Source: Eutreptiella sp. 'Long Island Sound 2002' | Taxonomy: Eukaryota; Euglenozoa; Euglenophyceae; Eutreptiales; Eutreptiaceae | DNA: 64,000 nucleotides | Direction: 5' to 3' | Assembly (NCBI GenBank): GCA_964036045.1 | Contig: OZ038378.1 | Location: forward strand, 168,069,975 to 168,133,974 | Shown: positions 1 to 64,000 of the stretch, one piece after another | Layout: every line of letters begins with the position of its first letter | Position numbering within the stretch: position 1 is the first letter of the stretch | The notes under the pieces: model-generated | Databases searched by the model: none | The model's input: the letters and a program-made list of their open reading frames with translations, nothing else | Told to the model about the DNA's origin: nothing | Made by a program: the position numbers and the translations under genes

Positions 1-1865
1 ACTCCACACCACTTGGAAGGCGCGATCTGCAGTGGTCAAGGATTCCACACCATGTCAGACTGAAGTAGTCTTGAACCCTGAGCCGGAAGTAAATGCAAAC
101 CCACACATTGCCATACCGTCACTGTGACTGCTTGAGGAAGCGCCACTGTGCGATGGTTTAAAACACTGCAAGACCAATTGTCATCAGCCAATGTCATGGA
201 GCGTGGCTGCTTCTAACAGCTGGAACGGCAAAGCCACTTCCAACCCCGTGCGGGGGGCGAGGGGGGGCACAAAACTGTTTGATTGCTCCTCCTTGTCTCT
301 AGGGTAGTCTCTGCATGGCACACTACACTGACAGCCCCGAGCATTGGGGTGACGTTACGGAACCAACCTCAAAGCCACCAACCTCAACGCCACAAGAAAA
401 GTGCTGATAGAGGTGCGAATAAACATCACGAAGCAGATACTGTTGCTGTCCACATCGCCTTGAAGATAGCCCTCTGGAACACAAACCTGGGGCTTATGCT
501 GTTTTCCACTGGCTGACTCACCCTGATGAGGGCCCCCAATTATCCTTCCCGTCACAATCGGAACAGAAATCTCATCATTGGCCAGATCCTCCAGGCAATG
601 AATCACTATGCGGACACCCGCACAGCAACCGACACAGCCTGACAATAATATCACACTGGTGATGGACATGTCAGTCAGCAAGCATGCAGTCTGCGGCCAC
701 GTATGTACGGTCGGTTCACCTCCCCTGAAATGCACCAAGACACACAAACAGTTCTGCAAGAGGCACTTGTTGGGGTCTGCAAGAGCAAGAAAAAGAACAC
801 TCAGATTAGTGGAAGTAGAGAATAAAGGGGGGGGGATTCTGTGTCTACGAAAAATGAATCTACAAATTCTGGCGCGACAAAATCTGTGCCATTTCTTAAA
901 AAGGATTATTGCTCTCAACAACAAGACCAGGTGATGGTTCCCTCATCACTCATTCCCCTTACCTCCCGCCTCGGGATGTTCCAGGGGGTATGCTGTCCAA
1001 AGGAATGGGGAGTAGCACCTAAAAGAAGCCATGGCATTTACAGCATGTGGACTAGTAAACATGGACAGGATGTTGGAGGGGAAATTGGAATTCATACGAA
1101 TTGATGCGCTTCACTTCAGCAATGGGTTGTCAGGTAATGAAAAAATTGAAAATTGGCACTTCCCGCGTAAGCACCGCTTGACCGATGGCGCAAGCACATA
1201 CTAAGGGAAGATTCACAGGTGCCAGCGACGGCTACATAGCGGTATGGAATGTGGCAACCATGCCCCCATACGGGGCAAATTTTTTCCACTGTACGGGCCA
1301 CTGTATGGGGTGGACCGTTTTTCGTCAAAACCCCTCAGCCCCTCAGCCCTTGGCCTCCGAAATCAAAGATGACATGCATGGGAAATTCGGGCAGCACATT
1401 TCCTGTCATGACCACCCCATGTAATGTGAGTTGTGATGAGGTCGTCCCTGGTGTAGTCCAGTCGTTGTCCACAGGGCCCGCAGGTCAGAACTCCATTGTT
1501 GTTGTACAACCCATACTTCCCATACTTTGCTACACGGAGTGGCATATACTGCAAGGCATGGTCTGGTTAACAACACATGGGAAGGCAGAAAAGAGGGACA
1601 AATGGGTGCCTATACTGCCTATTTCTGTGTTACGTTCTGAGAACCCACTGTACGGGTGACTGTACGGTGCAAAACGGGGAATCCAGGATTCCCGCACGGG
1701 GGCATGGTTGATGTGGGGCGGGAGATGCTGCTCTGTGTGTGTTTGTCTGCTGGGTGACCGGGCAGGTGAGCCATGTGTGCGGGCTACTCATGGAACAGCA
1801 TTGTGTCTGTAACAATTGAAGGGCAACAAAATGTTACCCCCCCCTTTGTAATAGCTACGCAAAAG

Positions 1866-1918
1866 TACCAAATTAATACGGTCCCTACGCCTACTGTAGC
1901 TTAGACAAGGGCGTGGCT
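1866..1918 (+). repeat. 53-bp direct repeat, copy 1
   Basis: The sequence at 1,866-1,918 recurs at 2,365-2,417 with only two substitutions. The second copy is preceded by an extra partial duplication of its first bases (TACCAAATTA at about 2,347). Such a near-identical pair 500 bp apart in unique sequence suggests two insertions of one short dispersed element, or the ends of one element. Confidence 0.85.
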
Positions 1919-2364
1919 TGCGCGCAACACATACAACTACCAACACACACGGGGGTGAGTGCGTGGTATCAATGCACCTTAACCTCCGCCCACGTTCCCA
2001 GAGGCATGTAAACACAAGAAAGTGTCTGAAACATGAAGCTTTAGGTTCACACCCATGTTCCTACAAGCAATGAGGCATGAGAAGCCTACAAATGTTCGGC
2101 TTGGAAACCCTTCTTGCGATCATACACCATGCAGAACAACTGCACATGCTCACCACTTGAAGATGCCTTTGAAGATGCCTTTGCCGGAGTTTTAGGGGCT
2201 GGTTTGGGTCAGGCAACTTCAAGTTCTTGGGAATGAAATTGCCTTGCATGTGGTCTCTTGTAAAGTACACTCACAACGCTCACAACCCTATGTAACTGGC
2301 AAATTTGTCATCAAACCCATGTCTTATGTGGCTCCACTACATTTGGTACCAAATTAAAATTAGG

Positions 2365-2417
2365 TACCAAATTAATACGGTCCCTACGCCTACTGTAGCT
2401 TGGACAAGGGTGTGGCT
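2365..2417 (+). repeat. 53-bp direct repeat, copy 2
   Basis: Second copy of the 1,866-1,918 sequence, 51 of 53 bases identical. A G homopolymer follows about 10 bp downstream, where copy 1 is followed by a GCGCGCAACACA-type sequence, so similarity stops sharply at the right edge. Confidence 0.85.
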
Positions 2418-2605
2418 ATTACAAAGGGGGGGGGGGGTAAGAGTGTAAGAGTGTTGCAGTGCGATGCAGGCCTCCTGCGGACAAACCGGGGGGGAGGTCG
2501 CCTCCCCCTCTGTGGAAACTTATTAATGCACAAGCCAACGCATCGCGCCGCAGTTGGTGTTGCACATCGGGAGCTGCGCTGGTGGGGTCTGTGGGCTGAT
2601 CCAGT

Positions 2606-3120
2606 GGAGCGAACAGTCGGTTGGGTACGCGAACAGTTGACTGGGAAGACCATGGATTTACCAAGGAAAACGGTCGGCAAGCGGTGGGTCAGGAATCAAA
2701 CAGCAGTTTGCCCAGGCACACAAATTCGTTGACTAGACAAACAGTCCATTGGGTCGGTGAACAAACAGTCAAAAAAATGCAAACAGACGAACAGTCCGGT
2801 CACAATGCAGACAGGTCTGGTCGGGAAACATTCGGTTGGGACGCAGGCGATGAACAGGTAAACAGTGAGCTCGCTAGGCAAACAGTACACGGGTCAGCAA
2901 AAAAGGGGTTCAGTGGGCAAACATTCGGTTAGATACGCGCGCGGTCCGTTGGGTACAAGCACCTGGTCTGGAGGGGCACACAGTCAGTCAGGTTGGCAAA
3001 CAGTGGATTGGGTGGACATGGTCAGTTCAGTGGGAAAACAGTGGGTTGGATGGGCGTTGGGTGTCCAAGCAGTGGGTTGGGTGAGCACACAGTAAGCAAA
3101 CAGTCGGTTCTGTCAGCACA
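2606..3120 (+). repeat. Degenerate minisatellite with AAACAGT/TTGGGT core
   Basis: A core of the form AAACAGTSSRTTGGGT recurs about fifteen times at irregular 20-45 bp spacing, for example near 2,610, 2,740, 2,838, 2,996, 3,040 and 3,098. Copies are strongly diverged, so this is an old array. The open frames across it are by-products of the repeat. Confidence 0.6.
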
Positions 3121-4088
3121 TAGCAGAGGGGTGAAAATGTTAACTAATGGGCCAGCCAATGGTTTTGGCACCGCCCACTTTCTTTCTCCATAATCTTCCA
3201 CATCGAGGAAGTAAATCACCGAACGGCGTAGTCACACGGAGTGTACCAGTCTCGGGTGGGGGGGGCCTCTCCCCCCCCCCCACTTGCGCAAGCACGGCCA
3301 AAGTCAGCCAAAACGACGGTCAGACGGGAACCCCGTCCGTAGACAAGGCCGCGCTGGCGCGCAACACGCAGTGCGACAAGAAATGCGCACTGCATGCACG
3401 TAGCTGACACAGTATGTCACATGCAGATTAGTGTAGAAATGACTTTCACAACAGATTCCAAGCGTGTGATGCAATATATGTCTGCTTGATTGCTACGACC
3501 ACGCTCGAGAGGACTCCGGCCAACTGAGAATCAATGCGAACAAACCAATAGAGCCGGGTGCTGCGCCTATTTCCCTGAGTGAATATCATGATTTCTGGGT
3601 CCTTGTCGTAAGTCCCCGAAATATATCCCGACGGTCGTCGCAAGAAACTGGACCACGACCGCCCAGCTGAAAACCACAATCATATTCGGGTGCTCAAATG
3701 CGCCACCAAGTGTCCTCAAGACGTTGAAGGACAGCTAAGAATAATATGGGCAGGCAGGTGACCAATGCATCTGAAGCCATGCCAGAGATAGCAGAGTTGG
3801 CTGTGGCTGAAAATCACATGAACACAAAGCGAAGTTGGTTGCGGTCTCAAGCACAATTTTGTTATTACGACCACCAGCAACCCTTACATGCACGACCCCG
3901 CCCTCTTTCGCACCGCAACCGGCTTTTGTCAGCTTATACTGCAGTCAGAAGAACGGGGCCGCTTGGCAAGGGCGTGCTTGCGGAAAAAGGGGGGGCCATG
4001 GTACAATACAGCCTCATAAACCCCCACGGCAAAACCACGGCGCGTTGGGCAAAGGAAACCACCCAGCAGCCTTCAGCCTTGTCACATT

Positions 4089-6590
4089 TCATTTACTGGA
4101 GAAAGTCCACGTCCCGTCCCAGTTCTCTGGGCATGAAGTGCGCAGCTGCTTGCACCGCGTGTGCATGATTTTGCAAGGCAAATCGCCGAGAGCGATCCCC
4201 CTCTCAAATATCGCCATGGCCGCCTGAAACCTGCCCTCGCAGTACGGCACCAGCGCCTCCGCATATGACGCGACGGCCTTCACCTTCTGCGGGTCCCGTG
4301 GTGCCTCGATCGGCCCCAAGATCTCATACATTCGAACGGGCAGCTTCTTGCCCACCACCCGGACAGTATCCAACTTGCGGCCCCAGAAATGCTGCCGTAC
4401 CTCGTCATACGTGTTCTCCGTACACATCAGGCGCACACCGTAGAGCTTCGTCAACCCTTCAACACGACTCGCTAGGTTCACCCCGTCCCCGATCACTGTG
4501 TACTCCATGCGGTCATCGCTGCCAATGTTGCCGGCAAGGACGTCCCCAGTGTTGAGCCCGACCCCAATGGAAATCTCTTGAAGCCCTCGCTTCACACGGT
4601 CCACATTCAAAGCGTCCACGTACTTCACGATCTTGAGGCACCCCCGAGCGGCCCGGACAGTATCGTCTGAGGCCGTCTGCGGCACCCCAAACACTGCCAT
4701 TGCACAATCGCCAATGTATTTGTCGACCGTGCCCTTTTCTTCGCCGATGGCCCGGCCGACGACGGCAAAGAACTCGTTAAGCATCAGCACCACATCCTCG
4801 GGGGACATGCGTTCTGACAGTCGCGTGAAATCGCGAATGTCGACGAAAAGCACCGACACCTTGAGCCGCTGGCCGCCAAGGGAGGGCCCGCAAGAGAGCA
4901 GATGCTCGGCAATGTTGAAGCTGACGTACTTCCCCAACGTGTCCATGGCCAGCTTGGAGGCGGTGATGTCCTCGAGGATCATGACGACCCCGCAGCGCTT
5001 CTGCGGCTCTGCCTCCTGCTGGTTCATGCTCCGCGCCTCCTTCATTGGCATGATTTTATAGTTGATATACTTCTTCTTTTCCTTTCGGTCCCTCCCCCGC
5101 GTCATAATGACCACGTCGTCCTTCGACCGCAGCTCGCCGTTCTCCAGGACCGAGTCAATGTCCGCGATCATCATTTTGTTGTCCTCCCCGCACGGCGTGT
5201 CCTCCCACCACCTTCGGTGCTTTCCCTGCCGCATGGCCGCCTCCGCCATCCCAAACACAGGTTCGGGGTCCTGGTTTATGCTGGTGAGCCTCCCGTCGCC
5301 GTCCAAAGTCATCACGATATCGGGGATGGAGGTGAGGATGGTCTCGTAGTGCAACTGCATGGCTTTCGTTCGCTCGAATAGCTTGGCGTTCTCGATTGCC
5401 ACGGCCGCCTGAATCGTGAGTATAGACAAGATCTTCTCATCGTCCTCATTGAAGGCCTTGCCTTTGGGCTGCTTGTTGATCATCTGAACGACCCCGATGA
5501 CCTTGCCAGCCGCCGTACAAATCGCCATGCACAACAGTGAGTCGGTTTTGTACCCGGTTTGAATGTCCACCGACCGATTGAATCGTCCGTCCGCATACGC
5601 GTCAGGAATGTTGATAGTCGACGCCATCATTGCGCAAGCGCCGGCGATTCCTGCCGTCCGTGGGATTCGGATGGTCCGCCCACCATCCGCCACGTACGAC
5701 ACCAGCTCATCCTTCTCTTCATCCACCAAGAACATTGTACAGCGATCTGCCACCAATGCGCTCCGAGCCTTGCCCATGATCTTCACACATATGTTTCGAA
5801 TCTCCAACTCGTTCAAACATTTCGCGAAGTCCAACAAAGCGTCGACTTGGGCTCGTGCCTTATCACGGTCTTCTATAGCGGCTCTGATAGCTTCGCTTTC
5901 GGCGACGCACTTTCGAGGCGTTCTGGGGGTTCGCTTGTCCCACTCAACCAAAGCATCGTTTGCGCTCGGGGTACCGCCCCGGGTGCGGCTACTCGTGGGG
6001 CTCCGTTTGCCTTTGTCTTCGAAGGGAAGTGAAACATCGCTTATGCCCGAATCACTTCCTCTGCTCGAGTCACATCCTCTTTTGCAATTTCGATTTCTCG
6101 GGCTCGAGTCCTTGTGCAACAACATCTCCAAGGTTATCGTGGGTTCGGTCAGTTGTCTTTCGCTTAGTTGTCGGTCGGCGTGGCTCGTTGGATCGCTGGT
6201 GCGCTTCTTACCTGTGCTTGGACTTTTGGTTTTGGTACGGTCGTCCAAACCCCACATAACTTCACTCGTCGTGTATTCGACAGTTCTTGATTTGCTCGGA
6301 TTGATTGCACTGCTATTCCGGATGGAGACTTTAGGGCTCGGGTTGATGGCATCGATTCCAACAGAAAGACCTAATGGGGGCAAATGCTGCTGCTTCTTGC
6401 ATGAACGCCGCGTTTCGTTCTTCCATGTTGGGCTGTCCGGATAATCGTCATACAACATATCAATCGCAGCATCAATGTAAGACTCCGGCTTCGTCGGCTG
6501 CACATGGATTAGATGGTAGACCAAATTGTCCATCTTCTCCAACACAAAGCGATGTTGGACAAGGTAGCGGTATTTAGCCGCCGCATCCAT
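4089..6590 (-). CDS. Class III adenylate cyclase with GAF and PAS domains (833 aa)
   Basis: It should convert ATP to cyclic AMP. The catalytic domain covers about residues 575-760. Metal-binding aspartates are Asp584 (in FVDIRDF) and Asp628 (in DKYIGD). Lys624 and Thr698 are the adenine-selecting pair of CyaB-type cyclases, and Asn705 and Arg709 (in VNLASR) are the transition-state residues, so all catalytic residues are present. A GAF domain lies at about 250-405 and ends with an exact NKFDE-type motif (Asn372-Lys373, Phe380, Asp384-Glu385), typical of cyclic-nucleotide-binding GAFs. A divergent PAS follows at about 410-545. Residues 6-45 resemble a RIIa/Dpy-30 dimerisation-anchoring helix pair, which is weaker. 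Residues 55-230 are Ser/Thr/Lys-rich and probably disordered. Residues 770-815 resemble the TPR-like tail seen after many such catalytic domains. No membrane segment is visible, so the protein is probably soluble. The frame is intronless; the first Met is used as the start. Confidence 0.93.
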   Translation of the reverse strand: MDAAAKYRYLVQHRFVLEKMDNLVYHLIHVQPTKPESYIDAAIDMLYDDYPDSPTWKNETRRSCKKQQHLPPLGLSVGIDAINPSPKVSIRNSSAINPSKSRTVEYTTSEVMWGLDDRTKTKSPSTGKKRTSDPTSHADRQLSERQLTEPTITLEMLLHKDSSPRNRNCKRGCDSSRGSDSGISDVSLPFEDKGKRSPTSSRTRGGTPSANDALVEWDKRTPRTPRKCVAESEAIRAAIEDRDKARAQVDALLDFAKCLNELEIRNICVKIMGKARSALVADRCTMFLVDEEKDELVSYVADGGRTIRIPRTAGIAGACAMMASTINIPDAYADGRFNRSVDIQTGYKTDSLLCMAICTAAGKVIGVVQMINKQPKGKAFNEDDEKILSILTIQAAVAIENAKLFERTKAMQLHYETILTSIPDIVMTLDGDGRLTSINQDPEPVFGMAEAAMRQGKHRRWWEDTPCGEDNKMMIADIDSVLENGELRSKDDVVIMTRGRDRKEKKKYINYKIMPMKEARSMNQQEAEPQKRCGVVMILEDITASKLAMDTLGKYVSFNIAEHLLSCGPSLGGQRLKVSVLFVDIRDFTRLSERMSPEDVVLMLNEFFAVVGRAIGEEKGTVDKYIGDCAMAVFGVPQTASDDTVRAARGCLKIVKYVDALNVDRVKRGLQEISIGVGLNTGDVLAGNIGSDDRMEYTVIGDGVNLASRVEGLTKLYGVRLMCTENTYDEVRQHFWGRKLDTVRVVGKKLPVRMYEILGPIEAPRDPQKVKAVASYAEALVPYCEGRFQAAMAIFERGIALGDLPCKIMHTRCKQLRTSCPENWDGTWTFSSK

Positions 6591-8040
6591 AAGGGACTCA
6601 CTCCAGAGGTAAAGAATGCAGCAGCTACAAACTGCAGCAATCTACGAAATAATGGATGTTGCTAATGGGCACCACAGCAACCAACCCCCGCCCCACCCAA
6701 AAAAAAAACAAATCCTATTCGTGGCCACTGCAGTTGTTGCGGATCTTTTCACTTCTTTTCAATTGATCACAAACAACTTCTTGTCGTTGCAATTCTTGAC
6801 CTAGTGTCACTTCGAGTTCTGTGATTGTGTTGTGTTTTGTAGTGTACAACACAATGCAATGCAATGGCATGAGCAAAGGCTGAACAGCTTAAAAAAGGCA
6901 TTAAATCCGCAAACATTGGTAGTTGCTCCGATTTTTCACTTACAATTTAATATAACAAGCAATGGGGATGCAAATCAGTTCGGTGTGCGCTCCCTCTTGC
7001 CGCCCAAGGCTGTGCCCTCGTGTGTACACAATGCACAGCAAACGAGCAAGGGCTCAACAGTGTCAAAAGAACATCCGAATCTGTGTAACATGCACGCAAG
7101 TTGCATCAGGGGCAGCAGTGTAGTCACTCAATTTTCGCCTCAGGCTCTTAGTATTTGTACACACATAAATCGGTTTCCACCCTGTGGTGTGGTGCCCTCC
7201 CTATCCTGCGGACGTGTGTCCCCGCGTGTACCAAGCCTTGACGTGGCATAGTGAGATGAGGTCCAGGAGACCCTTGGCTTTAAAGCGGACACTGATGTGT
7301 TGCCACCACCACCGCCACTGGTAGTGCTTGTGGCCGCAGCCCTGCACAATTGTTCGCACGTTGCATGTGATGGCCAGCCGGTCGGTCACCCGCCAGGGTC
7401 ATGCATTTGCCTGTAAGTGCTGGTGTCATGGATCCCAGCACTGTGGGGCAATTTTGGGGACCACTGCTCCGGCCAGTGGTCCCAAAGGGATGTGGCTAAT
7501 TGGTCCTCATGAGATCTTGAGCAAGGAAAGACAACATGGACAACATTACCCCCTTTTCTTTTGTTCACGAAACCTCTGAGATGCTCCCAGTGGGTTCTTT
7601 CTTGAACCATAGGATTTGTTGAAGTGCATTTTGAGCAACGATTCCTTTGCCGGCTTTGCACAATTTGTCATGGAATGCGTCACCGGACAGGTGCCGTGCG
7701 TACCAGAATCTTTGGTACCCATTTGTGCCTGGTTCATTTGGTCTAGCTCATGAGCTAGGAACACGGCAGAGCAGTTCAAAGTGGGTAAGCAAGGGGGGGG
7801 GACTACACGGATTGCAGTGCACTTGAGCTAGGTCGATGAAGGTTGTGAGTTGCGGCATGCACTGGTTGTCTAAGTAAGGTACAAGACGAGGGCATTGATC
7901 ACATGGACATGTTCATTACACTGCAACAAACATCACAGAATGTCAAATAGGAGTCTTAAGCAACCACGTACCTTGTTTGTTGGCAGTTTGTGAGATGGTT
8001 GAGCCCCCATAGCAACAAGTTCAATAAACAGGCTCATGAT
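6591..8040. other. Intergenic upstream of the cyclase, nothing recognised
   Basis: This region holds the presumed promoter and 5' leader of the minus-strand cyclase gene. I see no second gene, no RNA gene and no repeat longer than a homopolymer. A run of A at about 6,700-6,709 and a run of G at 7,793-7,801 are the only low-complexity tracts. Confidence 0.5.
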
Positions 8041-10204
8041 TAGCTACACAACCCCTGCCGTCTAGGGGGTCCCCAACGCTTCAAAGCGGGGAATAAATCA
8101 GAAGTGGCCCACAAGTGGGTGGATTGGGTACATCACTCTTGCCGTATGGGGAGTCCCCAACGCTTCAGTGCGGGGGACAAAATCAGAAGTGGCCCACAAG
8201 TGGGCGGATTGGCTACCTCCACCCTACCATCTGTGGGGTCCCCAACCCTTCAAAGCGGGGAGGAAAATCAGAAGTGGTCCACAAGTGGGGCGATTGGCTA
8301 CATCACTGTTGCCGTGTAGGGGGTCCCCAACGCTTCGGAGCGGGGGACAAAATCAGAAGTGGCCCACAAGTGGGCGGATTGGCTACCTCCACCCTACCGT
8401 CTGTGGGGTCCCCAACCCTTTAGTGCGGGGAGGAAAATCAAAAGTGGCCCACACGTGGGTGGATTGGCAACATCACCCGCGCCGTTTGGGGGGCCCCCAA
8501 TGCTTCAGTGTGGTGAACAAAATCAGAAGTGGCCCACAAGGGGGTGGATTCGCTCCCTAACCCCTGCCGTTGGGGGGGTCCCCAACGCTTCAAAGCGGGG
8601 AGGAAAATCAAAAGTGGCCCACAAGTGGGGCGATTGGCTACATCCCCCTTGCCGTCAAGGGGGTCCCCAACGCTTCAGTGCGGGGGACAAAATCAGAAGT
8701 GGCCCACAAGTGGGCGGATTGGTTACATCCACCCTCGCGTCCGCGGGGTCCCCAACCCCTCAGTGCGGGGAGGAAAATCAGAAGTGGTCCACAAGTGGGT
8801 GGATTCGATTCCTAACCCCTGCCGTTTGGGGGGCCCCCAACGCTTCAGTGAGAGGGGGGGAATCAGTGGGCCACTTCTGATTTTGTTCCTCTCGCCGAGT
8901 GGCGAGAGGAACAAAATCAGAAGTGGCCCACTGGTGGGCGGATTGGCTACATCACCCATGCCGTCTAAGGGGTCCCCAATGTGTCAGAGAGGGGGGTGGG
9001 GGCAAAATCAAATCAAAATCAAAATCAAAATCAAGCCACAATAGGGCGGATTACAGAAGCGTTGCCATCTCGGGGGTCTCCAATTCTTTGGTGCAGGGAA
9101 GAAAATCACAAATGGCCCACAAGTGGGCGGATTGGTTACACAACCGCTGCCGTCTGGGGGGGGGGGGGGGGCTGCTGAGCACGGAACAAAATCACAAGTG
9201 GCCCACAAGTGGGTGGATTGGCTACATCACCCCTGCCATCTGGGGGACAACGCTTGAGGGCGGTGAACAAAATTAGAAGTGGCCCACAAGTGGGCAAATG
9301 GGCAACAAAAGCAGAAATGGTCCACAAGTGGGCGGACTGGCTACATCCCCCTTACTGTTTGGGGGGGCCCCAACGCTTCAGTGTAGGGAAGAAAATCAGA
9401 AGTGGCCCACAAGTGAGCATTGGCTACATCAACGCTAAAATGTGGGGAACAAAATTGGAAATGACCCACAAGTGGGCCGATGAGCTATATCACCCTTGCG
9501 GCCTAGGGGGTCCCCAACACTTTAGTGCGGGGAACAAAATGAGAAGTGGTCCATACGTGGGTGGATTGGCTACATCACCCCTGCCCTTTGGGAGGTCCCC
9601 AACACTTCAAAGCGGGGAACGAAATCGGGATTGACCCACAAGTGGGCGGAATGGCTACATCACCCCTGCCGTCTGGGGCTTTTGAATGCTCGAGCCAGGA
9701 ACAAAATCAGAAGTGGCCCACAATTGGGCGGATTGGCTACCTAACCCCTGCTGTCAAGGGGTCCCCAACGCTTCAGAGGGGGGGGGGGGGTCACAAGTAT
9801 CCCAAAAGTGTGTAGATGGGCTACCTACCCCTTGCCGTCCAAGGGTCAACGCTTCAAAAGCGGGGGATAGAATCACAAGTGGCTCACAAGTGGGCGGATT
9901 GGCTACATCACCCCAGGGGTCCCCAACGCTTTCAAGAGGGGGACAAAATTAGAAGTGGCCCACAAATGGGCGGATTGGCGGACATCACCCCTGCTGTCTA
10001 GGGGGTTCCCAACGCTTTAGTGTGGGGAACAAAATCAGCCCACAAGTGGGCGGATTACATAAGCGCTGCCCCGAGGGGGGTTCCCAACGCTTCAGTGCGG
10101 GGGACAAAATCAGCCCACAAGTGGGCGGATTGGCTACATCACCCTTGCCGTCTGGGTGTTCCCAGCGCTTCAGTGCGGGAACAAAATCACAAGTGGCCCA
10201 CTAG
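8041..10204 (+). repeat. Diverged 85-bp satellite, forward orientation
   Basis: About 25 units of roughly 85 bp. Each contains a GTCCCCAACGCTTC block, a CAAAATCAGAAGTGG block, the hairpin GCCCAC-AA-GTGGGC and a GGATTGGCTACATCACC block. The unit aligns base for base with the homogeneous array at 16.5-55.4 kb (both 85 bp) but differs at about a dozen positions, and individual copies vary in length and sequence. Two unit types partly alternate (TACATCACC and TACCTCCACC at 8.2-8.5 kb). These copies are older and not homogenised. Confidence 0.92.
8864..8933. repeat. Perfect 33-bp inverted repeat with 4-nt loop
   Basis: Arms at 8,864-8,896 and 8,901-8,933 are exact reverse complements, separated by GAGT. 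The palindrome sits between satellite units and contains the unit's conserved AATCAGAAGTGGCCCAC block in both orientations. It is the only perfect long hairpin in this array. Confidence 0.95.
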
Positions 10205-10800
10205 TGTCTCTTACTATCCTAATCCACAGAATCCACACACCCCCAGACAGCAGGGGTGATGCACCCAATCCGCCCACTTGTGGGCCACTTCCGATTTGAT
10301 CCCCGCACTGAAGCGTTGGGGACCCCGCATACAGCAGGGGTGATGCAGCCAATCCGCCCACTTGTGGGCCACTTCTGATTTTGTTCCCCTAGCCGGTACT
10401 GATTTTGTTCCCCGTTGTGCAGCATTTGGGCCCCCCCAAGCGGTAGGGGTGATGTAGCCCATCCGCCCACTTGTGGGCTGATTTGATCCCCTGCTTTGAA
10501 GCGTGCCCCCCCCCCCCCCCCCCGAACAGTAGGGGTGATGTAGCCAATCTGCCCACTAGTGGGCCACCTATGTTTTTGTTCCCCTAGCCAATTCTGACTT
10601 TTGTTCCCCGCACCGAAGTGTTGGGGGCCCCCAAACGGCAAGTGTAGCCAATCCGCCCACTTGTGGGTTGATTTGATCCCCCGCTTTGAAGCAATGGGGA
10701 CCCCCCGTACAGCAGGGGCGATGTAGCCAGTCTGCCCACTTGTGGTTCCCCTCTGATTTTGTTCCCCCGGCCATTTCTTTTTTTGTTCCCCGCACTAGAC
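10205..10800 (-). repeat. Diverged 85-bp satellite, reversed orientation
   Basis: From about 10,240 the same units appear as reverse complement (CCGCCCACTTGTGGGCC, CTGATTTTGTTCCCC, GAAGCGTTGGGG). Several carry an extra internal duplication of the TTGTTCCCCTAGCC type, for example at about 10,380-10,412 and 10,572-10,606. About 40 bp near 10,205-10,240 at the switch do not fit either orientation. A run of 18 C lies at 10,506-10,523. Confidence 0.9.
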
Positions 10801-10943
10801 TGCTCACAAATGCAGAGGGTTGAAAAAGGAAAACATGACATGGTTCCAATATTACTCACACCATCACCTGGAAACCCAGGACCCACGGGGTCAAGCACGA
10901 CAAAGACAACACCACAATAGCGACGCACGAATGCGCACGAGGC

Positions 10944-10992
10944 TAAGTTGTAGCTCAGTGGTTCAAGCGCAGTAAAGGTAGGTAGGTAGGTA
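10944..10992 (+). other. tRNA-like A-box segment with GGTA microsatellite
   Basis: TAGCTCAGTGG at 10,951-10,961 is a perfect match to the RNA polymerase III A box / tRNA D-arm consensus and is followed by a plausible D-loop. A (GGTA)4 tract at 10,977-10,992 occupies the place of the anticodon arm. I find no convincing B box or acceptor stem, so this is not an intact tRNA gene. It may be a decayed tRNA or SINE head. Confidence 0.35.
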
Positions 10993-11519
10993 TCTTCGGG
11001 AGCTCGGGATGCCTCCTTTGACAATGCAGGAAGAAGGTCTTACCAAGGGGACGTCCTGTCCCTCCCACTGCCCTAGTTCAGGTGCCCCTTAAGCCGCTCC
11101 CGCAGGTGCTTGGGAAGGCAGTGTCACGGCCACCCGGTCCAGGTGTCCCGGGTGGGAGGGTGTCCCCACATGTGTCCATGGGTAGGGCCACATGCCCCCT
11201 CCTTTGGGCGGCAGCTCTTGGGGGCTGCCCAGCTGTTTGGAGTATCTCTCACCACAGGGGGTATTGCTCCCGCGACTCTACCGTACGTCTGCGTCACCCC
11301 TGTGGCTTGAGTTGCGGGATCCCGCTGCTTGGCAGGCGACCCGCATTAATAAAAAAAACTACTTGTTTTTGCGAAAAGAATCGTTCAAAACCGGTTATCT
11401 TCAAAACAACCACGCTCCAAGCCTTCGCGACTAAGAACACAGCAAAATTGATGACGGCAGCTACACGGCTGTGGGTTCATGATCTCGGACGTGGACGAAT
11501 GTGCCCCAATGAAATGGCT

Positions 11520-11645
11520 GTGCAGTGTCCGGGGCCTCTTGGCGCTTGTTCACCGGTGTGCGCGTCCCGTGCGTTCTGTGTGCGGTGTCCGTGGCCACTT
11601 GGCGCATGTTCACCGGTGTGCGCGTTGTGTGCGGTATGCGCATGG
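11520..11645 (+). repeat. Two copies of the 60-bp retroelement monomer
   Basis: Two adjacent copies, 60 bp apart, carry CTTGGCGCTTGTTCACCGG-type sequence. The same monomer forms a twelve-copy array at 59.0-59.76 kb in the same orientation. Presence at both outer edges of the retroelement remains suggests it belongs to the element's terminal regions. Confidence 0.8.
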
Positions 11646-11917
11646 TGTTGGCGGCTTCGTCGGGGTCCCCCCCCGTTTTTTTGGTGTTTGTGTTTTTTTT
11701 CTTTTTTTTTTAAAAGAGAGGAAAAGTGGTGCAGGAAGCGCCAACACTACAGGCACAGGCATGGGCAGTTGGAGCAGCGGTGCAGCAGTGCTGTGTTCCT
11801 CGTCGTGGTGTGCGTTGCTGGTGTCTTCCCGGCGGTCGCGCCCCAAGGGTGCGGCTCGCGTGTCATAATGTACACGGGCGCGGGTTAGTGTGGGTCCGGC
11901 TGGTTGTCTCTTTGCGT

Positions 11918-12256
11918 CTCGGTTAAGCCTCGGGCGGGGCCCGTGGGCGTGGCTCGCAGGTCAGGTGGTTCTGGCAGGTTAGGCGGATTTGATGGCTTCG
12001 GGCGTGGGTCCCGGCGACTTCTCTGCTTCGGTGGGCGGGGTCAGGCTCGGAGGGTTAGGCGTTATCGAGTGTGGTTAGTGTCCGTCGGCGTGTGTGTTGG
12101 CGTCCAGCGGTTGCTATCTCGGTTAAGCTTCGGGTGGGGCTCGTGGGCGTGACTAGCGGGTCAGGTGGCTTTGGCGGATTTGACGGCTTCGGGCATGGGT
12201 TAGGCGCCGTCGGGCGTGGTGAGTGCCCGTCGGTGTGTGCGTTGGCGTCCAGCGGC
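11918..12256 (+). repeat. About 200-bp imperfect tandem duplication
   Basis: CTCGGTTAAGC followed by a GGGCGTG block at about 11,919 recurs at about 12,119, and GGTCAGGTGG at 11,959 recurs at 12,159, both 200 bp apart. A partial third copy begins near 12,246 (CGTCCAGCGG). It lies 3' of the minus-strand ORF at 12,616-14,886, in what would be the retroelement's 3' region. Confidence 0.7.
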
Positions 12257-12615
12257 TCCCGGTTCGTGCGGCTTCCTCTGGGTGGGGCCCGGCACGTCGC
12301 TCGGTGGCGGTGTTCGGCGGGGCCCGTGGGTGGGTCACTGCGGGGGGCGATGCTGGGTGTGGCCGTCGGGCCAGGCCGGGGCTCGGGCGGTTCGGCCGGT
12401 GGGTTGGGGCGCTGTCGCCGGCCGGTCGGGTGCCTCTGGCAGGTCTGGCCTGGTCGGGGTGGGTGCGGGCCGCGGCGGTTCGCGGTGCCTTGTGGCCGGC
12501 GGGCCGGATTGGTTCGCGGCCCGGAGTCGGGGCTTCTGGGTTCGGCGGCCTGCGGCGGTAGGCAGTGTCGTCGGCGCGTGACCCGGGCGTGGCCAAGGGA
12601 GTTACCCCCGTGGGG

Positions 12616-14886
12616 TTAGGCGGGGGCGCCGCCGGCCGGGGGGTCAGGCGCGTCATGCTGAGTGGCACGCGGGGTTCCCGGGGTGCTGCGGGTCGGGGCG
12701 GTGCCGGTGCCGCCGGTATCCGTGCGTCGGCGCTTGCGGGGTGGCGAGGGGGTGTCCGTGTGTGGGGGTGGGCTTGGGGTGATGTCCCACAGGCGCTTTC
12801 CTTCCTTCCGCGTCGCCTGGAGGGTCTCCCGCAGGCGCCTGAGGACATACGGGTGGTCCTTGGGTGCGGGGAGCTGGCGGGGGTGGACTCCTTGGGGATG
12901 GAGCGCATCGGCCAGCATGGCTTCCCATGCGTCCTGCGGCATCCATCCCCCCGCTGGCCGGAGCCGACGGTTCTCCGTCGACTCCCTGCGGGGCCGGTGG
13001 ACTAGGCCCTCGAGGGAGGGCTCCGCCCGGGCCCACTTCCGCAACTCCCACAACTGCGTGTGGGTCCAGCGCTGCCACCACGATTCGTGGGCGGGTCCGT
13101 GGCCTTGGGCGTGGGCGTGGGCGTGGGTGCGCGCGGTGGGGTCGTGGGGACTAGCTTGCGGCCCCTGGCTGGCCGTGGTGTCGAGGTGGGAGATGGCTCC
13201 CTGGGATTCCGGGTGGGACTGCGGTTCGCCGGCGGCGGGCAGCTGTTGGTGGGCAGTGCCCGCAGGCAGGGGCTGCGGCTGGGGGGGCGGCAGGTGCTGG
13301 TGGGGTACCCCGTGCGTCCGGGGCGGTGGCATGTGCTGGCCTTGGTGTTGATAGTGCGCGTGCAGGGCCCCTTGTGGGCCTATGGGGGCGTGTGGCGGCC
13401 AGAATATCGTGGGCCCGTGTTGTGGGGGCGGCAGGTGGTGCTGAGCCGTGTGGTGGTGGTGATGAGGGTGTGCCGGTTGCGTGTGGTCCCATGGCACTGG
13501 TGGGGACGGTGGCATGGGCTGGTGGTGGTGGTAGGTGTGTCCGTGGCACACGTGATGGTGTGGTGCGGTCCAGTGCGCCGCGTGGAAGCCTGCGGACCCC
13601 AGTTGTGCTGGGGCGTGGTGATGATGGAGCTGGTGGGGGTGGCTATGGTATTGGGGCACCGGGAGGCCGGGGTCCGGGGTGGCGGGGGCGTGCTGGTGCT
13701 GCTGGTGGTGCCACGTTCCGTGGCCCTGCGCGAGCGGCGGCCCCTGTGCGGTGTGGATTTGTGAGGGCGGCGGTCCCTGTGCGGTGTGCACCGGGTGGTG
13801 TTGGTGCAGGGCCGGGGTGCCGCGGTACGGCGGTGGCGGTGGGCGTTGGGGAGGGTGTTGCTGGGTGCCCTGGAAGTGGGGTGGTGCGGTGCGGCTTGGC
13901 CCGAGTCCCGGTTGGGGCACCGCGCCCTGTTGACGGGCGCGTTGGCGGGCCCCTTGGCCCGTTTTGGCCTTCTTGGCCTTGCGGGCGTCGGGGGCAGGTG
14001 ACCCCCCCTGTCCCCGTGGGGGTGACGGGGCGTTGGTGTGCCAGCGATGCGCCTCTCTGAGGCATGTCTCAAGGTCCCTGACGTAGGCGCGTTGGTCCAC
14101 GGGGTCCATCTGTGTGGCGGCGGCTTCGCTGGGGGCGGTTAGGTGGGTGTCCCGAAAGGACGTCCAGCCCTCAGGGGGCCTCAGCTGGGTGGGAGGGGGT
14201 GTGTGTGCTGGGTAGAGGAGTTCGCTGAGGGGGTAGGGTGTTCCTTTCTGCCGGCCGAAAGCGTTGTTGAACCGGCGGCAGGCGCGCCGGAGGTAGTCCG
14301 CCACCTCCTCCGGTGCCGTCTCCGCCCACGCCTCCGGTGCCGGGGTTGCTATGTGGGGGGTTGGGAGGCGTGGGTCCGGGAGGTGGAGGCCGCGGTGGTG
14401 GAGGTAGAGGGCGAGGAGGATGTGGCGGGCTGCAACGTTCAGGTTGGCCCCGCTGTGGCGTAGGGGCGGGCTGTGGGGGGGCAGGGATGTGTCGCCCGTG
14501 GCCATGGCGATGGCCCATGGGTGGTCCGCCGGGTCCGCCGCGTAATGTCCTCCCCGGTAGTCCCGGAGGGTGTCGGTGAGGGGCCCGAAGAAGCTGGGGT
14601 GGCTGGCGGGGGGGGATGCGGCCGGGGTCGCGGGTTGCGTGCGGTGGTGGGGGTTGAGTTCCCCGCAGTGGGGGCAGCGGGCGAGGCGGTGTGCGGCCCC
14701 TAGGCAGACCCAGTGGCTCGGGTTGCAGGGTAGGGCCGTCTGTGGCAGCCGTTGGCGTACGCAGAGGGGGCATGCGGTGGCCGGCGGTTGGCGGTACCTG
14801 TGGACGGATGGTGGCGTGAGGGCATGCGGGCTTGCGTTGTGCGCATGCGGGCGGGCGTGCGTGTGGTGCCTGTGGTGCTTGTGCAT
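12616..14886 (-). CDS. His/Pro-rich zinc-finger protein, probably retroelement-encoded (756 aa)
   Basis: This is an unbroken 756-codon frame. Residues 39-74 hold a Cys/His cluster (Cys39, Cys42, Cys54, His58, Cys61, His66, Cys71, Cys74) that could bind one or two zinc ions. Residues 90-300 look globular, with ordinary helix-like segments. A long His/Pro/Gln-rich stretch follows to about residue 590, then a Trp-rich segment (about 600-700, with WWQRW and LWELRKWARAE) and a basic PPRKRRRTD nuclear-localisation-type motif near the C terminus. I recognise no known family. It starts about 65 bp beyond the stop of the retroelement's RNase H-containing frame, on the same strand, so it is probably a third ORF or the gag-like ORF of an adjoining copy. 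High GC makes long open frames easy, but the mixed globular composition argues for real coding. Confidence 0.6.
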   Translation of the reverse strand: MHKHHRHHTHARPHAHNASPHALTPPSVHRYRQPPATACPLCVRQRLPQTALPCNPSHWVCLGAAHRLARCPHCGELNPHHRTQPATPAASPPASHPSFFGPLTDTLRDYRGGHYAADPADHPWAIAMATGDTSLPPHSPPLRHSGANLNVAARHILLALYLHHRGLHLPDPRLPTPHIATPAPEAWAETAPEEVADYLRRACRRFNNAFGRQKGTPYPLSELLYPAHTPPPTQLRPPEGWTSFRDTHLTAPSEAAATQMDPVDQRAYVRDLETCLREAHRWHTNAPSPPRGQGGSPAPDARKAKKAKTGQGARQRARQQGAVPQPGLGPSRTAPPHFQGTQQHPPQRPPPPPYRGTPALHQHHPVHTAQGPPPSQIHTAQGPPLAQGHGTWHHQQHQHAPATPDPGLPVPQYHSHPHQLHHHHAPAQLGSAGFHAAHWTAPHHHVCHGHTYHHHQPMPPSPPVPWDHTQPAHPHHHHHTAQHHLPPPQHGPTIFWPPHAPIGPQGALHAHYQHQGQHMPPPRTHGVPHQHLPPPQPQPLPAGTAHQQLPAAGEPQSHPESQGAISHLDTTASQGPQASPHDPTARTHAHAHAQGHGPAHESWWQRWTHTQLWELRKWARAEPSLEGLVHRPRRESTENRRLRPAGGWMPQDAWEAMLADALHPQGVHPRQLPAPKDHPYVLRRLRETLQATRKEGKRLWDITPSPPPHTDTPSPPRKRRRTDTGGTGTAPTRSTPGTPRATQHDAPDPPAGGAPA

Positions 14887-14950
14887 GTCGCGGCGGTGTT
14901 GTGTGCGGTGGATGGTGCGCGGGCTGGGTGGTAGGTCGTTGGAGGGGGCA

Positions 14951-15899
14951 TTACGGTTGGTAGAACAGGAGTTTGAGGAGCTGGGTCTGGTCTGTCGGGG
15001 GTAAGGTGGCTACGTGTTGTAGGTACATTTGGGTGCGGTACGTGAGTTGCGTGGCCGCTTTGGTGACGGCCGTCCGTTGCATGTGTGCTGCCGTGGCCTG
15101 GGGGTCGTCCGCGTGGGTGCGCAGCAGGGTTTATACGGCGGAGGAGACGAGCCCCCTGCGGACCGCCTTGAGCACCTCCGCTTGCCAGAGGATGGTGGTG
15201 AGTTTTTGAGCCGTCGGGGACCGCGTCGGCCATCGGGCGTGCTGTGTGATGGTGTGGGCTGGGTTCCAGTCGGTGAGGGTGTCGAGCCCCCGGTACAGGG
15301 GCAGGTCTTGAAGTGGTCCCAGGTCTCGTCCTCTGTGTGGTCGCAGATGCACTTGGTGTACCCTGCGGGGATGGGGATGGAGCGGCGTGTGTACCATCGG
15401 TAGTGTCGGGTGAGGTGTGGTAGCTGCTCGAGGGCGAGTTGGAGCCGGGGTTTTTGCAGGTGTGCTGGGAGGCTATCCGGGCGCAAGGCCGCGTAGTAGA
15501 GGGGGGTACGGACGGATTCCTCGAGGCGTTGTAGGAGCTCGGTGTTCGCCGGGTGGCCTAGTGTGGTGGCGAGTTGTTGGATTGGTGTGGGGTAGTGATA
15601 TTGTTTGTCTCTGTCCGTGTACGGCGTGTCCTCGGGTACCCAGTGCGGGGGCTGTGTCTCCGAGGGTATCGGGGGCAGGTGCTGTAGGTTGCTGTGGTGT
15701 GTGGTGTCCAGTCGTACGTGTTCGAGCTCCGGGGCGTGGTTTGTGTTCCGGTGTTTGGCATGTGTGTCCGCGCGTCCATTGCCGTACGTGTAGCGGTGGG
15801 ACTCTTGTTTGACGATGTGCAGGGCACCCTGGGGGTGCATGCCTCTGAAGGCCATCCATAGATAGCCCCAATGCCTGTGTGGTGAGGCTGGATTCGAGC
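14951..15899 (-). pseudogene. Non-LTR retrotransposon ORF2, C-terminal part (end of RNase H plus Cys/His finger)
   Basis: The longest frame (15,855-15,010) begins with the last part of an RNase H domain: a KQESH segment, then GNGRAD with the final catalytic Asp at 15,766-15,768. It continues to a finger with spacing C-x-C-x9-H-x3-C-x-C at residues 169-187 of that frame, typical of LINE ORF2 C termini after RNase H. The homology then switches frame and ends at a stop at 14,951-14,953. An in-frame stop near 15,133 and frameshifts near 15,860 and 15,300 show decay. The 5' edge at 15,899 is the junction with the satellite-bearing insert; the rest of the RNase H domain lies at 55.5-55.8 kb. Confidence 0.8.
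15891..15899 (+). repeat. Left 9-bp target-site duplication
   Basis: GATTCGAGC at this position is repeated exactly at 55,520-55,528. Left of this copy lies the C-terminal half of RNase H; right of the other copy lies the N-terminal half. Removing everything between the copies restores the expected domain order and spacing. Confidence 0.85.
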
Positions 15900-15940
15900 C
15901 AGAGCAGTCCTTAACGCAAAAAAAAAAAAATCCCGTCCGG
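15900..15940 (+). repeat. Left terminal sequence of the insert
   Basis: This end contains GTCCTTAACGC, 13 A (15,918-15,930) and TCCCGTCCGG. The same order, GTCCTTAAC, 12 A and TCTCGTCCCG, appears in direct orientation at 55,476-55,506 near the right end. The GTCCTTA core also matches the extreme right end in inverted orientation. Confidence 0.75.
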
Positions 15941-16204
15941 TACGGGGTAATTTCAAAAGAGCCCGCGGACAGTACATGTCTTCACCCCGGTGTTCCCAAT
16001 TGTTCAACCATGAGTCCCTAGCCCCAAATCGGTCTCAGCACATAACCATATGATCCTTGCCCCACATGTGTTGCATGACCCTACCTCACACCCTGCACAA
16101 TTCAACATGAAGAAGAGCAATACTTTTTTTGAATCAAATATAGTGATGCAGCGTTCGACCACCCAAATGTTCCATCGCCGGTGGCACAGCTGGAAACAAA
16201 CTCC
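15941..16204. other. Unique DNA between the left end and the SAP ORF
   Basis: About 260 bp, less GC-rich than the retroelement around the insert. It follows the stop codon of the SAP ORF, so it may be a captured 3' untranslated region. No other motif is seen. Confidence 0.4.
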
Positions 16205-16495
16205 CTATTGCTGGTACAACCTGTGGAAGTGCACCCTGACACGCTCCATAAGCTCACCCTTCCCCCCTCTCACACTCAAACCATGCTTCCTACAAATGGC
16301 CTGAAACTCAACCTTAGTCCACTCATGCAACCTCCCCCTCTCTATTGCACTCAACACCGCCTCATCCACATCATACCGAAACACCAACTGCGTGCCAGGG
16401 TTAGAAGAGGTGGAGGGGACAGCTGAGGGGTTAGGAAGGTCAGAAGAGGAGCTACTTGCAACGGGCAAAATCAGAAGTGGCCCACAAGTGGGCAA
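16205..16495 (-). CDS. SAP-domain protein fragment (C-terminal, 96 codons)
   Basis: SAP domains bind AT-rich or scaffold-attachment DNA as a helix-extended loop-helix. Residues 60-90 show the pattern: a first helix ending in ICRKHGLSV, the Gly-Gly-Lys-Gly turn (77-80) and a second helix ELMERVRVHF. Upstream are a Ser/Pro-rich linker (14-34) and a short helix (45-57). The frame ends at a natural stop at 16,205. The first ten codons are read from the first satellite unit, so the listed Met is unlikely to be the true start; either an exon begins near 16,450 or the array has replaced the 5' part. It is the only protein-like sequence inside the insert and looks like a captured host gene fragment. 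Confidence 0.55.
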   Translation of the reverse strand: MPTCGPLLILPVASSSSSDLPNPSAVPSTSSNPGTQLVFRYDVDEAVLSAIERGRLHEWTKVEFQAICRKHGLSVRGGKGELMERVRVHFHRLYQQ

Positions 16496-19400
16496 ATTGG
16501 CTACCTCACCCCTGCCGTATCGGGGAGCCCCACCGCCTCAGAGCGGGGGGCAAAATCAGAAGTGGCCCACAAGTGGGCAAATTGGCTACCTCACCCCTGC
16601 CGTATCGGGGAGCCCCACCGCTTCAGAGCGGGGGGCAAAATCAGAAGTGGCCCACGAGTGGGCAAATTGGCTACCTCACCCCTGCCGTATCGGGGAGCCC
16701 CACCGCCTCAGAGCGGGGGGCAAAATCAGAAGTGGCCCACAAGTGGGCAAATTGGCTACCTCACCCCTGCCGTATCGGGGAGCCCCACCGCCTCAGAGCG
16801 GGGGGCAAAATCAGAAGTGGCCCACAAGTGGGCAAATTGGCTACCTCACCCCTGACGTATCGGGGAGCCCCACCGCTTCAGAGCGGGGGGCAAAATCAGA
16901 AGTGGCCCACAAGTGGGCAAATTGGCTACCTCACCCCTGCCGTATCGGGGAGCCCCACCGCCTCAGAGCGGGGGGCAAAATCAGAAGTGGCCCACAAGTG
17001 GGCAAATTGGCTACCTCACCCCTGCCGTATCGGGGAGCCCCACCGCCTCAGAGCGGGGGGCAAAATCAGAAGTGGCCCACAAGTGGGCAAATTGGCTACC
17101 TCACCCCTGCCGTATCGGGGAGCCCCACCGCCTCAGAGCGGGGGGCAAAATCAGAAGTGGCCCACAAGTGGGCAAATTGGCTACCTCACCCCTGCCGTAT
17201 CGGGGAGCCCCACCGCCTCAGAGCGGGGGGCAAAATCAGAAGTGGCCCACAAGTGGGCAAATTGGCTACCTCACCCCTGCCGTATCGGGGAGCCCCACCG
17301 CCTCAGAGCGGGGGGCAAAATCAGAAGTGGCCCACAAGTGGGCAAATTGGCTACCTCACCCCTGCCGTATCGGGGAGCCCCACCGCTTCAGAGCGGGGGG
17401 CAAAATCAGAAGTGGCCCACAAGTGGGCAAATTGGCTACCTCATCCCTGCCGTATCGGGGAGCCCCACCGCCTCAGAGCGGGGGGCAAAATCAGAAGAGG
17501 CCCACAAGTGGGCAAATTGGCTACCTCACCCCTGCCGTATCGGGGAGCCCCACCGCTTCAGAGCGGGGGGCAAAATCAGAAGTGGCCCACAAGTGGGCAA
17601 ATTGGCTACCTCACCCCTGCCGTATCGGGGAGCCCCACCGCCTCAGAGCGGGGGGCAAAATCAGAAGTGGCCCACAAGTGGGCAAATTGGCTACCTCACC
17701 CCTGCCGTATCGGGGAGCCCCACCGCCTCAGAGCGGGGGGCAAAATCAGAAGTGGCCCACAAGTGGGCAAATTGGCTACCTCACCCCTGCCGTATCGGGG
17801 AGCCCCACCGCCTCAGAGCGGGGGGCAAAATCAGAAGTGGCCCACAAGTGGGCAAATTGGCTACCTCACCCCTGCCGTATCGGGGAGCCCCACCGCTTCA
17901 GAGCGGGGGGCAAAATCAGAAGTGGTCCACGAGTGGGCAAATTGGCTACCTCACCCCTGCCGTATCGGGGAGCCCCACCGCCTCAGAGCGGGGGGCAAAA
18001 TCAGAAGTGGCCCACAAGTGGGCAAATTGGCTACCTCACCCCTGCCGTATCGGGGAGCCCCACCGCCTCAGAGCGGGGGGCAAAATCAGAAGTGGCCCAC
18101 AAGTGGGCAAATTGGCTACCTCACCCCTGCCGTATCGGGGAGCCCCACCGCTTCAGAGCGGGGGGCAAAATCAGAAGTGGTCCACAAGTGGGCAAATTGG
18201 CTACCTCACCCCTGCCGTATCGGGGAGCCCCACCGCCTCAGAGCGGGGGGCAAAATCAGAAGTGGTCCACAAGTGGGCAAATTGGCTACCTCACCCCTGC
18301 CGTATCGGGGAGCCCCACCGCCTCAGAGCGGGGGGCAAAATCAGAAGTGGCCCACAAGTGGGCAAATTGGCTACCTCACCCCTGCCGTATCGGCGAGCCC
18401 CACCGCCTCAGAGCGGGGGGCAAAATCAGAAGTGGCCCACAAGTGGGCAAATTGGCTACCTCACCCCTGCCGAATCGGGGAGCCCCACCGCTTCAGAGCG
18501 GGGGGCAAAATCAGAAGTGGTCCACAAGTGGGCAAATTGGCTACCTCACCCCTACCTCACCCCTGCCGTATCGGGGAGCCCCACCGCCTCAGAGCGGGGG
18601 GCAAAATCAGAAGTGGCCCACAAGTGGGCAAATTGGCTACCTCACCCCTGCCGTATCGGGGAGCCCCACCGCCTTAGAGCGGGGGGCAAAATCAGAAGTG
18701 GCCCACAAGTGGGCAAATTGGCTACCTCACCCCTGCCGTATCGGGGAGCCCCACCGCCTCAGAGCGGGGGGCAAAATCAGAAGTGGCCCACAAGTGGGCA
18801 AATTGGCTACCTCACCCCTGCCATATCGGGGAGCCCCACCGCCTCAGAGCGGGGGGCAAAATCAGAAGTGGCCCACAAGTGGGCAAATTGGCTACCTCAC
18901 CCCTGACGTATCGGGGAGCCCCACCGCCTCAGAGCGGGGGGCAAAATCAGAAGTGGCCCACAAGTGGGCAAATTGGCTACCTCACCCCTGCCGTATCGGG
19001 GAGCCCCACCGCCTCAGAGCGGGGGGCAAAATCAGAAGTGGCCCACAAGTGGGCAAATTGGCTACCTCACCCCTGCCGTATCGGGAAGCCGCACCGCCTC
19101 AGAGCCGGGGGCAAAATCAGAAGTGGCCCACAAGTGGGCAAATTGGCTACCTCACCCCTGCCGTATCGGGGAGCCGCACCGCCTCAGAGCGGGGGGCAAA
19201 ATCAGAAGTGGCCCACAAGTGGGCAAATTGGCTACCTCACCCCTGACGTATCGGGGAGCCCCACCGCCTCAGAGCGGGGGGCAAATTCAGAAGTGGCCCA
19301 CAAGTGGGCAAATTGGCTACCTCACCCCTGCCGTATCGGGGAGCCGCACCGCCTCAGAGCGGGGGGCAAAAATAGAAGTGGCCCACAAGTGGGCAAATTG

Positions 19401-22400
19401 GCTACCTCACCCCTGCCGTATCGGGGAGCCCCACCGCTTCGGAGCGGGGGGCAAAATCAGAAGTGGCCCACAAGTGGGCAAATTGGCTACCTCACCCCTG
19501 CCGTATCGGGGAGCCCCACCGCCTCAGAGCGGGGGGCAAAATCAGAAGTGGCCCACAAGTGGGCAAATTGGCTACCTCACCCCTGCCGTATCAGAGAGCC
19601 CCACCGCCTCAGAGCGGGGGGCAAAATCAGAAGTGGCCCACAAGTGGGCAAATTGGCTACCTCACCCCTGCCGTATCGGGGAGCCCCACCGCTTCAAAGC
19701 GGGGGGCAAAATCAGAAGTGGCCCACAAGTGGGCAAATTGGCTACCTCACCCCTGCCGTATCGGGGAGCCCCACCGCCTCAAAGCGGGGGGCAAAATCAG
19801 AAGTGGCCCACAAGTGGGCAAATTGGCTACCTCACCCCTGCCGTATCGGGGAGCCCCACCGCCTCAGAGCGGGGGGCAAAATCAGAAGTGGCCCACAAGT
19901 GGGCAAATTGGCTACCTCACCCCTGCCGTATCGGGGAGCCCCACCGCCTCAGAGCGGGGGGCAAAATCAGAAGTGGCCCACAAGTGGGCAAATTGGCTAC
20001 CTCACCCCTGCTGTATCGGGGAGCCCCACCGCCTCAGAGCGGGGGGCAAAATCAGAAGTGGCCCACAAGTGGGCAAATTGGCTACCTCACCCCTGCCGTA
20101 TCGGGGAGCCGCACCGCCTCAGAGCGGGGGGCAAAAATAGAAGTGGCCCACAAGTGGGCAAATTGGCTACCTCACCCCTGCCGTATCGGGGAGCCCCACC
20201 GCCTCAGAGCGGGGGGCAAAATCAGAAGTGGCCCACAAGTGGGCAAATTGGCTACCTCACCCCTGCCGTATCGGGGAGCCCCACCGCTTCAGAGCGGGGG
20301 GCAAAATCAGAAGTGGCCCACAAGTGGGCAAATTGGCTACCTCACCCCTGCCGTATCGGGGAGCCGCACCGCCTCAGAGCGGGGGGCAAAAATAGAAGTG
20401 GCCCACAAGTGGGCAAATTGGCTACCTCACCCCTGCCGTATCGGGGAGCCCCACCGCTTCGGAGCGGGGGGCAAAATCAGAAGTGGCCCACAAGTGGGCA
20501 AATTGGCTACCTCACCCCTGCCGTATCGGGGAGCCCCACCGCTTCGGAGCGGGGGGCAAAATCAGAAGTGGCCCACAAGTGGGCAAATTGGCTACCTCAC
20601 CCCTGCCGTATCGGGGAGCCGCACCGCCTCAGAGCGGGGGGCAAATTCAGAAGTGGCCCACAAGTGGGCAAATTGGCTACCTCACCCCTGCCGTATCGGG
20701 GAGCCGCACCGCCTCAGAGCGGGGGGCAAAAATAGAAGTGGCCCACAAGTGGGCAAATTGGCTACCTCACCCCTGCCGTATCGGGGAGCCCCACCGCTTC
20801 GGAGCGGGGGGCAAAATCAGAAGTGGCCCACAAGTGGGCAAATTGGCTACCTCACCCCTGCCGTATCGGGGAGCCCCACCGCCTCAGAGCGGGGGGCAAA
20901 ATCAGAAGTGGCCCACAAGTGGGCAAATTGGCTACCTCACCCCTGCCGTATCAGAGAGCCCCACCGCCTCAGAGCGGGGGGCAAAATCAGAAGTGGCCCA
21001 CAAGTGGGCAAATTGGCTACCTCACCCCTGCCGTATCGGGGAGCCCCACCGCTTCAAAGCGGGGGGCAAAATCAGAAGTGGCCCACAAGTGGGCAAATTG
21101 GCTACCTCACCCCTGCCGTATCGGGGAGCCCCACCGCCTCAAAGCGGGGGGCAAAATCAGAAGTGGCCCACAAGTGGGCAAATTGGCTACCTCACCCCTG
21201 CCGTATCGGGGAGCCCCACCGCCTCAGAGCGGGGGGCAAAATCAGAAGTGGCCCACAAGTGGGCAAATTGGCTACCTCACCCCTGCCGTATCGGGGAGCC
21301 CCACCGCCTCAGAGCGGGGGGCAAAATCAGAAGTGGCCCACAAGTGGGCAAATTGGCTACCTCACCCCTGCTGTATCGGGGAGCCCCACCGCCTCAGAGC
21401 GGGGGGCAAAATCAGAAGTGGCCCACAAGTGGGCAAATTGGCTACCTCACCCCTGCCGTATCGGGGAGCCGCACCGCCTCAGAGCGGGGGGCAAAAATAG
21501 AAGTGGCCCACAAGTGGGCAAATTGGCTACCTCACCCCTGCCGTATCGGGGAGCCCCACCGCCTCAGAGCGGGGGGCAAAATCAGAAGTGGCCCACAAGT
21601 GGGCAAATTGGCTACCTCACCCCTGCCGTATCGGGGAGCCCCACCGCTTCAGAGCGGGGGGCAAAATCAGAAGTGGCCCACAAGTGGGTAAATTGGCTAC
21701 CTCACCCCTGCCGTATCGGGGAGCCCCACCGCCTCAGAGCGGGGGGCAAAATCAGAAGTGGCCCACAAGTGGGCAAATTGGCTACCTCACCCCTGCCGTA
21801 TCGGGGAGCCCCACCGCCTCAGAGCGGGGGGCAAAATCAGAAGTGGCCCACAAGTGGGCAAATTGGCTACCTCACCCCTGCCGTATCGGGGAGCCCCACC
21901 GCCTCAGAGCGGGGGGCAAAATCAGAAGTGGCCCACAAGTGGGCAAATTGGCTACCTCACCCCTGCCGTATCGGGGAGCCCCACCGCCTCAGAGCGGGGG
22001 GCAAAATCAGAAGTGGCCCACAAGTGGGCAAATTGGCTACCTCACCCCTGCCGTATCAGGGAGCCCCACCGCTTCAGAGCGGGGGGCAAAATCAGAAGTG
22101 GCCCACAAGTGGGCAAATTGGCTACCTCACCCCTGCCGTATCGGGGAGCCCCACCGCCTCAGAGCGGGGGGCAAAATCAGAAGAGGCCCACAAGTGGGCA
22201 AATTGGCTACCTCACCCCTGCCGTATCGGGGAGCCCCACCGCCTCAGAGCGGGGGGCAAAATCAGAAGTGGCCCACAAGTGGGCAAATTGGCTACCTCAC
22301 CCCTGCCGTATCGGGGAGCCCCACCGCCTCAGAGCGGGGGGCAAAATCAGAAGTGGCCCACAAGTGGGCAAATTGGCTACCTCACCCCTGCCGTATCGGG

Positions 22401-25400
22401 GAGCCCCACCGCCTCAGAGCGGGGGGCAAAATCAGAAGAGGCCCACAAGTGGGCAAATTGGCTACCTCACCCCTGCCGTATCGGGGAGCCCCACCGCCTC
22501 AGAGCGGGGGGCAAAATCAGAAGTGGCCCACAAGTGGGCAAATTGGCTACCTCACCCCTGCCGTATCGGGGAGCCCCACCGCCTCAGAGCGGGGGGCAAA
22601 ATCAGAAGTGGCCCACAAGTGGGCAAATTGGCTACCTCACCCCTGCCGTATCGGGGAGCCCCACCGCCTCAGAGCGGGGGGCAAAATCAGAAGTGGCCCA
22701 CAAGTGGGTAAATTGGCTACCTCACCCCTGCTGTATCGGGGAGCCCCACCGCCTCAGAGCGGGGGGCAAAATCAGAAGTGGCCCACAAGTGGGCAAATTG
22801 GCTACCTCACCCCTGCCGTATCGGGGAGCCCCACCGCCTCAGAGCGGGGGGCAAAATCAGAAGTGGCCCACAAGTGGGCAAATTGGCTACCTCACCCCTG
22901 CCGTATCGGGGAGCCCCACCGCCTCAGAGCGGGGGGCAAAATCAGAAGTGGCCCACAAGTGGGCAAATTGGCTACCTGACCCCTGCCGTATCGGGGAGCC
23001 CCACCGCCTCAGAGCGGGGGGCAAAATCAGAAGTGGCCCACAAGTGGGCAAATTGGCTACCTCACCCCTGCCGTATCGGGGAGCCCCACCGCTTCAGAGC
23101 GGGGGGCAAAATCAGAAGTGGCCCACAAGTGGGCAAATTGGCCACCTCACCCCTGCCGTATCGGGGAGCCCCACCGCTTCAGGGCGGGGGGCAAAATCAG
23201 AAGATGCCCACAAGTGGGCAAATTGGCTACCTCACCCCTGCCGTATCGGGGAGCCCCACCGCTTCAGAGCGGGGGGCAAAATCAGAAGTGGCCCACAAGT
23301 GGGCAAATTGGCCACCTCACCCCTGCCGTATCGGGGAGCCCCACCGCTTCAGAGCGGGGGGCAAAATCAGAAGTGGCCCACAAGTGGGCAAATTGGCTAC
23401 CTCACCCCTGCCGTATCGGGGAGCCCCACCGCCTCAGAGCGGGGGGCAAAATCAGAAGTGGCCCACAAGTGGGCAAATTGGCTACCTCACCCCTGCCGTA
23501 TCGGGGAGCCCCACCGCCTCAGAGCGGGGGGCAAAATCAGAAGTGGCCCACAAGTGGGCAAATTGGCTACCTCACCCCTGCCGTATCGGGGAGCCCCACC
23601 GCCTCAGAGCGGGGGGCAAAATCAGAAGTGGCCCACAAGTGGGCAAATTGGCTACCTCACCCCTGCCGTATCGGGGAGCCCCACCGCCTCAGAGCGGGGG
23701 GCAAAATCAGAAGAGGCCCACAAGTGGGCAAATTGGCTACCTCACCCCTGCCGTATCGGGGAGCCCCACCGCCTCAGAGCGGGGGGCAAAATCAGAAGAG
23801 GCCCACAAGTGGGCAAATTGGCTACCTCACCCCTGCCGTATCGGGGAGCCCCACCGCTTCAGATCGGGGGGCAAAATCAGAAGTGGCCCACAAGTGGGCA
23901 AATTGGCTACCTCACCCCTGCCGTATCGGGGAGCCCCACCGCTTCAGGGCGGGGGGCAAAATCAGAAGATGCCCACAAGTGGACAAATTGGCTACCTCAC
24001 CCCTGCCGTATCGGGGAGCCCCACCGCCTCAGAGCGGGGGGCAAAATCAGAAGTGGCCCACAAGTGGGCAAATTGGCTACCTCACCCCTGCCGTATCGGG
24101 GAGCCCCACCGCCTCAGAGCGGGGGGCAAAATCAGAAGTGGCCCACAAGTGGGCAAATTGGCTACCTCACCCCTGCCGTATCGGGGAGCCCCACCGCCTC
24201 AGAGCGGGGGGCAAAATCAGAAGTGGCCCACAAGTGGGCAAATTGGCTACCTCACCCCTGCCGTATCGGGGAGCCCCACCGCCTCAGAGCGGGGGGCAAA
24301 ATCAGAAGTGGCCCACAAGTGGGCAAATTGGCTACCTCACCCCTGCCGTATCGGGGAGCCCCACCGCCTCAGAGCGGGGGGCAAAATCAGAAGAGGCCCA
24401 CAAGTGGGCAAATTGGCTACCTCACCCCTGCCGTATCGGGGAGCCCCACCGCTTCAGAGCGGGGGGCAAAATCAGAAGTCGCCCACAAGTGGGCAAATTG
24501 GCTACCTCACCCCTGCCGTATCGGGGAGCCCCACCGCCTCAGAGCGGGGGGCAAAATCAGAAGTGGTCAACAAGTGGGCAAATTGGCTACCTCACCCCTG
24601 CCGTATCGGGGAGCCCCACCGCTTCAGAGCGGGGGGCAAAATCAGAAGTGGCCCACAAGTGGGCAATATGGCTACCTCACCCCTGCCGTATCGGGGAGCC
24701 CCACCGCCTCAGAGCGGGGGGCAAAATCAGAAGTGGCCCACAAGTGGACAAATTGGCTACCTCACCCCTGCCGTATCGGGGAGCCCCACCGCCTTAGAGC
24801 GGGGGGCAAAATCAGAAGTGGCCCACAAGTGGGCAAATTGGCTACCTCACCCCTACCGTATCGGGGAGCCCCACCACCTCAGAGCGGGGGGCAAAATCAG
24901 AAGTGGCCCACAAGTGGGCAAATTGGCTACCTCACCCCTGCCGTATCGGGGAGCCCCACCGCCTCAGAGCGGGGGGCAAAATCAGAAGTGGCCCACAAGT
25001 GGGCAAATTGCCTACCTGACCCCTGCCGTATCGGGGAGCCCCACCGCCTCAGAGCGGGGGGCAAAATCAGAAGTGGCCCACAAGTGGGCAAATTGGCCAC
25101 CTCACCCCTGCCGTATCGGGGAGCCCCACCGCTTCAGAGCGGGGGGCAAAATCAGAAGTGGCCCACAAGTGGGCAAATTGGCTACCTCACCCCTGCCGTA
25201 TCGGGGAGCCCCACCGCCTCAGAGCGGGGGGCAAAATCAGAAGTGGCCCACAAGTGGGCAAATTGGCTACCTCACCCCTGCCGTATCGGGGAGCCCCACC
25301 GCTTCAGAGCGGGGGGCAAAATCAGAAGTGGCCCACAAGTGGGCAAATTGGCTACCTCACCCCTGCCGTATCGGGGAGCCCCACCGCCTCAGAGCGGGGG

Positions 25401-28400
25401 GCAAAATCAGAAGTGGCCCACAAGTGGGCAAATTGGCTACCTCACCCCTGCCGTATCGGGGAGCCCCACCGCCTCAGAGCGGGGGGCAAAATCAGAAGTG
25501 GCCCACAAGTGGGCAAATTGGCTACCTCACCCCTGCCGTATCGGGGAGCCCCACCGCCTCAGAGCGGGGGGCAAAATCAGAAGTGGCCCACAAGTGGGCA
25601 AATTGGCTACCTCACCCCTGCCGTATCGGGGAGCCCCACCGCCTCAGAGCGGGGGGCAAAATCAGAAGTGGCCCACAAGTGGGCAAATTGGCTACCTCAC
25701 CCCTGCCGTATCGGGGAGCCCCACCGCCTCAGAGCGGGGGGCAAAATCAGAAGAGGCCCACAAGTGGGCAAATTGGCTACCTCACCCCTGCCGTATCGGG
25801 GAGCCCCACCGCCTCAGAGCGGGGGGCAAAATCAGAAGAGGCCCACAAGTGGGCAAATTGGCTACCTCACCCCTGCCGTATCGGGGAGCCCCACCGCTTC
25901 AGATCGGGGGGCAAAATCAGAAGTGGCCCACAAGTGGGCAAATTGGCTACCTCACCCCTGCCGTATCGGGGAGCCCCACCGCTTCAGGGCGGGGGGCAAA
26001 ATCAGAAGATGCCCACAAGTGGACAAATTGGCTACCTCACCCCTGCCGTATCGGGGAGCCCCACCGCCTCAGAGCGGGGGGCAAAATCAGAAGTGGCCCA
26101 CAAGTGGGCAAATTGGCTACCTCACCCCTGCCGTATCGGGGAGCCCCACCGCCTCAGAGCGGGGGGCAAAATCAGAAGTGGCCCACAAGTGGGCAAATTG
26201 GCTACCTCACCCCTGCCGTATCGGGGAGCCCCACCGCCTCAGAGCGGGGGGCAAAATCAGAAGTGGCCCACAAGTGGGCAAATTGGCTACCTCACCCCTG
26301 CCGTATCGGGGAGCCCCACCGCCTCAGAGCGGGGGGCAAAATCAGAAGTGGCCCACAAGTGGGCAAATTGGCTACCTCACCCCTGCCGTATCGGGGAGCC
26401 CCACCGCCTCAGAGCGGGGGGCAAAATCAGAAGAGGCCCACAAGTGGGCAAATTGGCTACCTCACCCCTGCCGTATCGGGGAGCCCCACCGCTTCAGAGC
26501 GGGGGGCAAAATCAGAAGTCGCCCACAAGTGGGCAAATTGGCTACCTCACCCCTGCCGTATCGGGGAGCCCCACCGCCTCAGAGCGGGGGGCAAAATCAG
26601 AAGTGGTCAACAAGTGGGCAAATTGGCTACCTCACCCCTGCCGTATCGGGGAGCCCCACCGCTTCAGAGCGGGGGGCAAAATCAGAAGTGGCCCACAAGT
26701 GGGCAATATGGCTACCTCACCCCTGCCGTATCGGGGAGCCCCACCGCCTCAGAGCGGGGGGCAAAATCAGAAGTGGCCCACAAGTGGACAAATTGGCTAC
26801 CTCACCCCTGCCGTATCGGGGAGCCCCACCGCCTTAGAGCGGGGGGCAAAATCAGAAGTGGCCCACAAGTGGGCAAATTGGCTACCTCACCCCTACCGTA
26901 TCGGGGAGCCCCACCACCTCAGAGCGGGGGGCAAAATCAGAAGTGGCCCACAAGTGGGCAAATTGGCTACCTCACCCCTGCCGTATCGGGGAGCCCCACC
27001 GCCTCAGAGCGGGGGGCAAAATCAGAAGTGGCCCACAAGTGGGCAAATTGCCTACCTGACCCCTGCCGTATCGGGGAGCCCCACCGCCTCAGAGCGGGGG
27101 GCAAAATCAGAAGTGGCCCACAAGTGGGCAAATTGGCCACCTCACCCCTGCCGTATCGGGGAGCCCCACCGCTTCAGAGCGGGGGGCAAAATCAGAAGTG
27201 GCCCACAAGTGGGCAAATTGGCTACCTCACCCCTGCCGTATCGGGGAGCCCCACCGCCTCAGAGCGGGGGGCAAAATCAGAAGTGGCCCACAAGTGGGCA
27301 AATTGGCTACCTCACCCCTGCCGTATCGGGGAGCCCCACCGCTTCAGAGCGGGGGGCAAAATCAGAAGTGGCCCACAAGTGGGCAAATTGGCTACCTCAC
27401 CCCTGCCGTATCGGGGAGCCCCACCGCCTCAGAGCGGGGGGCAAAATCAGAAGTGGCCCACAAGTGGGCAAATTGGCTACCTCACCCCTGCCGTATCGGG
27501 GAGCCCCACCGCCTCAGAGCGGGGGGCAAAATCAGAAGTGGCCCACAAGTGGGCAAATTGGCTACCTCACCCCTGCCGTATCAGAGAGCCCCACCGCCTC
27601 AGAGCGGGGGGCAAAATCAGAAGTGGCCCACAAGTGGGCAAATTGGCTACCTCACCCCTGCCGTATCGGGGAGCCCCACCGCCTCAGAGCGGGGGGCAAA
27701 ATCAGAAGTGGCCCACAAGTGGACAAATTGGCTACCTCACCCCTGCCGTATCAGGGAGCCCCACCGCCTCAGAGCGGGGGGCAAAATCAGAAGTGGCCCA
27801 CAAGTGGGCAAATTGGCTACCTCACCCCTGCCGTATCGGGGAGCCCCACCGCCTCAGAGCGGGGGGCAAAATCAGAAGTGGCCCACAAGTGGGCAAATTG
27901 GCTACCTCACCCCTGCCGTATCGGGGAGCCCCACCGCCTCAGAGCGGGGGGCAAAATCAGAAGTGGCCCACAAGTGGGCAAATTGGCTACCTCACCCCTG
28001 CCGTATCGGGGAGCCCCACCGCCTCAGAGCGGGGGGCAAAATCAGAAGAGGCCCACAAGTGGGCAAATTGGCTACCTCACCCCTGCCGTATCGGGGAGCC
28101 CCACCGCCTTCAGAGCGGGGGGCAAAATCAGAAGTGGCCCACAAGTGGGCAAATTGGCTACCTCACCCCTGCCGTATCGGGGAGGCCCCACCGCCTCAGA
28201 GCGGGGGGCAAAATCAGAAGTGGCCCACAAGTGGGCAAATTGGCTACCTCACCCCTGCCGTATCGGGGAGCCCCACCGCCTCAGAGCGGGGGGCAAAATC
28301 AGAAAGTGGCCCACAAGTGGGCAAATTGGCTACCTCACCCCTGCCGTATCGGGGAGCCCACCGCCTCAGAGCGGGGGGCAAAATCAGAAGTGGCCCACAA

Positions 28401-31053
28401 GTGGGCAAATTGGCTACCTCACCCCTGCCGTATCGGGGAGCCCCACCGCCTCAGAGCGGGGGGCAAAATCAGAAGTGGCCCACAAGTGGGCAAATTGGCT
28501 ACCTCACCCCTGCCGTATCGGGGAGCCCCACCGCCTCAGAGCGGGGGGCAAAATCAGAAGTGGCCCACAAGTGGCAAATTGGCTACCTCACCCCTGCCGT
28601 ATCGGGGAGCCCCACCGCCTTAGAGCGGGGGGCAAAATCAGAAGTGGCCACAAGTGGGCAAATTGGCTACCTCACCCTGCCGTATCGGGGAGCCCACCGC
28701 CTCAGAGCGGGGGGCAAAATCAGAAGTGGCCCACAAGTGGGCAAATTGGCTACCTCACCCTGCCGTATCGGGGAGCCCCACCGCCTCAGAGCGGGGGCAA
28801 AATCAGAAGTGGCCCACAAGTGGGCAAATTGGCTACCTCACCCCTGCCGTATCGGGGAGCCCCACCGCCTCAGAGCGGGGGGCAAAATCAGAAGTGGCCC
28901 ACAAGTGGGCAAATTGGCTACCTCACCCCTGCCGTATCGGGGAGCCCCACCGCCTCAGAGCGGGGGGCAAAATCAGAAGTGGCCCACAAGTGGGCAAATT
29001 GGCTACCTCACCCCTGCCGTATCGGGGAGCCCCACCGCCTCAGAGCGGGGGGCAAAATCAGAAGTGGCCCACAAGTGGGCAAATTGGCTACCTCACCCCT
29101 GCCGTATCGGGGAGCCCCACCGCCTCAGAGCGGGGGGCAAAATCAGAAGTGGCCCACAAGTGGGCAAATTGGCTACCTCACCCCTGCCGTATCGGGGAGC
29201 CCCACCGCCTCAGAGCGGGGGGCAAAATCAGAAGTGGCCCACAAGTGGGCAAATTGGCTACCTCACCCCTGCCGTATCGGGGAGCCCCACCGCCTCAGAG
29301 CGGGGGGCAAAATCAGAAGTGGCCCACAAGTGGGCAAATTGGCTACCTCACCCCTGCCGTATCGGGGAGCCCCACCGCCTCAGAGCGGGGGGCAAAAATC
29401 AGAAGTGGCCCACAAGTGGGCAAATTGGCTACCTCACCCCTGCCGTATCGGGGAGCCCCACCGCCTCAGAGCGGGGGGCAAAATCAGAAGTGGCCCACAA
29501 GTGGGCAAATTGGCTACCTCACCCCTGCCGTATCGGGGAGCCCCACCGCCTCCAGAGCGGGGGGCAAAATCAGAAGTGGCCCACAAGTGGGCAAATTGGC
29601 TACCTCACCCCTGCCGTATCGGGGAGCCCCACCGCCTCAGAGCGGGGGGCAAAATCAGAAGTGGCCCACAAGTGGGCAAATTGGCTACCTCACCCCTGCC
29701 GTATCGGGGAGCCCCACCGCCTCAGAGCGGGGGGCAAAATCAGAAGTGGCCCACAAGTGGGCAAATTGGCTACCTCACCCCTGCCGTATCGGGGAGCCCC
29801 ACCGCCTCAGAGCGGGGGCAAAATCAGAAGTGGCCCACAAGTGGGCAAATTGGCTACCTCACCCCTGCCGTATCGGGGAGCCCCACCGCCTCAGAGCGGG
29901 GGGCAAAATCAGAAGTGGCCCACAAGTGGGCAAATTGGCTACCTCACCCCTGCCGTATCGGGGAGCCCACCGCCTCAGAGCGGGGGGCAAAATCAGAAGT
30001 GGCCCACAAGTGGGCAAATTGGCTACCTCACCCCTGCCGTATCGGGGAGCCCCACCGCCTCAGAGCGGGGGGCAAAATCAGAAGTGGCCCACAAGTGGGC
30101 AAATTGGCTACCTCACCCCTGCCGTATCGGGGAGCCCCACCGCCTCAGAGCGGGGGGCAAAATCAGAAGTGGCCCACAAGTGGGCAAATTGGCTACCTCA
30201 CCCCTGCCGTATCGGGGAGCCCCACCGCCTCAGAGCGGGGGGCAAAATCAGAAGTGGCCCACAAGTGGGCAAATTGGCTACCTCACCCCTGCCGTACGGG
30301 GAGCCCCACCGCCTCAGAGCGGGGGGCAAAATCAGAAGTGGCCCACAAGTGGGCAAATTGGCTACCTCACCCCTGCCGTATCGGGGAGCCCCACCGCCTC
30401 AGAGCGGGGGGCAAAATCAGAAGTGGCCCACAAGTGGGCAAATTGGCTACCTCACCCCTGCCGTATCGGGGAGCCCCACCGCCTCAGAGCGGGGGGCAAA
30501 ATCAGAAGTGGCCCACAAGTGGGCAAATTGGCTACCTCACCCCTGCCGTATCGGGGAGCCCCACCGCCTCAGAGCGGGGGGCAAAATCAGAATTGGCCCA
30601 CAAGTGGGCAAATTGGCTACCTCACCCCTGCCGTATCGGGGAGCCCCACCGCCTCAGAGCGGGGGGGCAAAATCAGAAGTGGCCCACAAGTGGGCAAATT
30701 GGCTACCTCACCCCTGCCGTATCGGGGAGCCCCACCGCCTCAGAGCGGGGGCAAAATCAGAAGAGGCCCACAAGTGGGCAAATTGGCTACCTCACCCCTG
30801 CCGTATCGGGGAGCCCCACCGCCTCAGAGCGGGGGGCAAAATCAGAAGAGGCCCACAAGTGGGCAAATTGGCTACCTCACCCCTGCCGTATCGGGGAGCC
30901 CCACCGCCTCAGAGCGGGGGGCAAAATCAGAAGAGGCCCACAAGTGGGGCAAATTGGCTACCTCACCCCTGCCGTATCGGGGAGCCCCACCGCCTTAGAG
31001 CGGGGGGCAAAATCAGAAGTGGCCCCACAAGTGGGCAAAATTGGCTACCTCAC
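16463..31053 (+). repeat. Homogeneous 85-bp satellite array, left of gap
   Basis: Tandem 85-bp units with very little divergence. Each unit contains AAAATCAGAAGTGG, the hairpin GCCCAC-AA-GTGGGC, AAATTGGCTACCTCACCCC, CCG-TAT-CGG, GGGG-AG-CCCC and CCGC-CTCAGA-GCGG. Common variants are CTTCAG for CTCAG, GAGG for GTGG, GACGTA for GCCGTA, and CCGCAC for CCCCAC. Because 85 is not a multiple of three and the unit has no forward stop in any phase, all three forward frames stay open for kilobases. Up to about 28,105 unit length is constant; from 28,109 to the gap single-base gains and losses appear in many units, as expected of a poorly corrected contig end. Confidence 0.98.
23118..27197 (+). repeat. 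Higher-order repeat, two 2,040-bp (24-unit) copies
   Basis: Rare unit variants recur at exactly 2,040 bp: GGGCAATATG at 24,661 and 26,701, the GTGGTCAAC variant at about 24,564 and 26,604, and the GATCGGGG variant at about 23,873 and 25,913. The block is a 24-mer duplicated in tandem, with a partial third copy starting at 27,198. The same two blocks recur at 37,876-41,955. Confidence 0.93.
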
Positions 31054-31253
31054 NNNNNNNNNNNNNNNNNNNNNNNNNNNNNNNNNNNNNNNNNNNNNNN
31101 NNNNNNNNNNNNNNNNNNNNNNNNNNNNNNNNNNNNNNNNNNNNNNNNNNNNNNNNNNNNNNNNNNNNNNNNNNNNNNNNNNNNNNNNNNNNNNNNNNNN
31201 NNNNNNNNNNNNNNNNNNNNNNNNNNNNNNNNNNNNNNNNNNNNNNNNNNNNN
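31054..31253. other. Scaffold gap, 200 N
   Basis: Exactly 200 N, a placeholder rather than a measured size. Satellite sequence on both sides carries small indels for about 3 kb on the left and about 3.7 kb on the right, and the two sides align to each other in the overlapping sense (see the duplication finding). Confidence 1.
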
Positions 31254-34200
31254 GGGCAAATTGGCTACCTCACCCCTGCCGTATCGGGGAGCCCCACCGC
31301 CTCAGAGCGGGGGGCAAAATCAGAAGTGGCCCACAAGTGGGCAAATTGGCTACCTCACCCCTGCCGTATCGGGGAGCCCCACCGCTTCAGAGCGGGGGGC
31401 AAAATCAGAAGTGGCCCACGAGTGGGCAAATTGGCTACCTCACCCCTGCCGTATCGGGAGCCCCACCGCCTCAGAGCGGGGGCAAAATCAGAAGTGGCCC
31501 ACAAGTGGGCAAATTGGCTACCTCACCCCTGCCGTATCGGGGAGCCCCACCGCCTCAGAGCGGGGGCAAAATCAGAAGTGGCCCACAAGTGGGCAAATTG
31601 GCTACCTCACCCCTGCCGTATCGGGGAGCCCCACCGCCTCAGAGCGGGGGGCAAAATCAGAAGTGGCCCACAAGTGGGCAAATTGGCTACCTCACCCCTG
31701 CCGTATCGGGGAGCCCCACCGCCTCAGAGCGGGGGGCAAAATCAGAAGTGGCCCACAAGTGGGCAAATTGGCTACCTCACCCCTGCCGTATCGGGGAGCC
31801 CCACCGCCTCAGAGCGGGGGGCAAAATCAGAAGTGGCCCACAAGTGGGCAAATTGGCTACCTCACCCCTGCCGTATCGGGGAGCCCCACCGCCTCAGAGC
31901 GGGGGGCAAAATCAGAAGTGGCCCACAAGTGGGCAAATTGGCTACCTCACCCCTGCCGTATCGGGGAGCCCCCACCGCCTCAGAGCGGGGGGCAAAATCA
32001 GAAGTGGCCCACAAGTGGGCAAATTGGCTACCTCACCCCTGCCGTATCGGGGAGCCCCACCGCTTCAGAGCGGGGGCAAAATCAGAAGTGGCCCACAAGT
32101 GGGCAAATTGGCTACCTCACCCCTGCCGTATCGGGGAGCCCCACCGCTTCAGAGCGGGGGGCAAAATCAGAAGTGGCCCACAAGTGGGCAAATTGGCTAC
32201 CTCACCCCTGCCGTATCGGGGAGCCCCACCGCCTCAGAGCGGGGGGCAAAATCAGAAGTGGCCCACAAGTGGGCAAATTGGCTACCTCACCCCTGCCGTA
32301 TCGGGGAGCCCCACCGCCTCAGAGCGGGGGGCAAAATCAGAAGTGGCCCACAAGTGGGCAAATTGGCTACCTCACCCCTGCCGTATCGGGGAGCCCCACC
32401 GCCTCAGAGCGGGGGGCAAAATCAGAAGTGGCCCACAAGTGGGCAAATTGGCTACCTCACCCCTGCCGTATCGGGGAGCCCCACCGCCTCAGAGCGGGGG
32501 GCAAAATCAGAAGTGGCCCACAAGTGGGCAAATTGGCTACCTCACCCCTGCCGTATCGGGGAGCCCCACCGCCTCAGAGCGGGGGGCAAAATCAGAAGTG
32601 GCCCACAAGTGGGCAAATTGGCTACCTCACCCCTGCCGTATCGGGGAGCCCCACCGCTTCAGAGCGGGGGGCAAAATCAGAAGTGGCCCACGAGTGGGCA
32701 AATTGGCTACCTCACCCCTGCCGTATCGGGGAGCCCCACCGCCTCAGAGCGGGGGGCAAAATCAGAAGTGGCCCACAAGTGGGCAAATTGGCTACCTCAC
32801 CCCTGCCGTATCGGGGAGCCCCACCGCCTCAGAGCGGGGGGCAAAATCAGAAGTGGCCCACAAGTGGGCAAATTGGCTACCTCACCCCTGCCGTATCGGG
32901 GAGCCCCACCGCTTCAGAGCGGGGGGCAAAATCAGAAGTGGCCCACAAGTGGGCAAATTGGCTACCTCACCCCTGCCGTATCGGGGAGCCCCACCGCCTC
33001 AGAGCGGGGGGCAAAATCAGAAGTGGTCCACAAGTGGGCAAATTGGCTACCTCACCCCTGCCGTATCGGGGAGCCCCACCGCCTCAGAGCGGGGGGCAAA
33101 ATCAGAAGTGGCCCACAAGTGGGCAAATTGGCTACCTCACCCCTGCCGTATCGGGGAGCCCCACCGCCTCAGAGCGGGGGGCAAAATCAGAAGTGGCCCA
33201 CAAGTGGGCAAATTGGCTACCTCACCCCTGCCGTATCGGGGAGCCCCACCGCTTCAGAGCGGGGGGCAAAATCAGAAGTGGTCCACAAGTGGGCAAATTG
33301 GCTACCACCTCACCCCTGCCGTATCGGGGAGCCCCACCGCCTCAGAGCGGGGGGCAAAATCAGAAGTGGCCCACAAGTGGGCAAATTGGCTACCTCACCC
33401 CTGCCGTATCGGGGAGCCCCACCGCCTCAGAGCGGGGGGCAAAATCAGAAGTGGCCCACCAAGTGGGCAAATTGGCTACCTCACCCCTGCCGTATCGGGG
33501 AGCCCCACCGCCTCAGAGCGGGGGGCAAAATCAGAAGTGGCCCACAAGTGGGCAAATTGGCTACCTCACCCCTGCCGTATCGGGGAGCCCCACCGCCTCA
33601 GAGCGGGGGGCAAAATCAGAAGTGGCCCACAAGTGGGCAAATTGGCTACCTCACCCCTGACGTATCGGGGAGCCCCACCGCCTCAGAGCGGGGGGCAAAA
33701 TCAGAAGTGGCCCACAAGTGGGCAAATTGGCTACCTCACCCCTGCCGTATCGGGGAGCCCCACCGCCTCAGAGCGGGGGGCAAAATCAGAAGTGGCCCAC
33801 AAGTGGGCAAATTGGCTACCTCACCCCTGCCGTATCGGGAAGCCGCACCGCCTCAGAGCGGGGGGCAAAATCAGAAGTGGCCCACAAGTGGGCAAATTGG
33901 CTACCTCACCCCTGCCGTATCGGGGAGCCGCACCGCCTCAGAGCGGGGGGCAAAATCAGAAGTGGCCCACAAGTGGGCAAATTGGCTACCTCACCCCTGA
34001 CGTATCGGGGAGCCCCACCGCCTCAGAGCGGGGGGCAAATTCAGAAGTGGCCCACAAGTGGGCAAATTGGCTACCTCACCCCTGCCGTATCGGGGAGCCG
34101 CACCGCCTCAGAGCGGGGGGCAAAACAGAAGTGGCCCACAAGTGGGCAAATTGGCTACCTCACCCCTGCCGTATCGGGGAGCCCCACCGCTTCGGAGCGG

Positions 34201-37200
34201 GGGCAAAATCAGAAGTGGCCCACAAGTGGGCAAATTGGCTACCTCACCCCTGCCGTATCGGGGAGCCCCACCGCCTCAGAGCGGGGGGCAAAATCAGAAG
34301 TGGCCCACAAGTGGGCAAATTGGCTACCTCACCCCTGCCGTATCGGGGAGCCCCACCGCCTCAGAGCGGGGGGCAAAATCAGAAGTGGCCCACAAGTGGG
34401 CAAATTGGCTACCTCACCCCTGCCGTATCGGGGAGCCCCACCGCCTCAAAGCGGGGGGCAAAATCAGAAGTGGCCCACAAGTGGGCAAATTGGCTACCTC
34501 ACCCCTGCCGTATCGGGGAGCCCCACCGCCTCAGAGCGGGGGGCAAAATCAGAAGTGGCCCACAAGTGGGCAAATTGGCTACCTCACCCCTGCCGTATCG
34601 GGGAGCCCCACCGCCTCAGAGCGGGGGGCAAAATCAGAAGTGGCCCACAAGTGGGCAAATTGGCTACCTCACCCCTGCCGTATCGGGGAGCCCCACCGCC
34701 TCAGAGCGGGGGGCAAAATCAGAAGTGGCCCACAAGTGGGCAAATTGGCTACCTCACCCCTGCCGTATCGGGGAGCCCCACCGCCTCAGAGCGGGGGGCA
34801 AAATCAGAAGTGGCCCACAAGTGGGCAAATTGGCTACCTCACCCCTGCCGTATCGGGGAGCCCGGGCGACCCGCCTCAGAGCGGGGGGCAAAAATCAGAA
34901 GTGGCCCACAAGTGGGCAAATTGGCTACCTCACCCCTGCCGTATCGGGGAGCCCCACCGCCTCAGAGCGGGGGGCAAAATCAGAAGTGGCCCACAAGTGG
35001 GCAAATTGGCTACCTCACCCCTGCCGTATCGGGGAGCCCCACCGCTTCAGAGCGGGGGGCAAAATCAGAAGTGGCCCACAAGTGGGCAAATTGGCTACCT
35101 CACCCCTGCCGTATCGGGGAGCCGCACCGCCTCAGAGCGGGGGGCAAAAATAGAAGTGGCCCACAAGTGGGCAAATTGGCTACCTCACCCCTGCCGTATC
35201 GGGGAGCCCCACCGCTTCGGAGCGGGGGGCAAAATCAGAAGTGGCCCACAAGTGGGCAAATTGGCTACCTCACCCCTGCCGTATCGGGGAGCCCCACCGC
35301 CTCGGAGCGGGGGGCAAAATCAGAAGTGGCCCACAAGTGGGCAAATTGGCTACCTCACCCCTGCCGTATCGGGGAGCCGCACCGCCTCAGAGCGGGGGGC
35401 AAAATCAGAAGTGGCCCACAAGTGGGCAAATTGGCTACCTCACCCCTGCCGTATCGGGGAGCCGCACCGCCTCAGAGCGGGGGGCAAAAATAGAAGTGGC
35501 CCACAAGTGGGCAAATTGGCTACCTCACCCCTGCCGTATCGGGGAGCCCCACCGCTTCGGAGCGGGGGGCAAAATCAGAAGTGGCCCACAAGTGGGCAAA
35601 TTGGCTACCTCACCCCTGCCGTATCGGGGAGCCCCACCGCCTCAGAGCGGGGGGCAAAATCAGAAGTGGCCCACAAGTGGGCAAATTGGCTACCTCACCC
35701 CTGCCGTATCAGAGAGCCCCACCGCCTCAGAGCGGGGGGCAAAATCAGAAGTGGCCCACAAGTGGGCAAATTGGCTACCTCACCCCTGCCGTATCGGGGA
35801 GCCCCACCGCTTCAAAGCGGGGGGCAAAATCAGAAGTGGCCCACAAGTGGGCAAATTGGCTACCTCACCCCTGCCGTATCGGGGAGCCCCACCGCCTCAA
35901 AGCGGGGGGCAAAATCAGAAGTGGCCCACAAGTGGGCAAATTGGCTACCTCACCCCTGCCGTATCGGGGAGCCCCACCGCCTCAGAGCGGGGGGCAAAAT
36001 CAGAAGTGGCCCACAAGTGGGCAAATTGGCTACCTCACCCCTGCCGTATCGGGGAGCCCCACCGCCTCAGAGCGGGGGGCAAAATCAGAAGTGGCCCACA
36101 AGTGGGCAAATTGGCTACCTCACCCCTGCTGTATCGGGGAGCCCCACCGCCTCAGAGCGGGGGGCAAAATCAGAAGTGGCCCACAAGTGGGCAAATTGGC
36201 TACCTCACCCCTGCCGTATCGGGGAGCCGCACCGCCTCAGAGCGGGGGGCAAAAATAGAAGTGGCCCACAAGTGGGCAAATTGGCTACCTCACCCCTGCC
36301 GTATCGGGGAGCCCCACCGCCTCAGAGCGGGGGGCAAAATCAGAAGTGGCCCACAAGTGGGCAAATTGGCTACCTCACCCCTGCCGTATCGGGGAGCCCC
36401 ACCGCTTCAGAGCGGGGGGCAAAATCAGAAGTGGCCCACAAGTGGGTAAATTGGCTACCTCACCCCTGCCGTATCGGGGAGCCCCACCGCCTCAGAGCGG
36501 GGGGCAAAATCAGAAGTGGCCCACAAGTGGGCAAATTGGCTACCTCACCCCTGCCGTATCGGGGAGCCCCACCGCCTCAGAGCGGGGGGCAAAATCAGAA
36601 GTGGCCCACAAGTGGGCAAATTGGCTACCTCACCCCTGCCGTATCGGGGAGCCCCACCGCCTCAGAGCGGGGGGCAAAATCAGAAGTGGCCCACAAGTGG
36701 GCAAATTGGCTACCTCACCCCTGCCGTATCGGGGAGCCCCACCGCCTCAGAGCGGGGGGCAAAATCAGAAGTGGCCCACAAGTGGGCAAATTGGCTACCT
36801 CACCCCTGCCGTATCAGGGAGCCCCACCGCTTCAGAGCGGGGGGCAAAATCAGAAGTGGCCCACAAGTGGGCAAATTGGCTACCTCACCCCTGCCGTATC
36901 GGGGAGCCCCACCGCCTCAGAGCGGGGGGCAAAATCAGAAGAGGCCCACAAGTGGGCAAATTGGCTACCTCACCCCTGCCGTATCGGGGAGCCCCACCGC
37001 CTCAGAGCGGGGGGCAAAATCAGAAGTGGCCCACAAGTGGGCAAATTGGCTACCTCACCCCTGCCGTATCGGGGAGCCCCACCGCCTCAGAGCGGGGGGC
37101 AAAATCAGAAGTGGCCCACAAGTGGGCAAATTGGCTACCTCACCCCTGCCGTATCGGGGAGCCCCACCGCCTCAGAGCGGGGGGCAAAATCAGAAGAGGC

Positions 37201-40200
37201 CCACAAGTGGGCAAATTGGCTACCTCACCCCTGCCGTATCGGGGAGCCCCACCGCCTCAGAGCGGGGGGCAAAATCAGAAGTGGCCCACAAGTGGGCAAA
37301 TTGGCTACCTCACCCCTGCCGTATCGGGGAGCCCCACCGCCTCAGAGCGGGGGGCAAAATCAGAAGTGGCCCACAAGTGGGCAAATTGGCTACCTCACCC
37401 CTGCCGTATCGGGGAGCCCCACCGCCTCAGAGCGGGGGGCAAAATCAGAAGTGGCCCACAAGTGGGTAAATTGGCTACCTCACCCCTGCTGTATCGGGGA
37501 GCCCCACCGCCTCAGAGCGGGGGGCAAAATCAGAAGTGGCCCACAAGTGGGCAAATTGGCTACCTCACCCCTGCCGTATCGGGGAGCCCCACCGCCTCAG
37601 AGCGGGGGGCAAAATCAGAAGTGGCCCACAAGTGGGCAAATTGGCTACCTCACCCCTGCCGTATCGGGGAGCCCCACCGCCTCAGAGCGGGGGGCAAAAT
37701 CAGAAGTGGCCCACAAGTGGGCAAATTGGCTACCTGACCCCTGCCGTATCGGGGAGCCCCACCGCCTCAGAGCGGGGGGCAAAATCAGAAGTGGCCCACA
37801 AGTGGGCAAATTGGCTACCTCACCCCTGCCGTATCGGGGAGCCCCACCGCTTCAGAGCGGGGGGCAAAATCAGAAGTGGCCCACAAGTGGGCAAATTGGC
37901 CACCTCACCCCTGCCGTATCGGGGAGCCCCACCGCTTCAGGGCGGGGGGCAAAATCAGAAGATGCCCACAAGTGGGCAAATTGGCTACCTCACCCCTGCC
38001 GTATCGGGGAGCCCCACCGCTTCAGAGCGGGGGGCAAAATCAGAAGTGGCCCACAAGTGGGCAAATTGGCCACCTCACCCCTGCCGTATCGGGGAGCCCC
38101 ACCGCTTCAGAGCGGGGGGCAAAATCAGAAGTGGCCCACAAGTGGGCAAATTGGCTACCTCACCCCTGCCGTATCGGGGAGCCCCACCGCCTCAGAGCGG
38201 GGGGCAAAATCAGAAGTGGCCCACAAGTGGGCAAATTGGCTACCTCACCCCTGCCGTATCGGGGAGCCCCACCGCCTCAGAGCGGGGGGCAAAATCAGAA
38301 GTGGCCCACAAGTGGGCAAATTGGCTACCTCACCCCTGCCGTATCGGGGAGCCCCACCGCCTCAGAGCGGGGGGCAAAATCAGAAGTGGCCCACAAGTGG
38401 GCAAATTGGCTACCTCACCCCTGCCGTATCGGGGAGCCCCACCGCCTCAGAGCGGGGGGCAAAATCAGAAGAGGCCCACAAGTGGGCAAATTGGCTACCT
38501 CACCCCTGCCGTATCGGGGAGCCCCACCGCCTCAGAGCGGGGGGCAAAATCAGAAGAGGCCCACAAGTGGGCAAATTGGCTACCTCACCCCTGCCGTATC
38601 GGGGAGCCCCACCGCTTCAGATCGGGGGGCAAAATCAGAAGTGGCCCACAAGTGGGCAAATTGGCTACCTCACCCCTGCCGTATCGGGGAGCCCCACCGC
38701 TTCAGGGCGGGGGGCAAAATCAGAAGATGCCCACAAGTGGACAAATTGGCTACCTCACCCCTGCCGTATCGGGGAGCCCCACCGCCTCAGAGCGGGGGGC
38801 AAAATCAGAAGTGGCCCACAAGTGGGCAAATTGGCTACCTCACCCCTGCCGTATCGGGGAGCCCCACCGCCTCAGAGCGGGGGGCAAAATCAGAAGTGGC
38901 CCACAAGTGGGCAAATTGGCTACCTCACCCCTGCCGTATCGGGGAGCCCCACCGCCTCAGAGCGGGGGGCAAAATCAGAAGTGGCCCACAAGTGGGCAAA
39001 TTGGCTACCTCACCCCTGCCGTATCGGGGAGCCCCACCGCCTCAGAGCGGGGGGCAAAATCAGAAGTGGCCCACAAGTGGGCAAATTGGCTACCTCACCC
39101 CTGCCGTATCGGGGAGCCCCACCGCCTCAGAGCGGGGGGCAAAATCAGAAGAGGCCCACAAGTGGGCAAATTGGCTACCTCACCCCTGCCGTATCGGGGA
39201 GCCCCACCGCTTCAGAGCGGGGGGCAAAATCAGAAGTCGCCCACAAGTGGGCAAATTGGCTACCTCACCCCTGCCGTATCGGGGAGCCCCACCGCCTCAG
39301 AGCGGGGGGCAAAATCAGAAGTGGTCAACAAGTGGGCAAATTGGCTACCTCACCCCTGCCGTATCGGGGAGCCCCACCGCTTCAGAGCGGGGGGCAAAAT
39401 CAGAAGTGGCCCACAAGTGGGCAATATGGCTACCTCACCCCTGCCGTATCGGGGAGCCCCACCGCCTCAGAGCGGGGGGCAAAATCAGAAGTGGCCCACA
39501 AGTGGACAAATTGGCTACCTCACCCCTGCCGTATCGGGGAGCCCCACCGCCTTAGAGCGGGGGGCAAAATCAGAAGTGGCCCACAAGTGGGCAAATTGGC
39601 TACCTCACCCCTACCGTATCGGGGAGCCCCACCACCTCAGAGCGGGGGGCAAAATCAGAAGTGGCCCACAAGTGGGCAAATTGGCTACCTCACCCCTGCC
39701 GTATCGGGGAGCCCCACCGCCTCAGAGCGGGGGGCAAAATCAGAAGTGGCCCACAAGTGGGCAAATTGCCTACCTGACCCCTGCCGTATCGGGGAGCCCC
39801 ACCGCCTCAGAGCGGGGGGCAAAATCAGAAGTGGCCCACAAGTGGGCAAATTGGCCACCTCACCCCTGCCGTATCGGGGAGCCCCACCGCTTCAGAGCGG
39901 GGGGCAAAATCAGAAGTGGCCCACAAGTGGGCAAATTGGCTACCTCACCCCTGCCGTATCGGGGAGCCCCACCGCCTCAGAGCGGGGGGCAAAATCAGAA
40001 GTGGCCCACAAGTGGGCAAATTGGCTACCTCACCCCTGCCGTATCGGGGAGCCCCACCGCTTCAGAGCGGGGGGCAAAATCAGAAGTGGCCCACAAGTGG
40101 GCAAATTGGCTACCTCACCCCTGCCGTATCGGGGAGCCCCACCGCCTCAGAGCGGGGGGCAAAATCAGAAGTGGCCCACAAGTGGGCAAATTGGCTACCT

Positions 40201-43200
40201 CACCCCTGCCGTATCGGGGAGCCCCACCGCCTCAGAGCGGGGGGCAAAATCAGAAGTGGCCCACAAGTGGGCAAATTGGCTACCTCACCCCTGCCGTATC
40301 GGGGAGCCCCACCGCCTCAGAGCGGGGGGCAAAATCAGAAGTGGCCCACAAGTGGGCAAATTGGCTACCTCACCCCTGCCGTATCGGGGAGCCCCACCGC
40401 CTCAGAGCGGGGGGCAAAATCAGAAGTGGCCCACAAGTGGGCAAATTGGCTACCTCACCCCTGCCGTATCGGGGAGCCCCACCGCCTCAGAGCGGGGGGC
40501 AAAATCAGAAGAGGCCCACAAGTGGGCAAATTGGCTACCTCACCCCTGCCGTATCGGGGAGCCCCACCGCCTCAGAGCGGGGGGCAAAATCAGAAGAGGC
40601 CCACAAGTGGGCAAATTGGCTACCTCACCCCTGCCGTATCGGGGAGCCCCACCGCTTCAGATCGGGGGGCAAAATCAGAAGTGGCCCACAAGTGGGCAAA
40701 TTGGCTACCTCACCCCTGCCGTATCGGGGAGCCCCACCGCTTCAGGGCGGGGGGCAAAATCAGAAGATGCCCACAAGTGGACAAATTGGCTACCTCACCC
40801 CTGCCGTATCGGGGAGCCCCACCGCCTCAGAGCGGGGGGCAAAATCAGAAGTGGCCCACAAGTGGGCAAATTGGCTACCTCACCCCTGCCGTATCGGGGA
40901 GCCCCACCGCCTCAGAGCGGGGGGCAAAATCAGAAGTGGCCCACAAGTGGGCAAATTGGCTACCTCACCCCTGCCGTATCGGGGAGCCCCACCGCCTCAG
41001 AGCGGGGGGCAAAATCAGAAGTGGCCCACAAGTGGGCAAATTGGCTACCTCACCCCTGCCGTATCGGGGAGCCCCACCGCCTCAGAGCGGGGGGCAAAAT
41101 CAGAAGTGGCCCACAAGTGGGCAAATTGGCTACCTCACCCCTGCCGTATCGGGGAGCCCCACCGCCTCAGAGCGGGGGGCAAAATCAGAAGAGGCCCACA
41201 AGTGGGCAAATTGGCTACCTCACCCCTGCCGTATCGGGGAGCCCCACCGCTTCAGAGCGGGGGGCAAAATCAGAAGTCGCCCACAAGTGGGCAAATTGGC
41301 TACCTCACCCCTGCCGTATCGGGGAGCCCCACCGCCTCAGAGCGGGGGGCAAAATCAGAAGTGGTCAACAAGTGGGCAAATTGGCTACCTCACCCCTGCC
41401 GTATCGGGGAGCCCCACCGCTTCAGAGCGGGGGGCAAAATCAGAAGTGGCCCACAAGTGGGCAATATGGCTACCTCACCCCTGCCGTATCGGGGAGCCCC
41501 ACCGCCTCAGAGCGGGGGGCAAAATCAGAAGTGGCCCACAAGTGGACAAATTGGCTACCTCACCCCTGCCGTATCGGGGAGCCCCACCGCCTTAGAGCGG
41601 GGGGCAAAATCAGAAGTGGCCCACAAGTGGGCAAATTGGCTACCTCACCCCTACCGTATCGGGGAGCCCCACCACCTCAGAGCGGGGGGCAAAATCAGAA
41701 GTGGCCCACAAGTGGGCAAATTGGCTACCTCACCCCTGCCGTATCGGGGAGCCCCACCGCCTCAGAGCGGGGGGCAAAATCAGAAGTGGCCCACAAGTGG
41801 GCAAATTGCCTACCTGACCCCTGCCGTATCGGGGAGCCCCACCGCCTCAGAGCGGGGGGCAAAATCAGAAGTGGCCCACAAGTGGGCAAATTGGCCACCT
41901 CACCCCTGCCGTATCGGGGAGCCCCACCGCTTCAGAGCGGGGGGCAAAATCAGAAGTGGCCCACAAGTGGGCAAATTGGCTACCTCACCCCTGCCGTATC
42001 GGGGAGCCCCACCGCCTCAGAGCGGGGGGCAAAATCAGAAGTGGCCCACAAGTGGGCAAATTGGCTACCTCACCCCTGCCGTATCGGGGAGCCCCACCGC
42101 TTCAGAGCGGGGGGCAAAATCAGAAGTGGCCCACAAGTGGGCAAATTGGCTACCTCACCCCTGCCGTATCGGGGAGCCCCACCGCCTCAGAGCGGGGGGC
42201 AAAATCAGAAGTGGCCCACAAGTGGGCAAATTGGCTACCTCACCCCTGCCGTATCGGGGAGCCCCACCGCCTCAGAGCGGGGGGCAAAATCAGAAGTGGC
42301 CCACAAGTGGGCAAATTGGCTACCTCACCCCTGCCGTATCAGAGAGCCCCACCGCCTCAGAGCGGGGGGCAAAATCAGAAGTGGCCCACAAGTGGGCAAA
42401 TTGGCTACCTCACCCCTGCCGTATCGGGGAGCCCCACCGCCTCAGAGCGGGGGGCAAAATCAGAAGTGGCCCACAAGTGGACAAATTGGCTACCTCACCC
42501 CTGCCGTATCAGGGAGCCCCACCGCCTCAGAGCGGGGGGCAAAATCAGAAGTGGCCCACAAGTGGGCAAATTGGCTACCTCACCCCTGCCGTATCGGGGA
42601 GCCCCACCGCCTCAGAGCGGGGGACAAAATCAGAAGTGGCCCACAAGTGGGCAAATTGGCTACCTCACCCCTGCCGTATCGGGGAGCCCCACCGCCTCAG
42701 AGCGGGGGGCAAAATCAGAAGTGGCCCACAAGTGGGCAAATTGGCTACCTCACCCCTGCCGTATCGGGGAGCCCCACCGCCTCAGAGCGGGGGGCAAAAT
42801 CAGAAGAGGCCCACAAGTGGGCAAATTGGCTACCTCACCCCTGCCGTATCGGGGAGCCCCACCGCTTCAGAGCGGGGGGCAAAATCAGAAGTGGCCCACA
42901 AGTGGGCAAATTGGCTACCTCACCCCTGCCGTATCGGGGAGCCCCACCGCCTCAGAGCGGGGGGCAAAATCAGAAGTGGCCCACAAGTGGGCAAATTGGC
43001 TACCTCACCCCTGCCGTATCGGGGAGCCCCACCGCCTCAGAGCGGGGGGCAAAATCAGAAGTGGCCCACAAGTGGGCAAATTGGCTACCTCACCCCTGCC
43101 GTATCGGGGAGCCCCACCGCCTCAGAGCGGGGGGCAAAATCAGAAGTGGCCCACAAGTGGGCAAATTGGCTACCTCACCCCTGCCGTATCGGGGAGCCCC

Positions 43201-46200
43201 ACCGCCTCAGAGCGGGGGGCAAAATCAGAAGTGGCCCACAAGTGGGCAAATTGGCTACCTCACCCCTGCCGTATCGGGGAGCCCCACCGCCTCAGAGCGG
43301 GGGGCAAAATCAGAAGTGGCCCACAAGTGGGCAAATTGGCTACCTCACCCCTGCCGTATCGGGGGGCCCCACCGCCTTAGAGCGGGGGGCAAAATCAGAA
43401 GTGGCCCACAAGTGGGCAAATTGGCTACCTCACCCCTGCCGTATCGGGGAGCCCCACCGCCTCAGAGCGGGGGGCAAAATCAGAAGAGGCCCACAAGTGG
43501 GCAAATTGGCTACCTCACCCCTGCCGTATCGGGGAGCCCCACCGCCTTAGAGCGGGGGGCAAAATCAGAAGTGGCCCACAAGTGGGCAAATTGGCTACCT
43601 CACCCCTGCCGTATCGGGGAGCCCCACCGCCTCAGAGCGGGGGGCAAAATCAGAAGTGGCCCACAAGTGGGCAAATTGGCTACCTCACCCCTGCCGTATC
43701 GGGGAGCCCCACCGCCTCAGAGCGGGGGGCAAAATCAGAAGTGGCCCACAAGTGGGCAAATTGGCTACCTCACCCCTGCCGTATCGGGGAGCCCCACCGC
43801 CTCAGAGCGGGGGGCAAAATCAGAAGTGGCCCACAAGTGGGCAAATTGGCTACCTCACCCCTGCCGTATCGGGGAGCCCCACCGCCTCAGAGCGGGGGGC
43901 AAAATCAGAAGTGGCCCACAAGTGGGCAAATTGGCTACCTCACCCCTGCCGTATCGGGGAGCCCCACCGCCTCAGAGCGGGGGGCAAAATCAGAAGTGGC
44001 CCACAAGTGGGCAAATTGGCTACCTCACCCCTGCCGTATCGGGGAGCCCCACCGCCTCAGAGCGGGGGGCAAAATCAGAAGTGGCCCACAAGTGGGCAAA
44101 TTGGCTACCTCACCCCTGCCGTATCGGGGAGCCCCACCGCCTCAGAGCGGGGGGCAAAATCAGAAGTGGCCCACAAGTGGGCAAATTGGCTACCTCACCC
44201 CTGCCGTATCGGGGAGCCCCACCGCCTCAGAGCGGGGGGCAAAATCAGAAGTGGCCCACAAGTGGGCAAATTGGCTACCTCACCCCTGCCGTATCGGGGA
44301 GCCCCACCGCCCCAGAGCGGGGGGCAAAATCAGAAGTGGCCCACAAGTGGGCAAATTGGCTACCTCACCCCTGCCGTATCGGGGAGCCCCACCGCCTCAG
44401 AGCGGGGGGCAAAATCAGAAGTGGCCCACAAGTGGGCAAATTGGCTACCTCACCCCTGCCGTATCGGGGAGCCCCACCGCCTCAGAGCGGGGGGCAAAAT
44501 CAGAAGTGGCCCACAAGTGGGCAAATTGGCCACCTCACCCCTGCCGTATCGGGGAGCCCCACCGCCTCAGAGCGGGGGGCAAAATCAGAAGTGGCCCACA
44601 AGTGGGCAAATTGGCTACCTCACCCCTGCCGTATCGGGGAGCCCCACCGCCTCAGAGCGGGGGGCAAAATCAGAAGTGGCCCACAAGTGGGCAAATTGGC
44701 TACCTCACCCCTGCCGTATCGGGGAGCCCCACCGCCTCAGAGCGGGGGGCAAAATCAGAAGTGGCCCACAGGTGGGCAAATTGGCTACCTCACCCCTGCC
44801 GTATCGGGGAGCCCCACCGCCTCAGAGCGGGGGGCAAAATCAGAAGTGGCCCACAAGTGGGCAAATTGGCTACCTCACCCCTGCCGTATCGGGGAGCCCC
44901 ACCGCCTCAGAGCGGGGGGCAAAATCAGAAGTGGCCCACAAGTGGGCAAATTGGCTACCTCACCCCTGCCGTATCGGGGAGCCCCACCGCCTCAGAGCGG
45001 GGGGCAAAATCAGAAGTGGCCCACAAGTGGGCAAATTGGCTACCTCACCCCTGCCGTATCGGGGAGCCCCACCGCCTCAGAGCGGGGGGCAAAATCAGAA
45101 GAGGCCCACAAGTGGGCAAATTGGCTACCTCACCCCTGCCGTATCGGGGAGCCCCACCGCCTCAGAGCGGGGGGCAAAATCAGAAGTGGCCCACAAGTGG
45201 GCAAATTGGCTACCTCACCCCTGCCGTATCGGGGAGCCCCACCGCCCCAGAGCGGGGGGCAAAATCAGAAGAGGCCCACAAGTGGGCAAATTGGCTACCT
45301 CACCCCTGCCGTATCGGGGAGCCCCACCGCCAGAGAGTGGGGGGCAAAATCAGAAGTGGCCCACAAGTGGGCAAATTGGCTACCTCACCCCTGCCGTATC
45401 GGGGAGCCCCACCGCCTCAGAGCGGGGGGCAAAATCAGAAGTGGCCCACAAGTGGGCAAATTGGCCACCTCACCCCTGCCGTATCGGGGAGCCCCACCGC
45501 CTCAGAGCGGGGGGCAAAATCAGAAGTGGCCCACAAGTGGGCAAATTGGCTACCTCACCCCTGCCGTATCGGGGAGCCCCACCGCCTCAGAGCGGGGGGC
45601 AAAATCAGAAGAGGCCCACAAGTGGGCAAATTGGCTACCTCACCCCTGCCGTATCGGGGAGCCCCACCGCCTCAGAGCGGGGGGCAAAATCAGAAGAGGC
45701 CCACAAGTGGGCAAATTGGCTACCTCACCCCTGCCGTATCGGGGAGCCCCACCGCCTTAGAGCGGGGGGCAAAATCAGAAGTGGCCCACAAGTGGGCAAA
45801 TTGGCTACCTCACCCCTGCCGTATCGGGGAGCCCCACCGCCTCAGAGCGGGGGGCAAAATCAGAAGTGGCCCACAAGTGGGCAAATTGGCTACCTCACCC
45901 CTGCCGTATCGGGGAGCCCCACCGCCTCAGAGCGGGGGGCAAAATCAGAAGTGGCCCACAAGTGGGCAAATTGGCTACCTCACCCCTGCCGTATCGGGGA
46001 GCCCCACCGCCCCAGAGCGGGGGGCAAAATCAGAAGAGGCCCACAAGTGGGCAAATTGGCTACCTCACCCCTGCCGTATCGGGGAGCCCCACCGCCAGAG
46101 AGTGGGGGGCAAAATCAGAAGTGGCCCACAAGTGGGCAAATTGGCTACCTCACCCCTGCCGTATCGGGGAGCCCCACCGCCTCAGAGCGGGGGGCAAAAT

Positions 46201-49200
46201 CAGAAGTGGCCCACAAGTGGGCAAATTGGCCACCTCACCCCTGCCGTATCGGGGAGCCCCACCGCCTCAGAGCGGGGGGCAAAATCAGAAGTGGCCCACA
46301 AGTGGGCAAATTGGCTACCTCACCCCTGCCGTATCGGGGAGCCCCACCGCCTCAGAGCGGGGGGCAAAATCAGAAGAGGCCCACAAGTGGGCAAATTGGC
46401 TACCTCACCCCTGCCGTATCGGGGAGCCCCACCGCCTCAGAGCGGGGGGCAAAATCAGAAGAGGCCCACAAGTGGGCAAATTGGCTACCTCACCCCTGCC
46501 GTATCGGGGAGCCCCACCGCCTTAGAGCGGGGGGCAAAATCAGAAGTGGCCCACAAGTGGGCAAATTGGCTACCTCACCCCTGCCGTATCGGGGAGCCCC
46601 ACCGCCTCAGAGCGGGGGGCAAAATCAGAAGTGGCCCACAAGTGGGCAAATTGGCTACCTCACCCCTGCCGTATCGGGGAGCCCCACCGCCTCAGAGCGG
46701 GGGGCAAAATCAGAAGTGGCCCACAAGTGGGCAAATTGGCTACCTCACCCCTGCCGTATCGGGGAGCCCCACCGCCTCAGAGCGGGGGGCAAAATCAGAA
46801 GTGGCCCACAAGTGGGCAAATTGGCCACCTCACCCCTGCCGTATCGGGGAGCCCCACCGCCTCAGAGCGGGGGGCAAAATCAGAAGTGGCCCACAAGTGG
46901 GCAAATTGGCTACCTCACCCCTGCCGTATCGGGGAGCCCCACCGCCCCAGAGCGGGGGGCAAAATCAGAAGTGGCCCACAAGTGGGCAAATTGGCTACCT
47001 CACCCCTGCCGCATCGGGGAGCCCCACCGCCTCAGAGCGGGGGACAAAATCAGAAGTGGCCCACAAGTGGGCAAATTGGCTACCTCACCCCTGCCGTATC
47101 GGGGAGCCCCACCGCCTCAGAGCGGGGGGCAAAATCAGAAGTGGCCCACAAGTGGGCAAATTGGCTACCTCACCCCTGCCGTATCGGGGAGCCCCACCGC
47201 CTCAGAGCGGGGGGCAAAATCAGAAGTGGCCCACAAGTGGGCAAATTGGCTACCTCACCCCTACCGTATCGGGGAGCCCCACCGCCTCAGAGCGGGGGGC
47301 AAAATCAGAAGGGGCCCACAAGTGGGCAAATTGGCTACCTCACCCCTGCCGTATCGGGGAGCCCCACCGCCTCAGAGCGGGGGACAAAATCAGAAGTGGC
47401 CCATAAGTGGGCAAATTGGCTACCTCACCCCTGCCGTATCGGGGAGCCCCACCGCCTTAGAGCGGGGGGCAAAATCCGAAGTGGCCCACAAGTGGGCAAA
47501 TTGGCTACCTCACCCCTGCCGTATCGGGGAGCCCCACCGCCTCAGAGCGGGGGGCAAAATCAGAAGTGGCCCACAAGTGAGCAAAGTGGCTACCTCACCC
47601 CTGCCGTATCGGGGAGCCCCACCGCCTCAGAGCGGGGGGCAAAATCAGAAGAGGCCCACAAGTGGGCAAATTGGCTACCTCACCCCTGCCGTATCGGGGA
47701 GCCCCACCGCCTCAGAGCGGGGGGCAAAATCAGAAGTGGCCCACAAGTGGGCAAATTGGCTACCTCACCCCCGCCGTATCGGGGAGCCCCACCGCCTCAG
47801 GGCGGGGGGCAAAATCAGAAGTGGCCCACAAGTGGGCAAATTGGCTACCTCACCCCTACCGTATCGGGGAGCCCCACCGCCTCAGAGCGGGGGGCAAAAT
47901 CAGAAGGGGCCCACAAGTGGGCAAATTGGCTACCTCACCCCTGCCGTATCGGGGAGCCCCACCGCCTCAGAGCGGGGGACAAAATCAGAAGTGGCCCATA
48001 AGTGGGCAAATTGGCTACCTCACCCCTGCCGTATCGGGGAGCCCCACCGCCTCAGAGCAGGGGGCAAAATCAGAAGTGGCCCACAAGTGGGCAAATTGGC
48101 TACCTCACCCCTGCCGTATCGGGGAGCCCGACCGCCTCAGAGCGGGGGGCAAAATCAGAAGAGGCCCACAAGTGGGCAAATTGGCTACCTCACCCCTGCC
48201 GTATCGGGGAGCCCCACCGCCTCAGAGCGGGGGGCAAAATCAGAAGTGGCCCACAAGTGGGCAAATTGGCTACCTCACCCCCGCCGTATCGGGGAGCCCC
48301 ACCGCCTCAGGGCGGGGGGCAAAATCAGAAGTGGCCCACAAGTGGGCAAATTGGCCACCTCACCCCTGCCGTATCGGGGAGCCCCACCGCCTCAGAGCGG
48401 GGGGCAAAATCAGAAGTGGCCCACAAGTGGGCAAATTGGCTACCTCACCCCTGCCGTATCGGGGAGCCCCACCGCCTCAGAGCGGGGGGCAAAATCAGAA
48501 GAGGCCCACAAGTGGGCAAATTGGCTACCTCACCCCTGCCGTATCGGGGAGCCCCACCGCCTCAGAGCGGGGGGCAAAATCAGAAGAGGCCCACAAGTGG
48601 GCAAATTGGCTACCTCACCCCTGCCGTATCGGGGAGCCCCACCGCCTTGGAGCGGGGGGCAAAATCAGAAGTGGCCCACAAGTGGGCAAATTGGCTACCT
48701 CACCCCTGCCGTATCGGGGAGCCCCACCGCCTCGGAGCGGGGGGCAAAATCAGAAGTGGCCCACAAGTGGGCAAATTGGCCACCTCACCCCTGCCGTATC
48801 GGGGAGCCCCACCGCCTCAGAGCGGGGGGCAAAATCAGAAGTGGCCCACAAGTGGGCAAATTGGCTACCTCACCCCTGCCGTATCGGGGAGCCCCACCGC
48901 CTTAGAGCGGGGGGCAAAATCAGAAGTGGCCCACAAGTGGGCAAATTGGCTACCTCACCCCTACCGTATCGGGGAGCCCCACCGCCTCAGAGCGGGGGGC
49001 AAAATCAGAAGGGGCCCACAAGTGGGCAAATTGGCTACCTCACCCCTGCCGTATCGGGGAGCCCCACCGCCCCAGAGCGGGGGGCAAAATCAGAAGTGGC
49101 CCACAAGTGGGCAAATTGGCTACCTCACCCCTGCCGCATCGGGGAGCCCCACCGCCTCAGAGCGGGGGACAAAATCAGAAGTGGCCCACAAGTGGGCAAA

Positions 49201-52200
49201 TTGGCTACCTCACCCCTGCCGTATCGGGGAGCCCCACCGCCTCAGAGCGGGGGGCAAAATCAGAAGTGGCCCACAAGTGGGCAAATTGGCTACCTCACCC
49301 CTGCCGTATCGGGGAGCCCCACCGCCTCAGAGCGGGGGGCAAAATCAGAAGTGGCCCACAAGTGGGCAAATTGGCTACCTCACCCCTACCGTATCGGGGA
49401 GCCCCACCGCCTCAGAGCGGGGGGCAAAATCAGAAGGGGCCCACAAGTGGGCAAATTGGCTACCTCACCCCTGCCGTATCGGGGAGCCCCACCGCCAGAG
49501 AGTGGGGGACAAAATCAGAAGTGGCCCATAAGTGGGCAAATTGGCTACCTCACCCCTGCCGTATCGGGGAGCCCCACCGCCTTAGAGCGGGGGGCAAAAT
49601 CCGAAGTGGCCCACAAGTGGGCAAATTGGCTACCTCACCCCTGCCGTATCGGGGAGCCCCACCGCCTCAGAGCGGGGGGCAAAATCAGAAGTGGCCCACA
49701 AGTGAGCAAAGTGGCTACCTCACCCCTGCCGTATCAGGGAGCCCCACCGCCTCAGAGCGGGGGGCAAAATCAGAAGAGGCCCACAAGTGGGCAAATTGGC
49801 TACCTCACCCCTGCCGTATCGGGGAGCCCCACCGCCTCAGAGCGGGGGGCAAAATCAGAAGTGGCCCACAAGTGGGCAAATTGGCTACCTCACCCCCGCC
49901 GTATCGGGGAGCCCCACCGCCTCAGGGCGGGGGGCAAAATCAGAAGTGGCCCACAAGTGGGCAAATTGGCTACCTCACCCCTACCGTATCGGGGAGCCCC
50001 ACCGCCTCAGAGCGGGGGGCAAAATCAGAAGGGGCCCACAAGTGGGCAAATTGGCTACCTCACCCCTGCCGTATCGGGGAGCCCCACCGCCTCAGAGCGG
50101 GGGACAAAATCAGAAGTGGCCCATAAGTGGGCAAATTGGCTACCTCACCCCTGCCGTATCGGGGAGCCCCACCGCCTCAGAGCAGGGGGCAAAATCAGAA
50201 GTGGCCCACAAGTGGGCAAATTGGCTACCTCACCCCTGCCGTATCGGGGAGCCCCACCGCCTCAGAGCGGGGGGCAAAATCAGAAGAGGCCCACAAGTGG
50301 GCAAATTGGCTACCTCACCCCTGCCGTATCGGGGAGCCCCACCGCCTCAGAGCGGGGGGCAAAATCAGAAGTGGCCCACAAGTGGGCAAATTGGCTACCT
50401 CACCCCCGCCGTATCGGGGAGCCCCACCGCCTCAGGGCGGGGGGCAAAATCAGAAGTGGCCCACAAGTGGGCAAATTGGCCACCTCACCCCTGCCGTATC
50501 GGGGAGCCCCACCGCCTCAGAGCGGGGGGCAAAATCAGAAGTGGCCCACAAGTGGGCAAATTGGCTACCTCACCCCTGCCGTATCGGGGAGCCCCACCGC
50601 CCCAGAGCGGGGGGCAAAATCAGAAGTGGCCCACAAGTGGGCAAATTGGCTACCTCACCCCTGCCGTATCGGGGAGCCCCACCGCCTCAGAGCGGGGGGC
50701 AAAATCAGAAGAGGCCCACAAGTGGGCAAATTGGCTACCTCACCCCTGCCGTATCGGGGAGCCCCACCGCCTTGGAGCGGGGGGCAAAATCAGAAGTGGC
50801 CCACAAGTGGGCAAATTGGCTACCTCACCCCTGCCGTATCGGGGAGCCCCACCGCCTCGGAGCGGGGGGCAAAATCAGAAGTGGCCCACAAGTGGGCAAA
50901 TTGGCCACCTCACCCCTGCCGTATCGGGGAGCCCCACCGCCTCAGAGCGGGGGGCAAAATCAGAAGTGGCCCACAAGTGGGCAAATTGGCTACCTCACCC
51001 CTGCCGTATCGGGGAGCCCCACCGCCTTAGAGCGGGGGGCAAAATCAGAAGTGGCCCACAAGTGGGCAAATTGGCTACCTCACCCCTACCGTATCGGGGA
51101 GCCCCACCGCCTCAGAGCGGGGGGCAAAATCAGAAGGGGCCCACAAGTGGGCAAATTGGCTACCTCACCCCTGCCGTATCGGGGAGCCCCACCGCCTCAG
51201 AGCGGGGGACAAAATCAGAAGTGGCCCATAAGTGGGCAAATTGGCTACCTCACCCCTGCCGTATCGGGGAGCCCCACCGCCTCAGAGCGGGGGGCAAAAT
51301 CAGAAGTGGCCCACAAGTGGGCAAATTGGCTACCTCACCCCTGCCGTATCGGGGAGCCCCACCGCCTCAGAGCGGGGGGCAAAATCAGAAGAGGCCCACA
51401 AGTGGGCAAATTGGCTACCTCACCCCTGCCGTATCGGGGAGCCCCACCGCCTCAGAGCGGGGGGCAAAATCAGAAGTGGCCCACAAGTGGGCAAATTGGC
51501 TACCTCACCCCCGCCGTATCGGGGAGCCCCACCGCCTCAGGGCATGGGGCAAAATCAGAAGTGGCCCACAAGTGGGCAAATTGGCTACCTCACCCCTGCC
51601 GTATCGGGGAGCCCCACCGCCTCAGAGCGGGGGGCAAAATCAGAAGTGGCCCACAAGTGGGCAAATTGGCTACCTCACCCCTGCCGTATCGGGGAGCCCC
51701 ACCGCCTCAGAGCGGGGGGCAAAATCAGAAGAGGCCCACAAGTGGGCAAATTGGCTACCTCACCCCTGCCGTATCGGGGAGCCCCACCGCCTCAGAGCGG
51801 GGGGCAAAATCAGAAGAGGCCCACAAGTGGGCAAATTGGCTACCTCACCCCTGCCGTATCGGGGAGCCCCACCGCCTTGGAGCGGGGGGCAAAATCAGAA
51901 GTGGCCCACAAGTGGGCAAATTGGCTACCTCACCCCTGCCGTATCGGGGAGCCCCACCGCCTCGGAGCGGGGGGCAAAATCAGAAGTGGCCCACAAGTGG
52001 GCAAATTGGCCACCTCACCCCTGCCGTATCGGGGAGCCCCACCGCCTCAGAGCGGGGGGCAAAATCAGAAGTGGCCCACAAGTGGGCAAATTGGCTACCT
52101 CACCCCTGCCGTATCGGGGAGCCCCACCGCCTTAGAGCGGGGGGCAAAATCAGAAGTGGCCCACAAGTGGGCAAATTGGCTACCTCACCCCTGCCGTATC

Positions 52201-55200
52201 GGGGAGCCCCACCGCCTCGGAGCGGGGGGCAAAATCAGAAGTGGCCCACAAGTGGGCAAATTGGCCACCTCACCCCTGCCGTATCGGGGAGCCCCACCGC
52301 CTCAGAGCGGGGGGCAAAATCAGAAGTGGCCCACAAGTGGGCAAATTGGCTACCTCACCCCTGCCATATCGGGGAGCCCCACCGCCTCAGAGCGGGGGGC
52401 AAAATCAGAAGTGGCCCACAAGTGGGCAAATTGGCTACCTCACCCCTGCCGTATCGGGGAGCCCCACCGCCTCAGAGCGGGGGGCAAAATCAGAAGTGGC
52501 CCACAAGTGGGCAAATTGGCTACCTCACCCCTGCCGTATCGGGGAGCCCCACCGCCTCAGAGCGGGGGGCAAAATCAGAAGTGGCCCACAAGTGGGCAAA
52601 TTGGCCACCTCACCCCTGCCGTATCGGGGAGCCCCACCGCCCCAGAGCGGGGGGCAAAATCAGAAGTGGCCCACAAGTGGGCAAATTGGCTACCTCACCC
52701 CTGCCGTATCGGGGAGCCCCACCGCCTCAGAGCGGGGGACAAAATCAGAAGTGGCCCACAAGTGGGCAAATTGGCTACCTCACCCCTGCCGTATCGGGGA
52801 GCCCCACCGCCTCAGAGCGGGGGGCAAAATCAGAAGTGGCCCACAAGTGGGCAAATTGGCTACCTCACCCCTGCCGTATCGGGGAGCCCCACCGCCTCAG
52901 AGCGGGGGGCAAAATCAGAAGTGGCCCACAAGTGGGCAAATTGGCTACCTCACCCCTGCCGTATCGGGGAGCCCCACCGCCTCAGAGCGGGGGGCAAAAT
53001 CAGAAGTGGCCCACAAGTGGGCAAATTGGCCACCTCACCCCTGCCGTATCGGGGAGCCCCACCGCCTCAGAGCGGGGGGGCAAAATCAGAAGTGGCCCAC
53101 AAGTGGGCAAATTGGCTACCTCGCCCCTGCCAAATCGGGGAGCCCCACCGCCCCATAGCGGGGGGCAAAATCAGAAGTGGCCCACAAGTGGGCAAATTGG
53201 CTACCTCACCCCTGCCGTATCGGGGAGCCCCACCGCCTCAGAGCGGGGGACAAAATCAGAAGTGGCCCACAAGTGGGCAAATTGGCTACCTCACCCCTGC
53301 CGTATCGGGGAGCCCCACCGCCTCAGAGCGGGGGGCAAAATCAGAAGTGGCCCACAAGTGGGCAAATTGGCTACCTCACCCCTGCCGTATCGGGGAGCCC
53401 CACCGCCTCAGAGCGGGGGGCAAAATCAGAAGTGGCCCACAAGTGGGCAAATTGGCTACCTCACCCCTACCGTATCGGGGAGCCCCACCGCCTCAGAGCG
53501 GGGGGCAAAATCAGAAGTGGCCCACAAGTGGGCAAATTGGCTACCTCACCCCTGCCGTATCGGGGAGCCCCACCGCCTCAGAGCGGGGGGCAAAATCAGA
53601 AGTGGCCCACAAGTGGGCAAATTGGCCACCTCACTTCTGCCGTATCGGGGAGCCCCACCGCCTCAGAGCGGGGGGCAAAATCAGAAGTGGCCCACAAGTG
53701 GGCAAATTGGCTACCTCACCCCTGCCGTATCGGGGAGCCCCACCGCCCCAGAGCGGGGGGCAAAATCAGAAGTGGCCCACAAGTGGGCAAATTGGCTACC
53801 TCACCCCTGCCGTATCGGGGAGCCCCACCGCCTCAGAGCGGGGGACAAAATCAGAAGTGGCCCACAAGTGGGCAAATTGGCCACCTCACCCCTGCCGTAT
53901 CGGGGAGCCCCACCGCCTCAGAGCGGGGGGCAAAATCAGAAGTGGCCCACAAGTGGGCAAATTGGCTACCTCACCCCTGCCGTATCGGGGAGCCCCACCG
54001 CCTCAGAGCGGGGGGCAAAATCAGAAGTGGCCCACAAGTGGGCAAATTGGCTACCTCACCCCTGCCGTATCGGGGAGCCCCACCGCCTCAGAGCGGGGGG
54101 CAAAAGCAGAAGAGGCCCACAAGTGGGCAAATTGGCTACCTCACCCCTGCCGTATCGGGGAGCCCCACCGCTTCAGAGCGGGGGGCAAAATCAGAAGTGG
54201 CCCACAAGTGGGCAAATTGGCTACCTCACCCCTGCCGTATCGGGGAGCCCCACCGCTTCAGAGCGGGGGGCAAAATCAGAAGTGGCCCACAAGTGGGCAA
54301 ATTGGCTACCTCACCCCTGCCGTATCGGGGAGCCCCACCGCCTCAGAGCGGGGGGCAAAATCAGAAGTGGCCCACAAGTGGGCAAATTGGCTACCTCACC
54401 CCTGCCGTATCGGGGAGCCCCACCGCCTCAGAGCGGGGGGCAAAATCAGAAGTGGCCCACAAGTGGGCAAATTGGCTACCTCACCCCTGCCGTATTGGGG
54501 AGCCCCACCGCCTCAGAGCGGGGGGCAAAATCAGAAGTGGCCCACAAGTGGGCAAATTGGCTACCTCACCCCTGCCGTATCGGGGAGCCCCACCGCCTCA
54601 GAGCGGGGGGCAAAATCAGAAGTGGCCCACAAGTGGGCAAATTGGCTACCTCACCCCTGCCGTATCGGGGAGCCCCACCGCCTCAGAGCGGGGGGCAAAA
54701 TCAGAAGTGGCCCACAAGTGGGCAAATTGGCTACCTCACCCCTGCCGTATCGGGGAGCCCCACCGCCTCAGAGCGGGGGGCAAAATCAGAAGTGGCCCAC
54801 AAGTGGGCAAATTGGCTACCTCACCCCTGCCGTATCGGGGAGCCCCACCGCCTCAGAGCGGGGGGCAAAATCAGAAGTGGCCCACAAGTGGGCAAATTGG
54901 CTACCTCACCCCTGCCGTATCGGGGAGCCCCACCGCCTCAGAGCGGGGGACAAAATCAGAAGTGGCCCACAAGTGGGCAAATTGGCTACCTCACCCCTGC
55001 CGTATCGGGGAGCCCCACCGCCTCAGAGCGGGGGGCAAAATCAGAAGTGGCCCACAAGTGGGCAAATTGGCTACCTCACCCCTGCCGTATCGGGGAGCCC
55101 CACCGCCTCAGAGCGGGGGGCAAAATCAGAAGGGGCCCACAAGTGGGCAAATTGGCTACCTCACCCCTGCCGTATCGGGGAGCCCCACCGCCTCAGAGCG

Positions 55201-55390
55201 GGGGGCAAAATCAGAAGTGGCCCACAAGTGGGCAAATTGGCTACCTCACCCCTGCCGTATCGGGGAGCCCCACCGCCTCAGAGCGGGGGGCAAAATCAGA
55301 AGTGGCCCACAAGTGGGCAAATTGGCTACCTCACCCCTGCCGTATCGGGGAGCCCCACCGCCTCAGAGCGGGGGGCAAAATCAGAAGTGG
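31254..55390 (+). repeat. Homogeneous 85-bp satellite array, right of gap
   Basis: This continues the array. The first 14.56 kb (31,254-45,812) repeats 16,490-31,053 variant by variant. Indels occur to about 34,910 (for example the extra bases at about 34,863), after which units are a clean 85 bp. From 45.8 kb to the end the sequence is not part of the duplicated block and shows its own higher-order periods. The array stops at 55,390 after AATCAGAAGTGG, the same phase at which it begins at 16,463. Confidence 0.97.
45331..52135 (+). repeat. Nested higher-order repeats with 765, 1,105 and 2,125-bp periods
   Basis: CAGAGAGTGG variants at 45,331 and 46,096 are 765 bp (9 units) apart. TGAGCAAAGTGG at 47,578 and 49,703 are 2,125 bp (25 units) apart. 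Other variant groups, such as units whose frames end at 51,030 and 52,135, repeat after 1,105 bp (13 units). All periods are whole multiples of 85, as produced by unequal exchange in register. Confidence 0.85.
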
Positions 55391-55458
55391 TGCCCAAAAG
55401 AGGGCGGCGGGGGGGGTAGACATGGCCCGCGTTCGGCCGGGGGAAAAAGGCCTCTAGG
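55391..55458. other. Unique DNA between the array and the right end
   Basis: Short GC-rich stretch with G runs that is unlike the satellite. Nothing coding is recognisable. Confidence 0.5.
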
Positions 55459-55519
55459 GGCTGTCCTTAAGGGCTGTCCTTAACAAAAAAAAAAAATCTC
55501 GTCCCGTAAGGACAGCCTT
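55459..55519 (+). repeat. Right terminal sequence of the insert, with hairpin
   Basis: A 13-bp tandem duplication (GGGCTGTCCTTAA type, 55,459-55,483) precedes 12 A (55,485-55,496) and TCTCGTCCCG. CTGTCCTTA at 55,474-55,482 pairs perfectly with TAAGGACAG at 55,507-55,515, giving a 9-bp stem around the A tract. The last 13 bases before the target duplication are the inverted partner of the left end. Confidence 0.75.
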
Positions 55520-55528
55520 GATTCGAGC
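55520..55528 (+). repeat. Right 9-bp target-site duplication
   Basis: GATTCGAGC, identical to 15,891-15,899. The minus-strand RNase H reading (after Asp at 55,585-55,587) runs up to this point and is cut by the insert. Confidence 0.85.
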
Positions 55529-56985
55529 ACCTTGTGGAGGAGAGGTTCTGCGAGGCGCTGTGTGAGGTGAATGTCGACTGTGGCGTCTACGACTACCCAT
55601 ATGTTGCGGGGCTAGGTTTTTGTGGACGGTGGTGTGGTGTTGACGGTGTCCGCCAGGGTGCGCAGTTCGCCGTGGGAGGACGCCCCGAAGATGGTGGCCC
55701 CGGTGTGGCGCTCCACGTGGAGTCCATCTGCACGCCGGGTGACGCGTATGCAGGCACAGCTGACCGTGGGGGTGCGCTGCTGGGTGCCCGATGCGTCAGT
55801 GAAGAAGATGATGTTGGTGTCGCTGGGTACGGGTAGGCGGGCAATTGTTGTGGGGTGATAGATGTATACGGGGTTCCCCTGGGTGGTCCTGGTGGTGGTT
55901 TGTGTGGGCTGAAGCAGCGGAGTCGCGTATACGCCTATCCCTCCGGTGATGATGGTTTGGGCCCGTGGGGTGAGGCAGAGGAGGCCTGCGTCGGGGCGGC
56001 CTTGTGTGATGTACGCATACATCAGGTGGAAGAGGTATCCCGTGTTGGGGTGGAACCTCTCGCATGTGATGGTCTGTCGTCGCTCCTTCTCTTCTTTGTC
56101 GCCGCGGAGTGTTGGGCATTTGTGCTGCAGGGGACGCATGGGTGCCTCATGAGGGCCTGCGCGGTGCGGGTCGCAGCTCCGTGTGTTGGAGCTCCAGCTC
56201 CAGTAGGCTGTTGATGTCCAGGGCCATGGGGTCATTGTGGGTGGTTGTGTGTCGGGGTGTTGCCTTGTGGTGTGGCGGGTGTGCCATGCCGGTGTCCGGG
56301 CTGTGTGCGGCGGCTGGTGTGGGGTCCTGTGTCGGTTCGTGGTGGAGCGCGTGGCTTGGCATGGTTGCGGCGCGTGGTCGTTCGCTGGGGGTCGCCTCGG
56401 CCTGTGAATTCGTTTCCGGTTGTGGTTTGGGCTGTGGCCGGCGGTGGGCTCCTGGTCGGTGTGTGGCGTGCGGGGTCCCCTGGGGTAGGTGCCCCGGTGG
56501 GGTGTGTGTGCTGTGTGGTGTCGGCTGCGGTGGTGCCCCTGCGTTGGTGGGCTGTGGGGTCCCATGTCCATGGGGTCGCCGGGCTGGTGTGTCGTAGTGT
56601 CACGGGCAGGGGGTCTCCCCGGTGAGGTGCGTGTGAGTGGGGGGGGAGGGGGTTTGGCGTGGTGTGGTGGTGTTGGGTCGTGTGTTCGCTTTCCCATGGG
56701 GGGGGGGGCGTACCGTGCCTGGACTCGGTGGCGGTCCGTGCTGGGTCGTCGGCTGGTATAGGGTGTGGGGCCCATGTGGGGTGGGTGGCTGCTCGGGTTT
56801 GGTCGTCCTGCGGTGTGGGGCCGTCCCTTGTGTTCGCCTGGTGTTCCCCACGGTGTTCCTCGGTCCGTGGGCCGTGTGGGATCCCTGTGGCGTGGGGCTC
56901 GGGGTCCCCTGGGGTGGGGTGTGTGGGATTGGAGTGCCGCAACCAAGGGGGTGTGGTTGCGGGGCGTCTGGGCGTGATGGTCCAC
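55520..56985 (-). pseudogene. Non-LTR retrotransposon ORF2 part with N-terminal three-quarters of RNase H
   Basis: The 457-codon frame 56,985-55,612 is Pro/Thr/His-rich in its first 290 residues and then becomes protein-like. It carries an FFTDASG strand with the first catalytic Asp (codon 55,795-55,797) and a SHGEL helix with the catalytic Glu (55,666-55,668). An in-frame stop at 55,612-55,614 follows, but homology continues past it to a VVVDA strand with the third Asp (55,585-55,587) and a helix that stops at the insert. Asp-Glu-Asp spacing is 43 and 27 residues. The last Asp is in the fragment at 15,766. Homology also seems to leave the frame near 56,150. No reverse transcriptase motif is seen upstream, so the element is incomplete. 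Confidence 0.8.
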
Positions 56986-57470
56986 CGGTCGGCGGACTCG
57001 GGGGCGTGGGGAGCGCTGTCCGTGCGCCGGGCGCGGGCCGCCGCGTCTGTGGGGTCCGCGGGTCGGTGTGTCGTGGTGTTACGGGCGTGATGTCGCCCCC
57101 CTGTAGCGCTCGCGGGTGGAGGGTGGCGGTGCGTGGTTGGGGTGTATCTTTCCCATGGGGGGGGGGGGGGCTTGGGCCGTGGTAGGTCATCGGTTGCCAG
57201 TGGGTGTTGGGGCCGCGGGGCGTGGGTGGCCGCGCTGGGTGGGTCCTCCTGTGTGTCTCTCTGGTGTGTTCCGTGGTGGCCTCTGGTTTGTGGGCTGTGC
57301 GTGGCTCCTGTGGTGGGGCTGGCGTGCCGCAACCAGGGGGGTACGGTTGTGTTTCGCCTGGGCGTGGTGTTCCACCGGTCCGTGAGCCCGGGGTTCTGGT
57401 GCGTGCCGCCCATGTGCCGGGCCTCTATGGGGTGTGCGCCCGGCAGCGAACCCAGCCCCTGCCGGCTACG
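56560..57470 (+). repeat. Imperfect tandem duplication of a G-rich module (about 390-480 bp)
   Basis: Matching landmarks recur: GTGTGTCGT at 56,587 and 57,066, a TTCCCATGGG block followed by a G run at 56,691 and 57,150, and GTGCCGCAACCA at 56,934 and 57,324. The spacing varies from 479 to 390 bp because of internal indels. On the minus strand both copies encode Pro-rich peptide with a shared PPWLRH motif. Confidence 0.7.
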
Positions 57471-57498
57471 AAACAGCCGCCGTCCGGACGGGTGTGTG
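57432..57498 (+). repeat. 67-bp inverted repeat, left arm
   Basis: 61 of 67 bases match the reverse complement of 58,424-58,490. The arms bound about 925 bp whose strand composition is opposite to its surroundings. Confidence 0.9.
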
Positions 57499-58423
57499 AG
57501 CACCCGGCAACGCACACACCGCCTGCCGGCTATGACCCCCAGCCTGCGCCCAGATGGGCATGGGCCCCCACGCCGCCCGGAGGGGCGAGTGCCAAACCAC
57601 CGCCAGCCACACACCCAACGAAGCCCAAACCACCACACCCGACGGCACCCACATCAACAAACCCGCCCCACAAGCTCCACTGCAGCCCACGCCATCCCGA
57701 AGCCACACCACCGACACCGCCGCCTCCAGCACCACCCACACCCAAGGCCCCACCGGCACAGCCACCCACACCACCCGAGCACCGCGCACACCCACCTCCA
57801 AGCACACTGAAGCGGCACCCGCGCCAATAACCGCACCCCAGAAAAACCACCCGCGCCAGCCGGACACCACACCACCGACCACGCCCACCACAACAGCGCG
57901 GCACCAACCACAACCCCATGCCGGCACCCGGGAGGGTAAGGAGCAACAGGGGCCACCACCAACAGCACCTGCTCCGCGGAACCGGCCGGCACACGCCGCC
58001 ACCAACACCACCAGGAAGTCAAACCACCACCACCATCACACCCACCGGCCCACACCACCGCGTCCAGCCCACACCAACAAGCACGCCCCCCCGAGTGCCC
58101 GGCCCCCGCCACCTGTACCAAACACCACACCACCGGCCACACCCACCGCCCGCCGGCCACCCGTGCCAAGGAACCCGCCAGCACACCCGGCCGCACCGCC
58201 CGTACACCAAGCCACCACTACCGCCAAGCACACCTACCCAAGCCGCCGTGCACCCGGCGGCACCCACACCGACGCACGCACCCCCGGAACCCAACCCCAG
58301 CCACCCGGGCCAGCCGAACCCCGCACCACCAGCCATGCCGAGCACCGCGCCACAGACCACGCCCACCGGCCGCCACAAACCAACCCACACACAACAACGG
58401 CCAAACCGCTGCCCCCAACAACG
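57499..58423 (+). other. Inverted C-rich segment between the 67-bp arms
   Basis: The plus strand is G-rich on both sides (55.4-57.4 and 58.5-59.7 kb) but C-rich here, so the segment is likely flipped relative to the retroelement around it. Plus-strand frames encode Pro/Thr/His-rich peptide resembling that read from the minus strand outside. I see no defined domain. Confidence 0.55.
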
Positions 58424-58490
58424 CACACGTCCATCCGGACGGCGGCTGTTCCGTAGCCGGCAGGGGCTGGGTTCGCTGCTGGGCGCGCAC
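58424..58490 (-). repeat. 67-bp inverted repeat, right arm
   Basis: Partner of 57,432-57,498. A 23-bp part of it (CACGTCCATCCGGACGGCGG and on) is repeated directly just outside the arm, at about 58,489-58,511. Confidence 0.9.
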
Positions 58491-59019
58491 ACGTCCATCC
58501 GGACGGCGGCTGGTGGGCTGTGGGGACTGCGGGGCTTGCTCGCGGCGGCTTGCTCTTCGTCGGGCGCGGGTGTGCGCCGTGGTGTTGTCGTGTCGTGTGT
58601 CGTGGTGCGTGCGGGTGTGCGGTGCTGCGTGTGTGCCCTACCTGGCCTGCGTGTGGCGCGCGCTCCTTGCCCGGGCGTGCTGTGGCGCAGGCGCGGGGAC
58701 ACACTCCTTCCCTGACGGGCCCGTCTGGCTTTGTGGCGGGCTTTCTTGGTGCCCGGCTGCAGCCTCGGCGCGCGGCAGTGGGGTGTGTGCTTGTGGGGGG
58801 GGGGGGTCTGGCTCCTTTCTCCGTGTTTCTCCCCCCCTGCCCTGCCGTCCCTTTGCGCCGCCCTGCCCTACTCGCCCTTCCTCAGCTGTGGCTCATACCC
58901 GCTTGGCTGGGCTTGGCTGGGCTGGGCGCGGCTGGTGGTGTCGGCCATGGTGTGTTGGTTCTTTCCTGTGGGGCGGCGTGGGCTGGGTTTTTCCTGGGGT
59001 GGGTTAGGCACTGGTGTGC
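58491..59019. other. G/C-rich region, no gene recognised
   Basis: No stop-poor frame here has a recognisable motif. The open frames that run from here into the 60/65-bp monomer array are composition and repeat effects. Confidence 0.4.
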
Positions 59020-59757
59020 ACGCTTGGTGTGCTGCGTTGTGTGTGCGGTGTCCTTGGCCACTTGGCGCTTGTTCACCGGTGTGCACGCTCGGTGTGTTGT
59101 GTTGCGTGTGCGGTGTCCTTGGCCACTTGGCTCCTGTTCACCGGTGTGCCCGCTTGGTGTGTTGTGCGTTCGGTGTCCTTGGCCACTTGGCCCCTGTTCA
59201 CTGGTGTGCTCGTGTGGTGTGTTGCGTGTGTGGTGTCCCTGGCCGCTTGGCGCTTGTGCACCGGTGTGCGCGCTCGTTGTGTTGCGTTGTGCGTGCGGTG
59301 TCCTTGGCCGCTTGGTGCTCGTTCACCGGTGTGCTTGCTTGGTGTGTGGTGTTGTGTGTGTGGTGTCCTTGGCCACTTGGCGCTTGTTCACCGGTGTGCT
59401 CGCTTGGTGTGTTGTGTGTGCGGTGTCCTTGGCCTCTTGGCACCTGTTCACCGGCGTGCTCGCGTGGTGTGTTGCGTGTGTGGTGCCCCTGGCCGCTTGG
59501 CGCTTGTGCACCGGTGTGCGCGCTCGTGGTGTTGCGTGGTGTGTGTGGTGTCCTTGGCCGCTTGGCGCTCGTTCACCGGTGTGCTTGCTTGGTGTGTGGT
59601 GTTGTGTGTGTGGTGTCCTTGGCCACTTGGTGCTTGTTCACCGGTGTGCACGTTCGGTGTGTTGTGTGTGTGGTGTCCTTGGCCACTTGGCGCTTGTTCA
59701 CCGGTGTGCACGTTCGGTGTGCTGTGTGTGTGGTGTCCTTGGCCACTTGGCGCGCAG
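59020..59757 (+). repeat. Twelve 60/65-bp monomers in a 250-bp higher-order pattern
   Basis: TCCTTGGCCACTTGG-type cores start at 59,051, 59,116, 59,176, 59,236, 59,301, 59,366, 59,426, 59,486, 59,551, 59,616, 59,676 and 59,736. The intervals are 65, 60, 60, 65 repeated, giving a 250-bp super-repeat. The array lies at the 5' side of the minus-strand retroelement remains, the position where some LINEs carry promoter monomers. Two related copies lie at the other side (11.5 kb). Confidence 0.92.
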
Positions 59758-60339
59758 TAAAGCATTGAGCACCAAGGGCTACGTGTTCCATCAAACATGA
59801 ATAAGGGAGCTTAGGTACGCCGTTCCGTTCCATTCCGCATGAAATCCCAGAATACCACCCCCCCTTGGAACGGTTGGTACGGAATGGTTTAGAGCCCCCC
59901 CCCCCCCCCCCCCTGAACTGTTCCGTACTGGTGTTACACGACTCAACCAGATGGACGTGTTAGAAAACCGGCTCAGGAGGCGGAGCATGGAACAACACAA
60001 CAACACAACAACACAACACAACACGGGAGTGTACGACGCAAGCGTATGCAATGCAAGAATCAAAAGAATATCAATTGTCCATGAGGTAGCATAGCGTGAA
60101 AACGTGGCTTGTGGTGTCCAGTTGCTGCCATACACAAACAAACATGCATGTCCTGCACCCTTCGCCCACATGCACCCAAAATTTGTTTCCACGTTGGCAT
60201 GCACGCATTCCATCCATGCACCCAACCTTTCACGTTGCAGCTAACACTTGTAGCGGATAGTTACCTCTGGGACACAACCACTGATGCACACATGCATGAA
60301 AAACAGGGTATGCATACATCACATGTTCATGGCCTGTCG
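59758..60339. other. Non-coding, with a 19-C run
   Basis: Nothing gene-like is seen. A run of 19 C lies at 59,895-59,913 between short sequences related in inverted sense (GGTACGGAA-type and TTCCGTACTG), and (AACAC)-rich microsatellite appears at about 59,992-60,022. Confidence 0.5.
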
Positions 60340-60401
60340 CAACAAGGGAATGGGCGCCGGTGGAGCTCGCGCAGCGAGCTCCCGGCGCCCTTCCCTTGTT
60401 G
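60340..60401. repeat. Imperfect foldback next to the second gap
   Basis: CAACAAGGGAA... at 60,340 pairs with ...TTCCCTTGTTG ending at 60,401. The arms are about 28-31 bp with a few mismatches and bulges around a GCA loop. The GC-rich stem ends 30 bp before the N run. Confidence 0.8.
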
Positions 60402-60431
60402 CTCCCGGTGCAAGCCCACTTGCGCTCGCCC

Positions 60432-60631
60432 NNNNNNNNNNNNNNNNNNNNNNNNNNNNNNNNNNNNNNNNNNNNNNNNNNNNNNNNNNNNNNNNNNNNN
60501 NNNNNNNNNNNNNNNNNNNNNNNNNNNNNNNNNNNNNNNNNNNNNNNNNNNNNNNNNNNNNNNNNNNNNNNNNNNNNNNNNNNNNNNNNNNNNNNNNNNN
60601 NNNNNNNNNNNNNNNNNNNNNNNNNNNNNNN
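60432..60631. other. Scaffold gap, 200 N
   Basis: Exactly 200 N, the same placeholder size as the first gap. A hairpin lies on the left and a pentanucleotide microsatellite on the right, either of which could have stopped assembly. Confidence 1.
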
Positions 60632-60793
60632 CAACACAACGCAACACGACACGAAAAAAACACAGAACACAACAGAAAAACCACAACACAACACAACACA
60701 ACACAACACAACACAACACAACACAACACAACACAACACAACACAACACAACACAACACAACACAACACAACACAACACAACACAACACAACA
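60632..60793 (+). repeat. (CAACA)n microsatellite
   Basis: An interrupted start (60,632-60,682) is followed by about 22 uninterrupted copies of a five-base CAACA-type unit to 60,793. Its true length may be larger because it abuts the gap. The Cys/Val- and Asn/Thr-repeat frames across it are meaningless. Confidence 0.95.
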
Positions 60794-61800
60794 TAGGTTG
60801 TTGCGACCTGCTCGCCTTGATTGACTTTGTAACATCACAAGGTGCACCTGAAGCAATTTTTTTTTTGAAGATGTTGAATTGGTTATTGCTGACAAGGGAG
60901 GCAGGCCTGCAACAACACCAGAAAAGACTGTTCACTGGACCATAAGCAGAAGTGAAACAGTGACACAGCGAGGGATCATTGTGCAGTGCCCCGGACGGTT
61001 ATACCTACACCCTTGCCCCTCTCTTGCAACCTATATGCACGGGCACACACCATCACCTCAGAGGACGGCGAAGCAGGTTAGCCTACACACGTTTTTAGGC
61101 GCCATCAGCAAAGGGCAGGGGGTTAGTACAGCACTGAAAAAACACTCGGCCTGAGCACTGCATGTCACACAAGCAATTCATGCATTTCTTTTGCCTTGTA
61201 CATTGCCAGGCTTTTTGTCAAGGAAATTCATGGATGATTGCCTTCCATTTTGCTTGTCACAAAATAGTATCCAGTATTGGGTGTCCTTTGGAACAATACT
61301 TGATCTCAACAACAACAACAACAACAACAACAGAGCAAAGAAATTTCTCCAACGGCCATAACCTGTGGGGAGTAGTACATTGATGAATCCCTTGGTGACA
61401 AGACATGCTCCAATGTATCTCCACCGGTTGGCAATACACATGTAGGCAAAACCACGGTATGTCACTGTCCATTGCAGAATGAGTCTATCAACTCCCAAAA
61501 TGTGTACACATGTAGCCGCCCACAATGATTTCTTTGACACATTTTTGAGCACACTCATGCAAAATCGCTGTTTGCTCTTTGGACAAACAAGACCTTGTTT
61601 AGCTCAGGGAATCGGGTGGCGAGCAAAGTGGTCAACTTGTACACTTATGGGCCACATGCCTCTCACCTTGGACATCTTTGTCTGTTGTTGCAACCCAATT
61701 ATCACCTTTAATGTAAAGTAACAAACCACACAAAGACACAGGCTACTCATAGCACAAGATGAGAAGCGTGATTAAGCAGTGGGGCCTCCAATCTATCCTT
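60794..61800. other. Non-coding, (CAA)8 at 61,308-61,331
   Basis: Moderate-GC sequence without a convincing gene. A CAA trinucleotide repeat of eight copies lies at 61,308-61,331. No RNA gene recognised. Confidence 0.5.
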
Positions 61801-61825
61801 TTTATATCCGTGGCATAGGCCAGAG

Positions 61826-61911
61826 GATATCCGCAGATATCCGTGGTATATGACCCGGGATATCGCAGCGGTGATATCCCGGGTTATATACCACGGATAT
61901 CAGCGGATATC
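61826..61911. repeat. 39-bp inverted repeat of GATATC/CCCGGG blocks
   Basis: Arms at 61,826-61,864 and 61,873-61,911 match at 37 of 39 positions around an 8-base loop. Both arms are built from GATATCC, GTGGTATA and CCCGGG blocks, each itself close to a palindrome, so several alternative hairpins are possible. Confidence 0.93.
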
Positions 61912-62061
61912 CCGGGTCAACTCCCCCAAAACTCAAACGCGACCAAATTCAGTCCAGTTAAAGCAGAGAAGAAACGAAAGGAACCGATACCCTCTCCATC
62001 CTCTGCAAGGATTACCATTGATCTCACTGCGGAGGAGGAGTATGCCGACACAATTGAGTGA
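61843..62061 (+). CDS. Possible exon with SUMO-interacting-like motif (hypothetical)
   Basis: The first 25 codons come from the palindrome and are unlikely to be coding. The remainder has the charge pattern of a nuclear linker: a basic AEKKRKEP stretch and then ITIDLTAEEE, which fits a SUMO-interacting motif (hydrophobic core followed by acids). The frame stops at 62,061. No domain is recognised and the true start is unknown. Confidence 0.25.
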   Translation: MVYDPGYRSGDIPGYIPRISADIPGQLPQNSNATKFSPVKAEKKRKEPIPSPSSARITIDLTAEEEYADTIE

Positions 62062-62180
62062 GAGGAAACCATCCACATATGAGCTCAATGAGAAGGAGAG
62101 CATTGTATATGGTGTGAGATCTCCGTTTTCGTGTATGGGCAGCCCCGGCAACACCTGCCAAGGCCCCAATTAGTCAGGAT

Positions 62181-62396
62181 TTGTCAGCTATTCCATCACC
62201 ATTTGCCCAGGCCATGTTTGAAGAGCAACCCCCAAAAAAGGTGAAAAAGGAAGTGCAGGTGAAAAAGGAAATGCAATGCTTCCGTTGTGATTATCCCATC
62301 AAGAAGAATGCATGGGGGGTGCCCACGGTCGCAGACGGTCGCAGGCGGTCGCAGGCGCTGAAGATGCCCCTTTTTTGGCCAAAACCCCCCTTTTGA
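62181..62396 (+). CDS. Possible exon with VKKE motifs and a CxxC (hypothetical)
   Basis: Codons 1-48 look coding: a Lys-rich segment with two VKKE motifs (matching the SUMO acceptor consensus) and MQCFRCDYPIKKNAWG, where Cys-x2-Cys could be half of a zinc ligand set. From about 62,318 the frame runs into a 10-bp repeat and then low-complexity sequence, so the real exon probably ends near there. It may belong with the possible exon just upstream. Confidence 0.3.
   Translation: MSAIPSPFAQAMFEEQPPKKVKKEVQVKKEMQCFRCDYPIKKNAWGVPTVADGRRRSQALKMPLFWPKPPF
62326..62357 (+). repeat. 10-bp tandem repeat (CGGTCGCAGG), about 3 copies
   Basis: Three consecutive copies of the decamer follow GGGTGCCCA. The same decamer forms 4.5 copies at 63,736-63,780, there followed by TGGGCACCCCCATG, so the flanking GGGTGCCCA block is in the opposite orientation relative to the decamers. 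Confidence 0.9.
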
Positions 62397-62737
62397 GGGC
62401 TCCACGCAAGTGTACTATGGGTTGTGACCCCTCTACGCACATATTTTCTCATGCTCTTTGCCATGAAACTACTTTTCACCACATCTTATTTTTAACCGAA
62501 AAAACCGTTTTTGCACCTGAAAGTAACGGTTGCATAGGCAGATGACGTCATGATGATGAAAAAAATGATGATGTTAATGTTGCAGTGCTGTCATGCATGG
62601 GCAAAACTGCCTGACATTGCGGGGTTGCGGTACGCCAGTGGCGGTCTCTGTCTTGATTCCACTGAATGCAGTCCACAGCTCTATGAACGGGAGGGAGGGA
62701 GCGGGGCATGTGCCGGTGTTGAGCGCATGCCCCCGGG

Positions 62738-62749
62738 CATATATATAAG
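62738..62749 (+). promoter_or_regulatory. Possible TATA box
   Basis: CATATATATAAG is a good TATA-like element in otherwise mixed sequence, upstream of the 63-bp tandem duplication and the possible gene at 63.3-63.9 kb. No start-site evidence. Confidence 0.2.
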
Positions 62750-62827
62750 TGCATATATTCTGGCTGTTCCCATGCTGTGCCGGTGTCATGACACGTGTAG
62801 AGATGTGCATCGCTGTAGCCTAATACG

Positions 62828-62945
62828 TGTGCATGGCCAGGGCCTGCCTGAGACGCCCCACAGGTGAGTGCAATACGGAGGCTAGGGACATGTGCATGGC
62901 CTGGGCCTGCCTGAATCGCCCCACACGTGAGTGCATCGCCGTGGC
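62828..62945 (+). repeat. 63-bp tandem duplication
   Basis: TGTGCATGGCC at 62,828 and 62,891 begins two copies of a 63-bp unit that share a GCCTGCCTGA block, CGCCCCACA and GTGAGTGCA. Each copy contains a GGTGAGTG or CGTGAGTG donor-like sequence. Confidence 0.85.
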
Positions 62946-63340
62946 CAGGTACAAGGGCATACAAGGGCACACAAGCATATCCCCGCCACAAACACACACC
63001 ACAAGCCTCGAGATCACACCGTAAGTAAACGGCACGGTACGGAGCCACGACACACACGGTGCAGAGTCGAGGGTAAGTTAGTATTACCACGAGGAACACG
63101 GACAGGTACAGCCCCAACAAGCTGTAGAGAGTACTAGAAAGTCGGGGTGTGCAGGTACAGAAAGCAATGCATACACAAGTGATCAGGCGGACGGCCACAT
63201 GTGTGCCCCCGTTTGTGAGTGCATATATGCCATTGCCATGCACTGCTTGCACAGTCTCTTGAATGTTCAATTGAAAAAAGTGCTCTTGGTGCTTCGTCCC
63301 GTATAGCTATTGATTCGTTCCTTTTATTTTGTTGCGTTTT

Positions 63341-63441
63341 GTAAGAAGATCTAAACGTCTTTTTATTTGCTTTTATTTCATTTTTTTTGCATTTATTTTT
63401 TTTATTTATTTGTTTATTTTTATTTTTATGTTTTCATTTAG
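63341..63441 (+). other. Candidate 101-bp spliceosomal intron
   Basis: GTAAGA at 63,341 is a strong 5' splice site. A long T-rich tract (63,358-63,438) then leads into TTTCATTTAG ending at 63,441, a strong 3' splice site, followed 13 bp later by an ATG that opens a protein-like frame. Strand and boundaries are inferred from sequence only. Confidence 0.5.
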
Positions 63442-63454
63442 GAATTTGTATCCC

Positions 63455-63820
63455 ATGGCTCCCAAGGAGAGTATTCAACACAAGAGACAAAAGGAGAAGG
63501 AAAAACGCCAAAGGGAGGAACAAGAGGCCCAAGACATCTTGAAGTCGGGCCGCTTTGTTATCACTCAGGAGCGGGAAGATTTGGTGGCGGAACTTGCTCG
63601 TGGGACGATGGGGGCTAAAGGACCAAATTTGGACACTTGGAGGGACGGAGGGAGGGAGGCCGGGTGGGCTGGAGGGAGTGGGGGAGGGAGTGTATGGGTT
63701 ATGCCATCCGTAGACGTGTACGAAAATTTTCTTAAGCGGTCGCAGGCGGTCGCAGGCGGTCGCAGGCCGTCGCAGGCGGTGGGCACCCCCATGTGGTGGC
63801 CAACGACCTGTCACATGTGA
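63455..63820 (+). CDS. Hypothetical Lys/Glu-rich protein, 5' exon
   Basis: From the ATG at 63,455 the frame starts MAPKESIQHKRQKEKEKRQR and continues as a charged helix to about residue 50, then becomes Gly-rich. It then crosses the 10-bp repeat at 63,736-63,780 and stops at 63,818-63,820. The segment up to about 63,735 looks coding. Downstream, a PHD-like zinc-finger signature lies in a different frame, so the listed C-terminal 28 codons are probably not the real protein. No family recognised. Confidence 0.4.
   Translation: MAPKESIQHKRQKEKEKRQREEQEAQDILKSGRFVITQEREDLVAELARGTMGAKGPNLDTWRDGGREAGWAGGSGGGSVWVMPSVDVYENFLKRSQAVAGGRRPSQAVGTPMWWPTTCHM
63736..63780 (+). repeat. 10-bp tandem repeat (GCGGTCGCAG), 4.5 copies
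   Basis: The decamers lie inside the open frame that begins at 63,455. One copy differs by a single base (GCCGTCGCAG). A ten-base unit changes reading frame with every copy gained or lost. Confidence 0.93.
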
Positions 63821-63925
63821 CATTTGCCATGCGGTGTATCATATGTCTTGTGCCAAGCTCAGTTTCCTCCGAAGCATGGTTCCTGGGCCTGCGAATCTTG
63901 TGTCACCGAAATGATTGGCTCCCAA
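63780..63925 (+). pseudogene. PHD-type zinc-finger signature, broken by a frameshift
   Basis: One frame reads CGGQRPVTCDICHAVYHMSC (from 63,792), matching the second half of a PHD finger (C-x2-C-x4-H-x2-C). About 15 bases later another frame reads PPKHGSWACESC, matching the closing W-x-C-x2-C. The two halves are one frame apart near 63,860, so the finger is disrupted here or the base sequence has an error. PHD fingers usually bind histone tails. The window ends shortly after. Confidence 0.4.
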
Positions 63926-64000
63926 CAGACCATCTATATGTGCCTAAATGTTCCATGGTTGTAGGGAGCTTGATTGAAGCTCTGCGAAACAAAGCTCATT

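Follow-up and report, generated by a model that had tools for sequence, protein, structure and literature searches.

A satellite array between the ends of a hAT-like transposon insertion that interrupts a repeated RNase H-like reading frame in Eutreptiella

Within the 64-kb stretch of Eutreptiella DNA that we analysed (hereafter the window, meaning the whole stretch), an array of an 85-bp satellite lies between the two ends of a single transposon insertion. The insertion has matching ends and a target site duplication (TSD), cleanly breaks a repeated RNase H-like open reading frame (ORF), retains a remnant of a transposase gene, holds the array between its ends, and shares its right array junction with other arrays. 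We consider it likely that these features arose through a single insertion of a non-autonomous, hAT-type cut-and-paste transposon in which the satellite occupies the place of the "filler" known from Ds2-like elements.

An earlier sequence-only reading of this DNA had proposed one non-autonomous DNA transposon with a TSD and the satellite inside, and the ends, the TSD and the empty site all support that proposal. It had also noted that GATTCGAGC is duplicated on either side of the insert, which we confirmed at positions 15,891-15,899 and 55,520-55,528; the sequence has no further occurrence on either strand of the window. The TSD reads better as the 8-bp sequence ATTCGAGC (left copy at 15,892-15,899; right copy at 55,521-55,528, placed by the GATTCGAGC repeat and by the empty-site alignment) than as 9 bp, although the latter, which includes the preceding G of the left copy, is compatible as well. 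With a TSD of 8 bp, the extra G goes to the right terminal inverted repeat (TIR), which then pairs with the left TIR without a gap. Uninterrupted copies of the target, for which the sequence-only reading had suggested a search, do exist. With a single repeat copy left between the two flanks, the joined sequence aligned to the predicted proteins P0002 and P0001 without gaps across 64 residues, whereas joining them with both copies introduced 3 extra residues and joining them with none left 3 residues missing. An alignment that is gapless only with one copy is what a duplication created by the insertion would leave. The motif TTQ[AE]L was present in 69 of the 120 listed target relatives, the upstream block lay at most 25 residues before it in 54 of those 69, and an apparent empty site can be read in at least 54 of the listed relatives.

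The target is a 518-codon repeated ORF of the P0001 family with a predicted RNase H-like fold. Both of its parts lie on the minus strand, with residues 1-210 at 55,510-56,139 (tblastn 80%; the alignment enters the insert by a few codons) and residues 216-518 at 14,954-15,861 in two frames (tblastn 82% and 76%). A 309-residue query built from both flanks matched 400 proteins at E ≤ 1 among 2,139 candidates, and the best 120 were listed; the best listed relative, P0001 (518 residues), covered 100% of the query at 78% identity. The motifs TDASG, GELR, VVVDAT and NGRAD start at residues 114, 157, 182 and 243 of P0001, and its acidic residues at 115, 158, 185 and 247 are spaced by 43, 27 and 62, within one residue of the 43, 27 and about 63 counted earlier across the insertion. 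The copy in the window has decayed: its reading frame is interrupted by a stop at about 55,612 and shifts near 15,861 and 15,300. Its family shows the RNase H fold order, strand-strand-strand-helix-strand-helix, together with the D-E-D-D residues. Pfam searches returned no RNase H match for the target pieces or for the joined piece, an hhalign comparison of the target with E. coli RNase HI aligned 29 columns at 1.5%, and profile matches to the PDB were weak and unrelated; an RNase H-like identity was supported only by comparison of folds. The earlier view that the insertion splits an RNase H domain is thereby upheld for an RNase H-like fold, the two flanks forming one ORF in register. Reverse transcriptase, a retroelement hallmark beside RNase H, was not found by Pfam in the ORFs given.

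The left TIR, CAGAGCAGTCCTTA (15,900-15,913, plus strand), and the right TIR, CAAGGCTGTCCTTA when read from the outside in (55,507-55,520, minus strand), are 14 bp long and match without a gap at 11 positions. They start with CAGAG and CAAGG, and both fit the pattern CARNG, which we take to be the rule for hAT ends. The left end of the transposon extends over 563 bp (15,900-16,462); apart from a 45-bp stretch that recurs in direct orientation in the right end, it matches nothing else in the window significantly. The right end extends over 130 bp (55,391-55,520) and contains two subterminal copies of GGGCTGTCCTTAA at 55,458-55,483 on the plus strand. An inverted GTCCTTA core common to both ends had been pointed out earlier, and we found that GTCCTTA or its complement TAAGGAC occurs four times in the 64 kb, each time within one of the two ends. 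In the non-array part of the window there are 18,188 pairs of identical 8-mers, of which four have a TIR with at least 11 of 14 matches at the right place; the other three consist of two in an older satellite tract and one in the GGATATCC palindrome. These ends are to be read with the caveat that the TIR is short and imperfect and that the right end carries the 45-bp direct copy of the left. Compared with shuffled sequences, predicted folding gave z scores of -2.65 for the right end, a weak -1.86 for the left end, and -0.04, no better than the shuffles, for the satellite unit.

Between these ends, TRF and unit coding placed 172 plus-strand satellite units in a left contig part (16,463-31,053) and 284 in a right contig part (31,254-55,390), with an assembly gap of 200 N (31,054-31,253) inside the array; TRF reports 97% matches within the array. 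When the units were coded by their variants, units 50-132 of the left part proved equal to units 49-131 of the right part, a run of 83 consecutive units that includes 38 of rarer variants. The edit distance at this register was 0 over the 83 units (7,055 bp) as against 100-172 at 45 other registers (-6 to 39), and the maximal exact match joined 20,647-27,865 to 35,405-42,623, a length of 7,219 bp. Comparison at a fixed offset had missed this overlap because of indels. The right contig begins about 27 bp inside the array of the left contig, and the differences between the parts lie toward the gap-side contig ends, with 46 edits over 49 units at the head and 76 over 39 units at the tail, 43 of the latter coming from the cut last unit. 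The simplest and most likely reading is that the contigs overlap or represent two haplotypes, which would give a real array of about 285 units (about 24.2 kb) and an insert with a true size of about 25 kb. The span of 39.6 kb is then inflated because the array is largely counted twice across the gap; neither the gap nor the double counting figured in the sequence-only reading. A true internal duplication, in place of contig overlap, is a less probable account of the same match.

The gap also bears on whether the two sides of the insertion belong together at all. That scaffolding joined unrelated loci across the 200 N is extremely improbable: although the gap is real and lies inside the array, the TSD and the inverted ends match, one target ORF is split in register across the insert, and the two array parts share the 7,219-bp exact match at one consistent offset. 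Through this overlap, both ends are tied to one locus independently of the scaffolding. Exact repeats also occur within the array at offsets of 24, 9 and 25 units; the longest in the right part covers 2,194 bp, shifted by 24 units (2,040 bp), and shows that the array has recently grown locally.

On the minus strand of the left end, positions 16,205-16,462 encode the last 85 codons and the stop of a hAT-like transposase with a C-terminal SAP match (Pfam SAP_new25, 3.7e-9; SAP, 5e-6). The gene body upstream of this remnant is missing, and the array starts in its place, just upstream of the valine that corresponds to residue 290 of P0121. The insert therefore has the appearance of a deletion derivative in which satellite took the place of the gene body. 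A search with the remnant (E up to 10, 100 candidates) gave eight homologues of 331-555 aa (P0121-P0128), the closest of which, P0121, is 92% identical and belongs to a cluster of 41 sequences in the MMETSP transcriptome set, presumably the marine microbial eukaryote transcriptome collection. The motif ASS...ER.FS is found in seven of the eight homologues, with P0126 as the exception that departs from the exact pattern, and it arose in none of 20,000 shuffles of P0126. It resembles a C-terminal motif of Hermes and may be a sign of hAT.

Searches with family models and structures gave no transposase assignment of their own. Pfam transposase models had no match at E up to 5 for all eight homologues or at E up to 10 for two pieces, and the hAT dimerisation domain (pfam05699) had no Pfam match in the homologues; P0126 and P0123, the two tried against NCBIfam, had no transposase match there. 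The homologues had no sequence match in the PDB, an AlphaFold model of P0126 failed at a mean pLDDT of 34, and hhalign against a 40-residue piece of Hermes aligned the motif at 2% probability. No transposase-encoding loci were confirmed in the prokaryote and viral collections. Since no transposase family model matched, the element is called hAT-like and not proven hAT, a class that follows from its ends and motifs.

The sequence-only reading had favoured a Mutator-like element. Mutator-like elements have TSDs of about 9 bp, often long TIRs, and a MULE transposase. The TIR of just 14 bp, the 8-bp TSD, the CARNG ends and the hAT-like tail do not favour such an origin here, and the remnant and its homologues match no transposase model, so a positive sign of Mutator is lacking. 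A hAT element fits better with the CARNG type of the ends, with the repeats close to the termini and with the motif ASS...ER.FS. Membership of a different superfamily whose TSD is 8 to 9 bp, such as Zisupton/KDZ with its KDZ transposase or the Mutator-like elements, is quite unlikely in our estimate, even though Zisupton makes an 8-bp TSD (PMC12730594), the TSD here can be read as 9 bp, and no hAT model matched; the models of other transposase superfamilies likewise had no match in the remnant or its homologues. For hAT elements, one source gives an 8-bp TSD, TIRs of 10-25 bp and the dimerisation domain pfam05699 (PMC3942097), and another describes binding of the Ac transposase to subterminal repeats (PMC3260210). 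The candidate transposase sites in the present element would be the subterminal GTCCTTA motifs confined to its ends. Taken with the 8-bp TSD and the CARNG ends, the predicted transposase tail points to hAT.

We then considered how the satellite came to lie inside this element. As the plus strand of the satellite is open in all frames, array DNA enters protein collections as spurious proteins, and these can be searched for junctions. With the frame across the left junction as the query, 533 of 922 candidate proteins had E ≤ 1, and the 120 that were listed include the window's own; the search was restricted to proteins of 0.55-1.75 times the query size, and indels interrupt the frames. Among these 120 array proteins, a k-mer rule assigned a C-terminal flank of at least 5 residues to 43, some of these flanks being diverged array by eye. 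The junction between the array and the right end recurs in 10 of the other 119 proteins on the list, which cross it in three different reading frames. Four of them (P0139, P0175, P0224 and P0226) match the right end over 27-30 residues, up to the double GGGCTGTCCTTAA, which is read as GAVLKGCP followed by a stop; four more (P0149, P0178, P0191 and P0211) match it over only 5-8 residues before a stop, and in P0155 and P0239 the match is diverged and has an extra stretch. The ten proteins lie on contigs of nine different lengths (P0178 and P0226 have one length in common), and a single locus assembled more than once may account for some of them. Compared with the window's unit at the peptide level, their arrays are 98 to 70% identical, so the link between right end and satellite is probably old.

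The left side gave a different picture. The same rule gave 27 of the 120 proteins a left flank of at least 8 residues. Nine of these flanks look by eye like diverged array; the other 18 are true flanks, and the window's left junction was found in none of them. The window's own left flank is compatible with P0121 antisense at 51 of 55 positions, whereas 18 left flanks of at least 14 residues, compared with the antisense of the known transposase pieces, gave no match above shuffles. The left-junction test is a weak one, as a predicted protein begins at a start codon and the transposase pieces may lack the N-terminus. Weak as it is, it counts against the movement of one fixed unit with two ends. 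Arrays end in several recurrent ways, as in P0143/P0192 and P0173/P0204. For the earlier suggestion that the array was delivered as a unit or grew inside the transposon, the picture is thus partial: the right junction recurs in 10 of the 119 other proteins, the left one in none of the 18 with a true left flank, and the array shows recent local growth.

How much satellite was present at insertion is a related question. Few or no units may have landed, with nearly all of the 24 kb growing in place; we regard this as a serious contender while leaning slightly away from it, and it is compatible with the hAT-type insertion that we prefer. The 97% matches and the exact internal repeats favour such growth, as do the ten other arrays with the right end, which are short as listed (reading frames of 764-1,231 aa, about 2-4 kb) given a search restricted by size and frames that break. 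The right junction common to those ten arrays, on the other hand, implies that at least some satellite was there before insertion, and homogenisation after arrival would look alike whatever the landing size.

The satellite also occurs apart from this element. The 85-bp satellite also forms an array at 8,038-10,767, older and diverged, which stands alone without the ends of the insert; it runs mainly on the plus strand up to 10,206 and then on the minus strand, and no 7-mer or longer sequence suggestive of a TSD is shared around its borders. Satellite without these ends is found on other contigs too. Arrays lacking the ends had been named beforehand as an observation that would speak against the transposon; they show that the satellite is not confined to it, and the insertion itself stays real. 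Pattern scans of viral contigs gave no occurrence of the satellite or of the right end, and Rfam (at gathering scores) and ARAGORN returned nothing. The free-standing arrays lend some weight to the idea that a transposon already sitting in the ORF later took up a stand-alone array, or a circle of it, by insertion or recombination, as do the absence of the left junction from the other listed arrays, the several recurrent ways in which arrays end, and the one-sided satellite and Helitron arrays described in a review (PMC12628747). We nevertheless hold this to be unlikely, since a right junction present in ten arrays of 70-98% identity fits shared descent better than repeated independent capture.

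Under the preferred reading of one hAT-type insertion, the transposase of an autonomous relative would act in trans on the terminal and subterminal GTCCTTA motifs and excise an element whose right end already adjoined satellite. The element would then be pasted into the target ORF at cuts staggered by 8 bp, and unequal exchange or slippage during replication would later lengthen the array at this site and homogenise its units. A landing with the full array and a landing with a few units would both be compatible with this course.

Known systems offer several parallels. Ds2-type elements of maize Ac/Ds, a hAT system, keep their ends around unrelated filler (PMC3260210), and the present insertion resembles them as a non-autonomous hAT derivative with retained ends, an 8-bp TSD, short TIRs, subterminal motifs and unrelated filler. 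It differs from Ds2 in that its filler is a tandem satellite of about 24 kb, that its transposase remnant is SAP-tailed, and that it is hAT-like and not proven hAT. The Tetris foldback transposon of Drosophila virilis, with TIR-220, carries arrays of up to 66 copies and makes TSDs of 8-9 bp (PMC4079207); it likewise has long satellite arrays amplified inside a DNA transposon, but its repeats belong to its own long inverted repeats, whereas here the array lies between short ends and arrays without those ends exist. The MITE miDNA4 has captured a tandem repeat of variable copy number, and satellite-bearing Helitrons show one-sided associations and arrays of several hundred truncated copies (both in the review PMC12628747); these are a Tc1/mariner MITE and Helitrons and not hAT-like. 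Tandem repeats of Ogre LTR retrotransposons are a source of satellites in Lathyrus sativus (PMC7004042), where short arrays inside mobile elements sometimes expand as well, the difference being the retrotransposon host. Helitrons, moreover, are not known to make target duplications. The earlier statement that no such system had been described was too strong, as satellites inside DNA transposons are known from two of these sources (PMC4079207, PMC12628747). The open-licence literature, as far as its available text extends, showed neither a hAT element carrying tens of kilobases of satellite nor a SAP-tailed hAT transposase. As far as these searches show, what is new is a hAT-like host whose transposase has a SAP tail, together with about 24 kb of satellite within a single insertion for which the empty site is defined.

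A broader proposal is that this element represents a hAT family in which satellite is the normal cargo. Its members would have a fixed right end, a short left end and, between them, satellite ranging from a few to tens of kilobases; the SAP-tailed transposase would move them as units, and they would thereby seed homogeneous blocks across chromosomes. We regard this as speculative and rather doubtful. Scattered copies are the usual basis for inferring how satellites arrive at new loci. In the present case the ends, the TSD, the empty site and the transposase remnant occur together in one insertion, so transposition as the vehicle becomes directly testable. The insertion thus illustrates one possible route by which a satellite block is carried to a new place, and, should elements of this length prove to move intact, cut-and-paste transposition could put complete blocks of satellite into genes.

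The two ends of the hAT-like insert were found to share a 45-bp direct repeat (15901-15945 and 55470-55511; 82% identity), which includes an A-tract and, after it, TCnCGTCC. Beside its own inverted terminal repeat, the right end thus carries the left-end sequence a second time in direct orientation, and it also folded better than shuffled sequences (z -2.65).

On the outer two sides of the split GC-rich element, we observed related tandem repeats of 60-65 bp (11519-11638 and 59008-59757) with the motif GTGTCC..GGCC.CTTGGCGC..GTTCACCGGTGTGC, which are possibly the terminal regions of this element. Directly downstream of the RNase H-like ORF lies a His- and Pro-rich open frame of 797 codons with CxxC motifs (12619-15009, minus strand), for which the Pfam search returned nothing above the cut-off. 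Elsewhere in the window, a host gene encodes both a GAF and an adenylate/guanylate cyclase domain (4092-6641, minus strand; Pfam 2.3e-26 for the cyclase), and GGATATCC units form an inverted repeat with 40-bp arms that are 95% complementary (61825-61912).

The window contains two assembly gaps of 200 N (31054-31253 and 60432-60631). The former, located within the 85-bp satellite array, can probably be closed because the contigs on either side overlap.

The same satellite was also present outside the insert as a stand-alone array (8038-10767), diverged and in two opposite orientations, and a search for a target duplication at this array found none. Among the matches listed (120 of the 533 array-derived proteins found), other arrays terminated in at least two more recurrent flanks (proteins P0143/P0192 and P0173/P0204), both unlike the hAT-like right end. 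Within the insert, all three plus frames of the satellite (16463-55390, plus strand) are open, thereby giving rise to many spurious satellite-derived proteins in collections, some of which bear assigned Pfam accessions such as PF15170 and PF27732.
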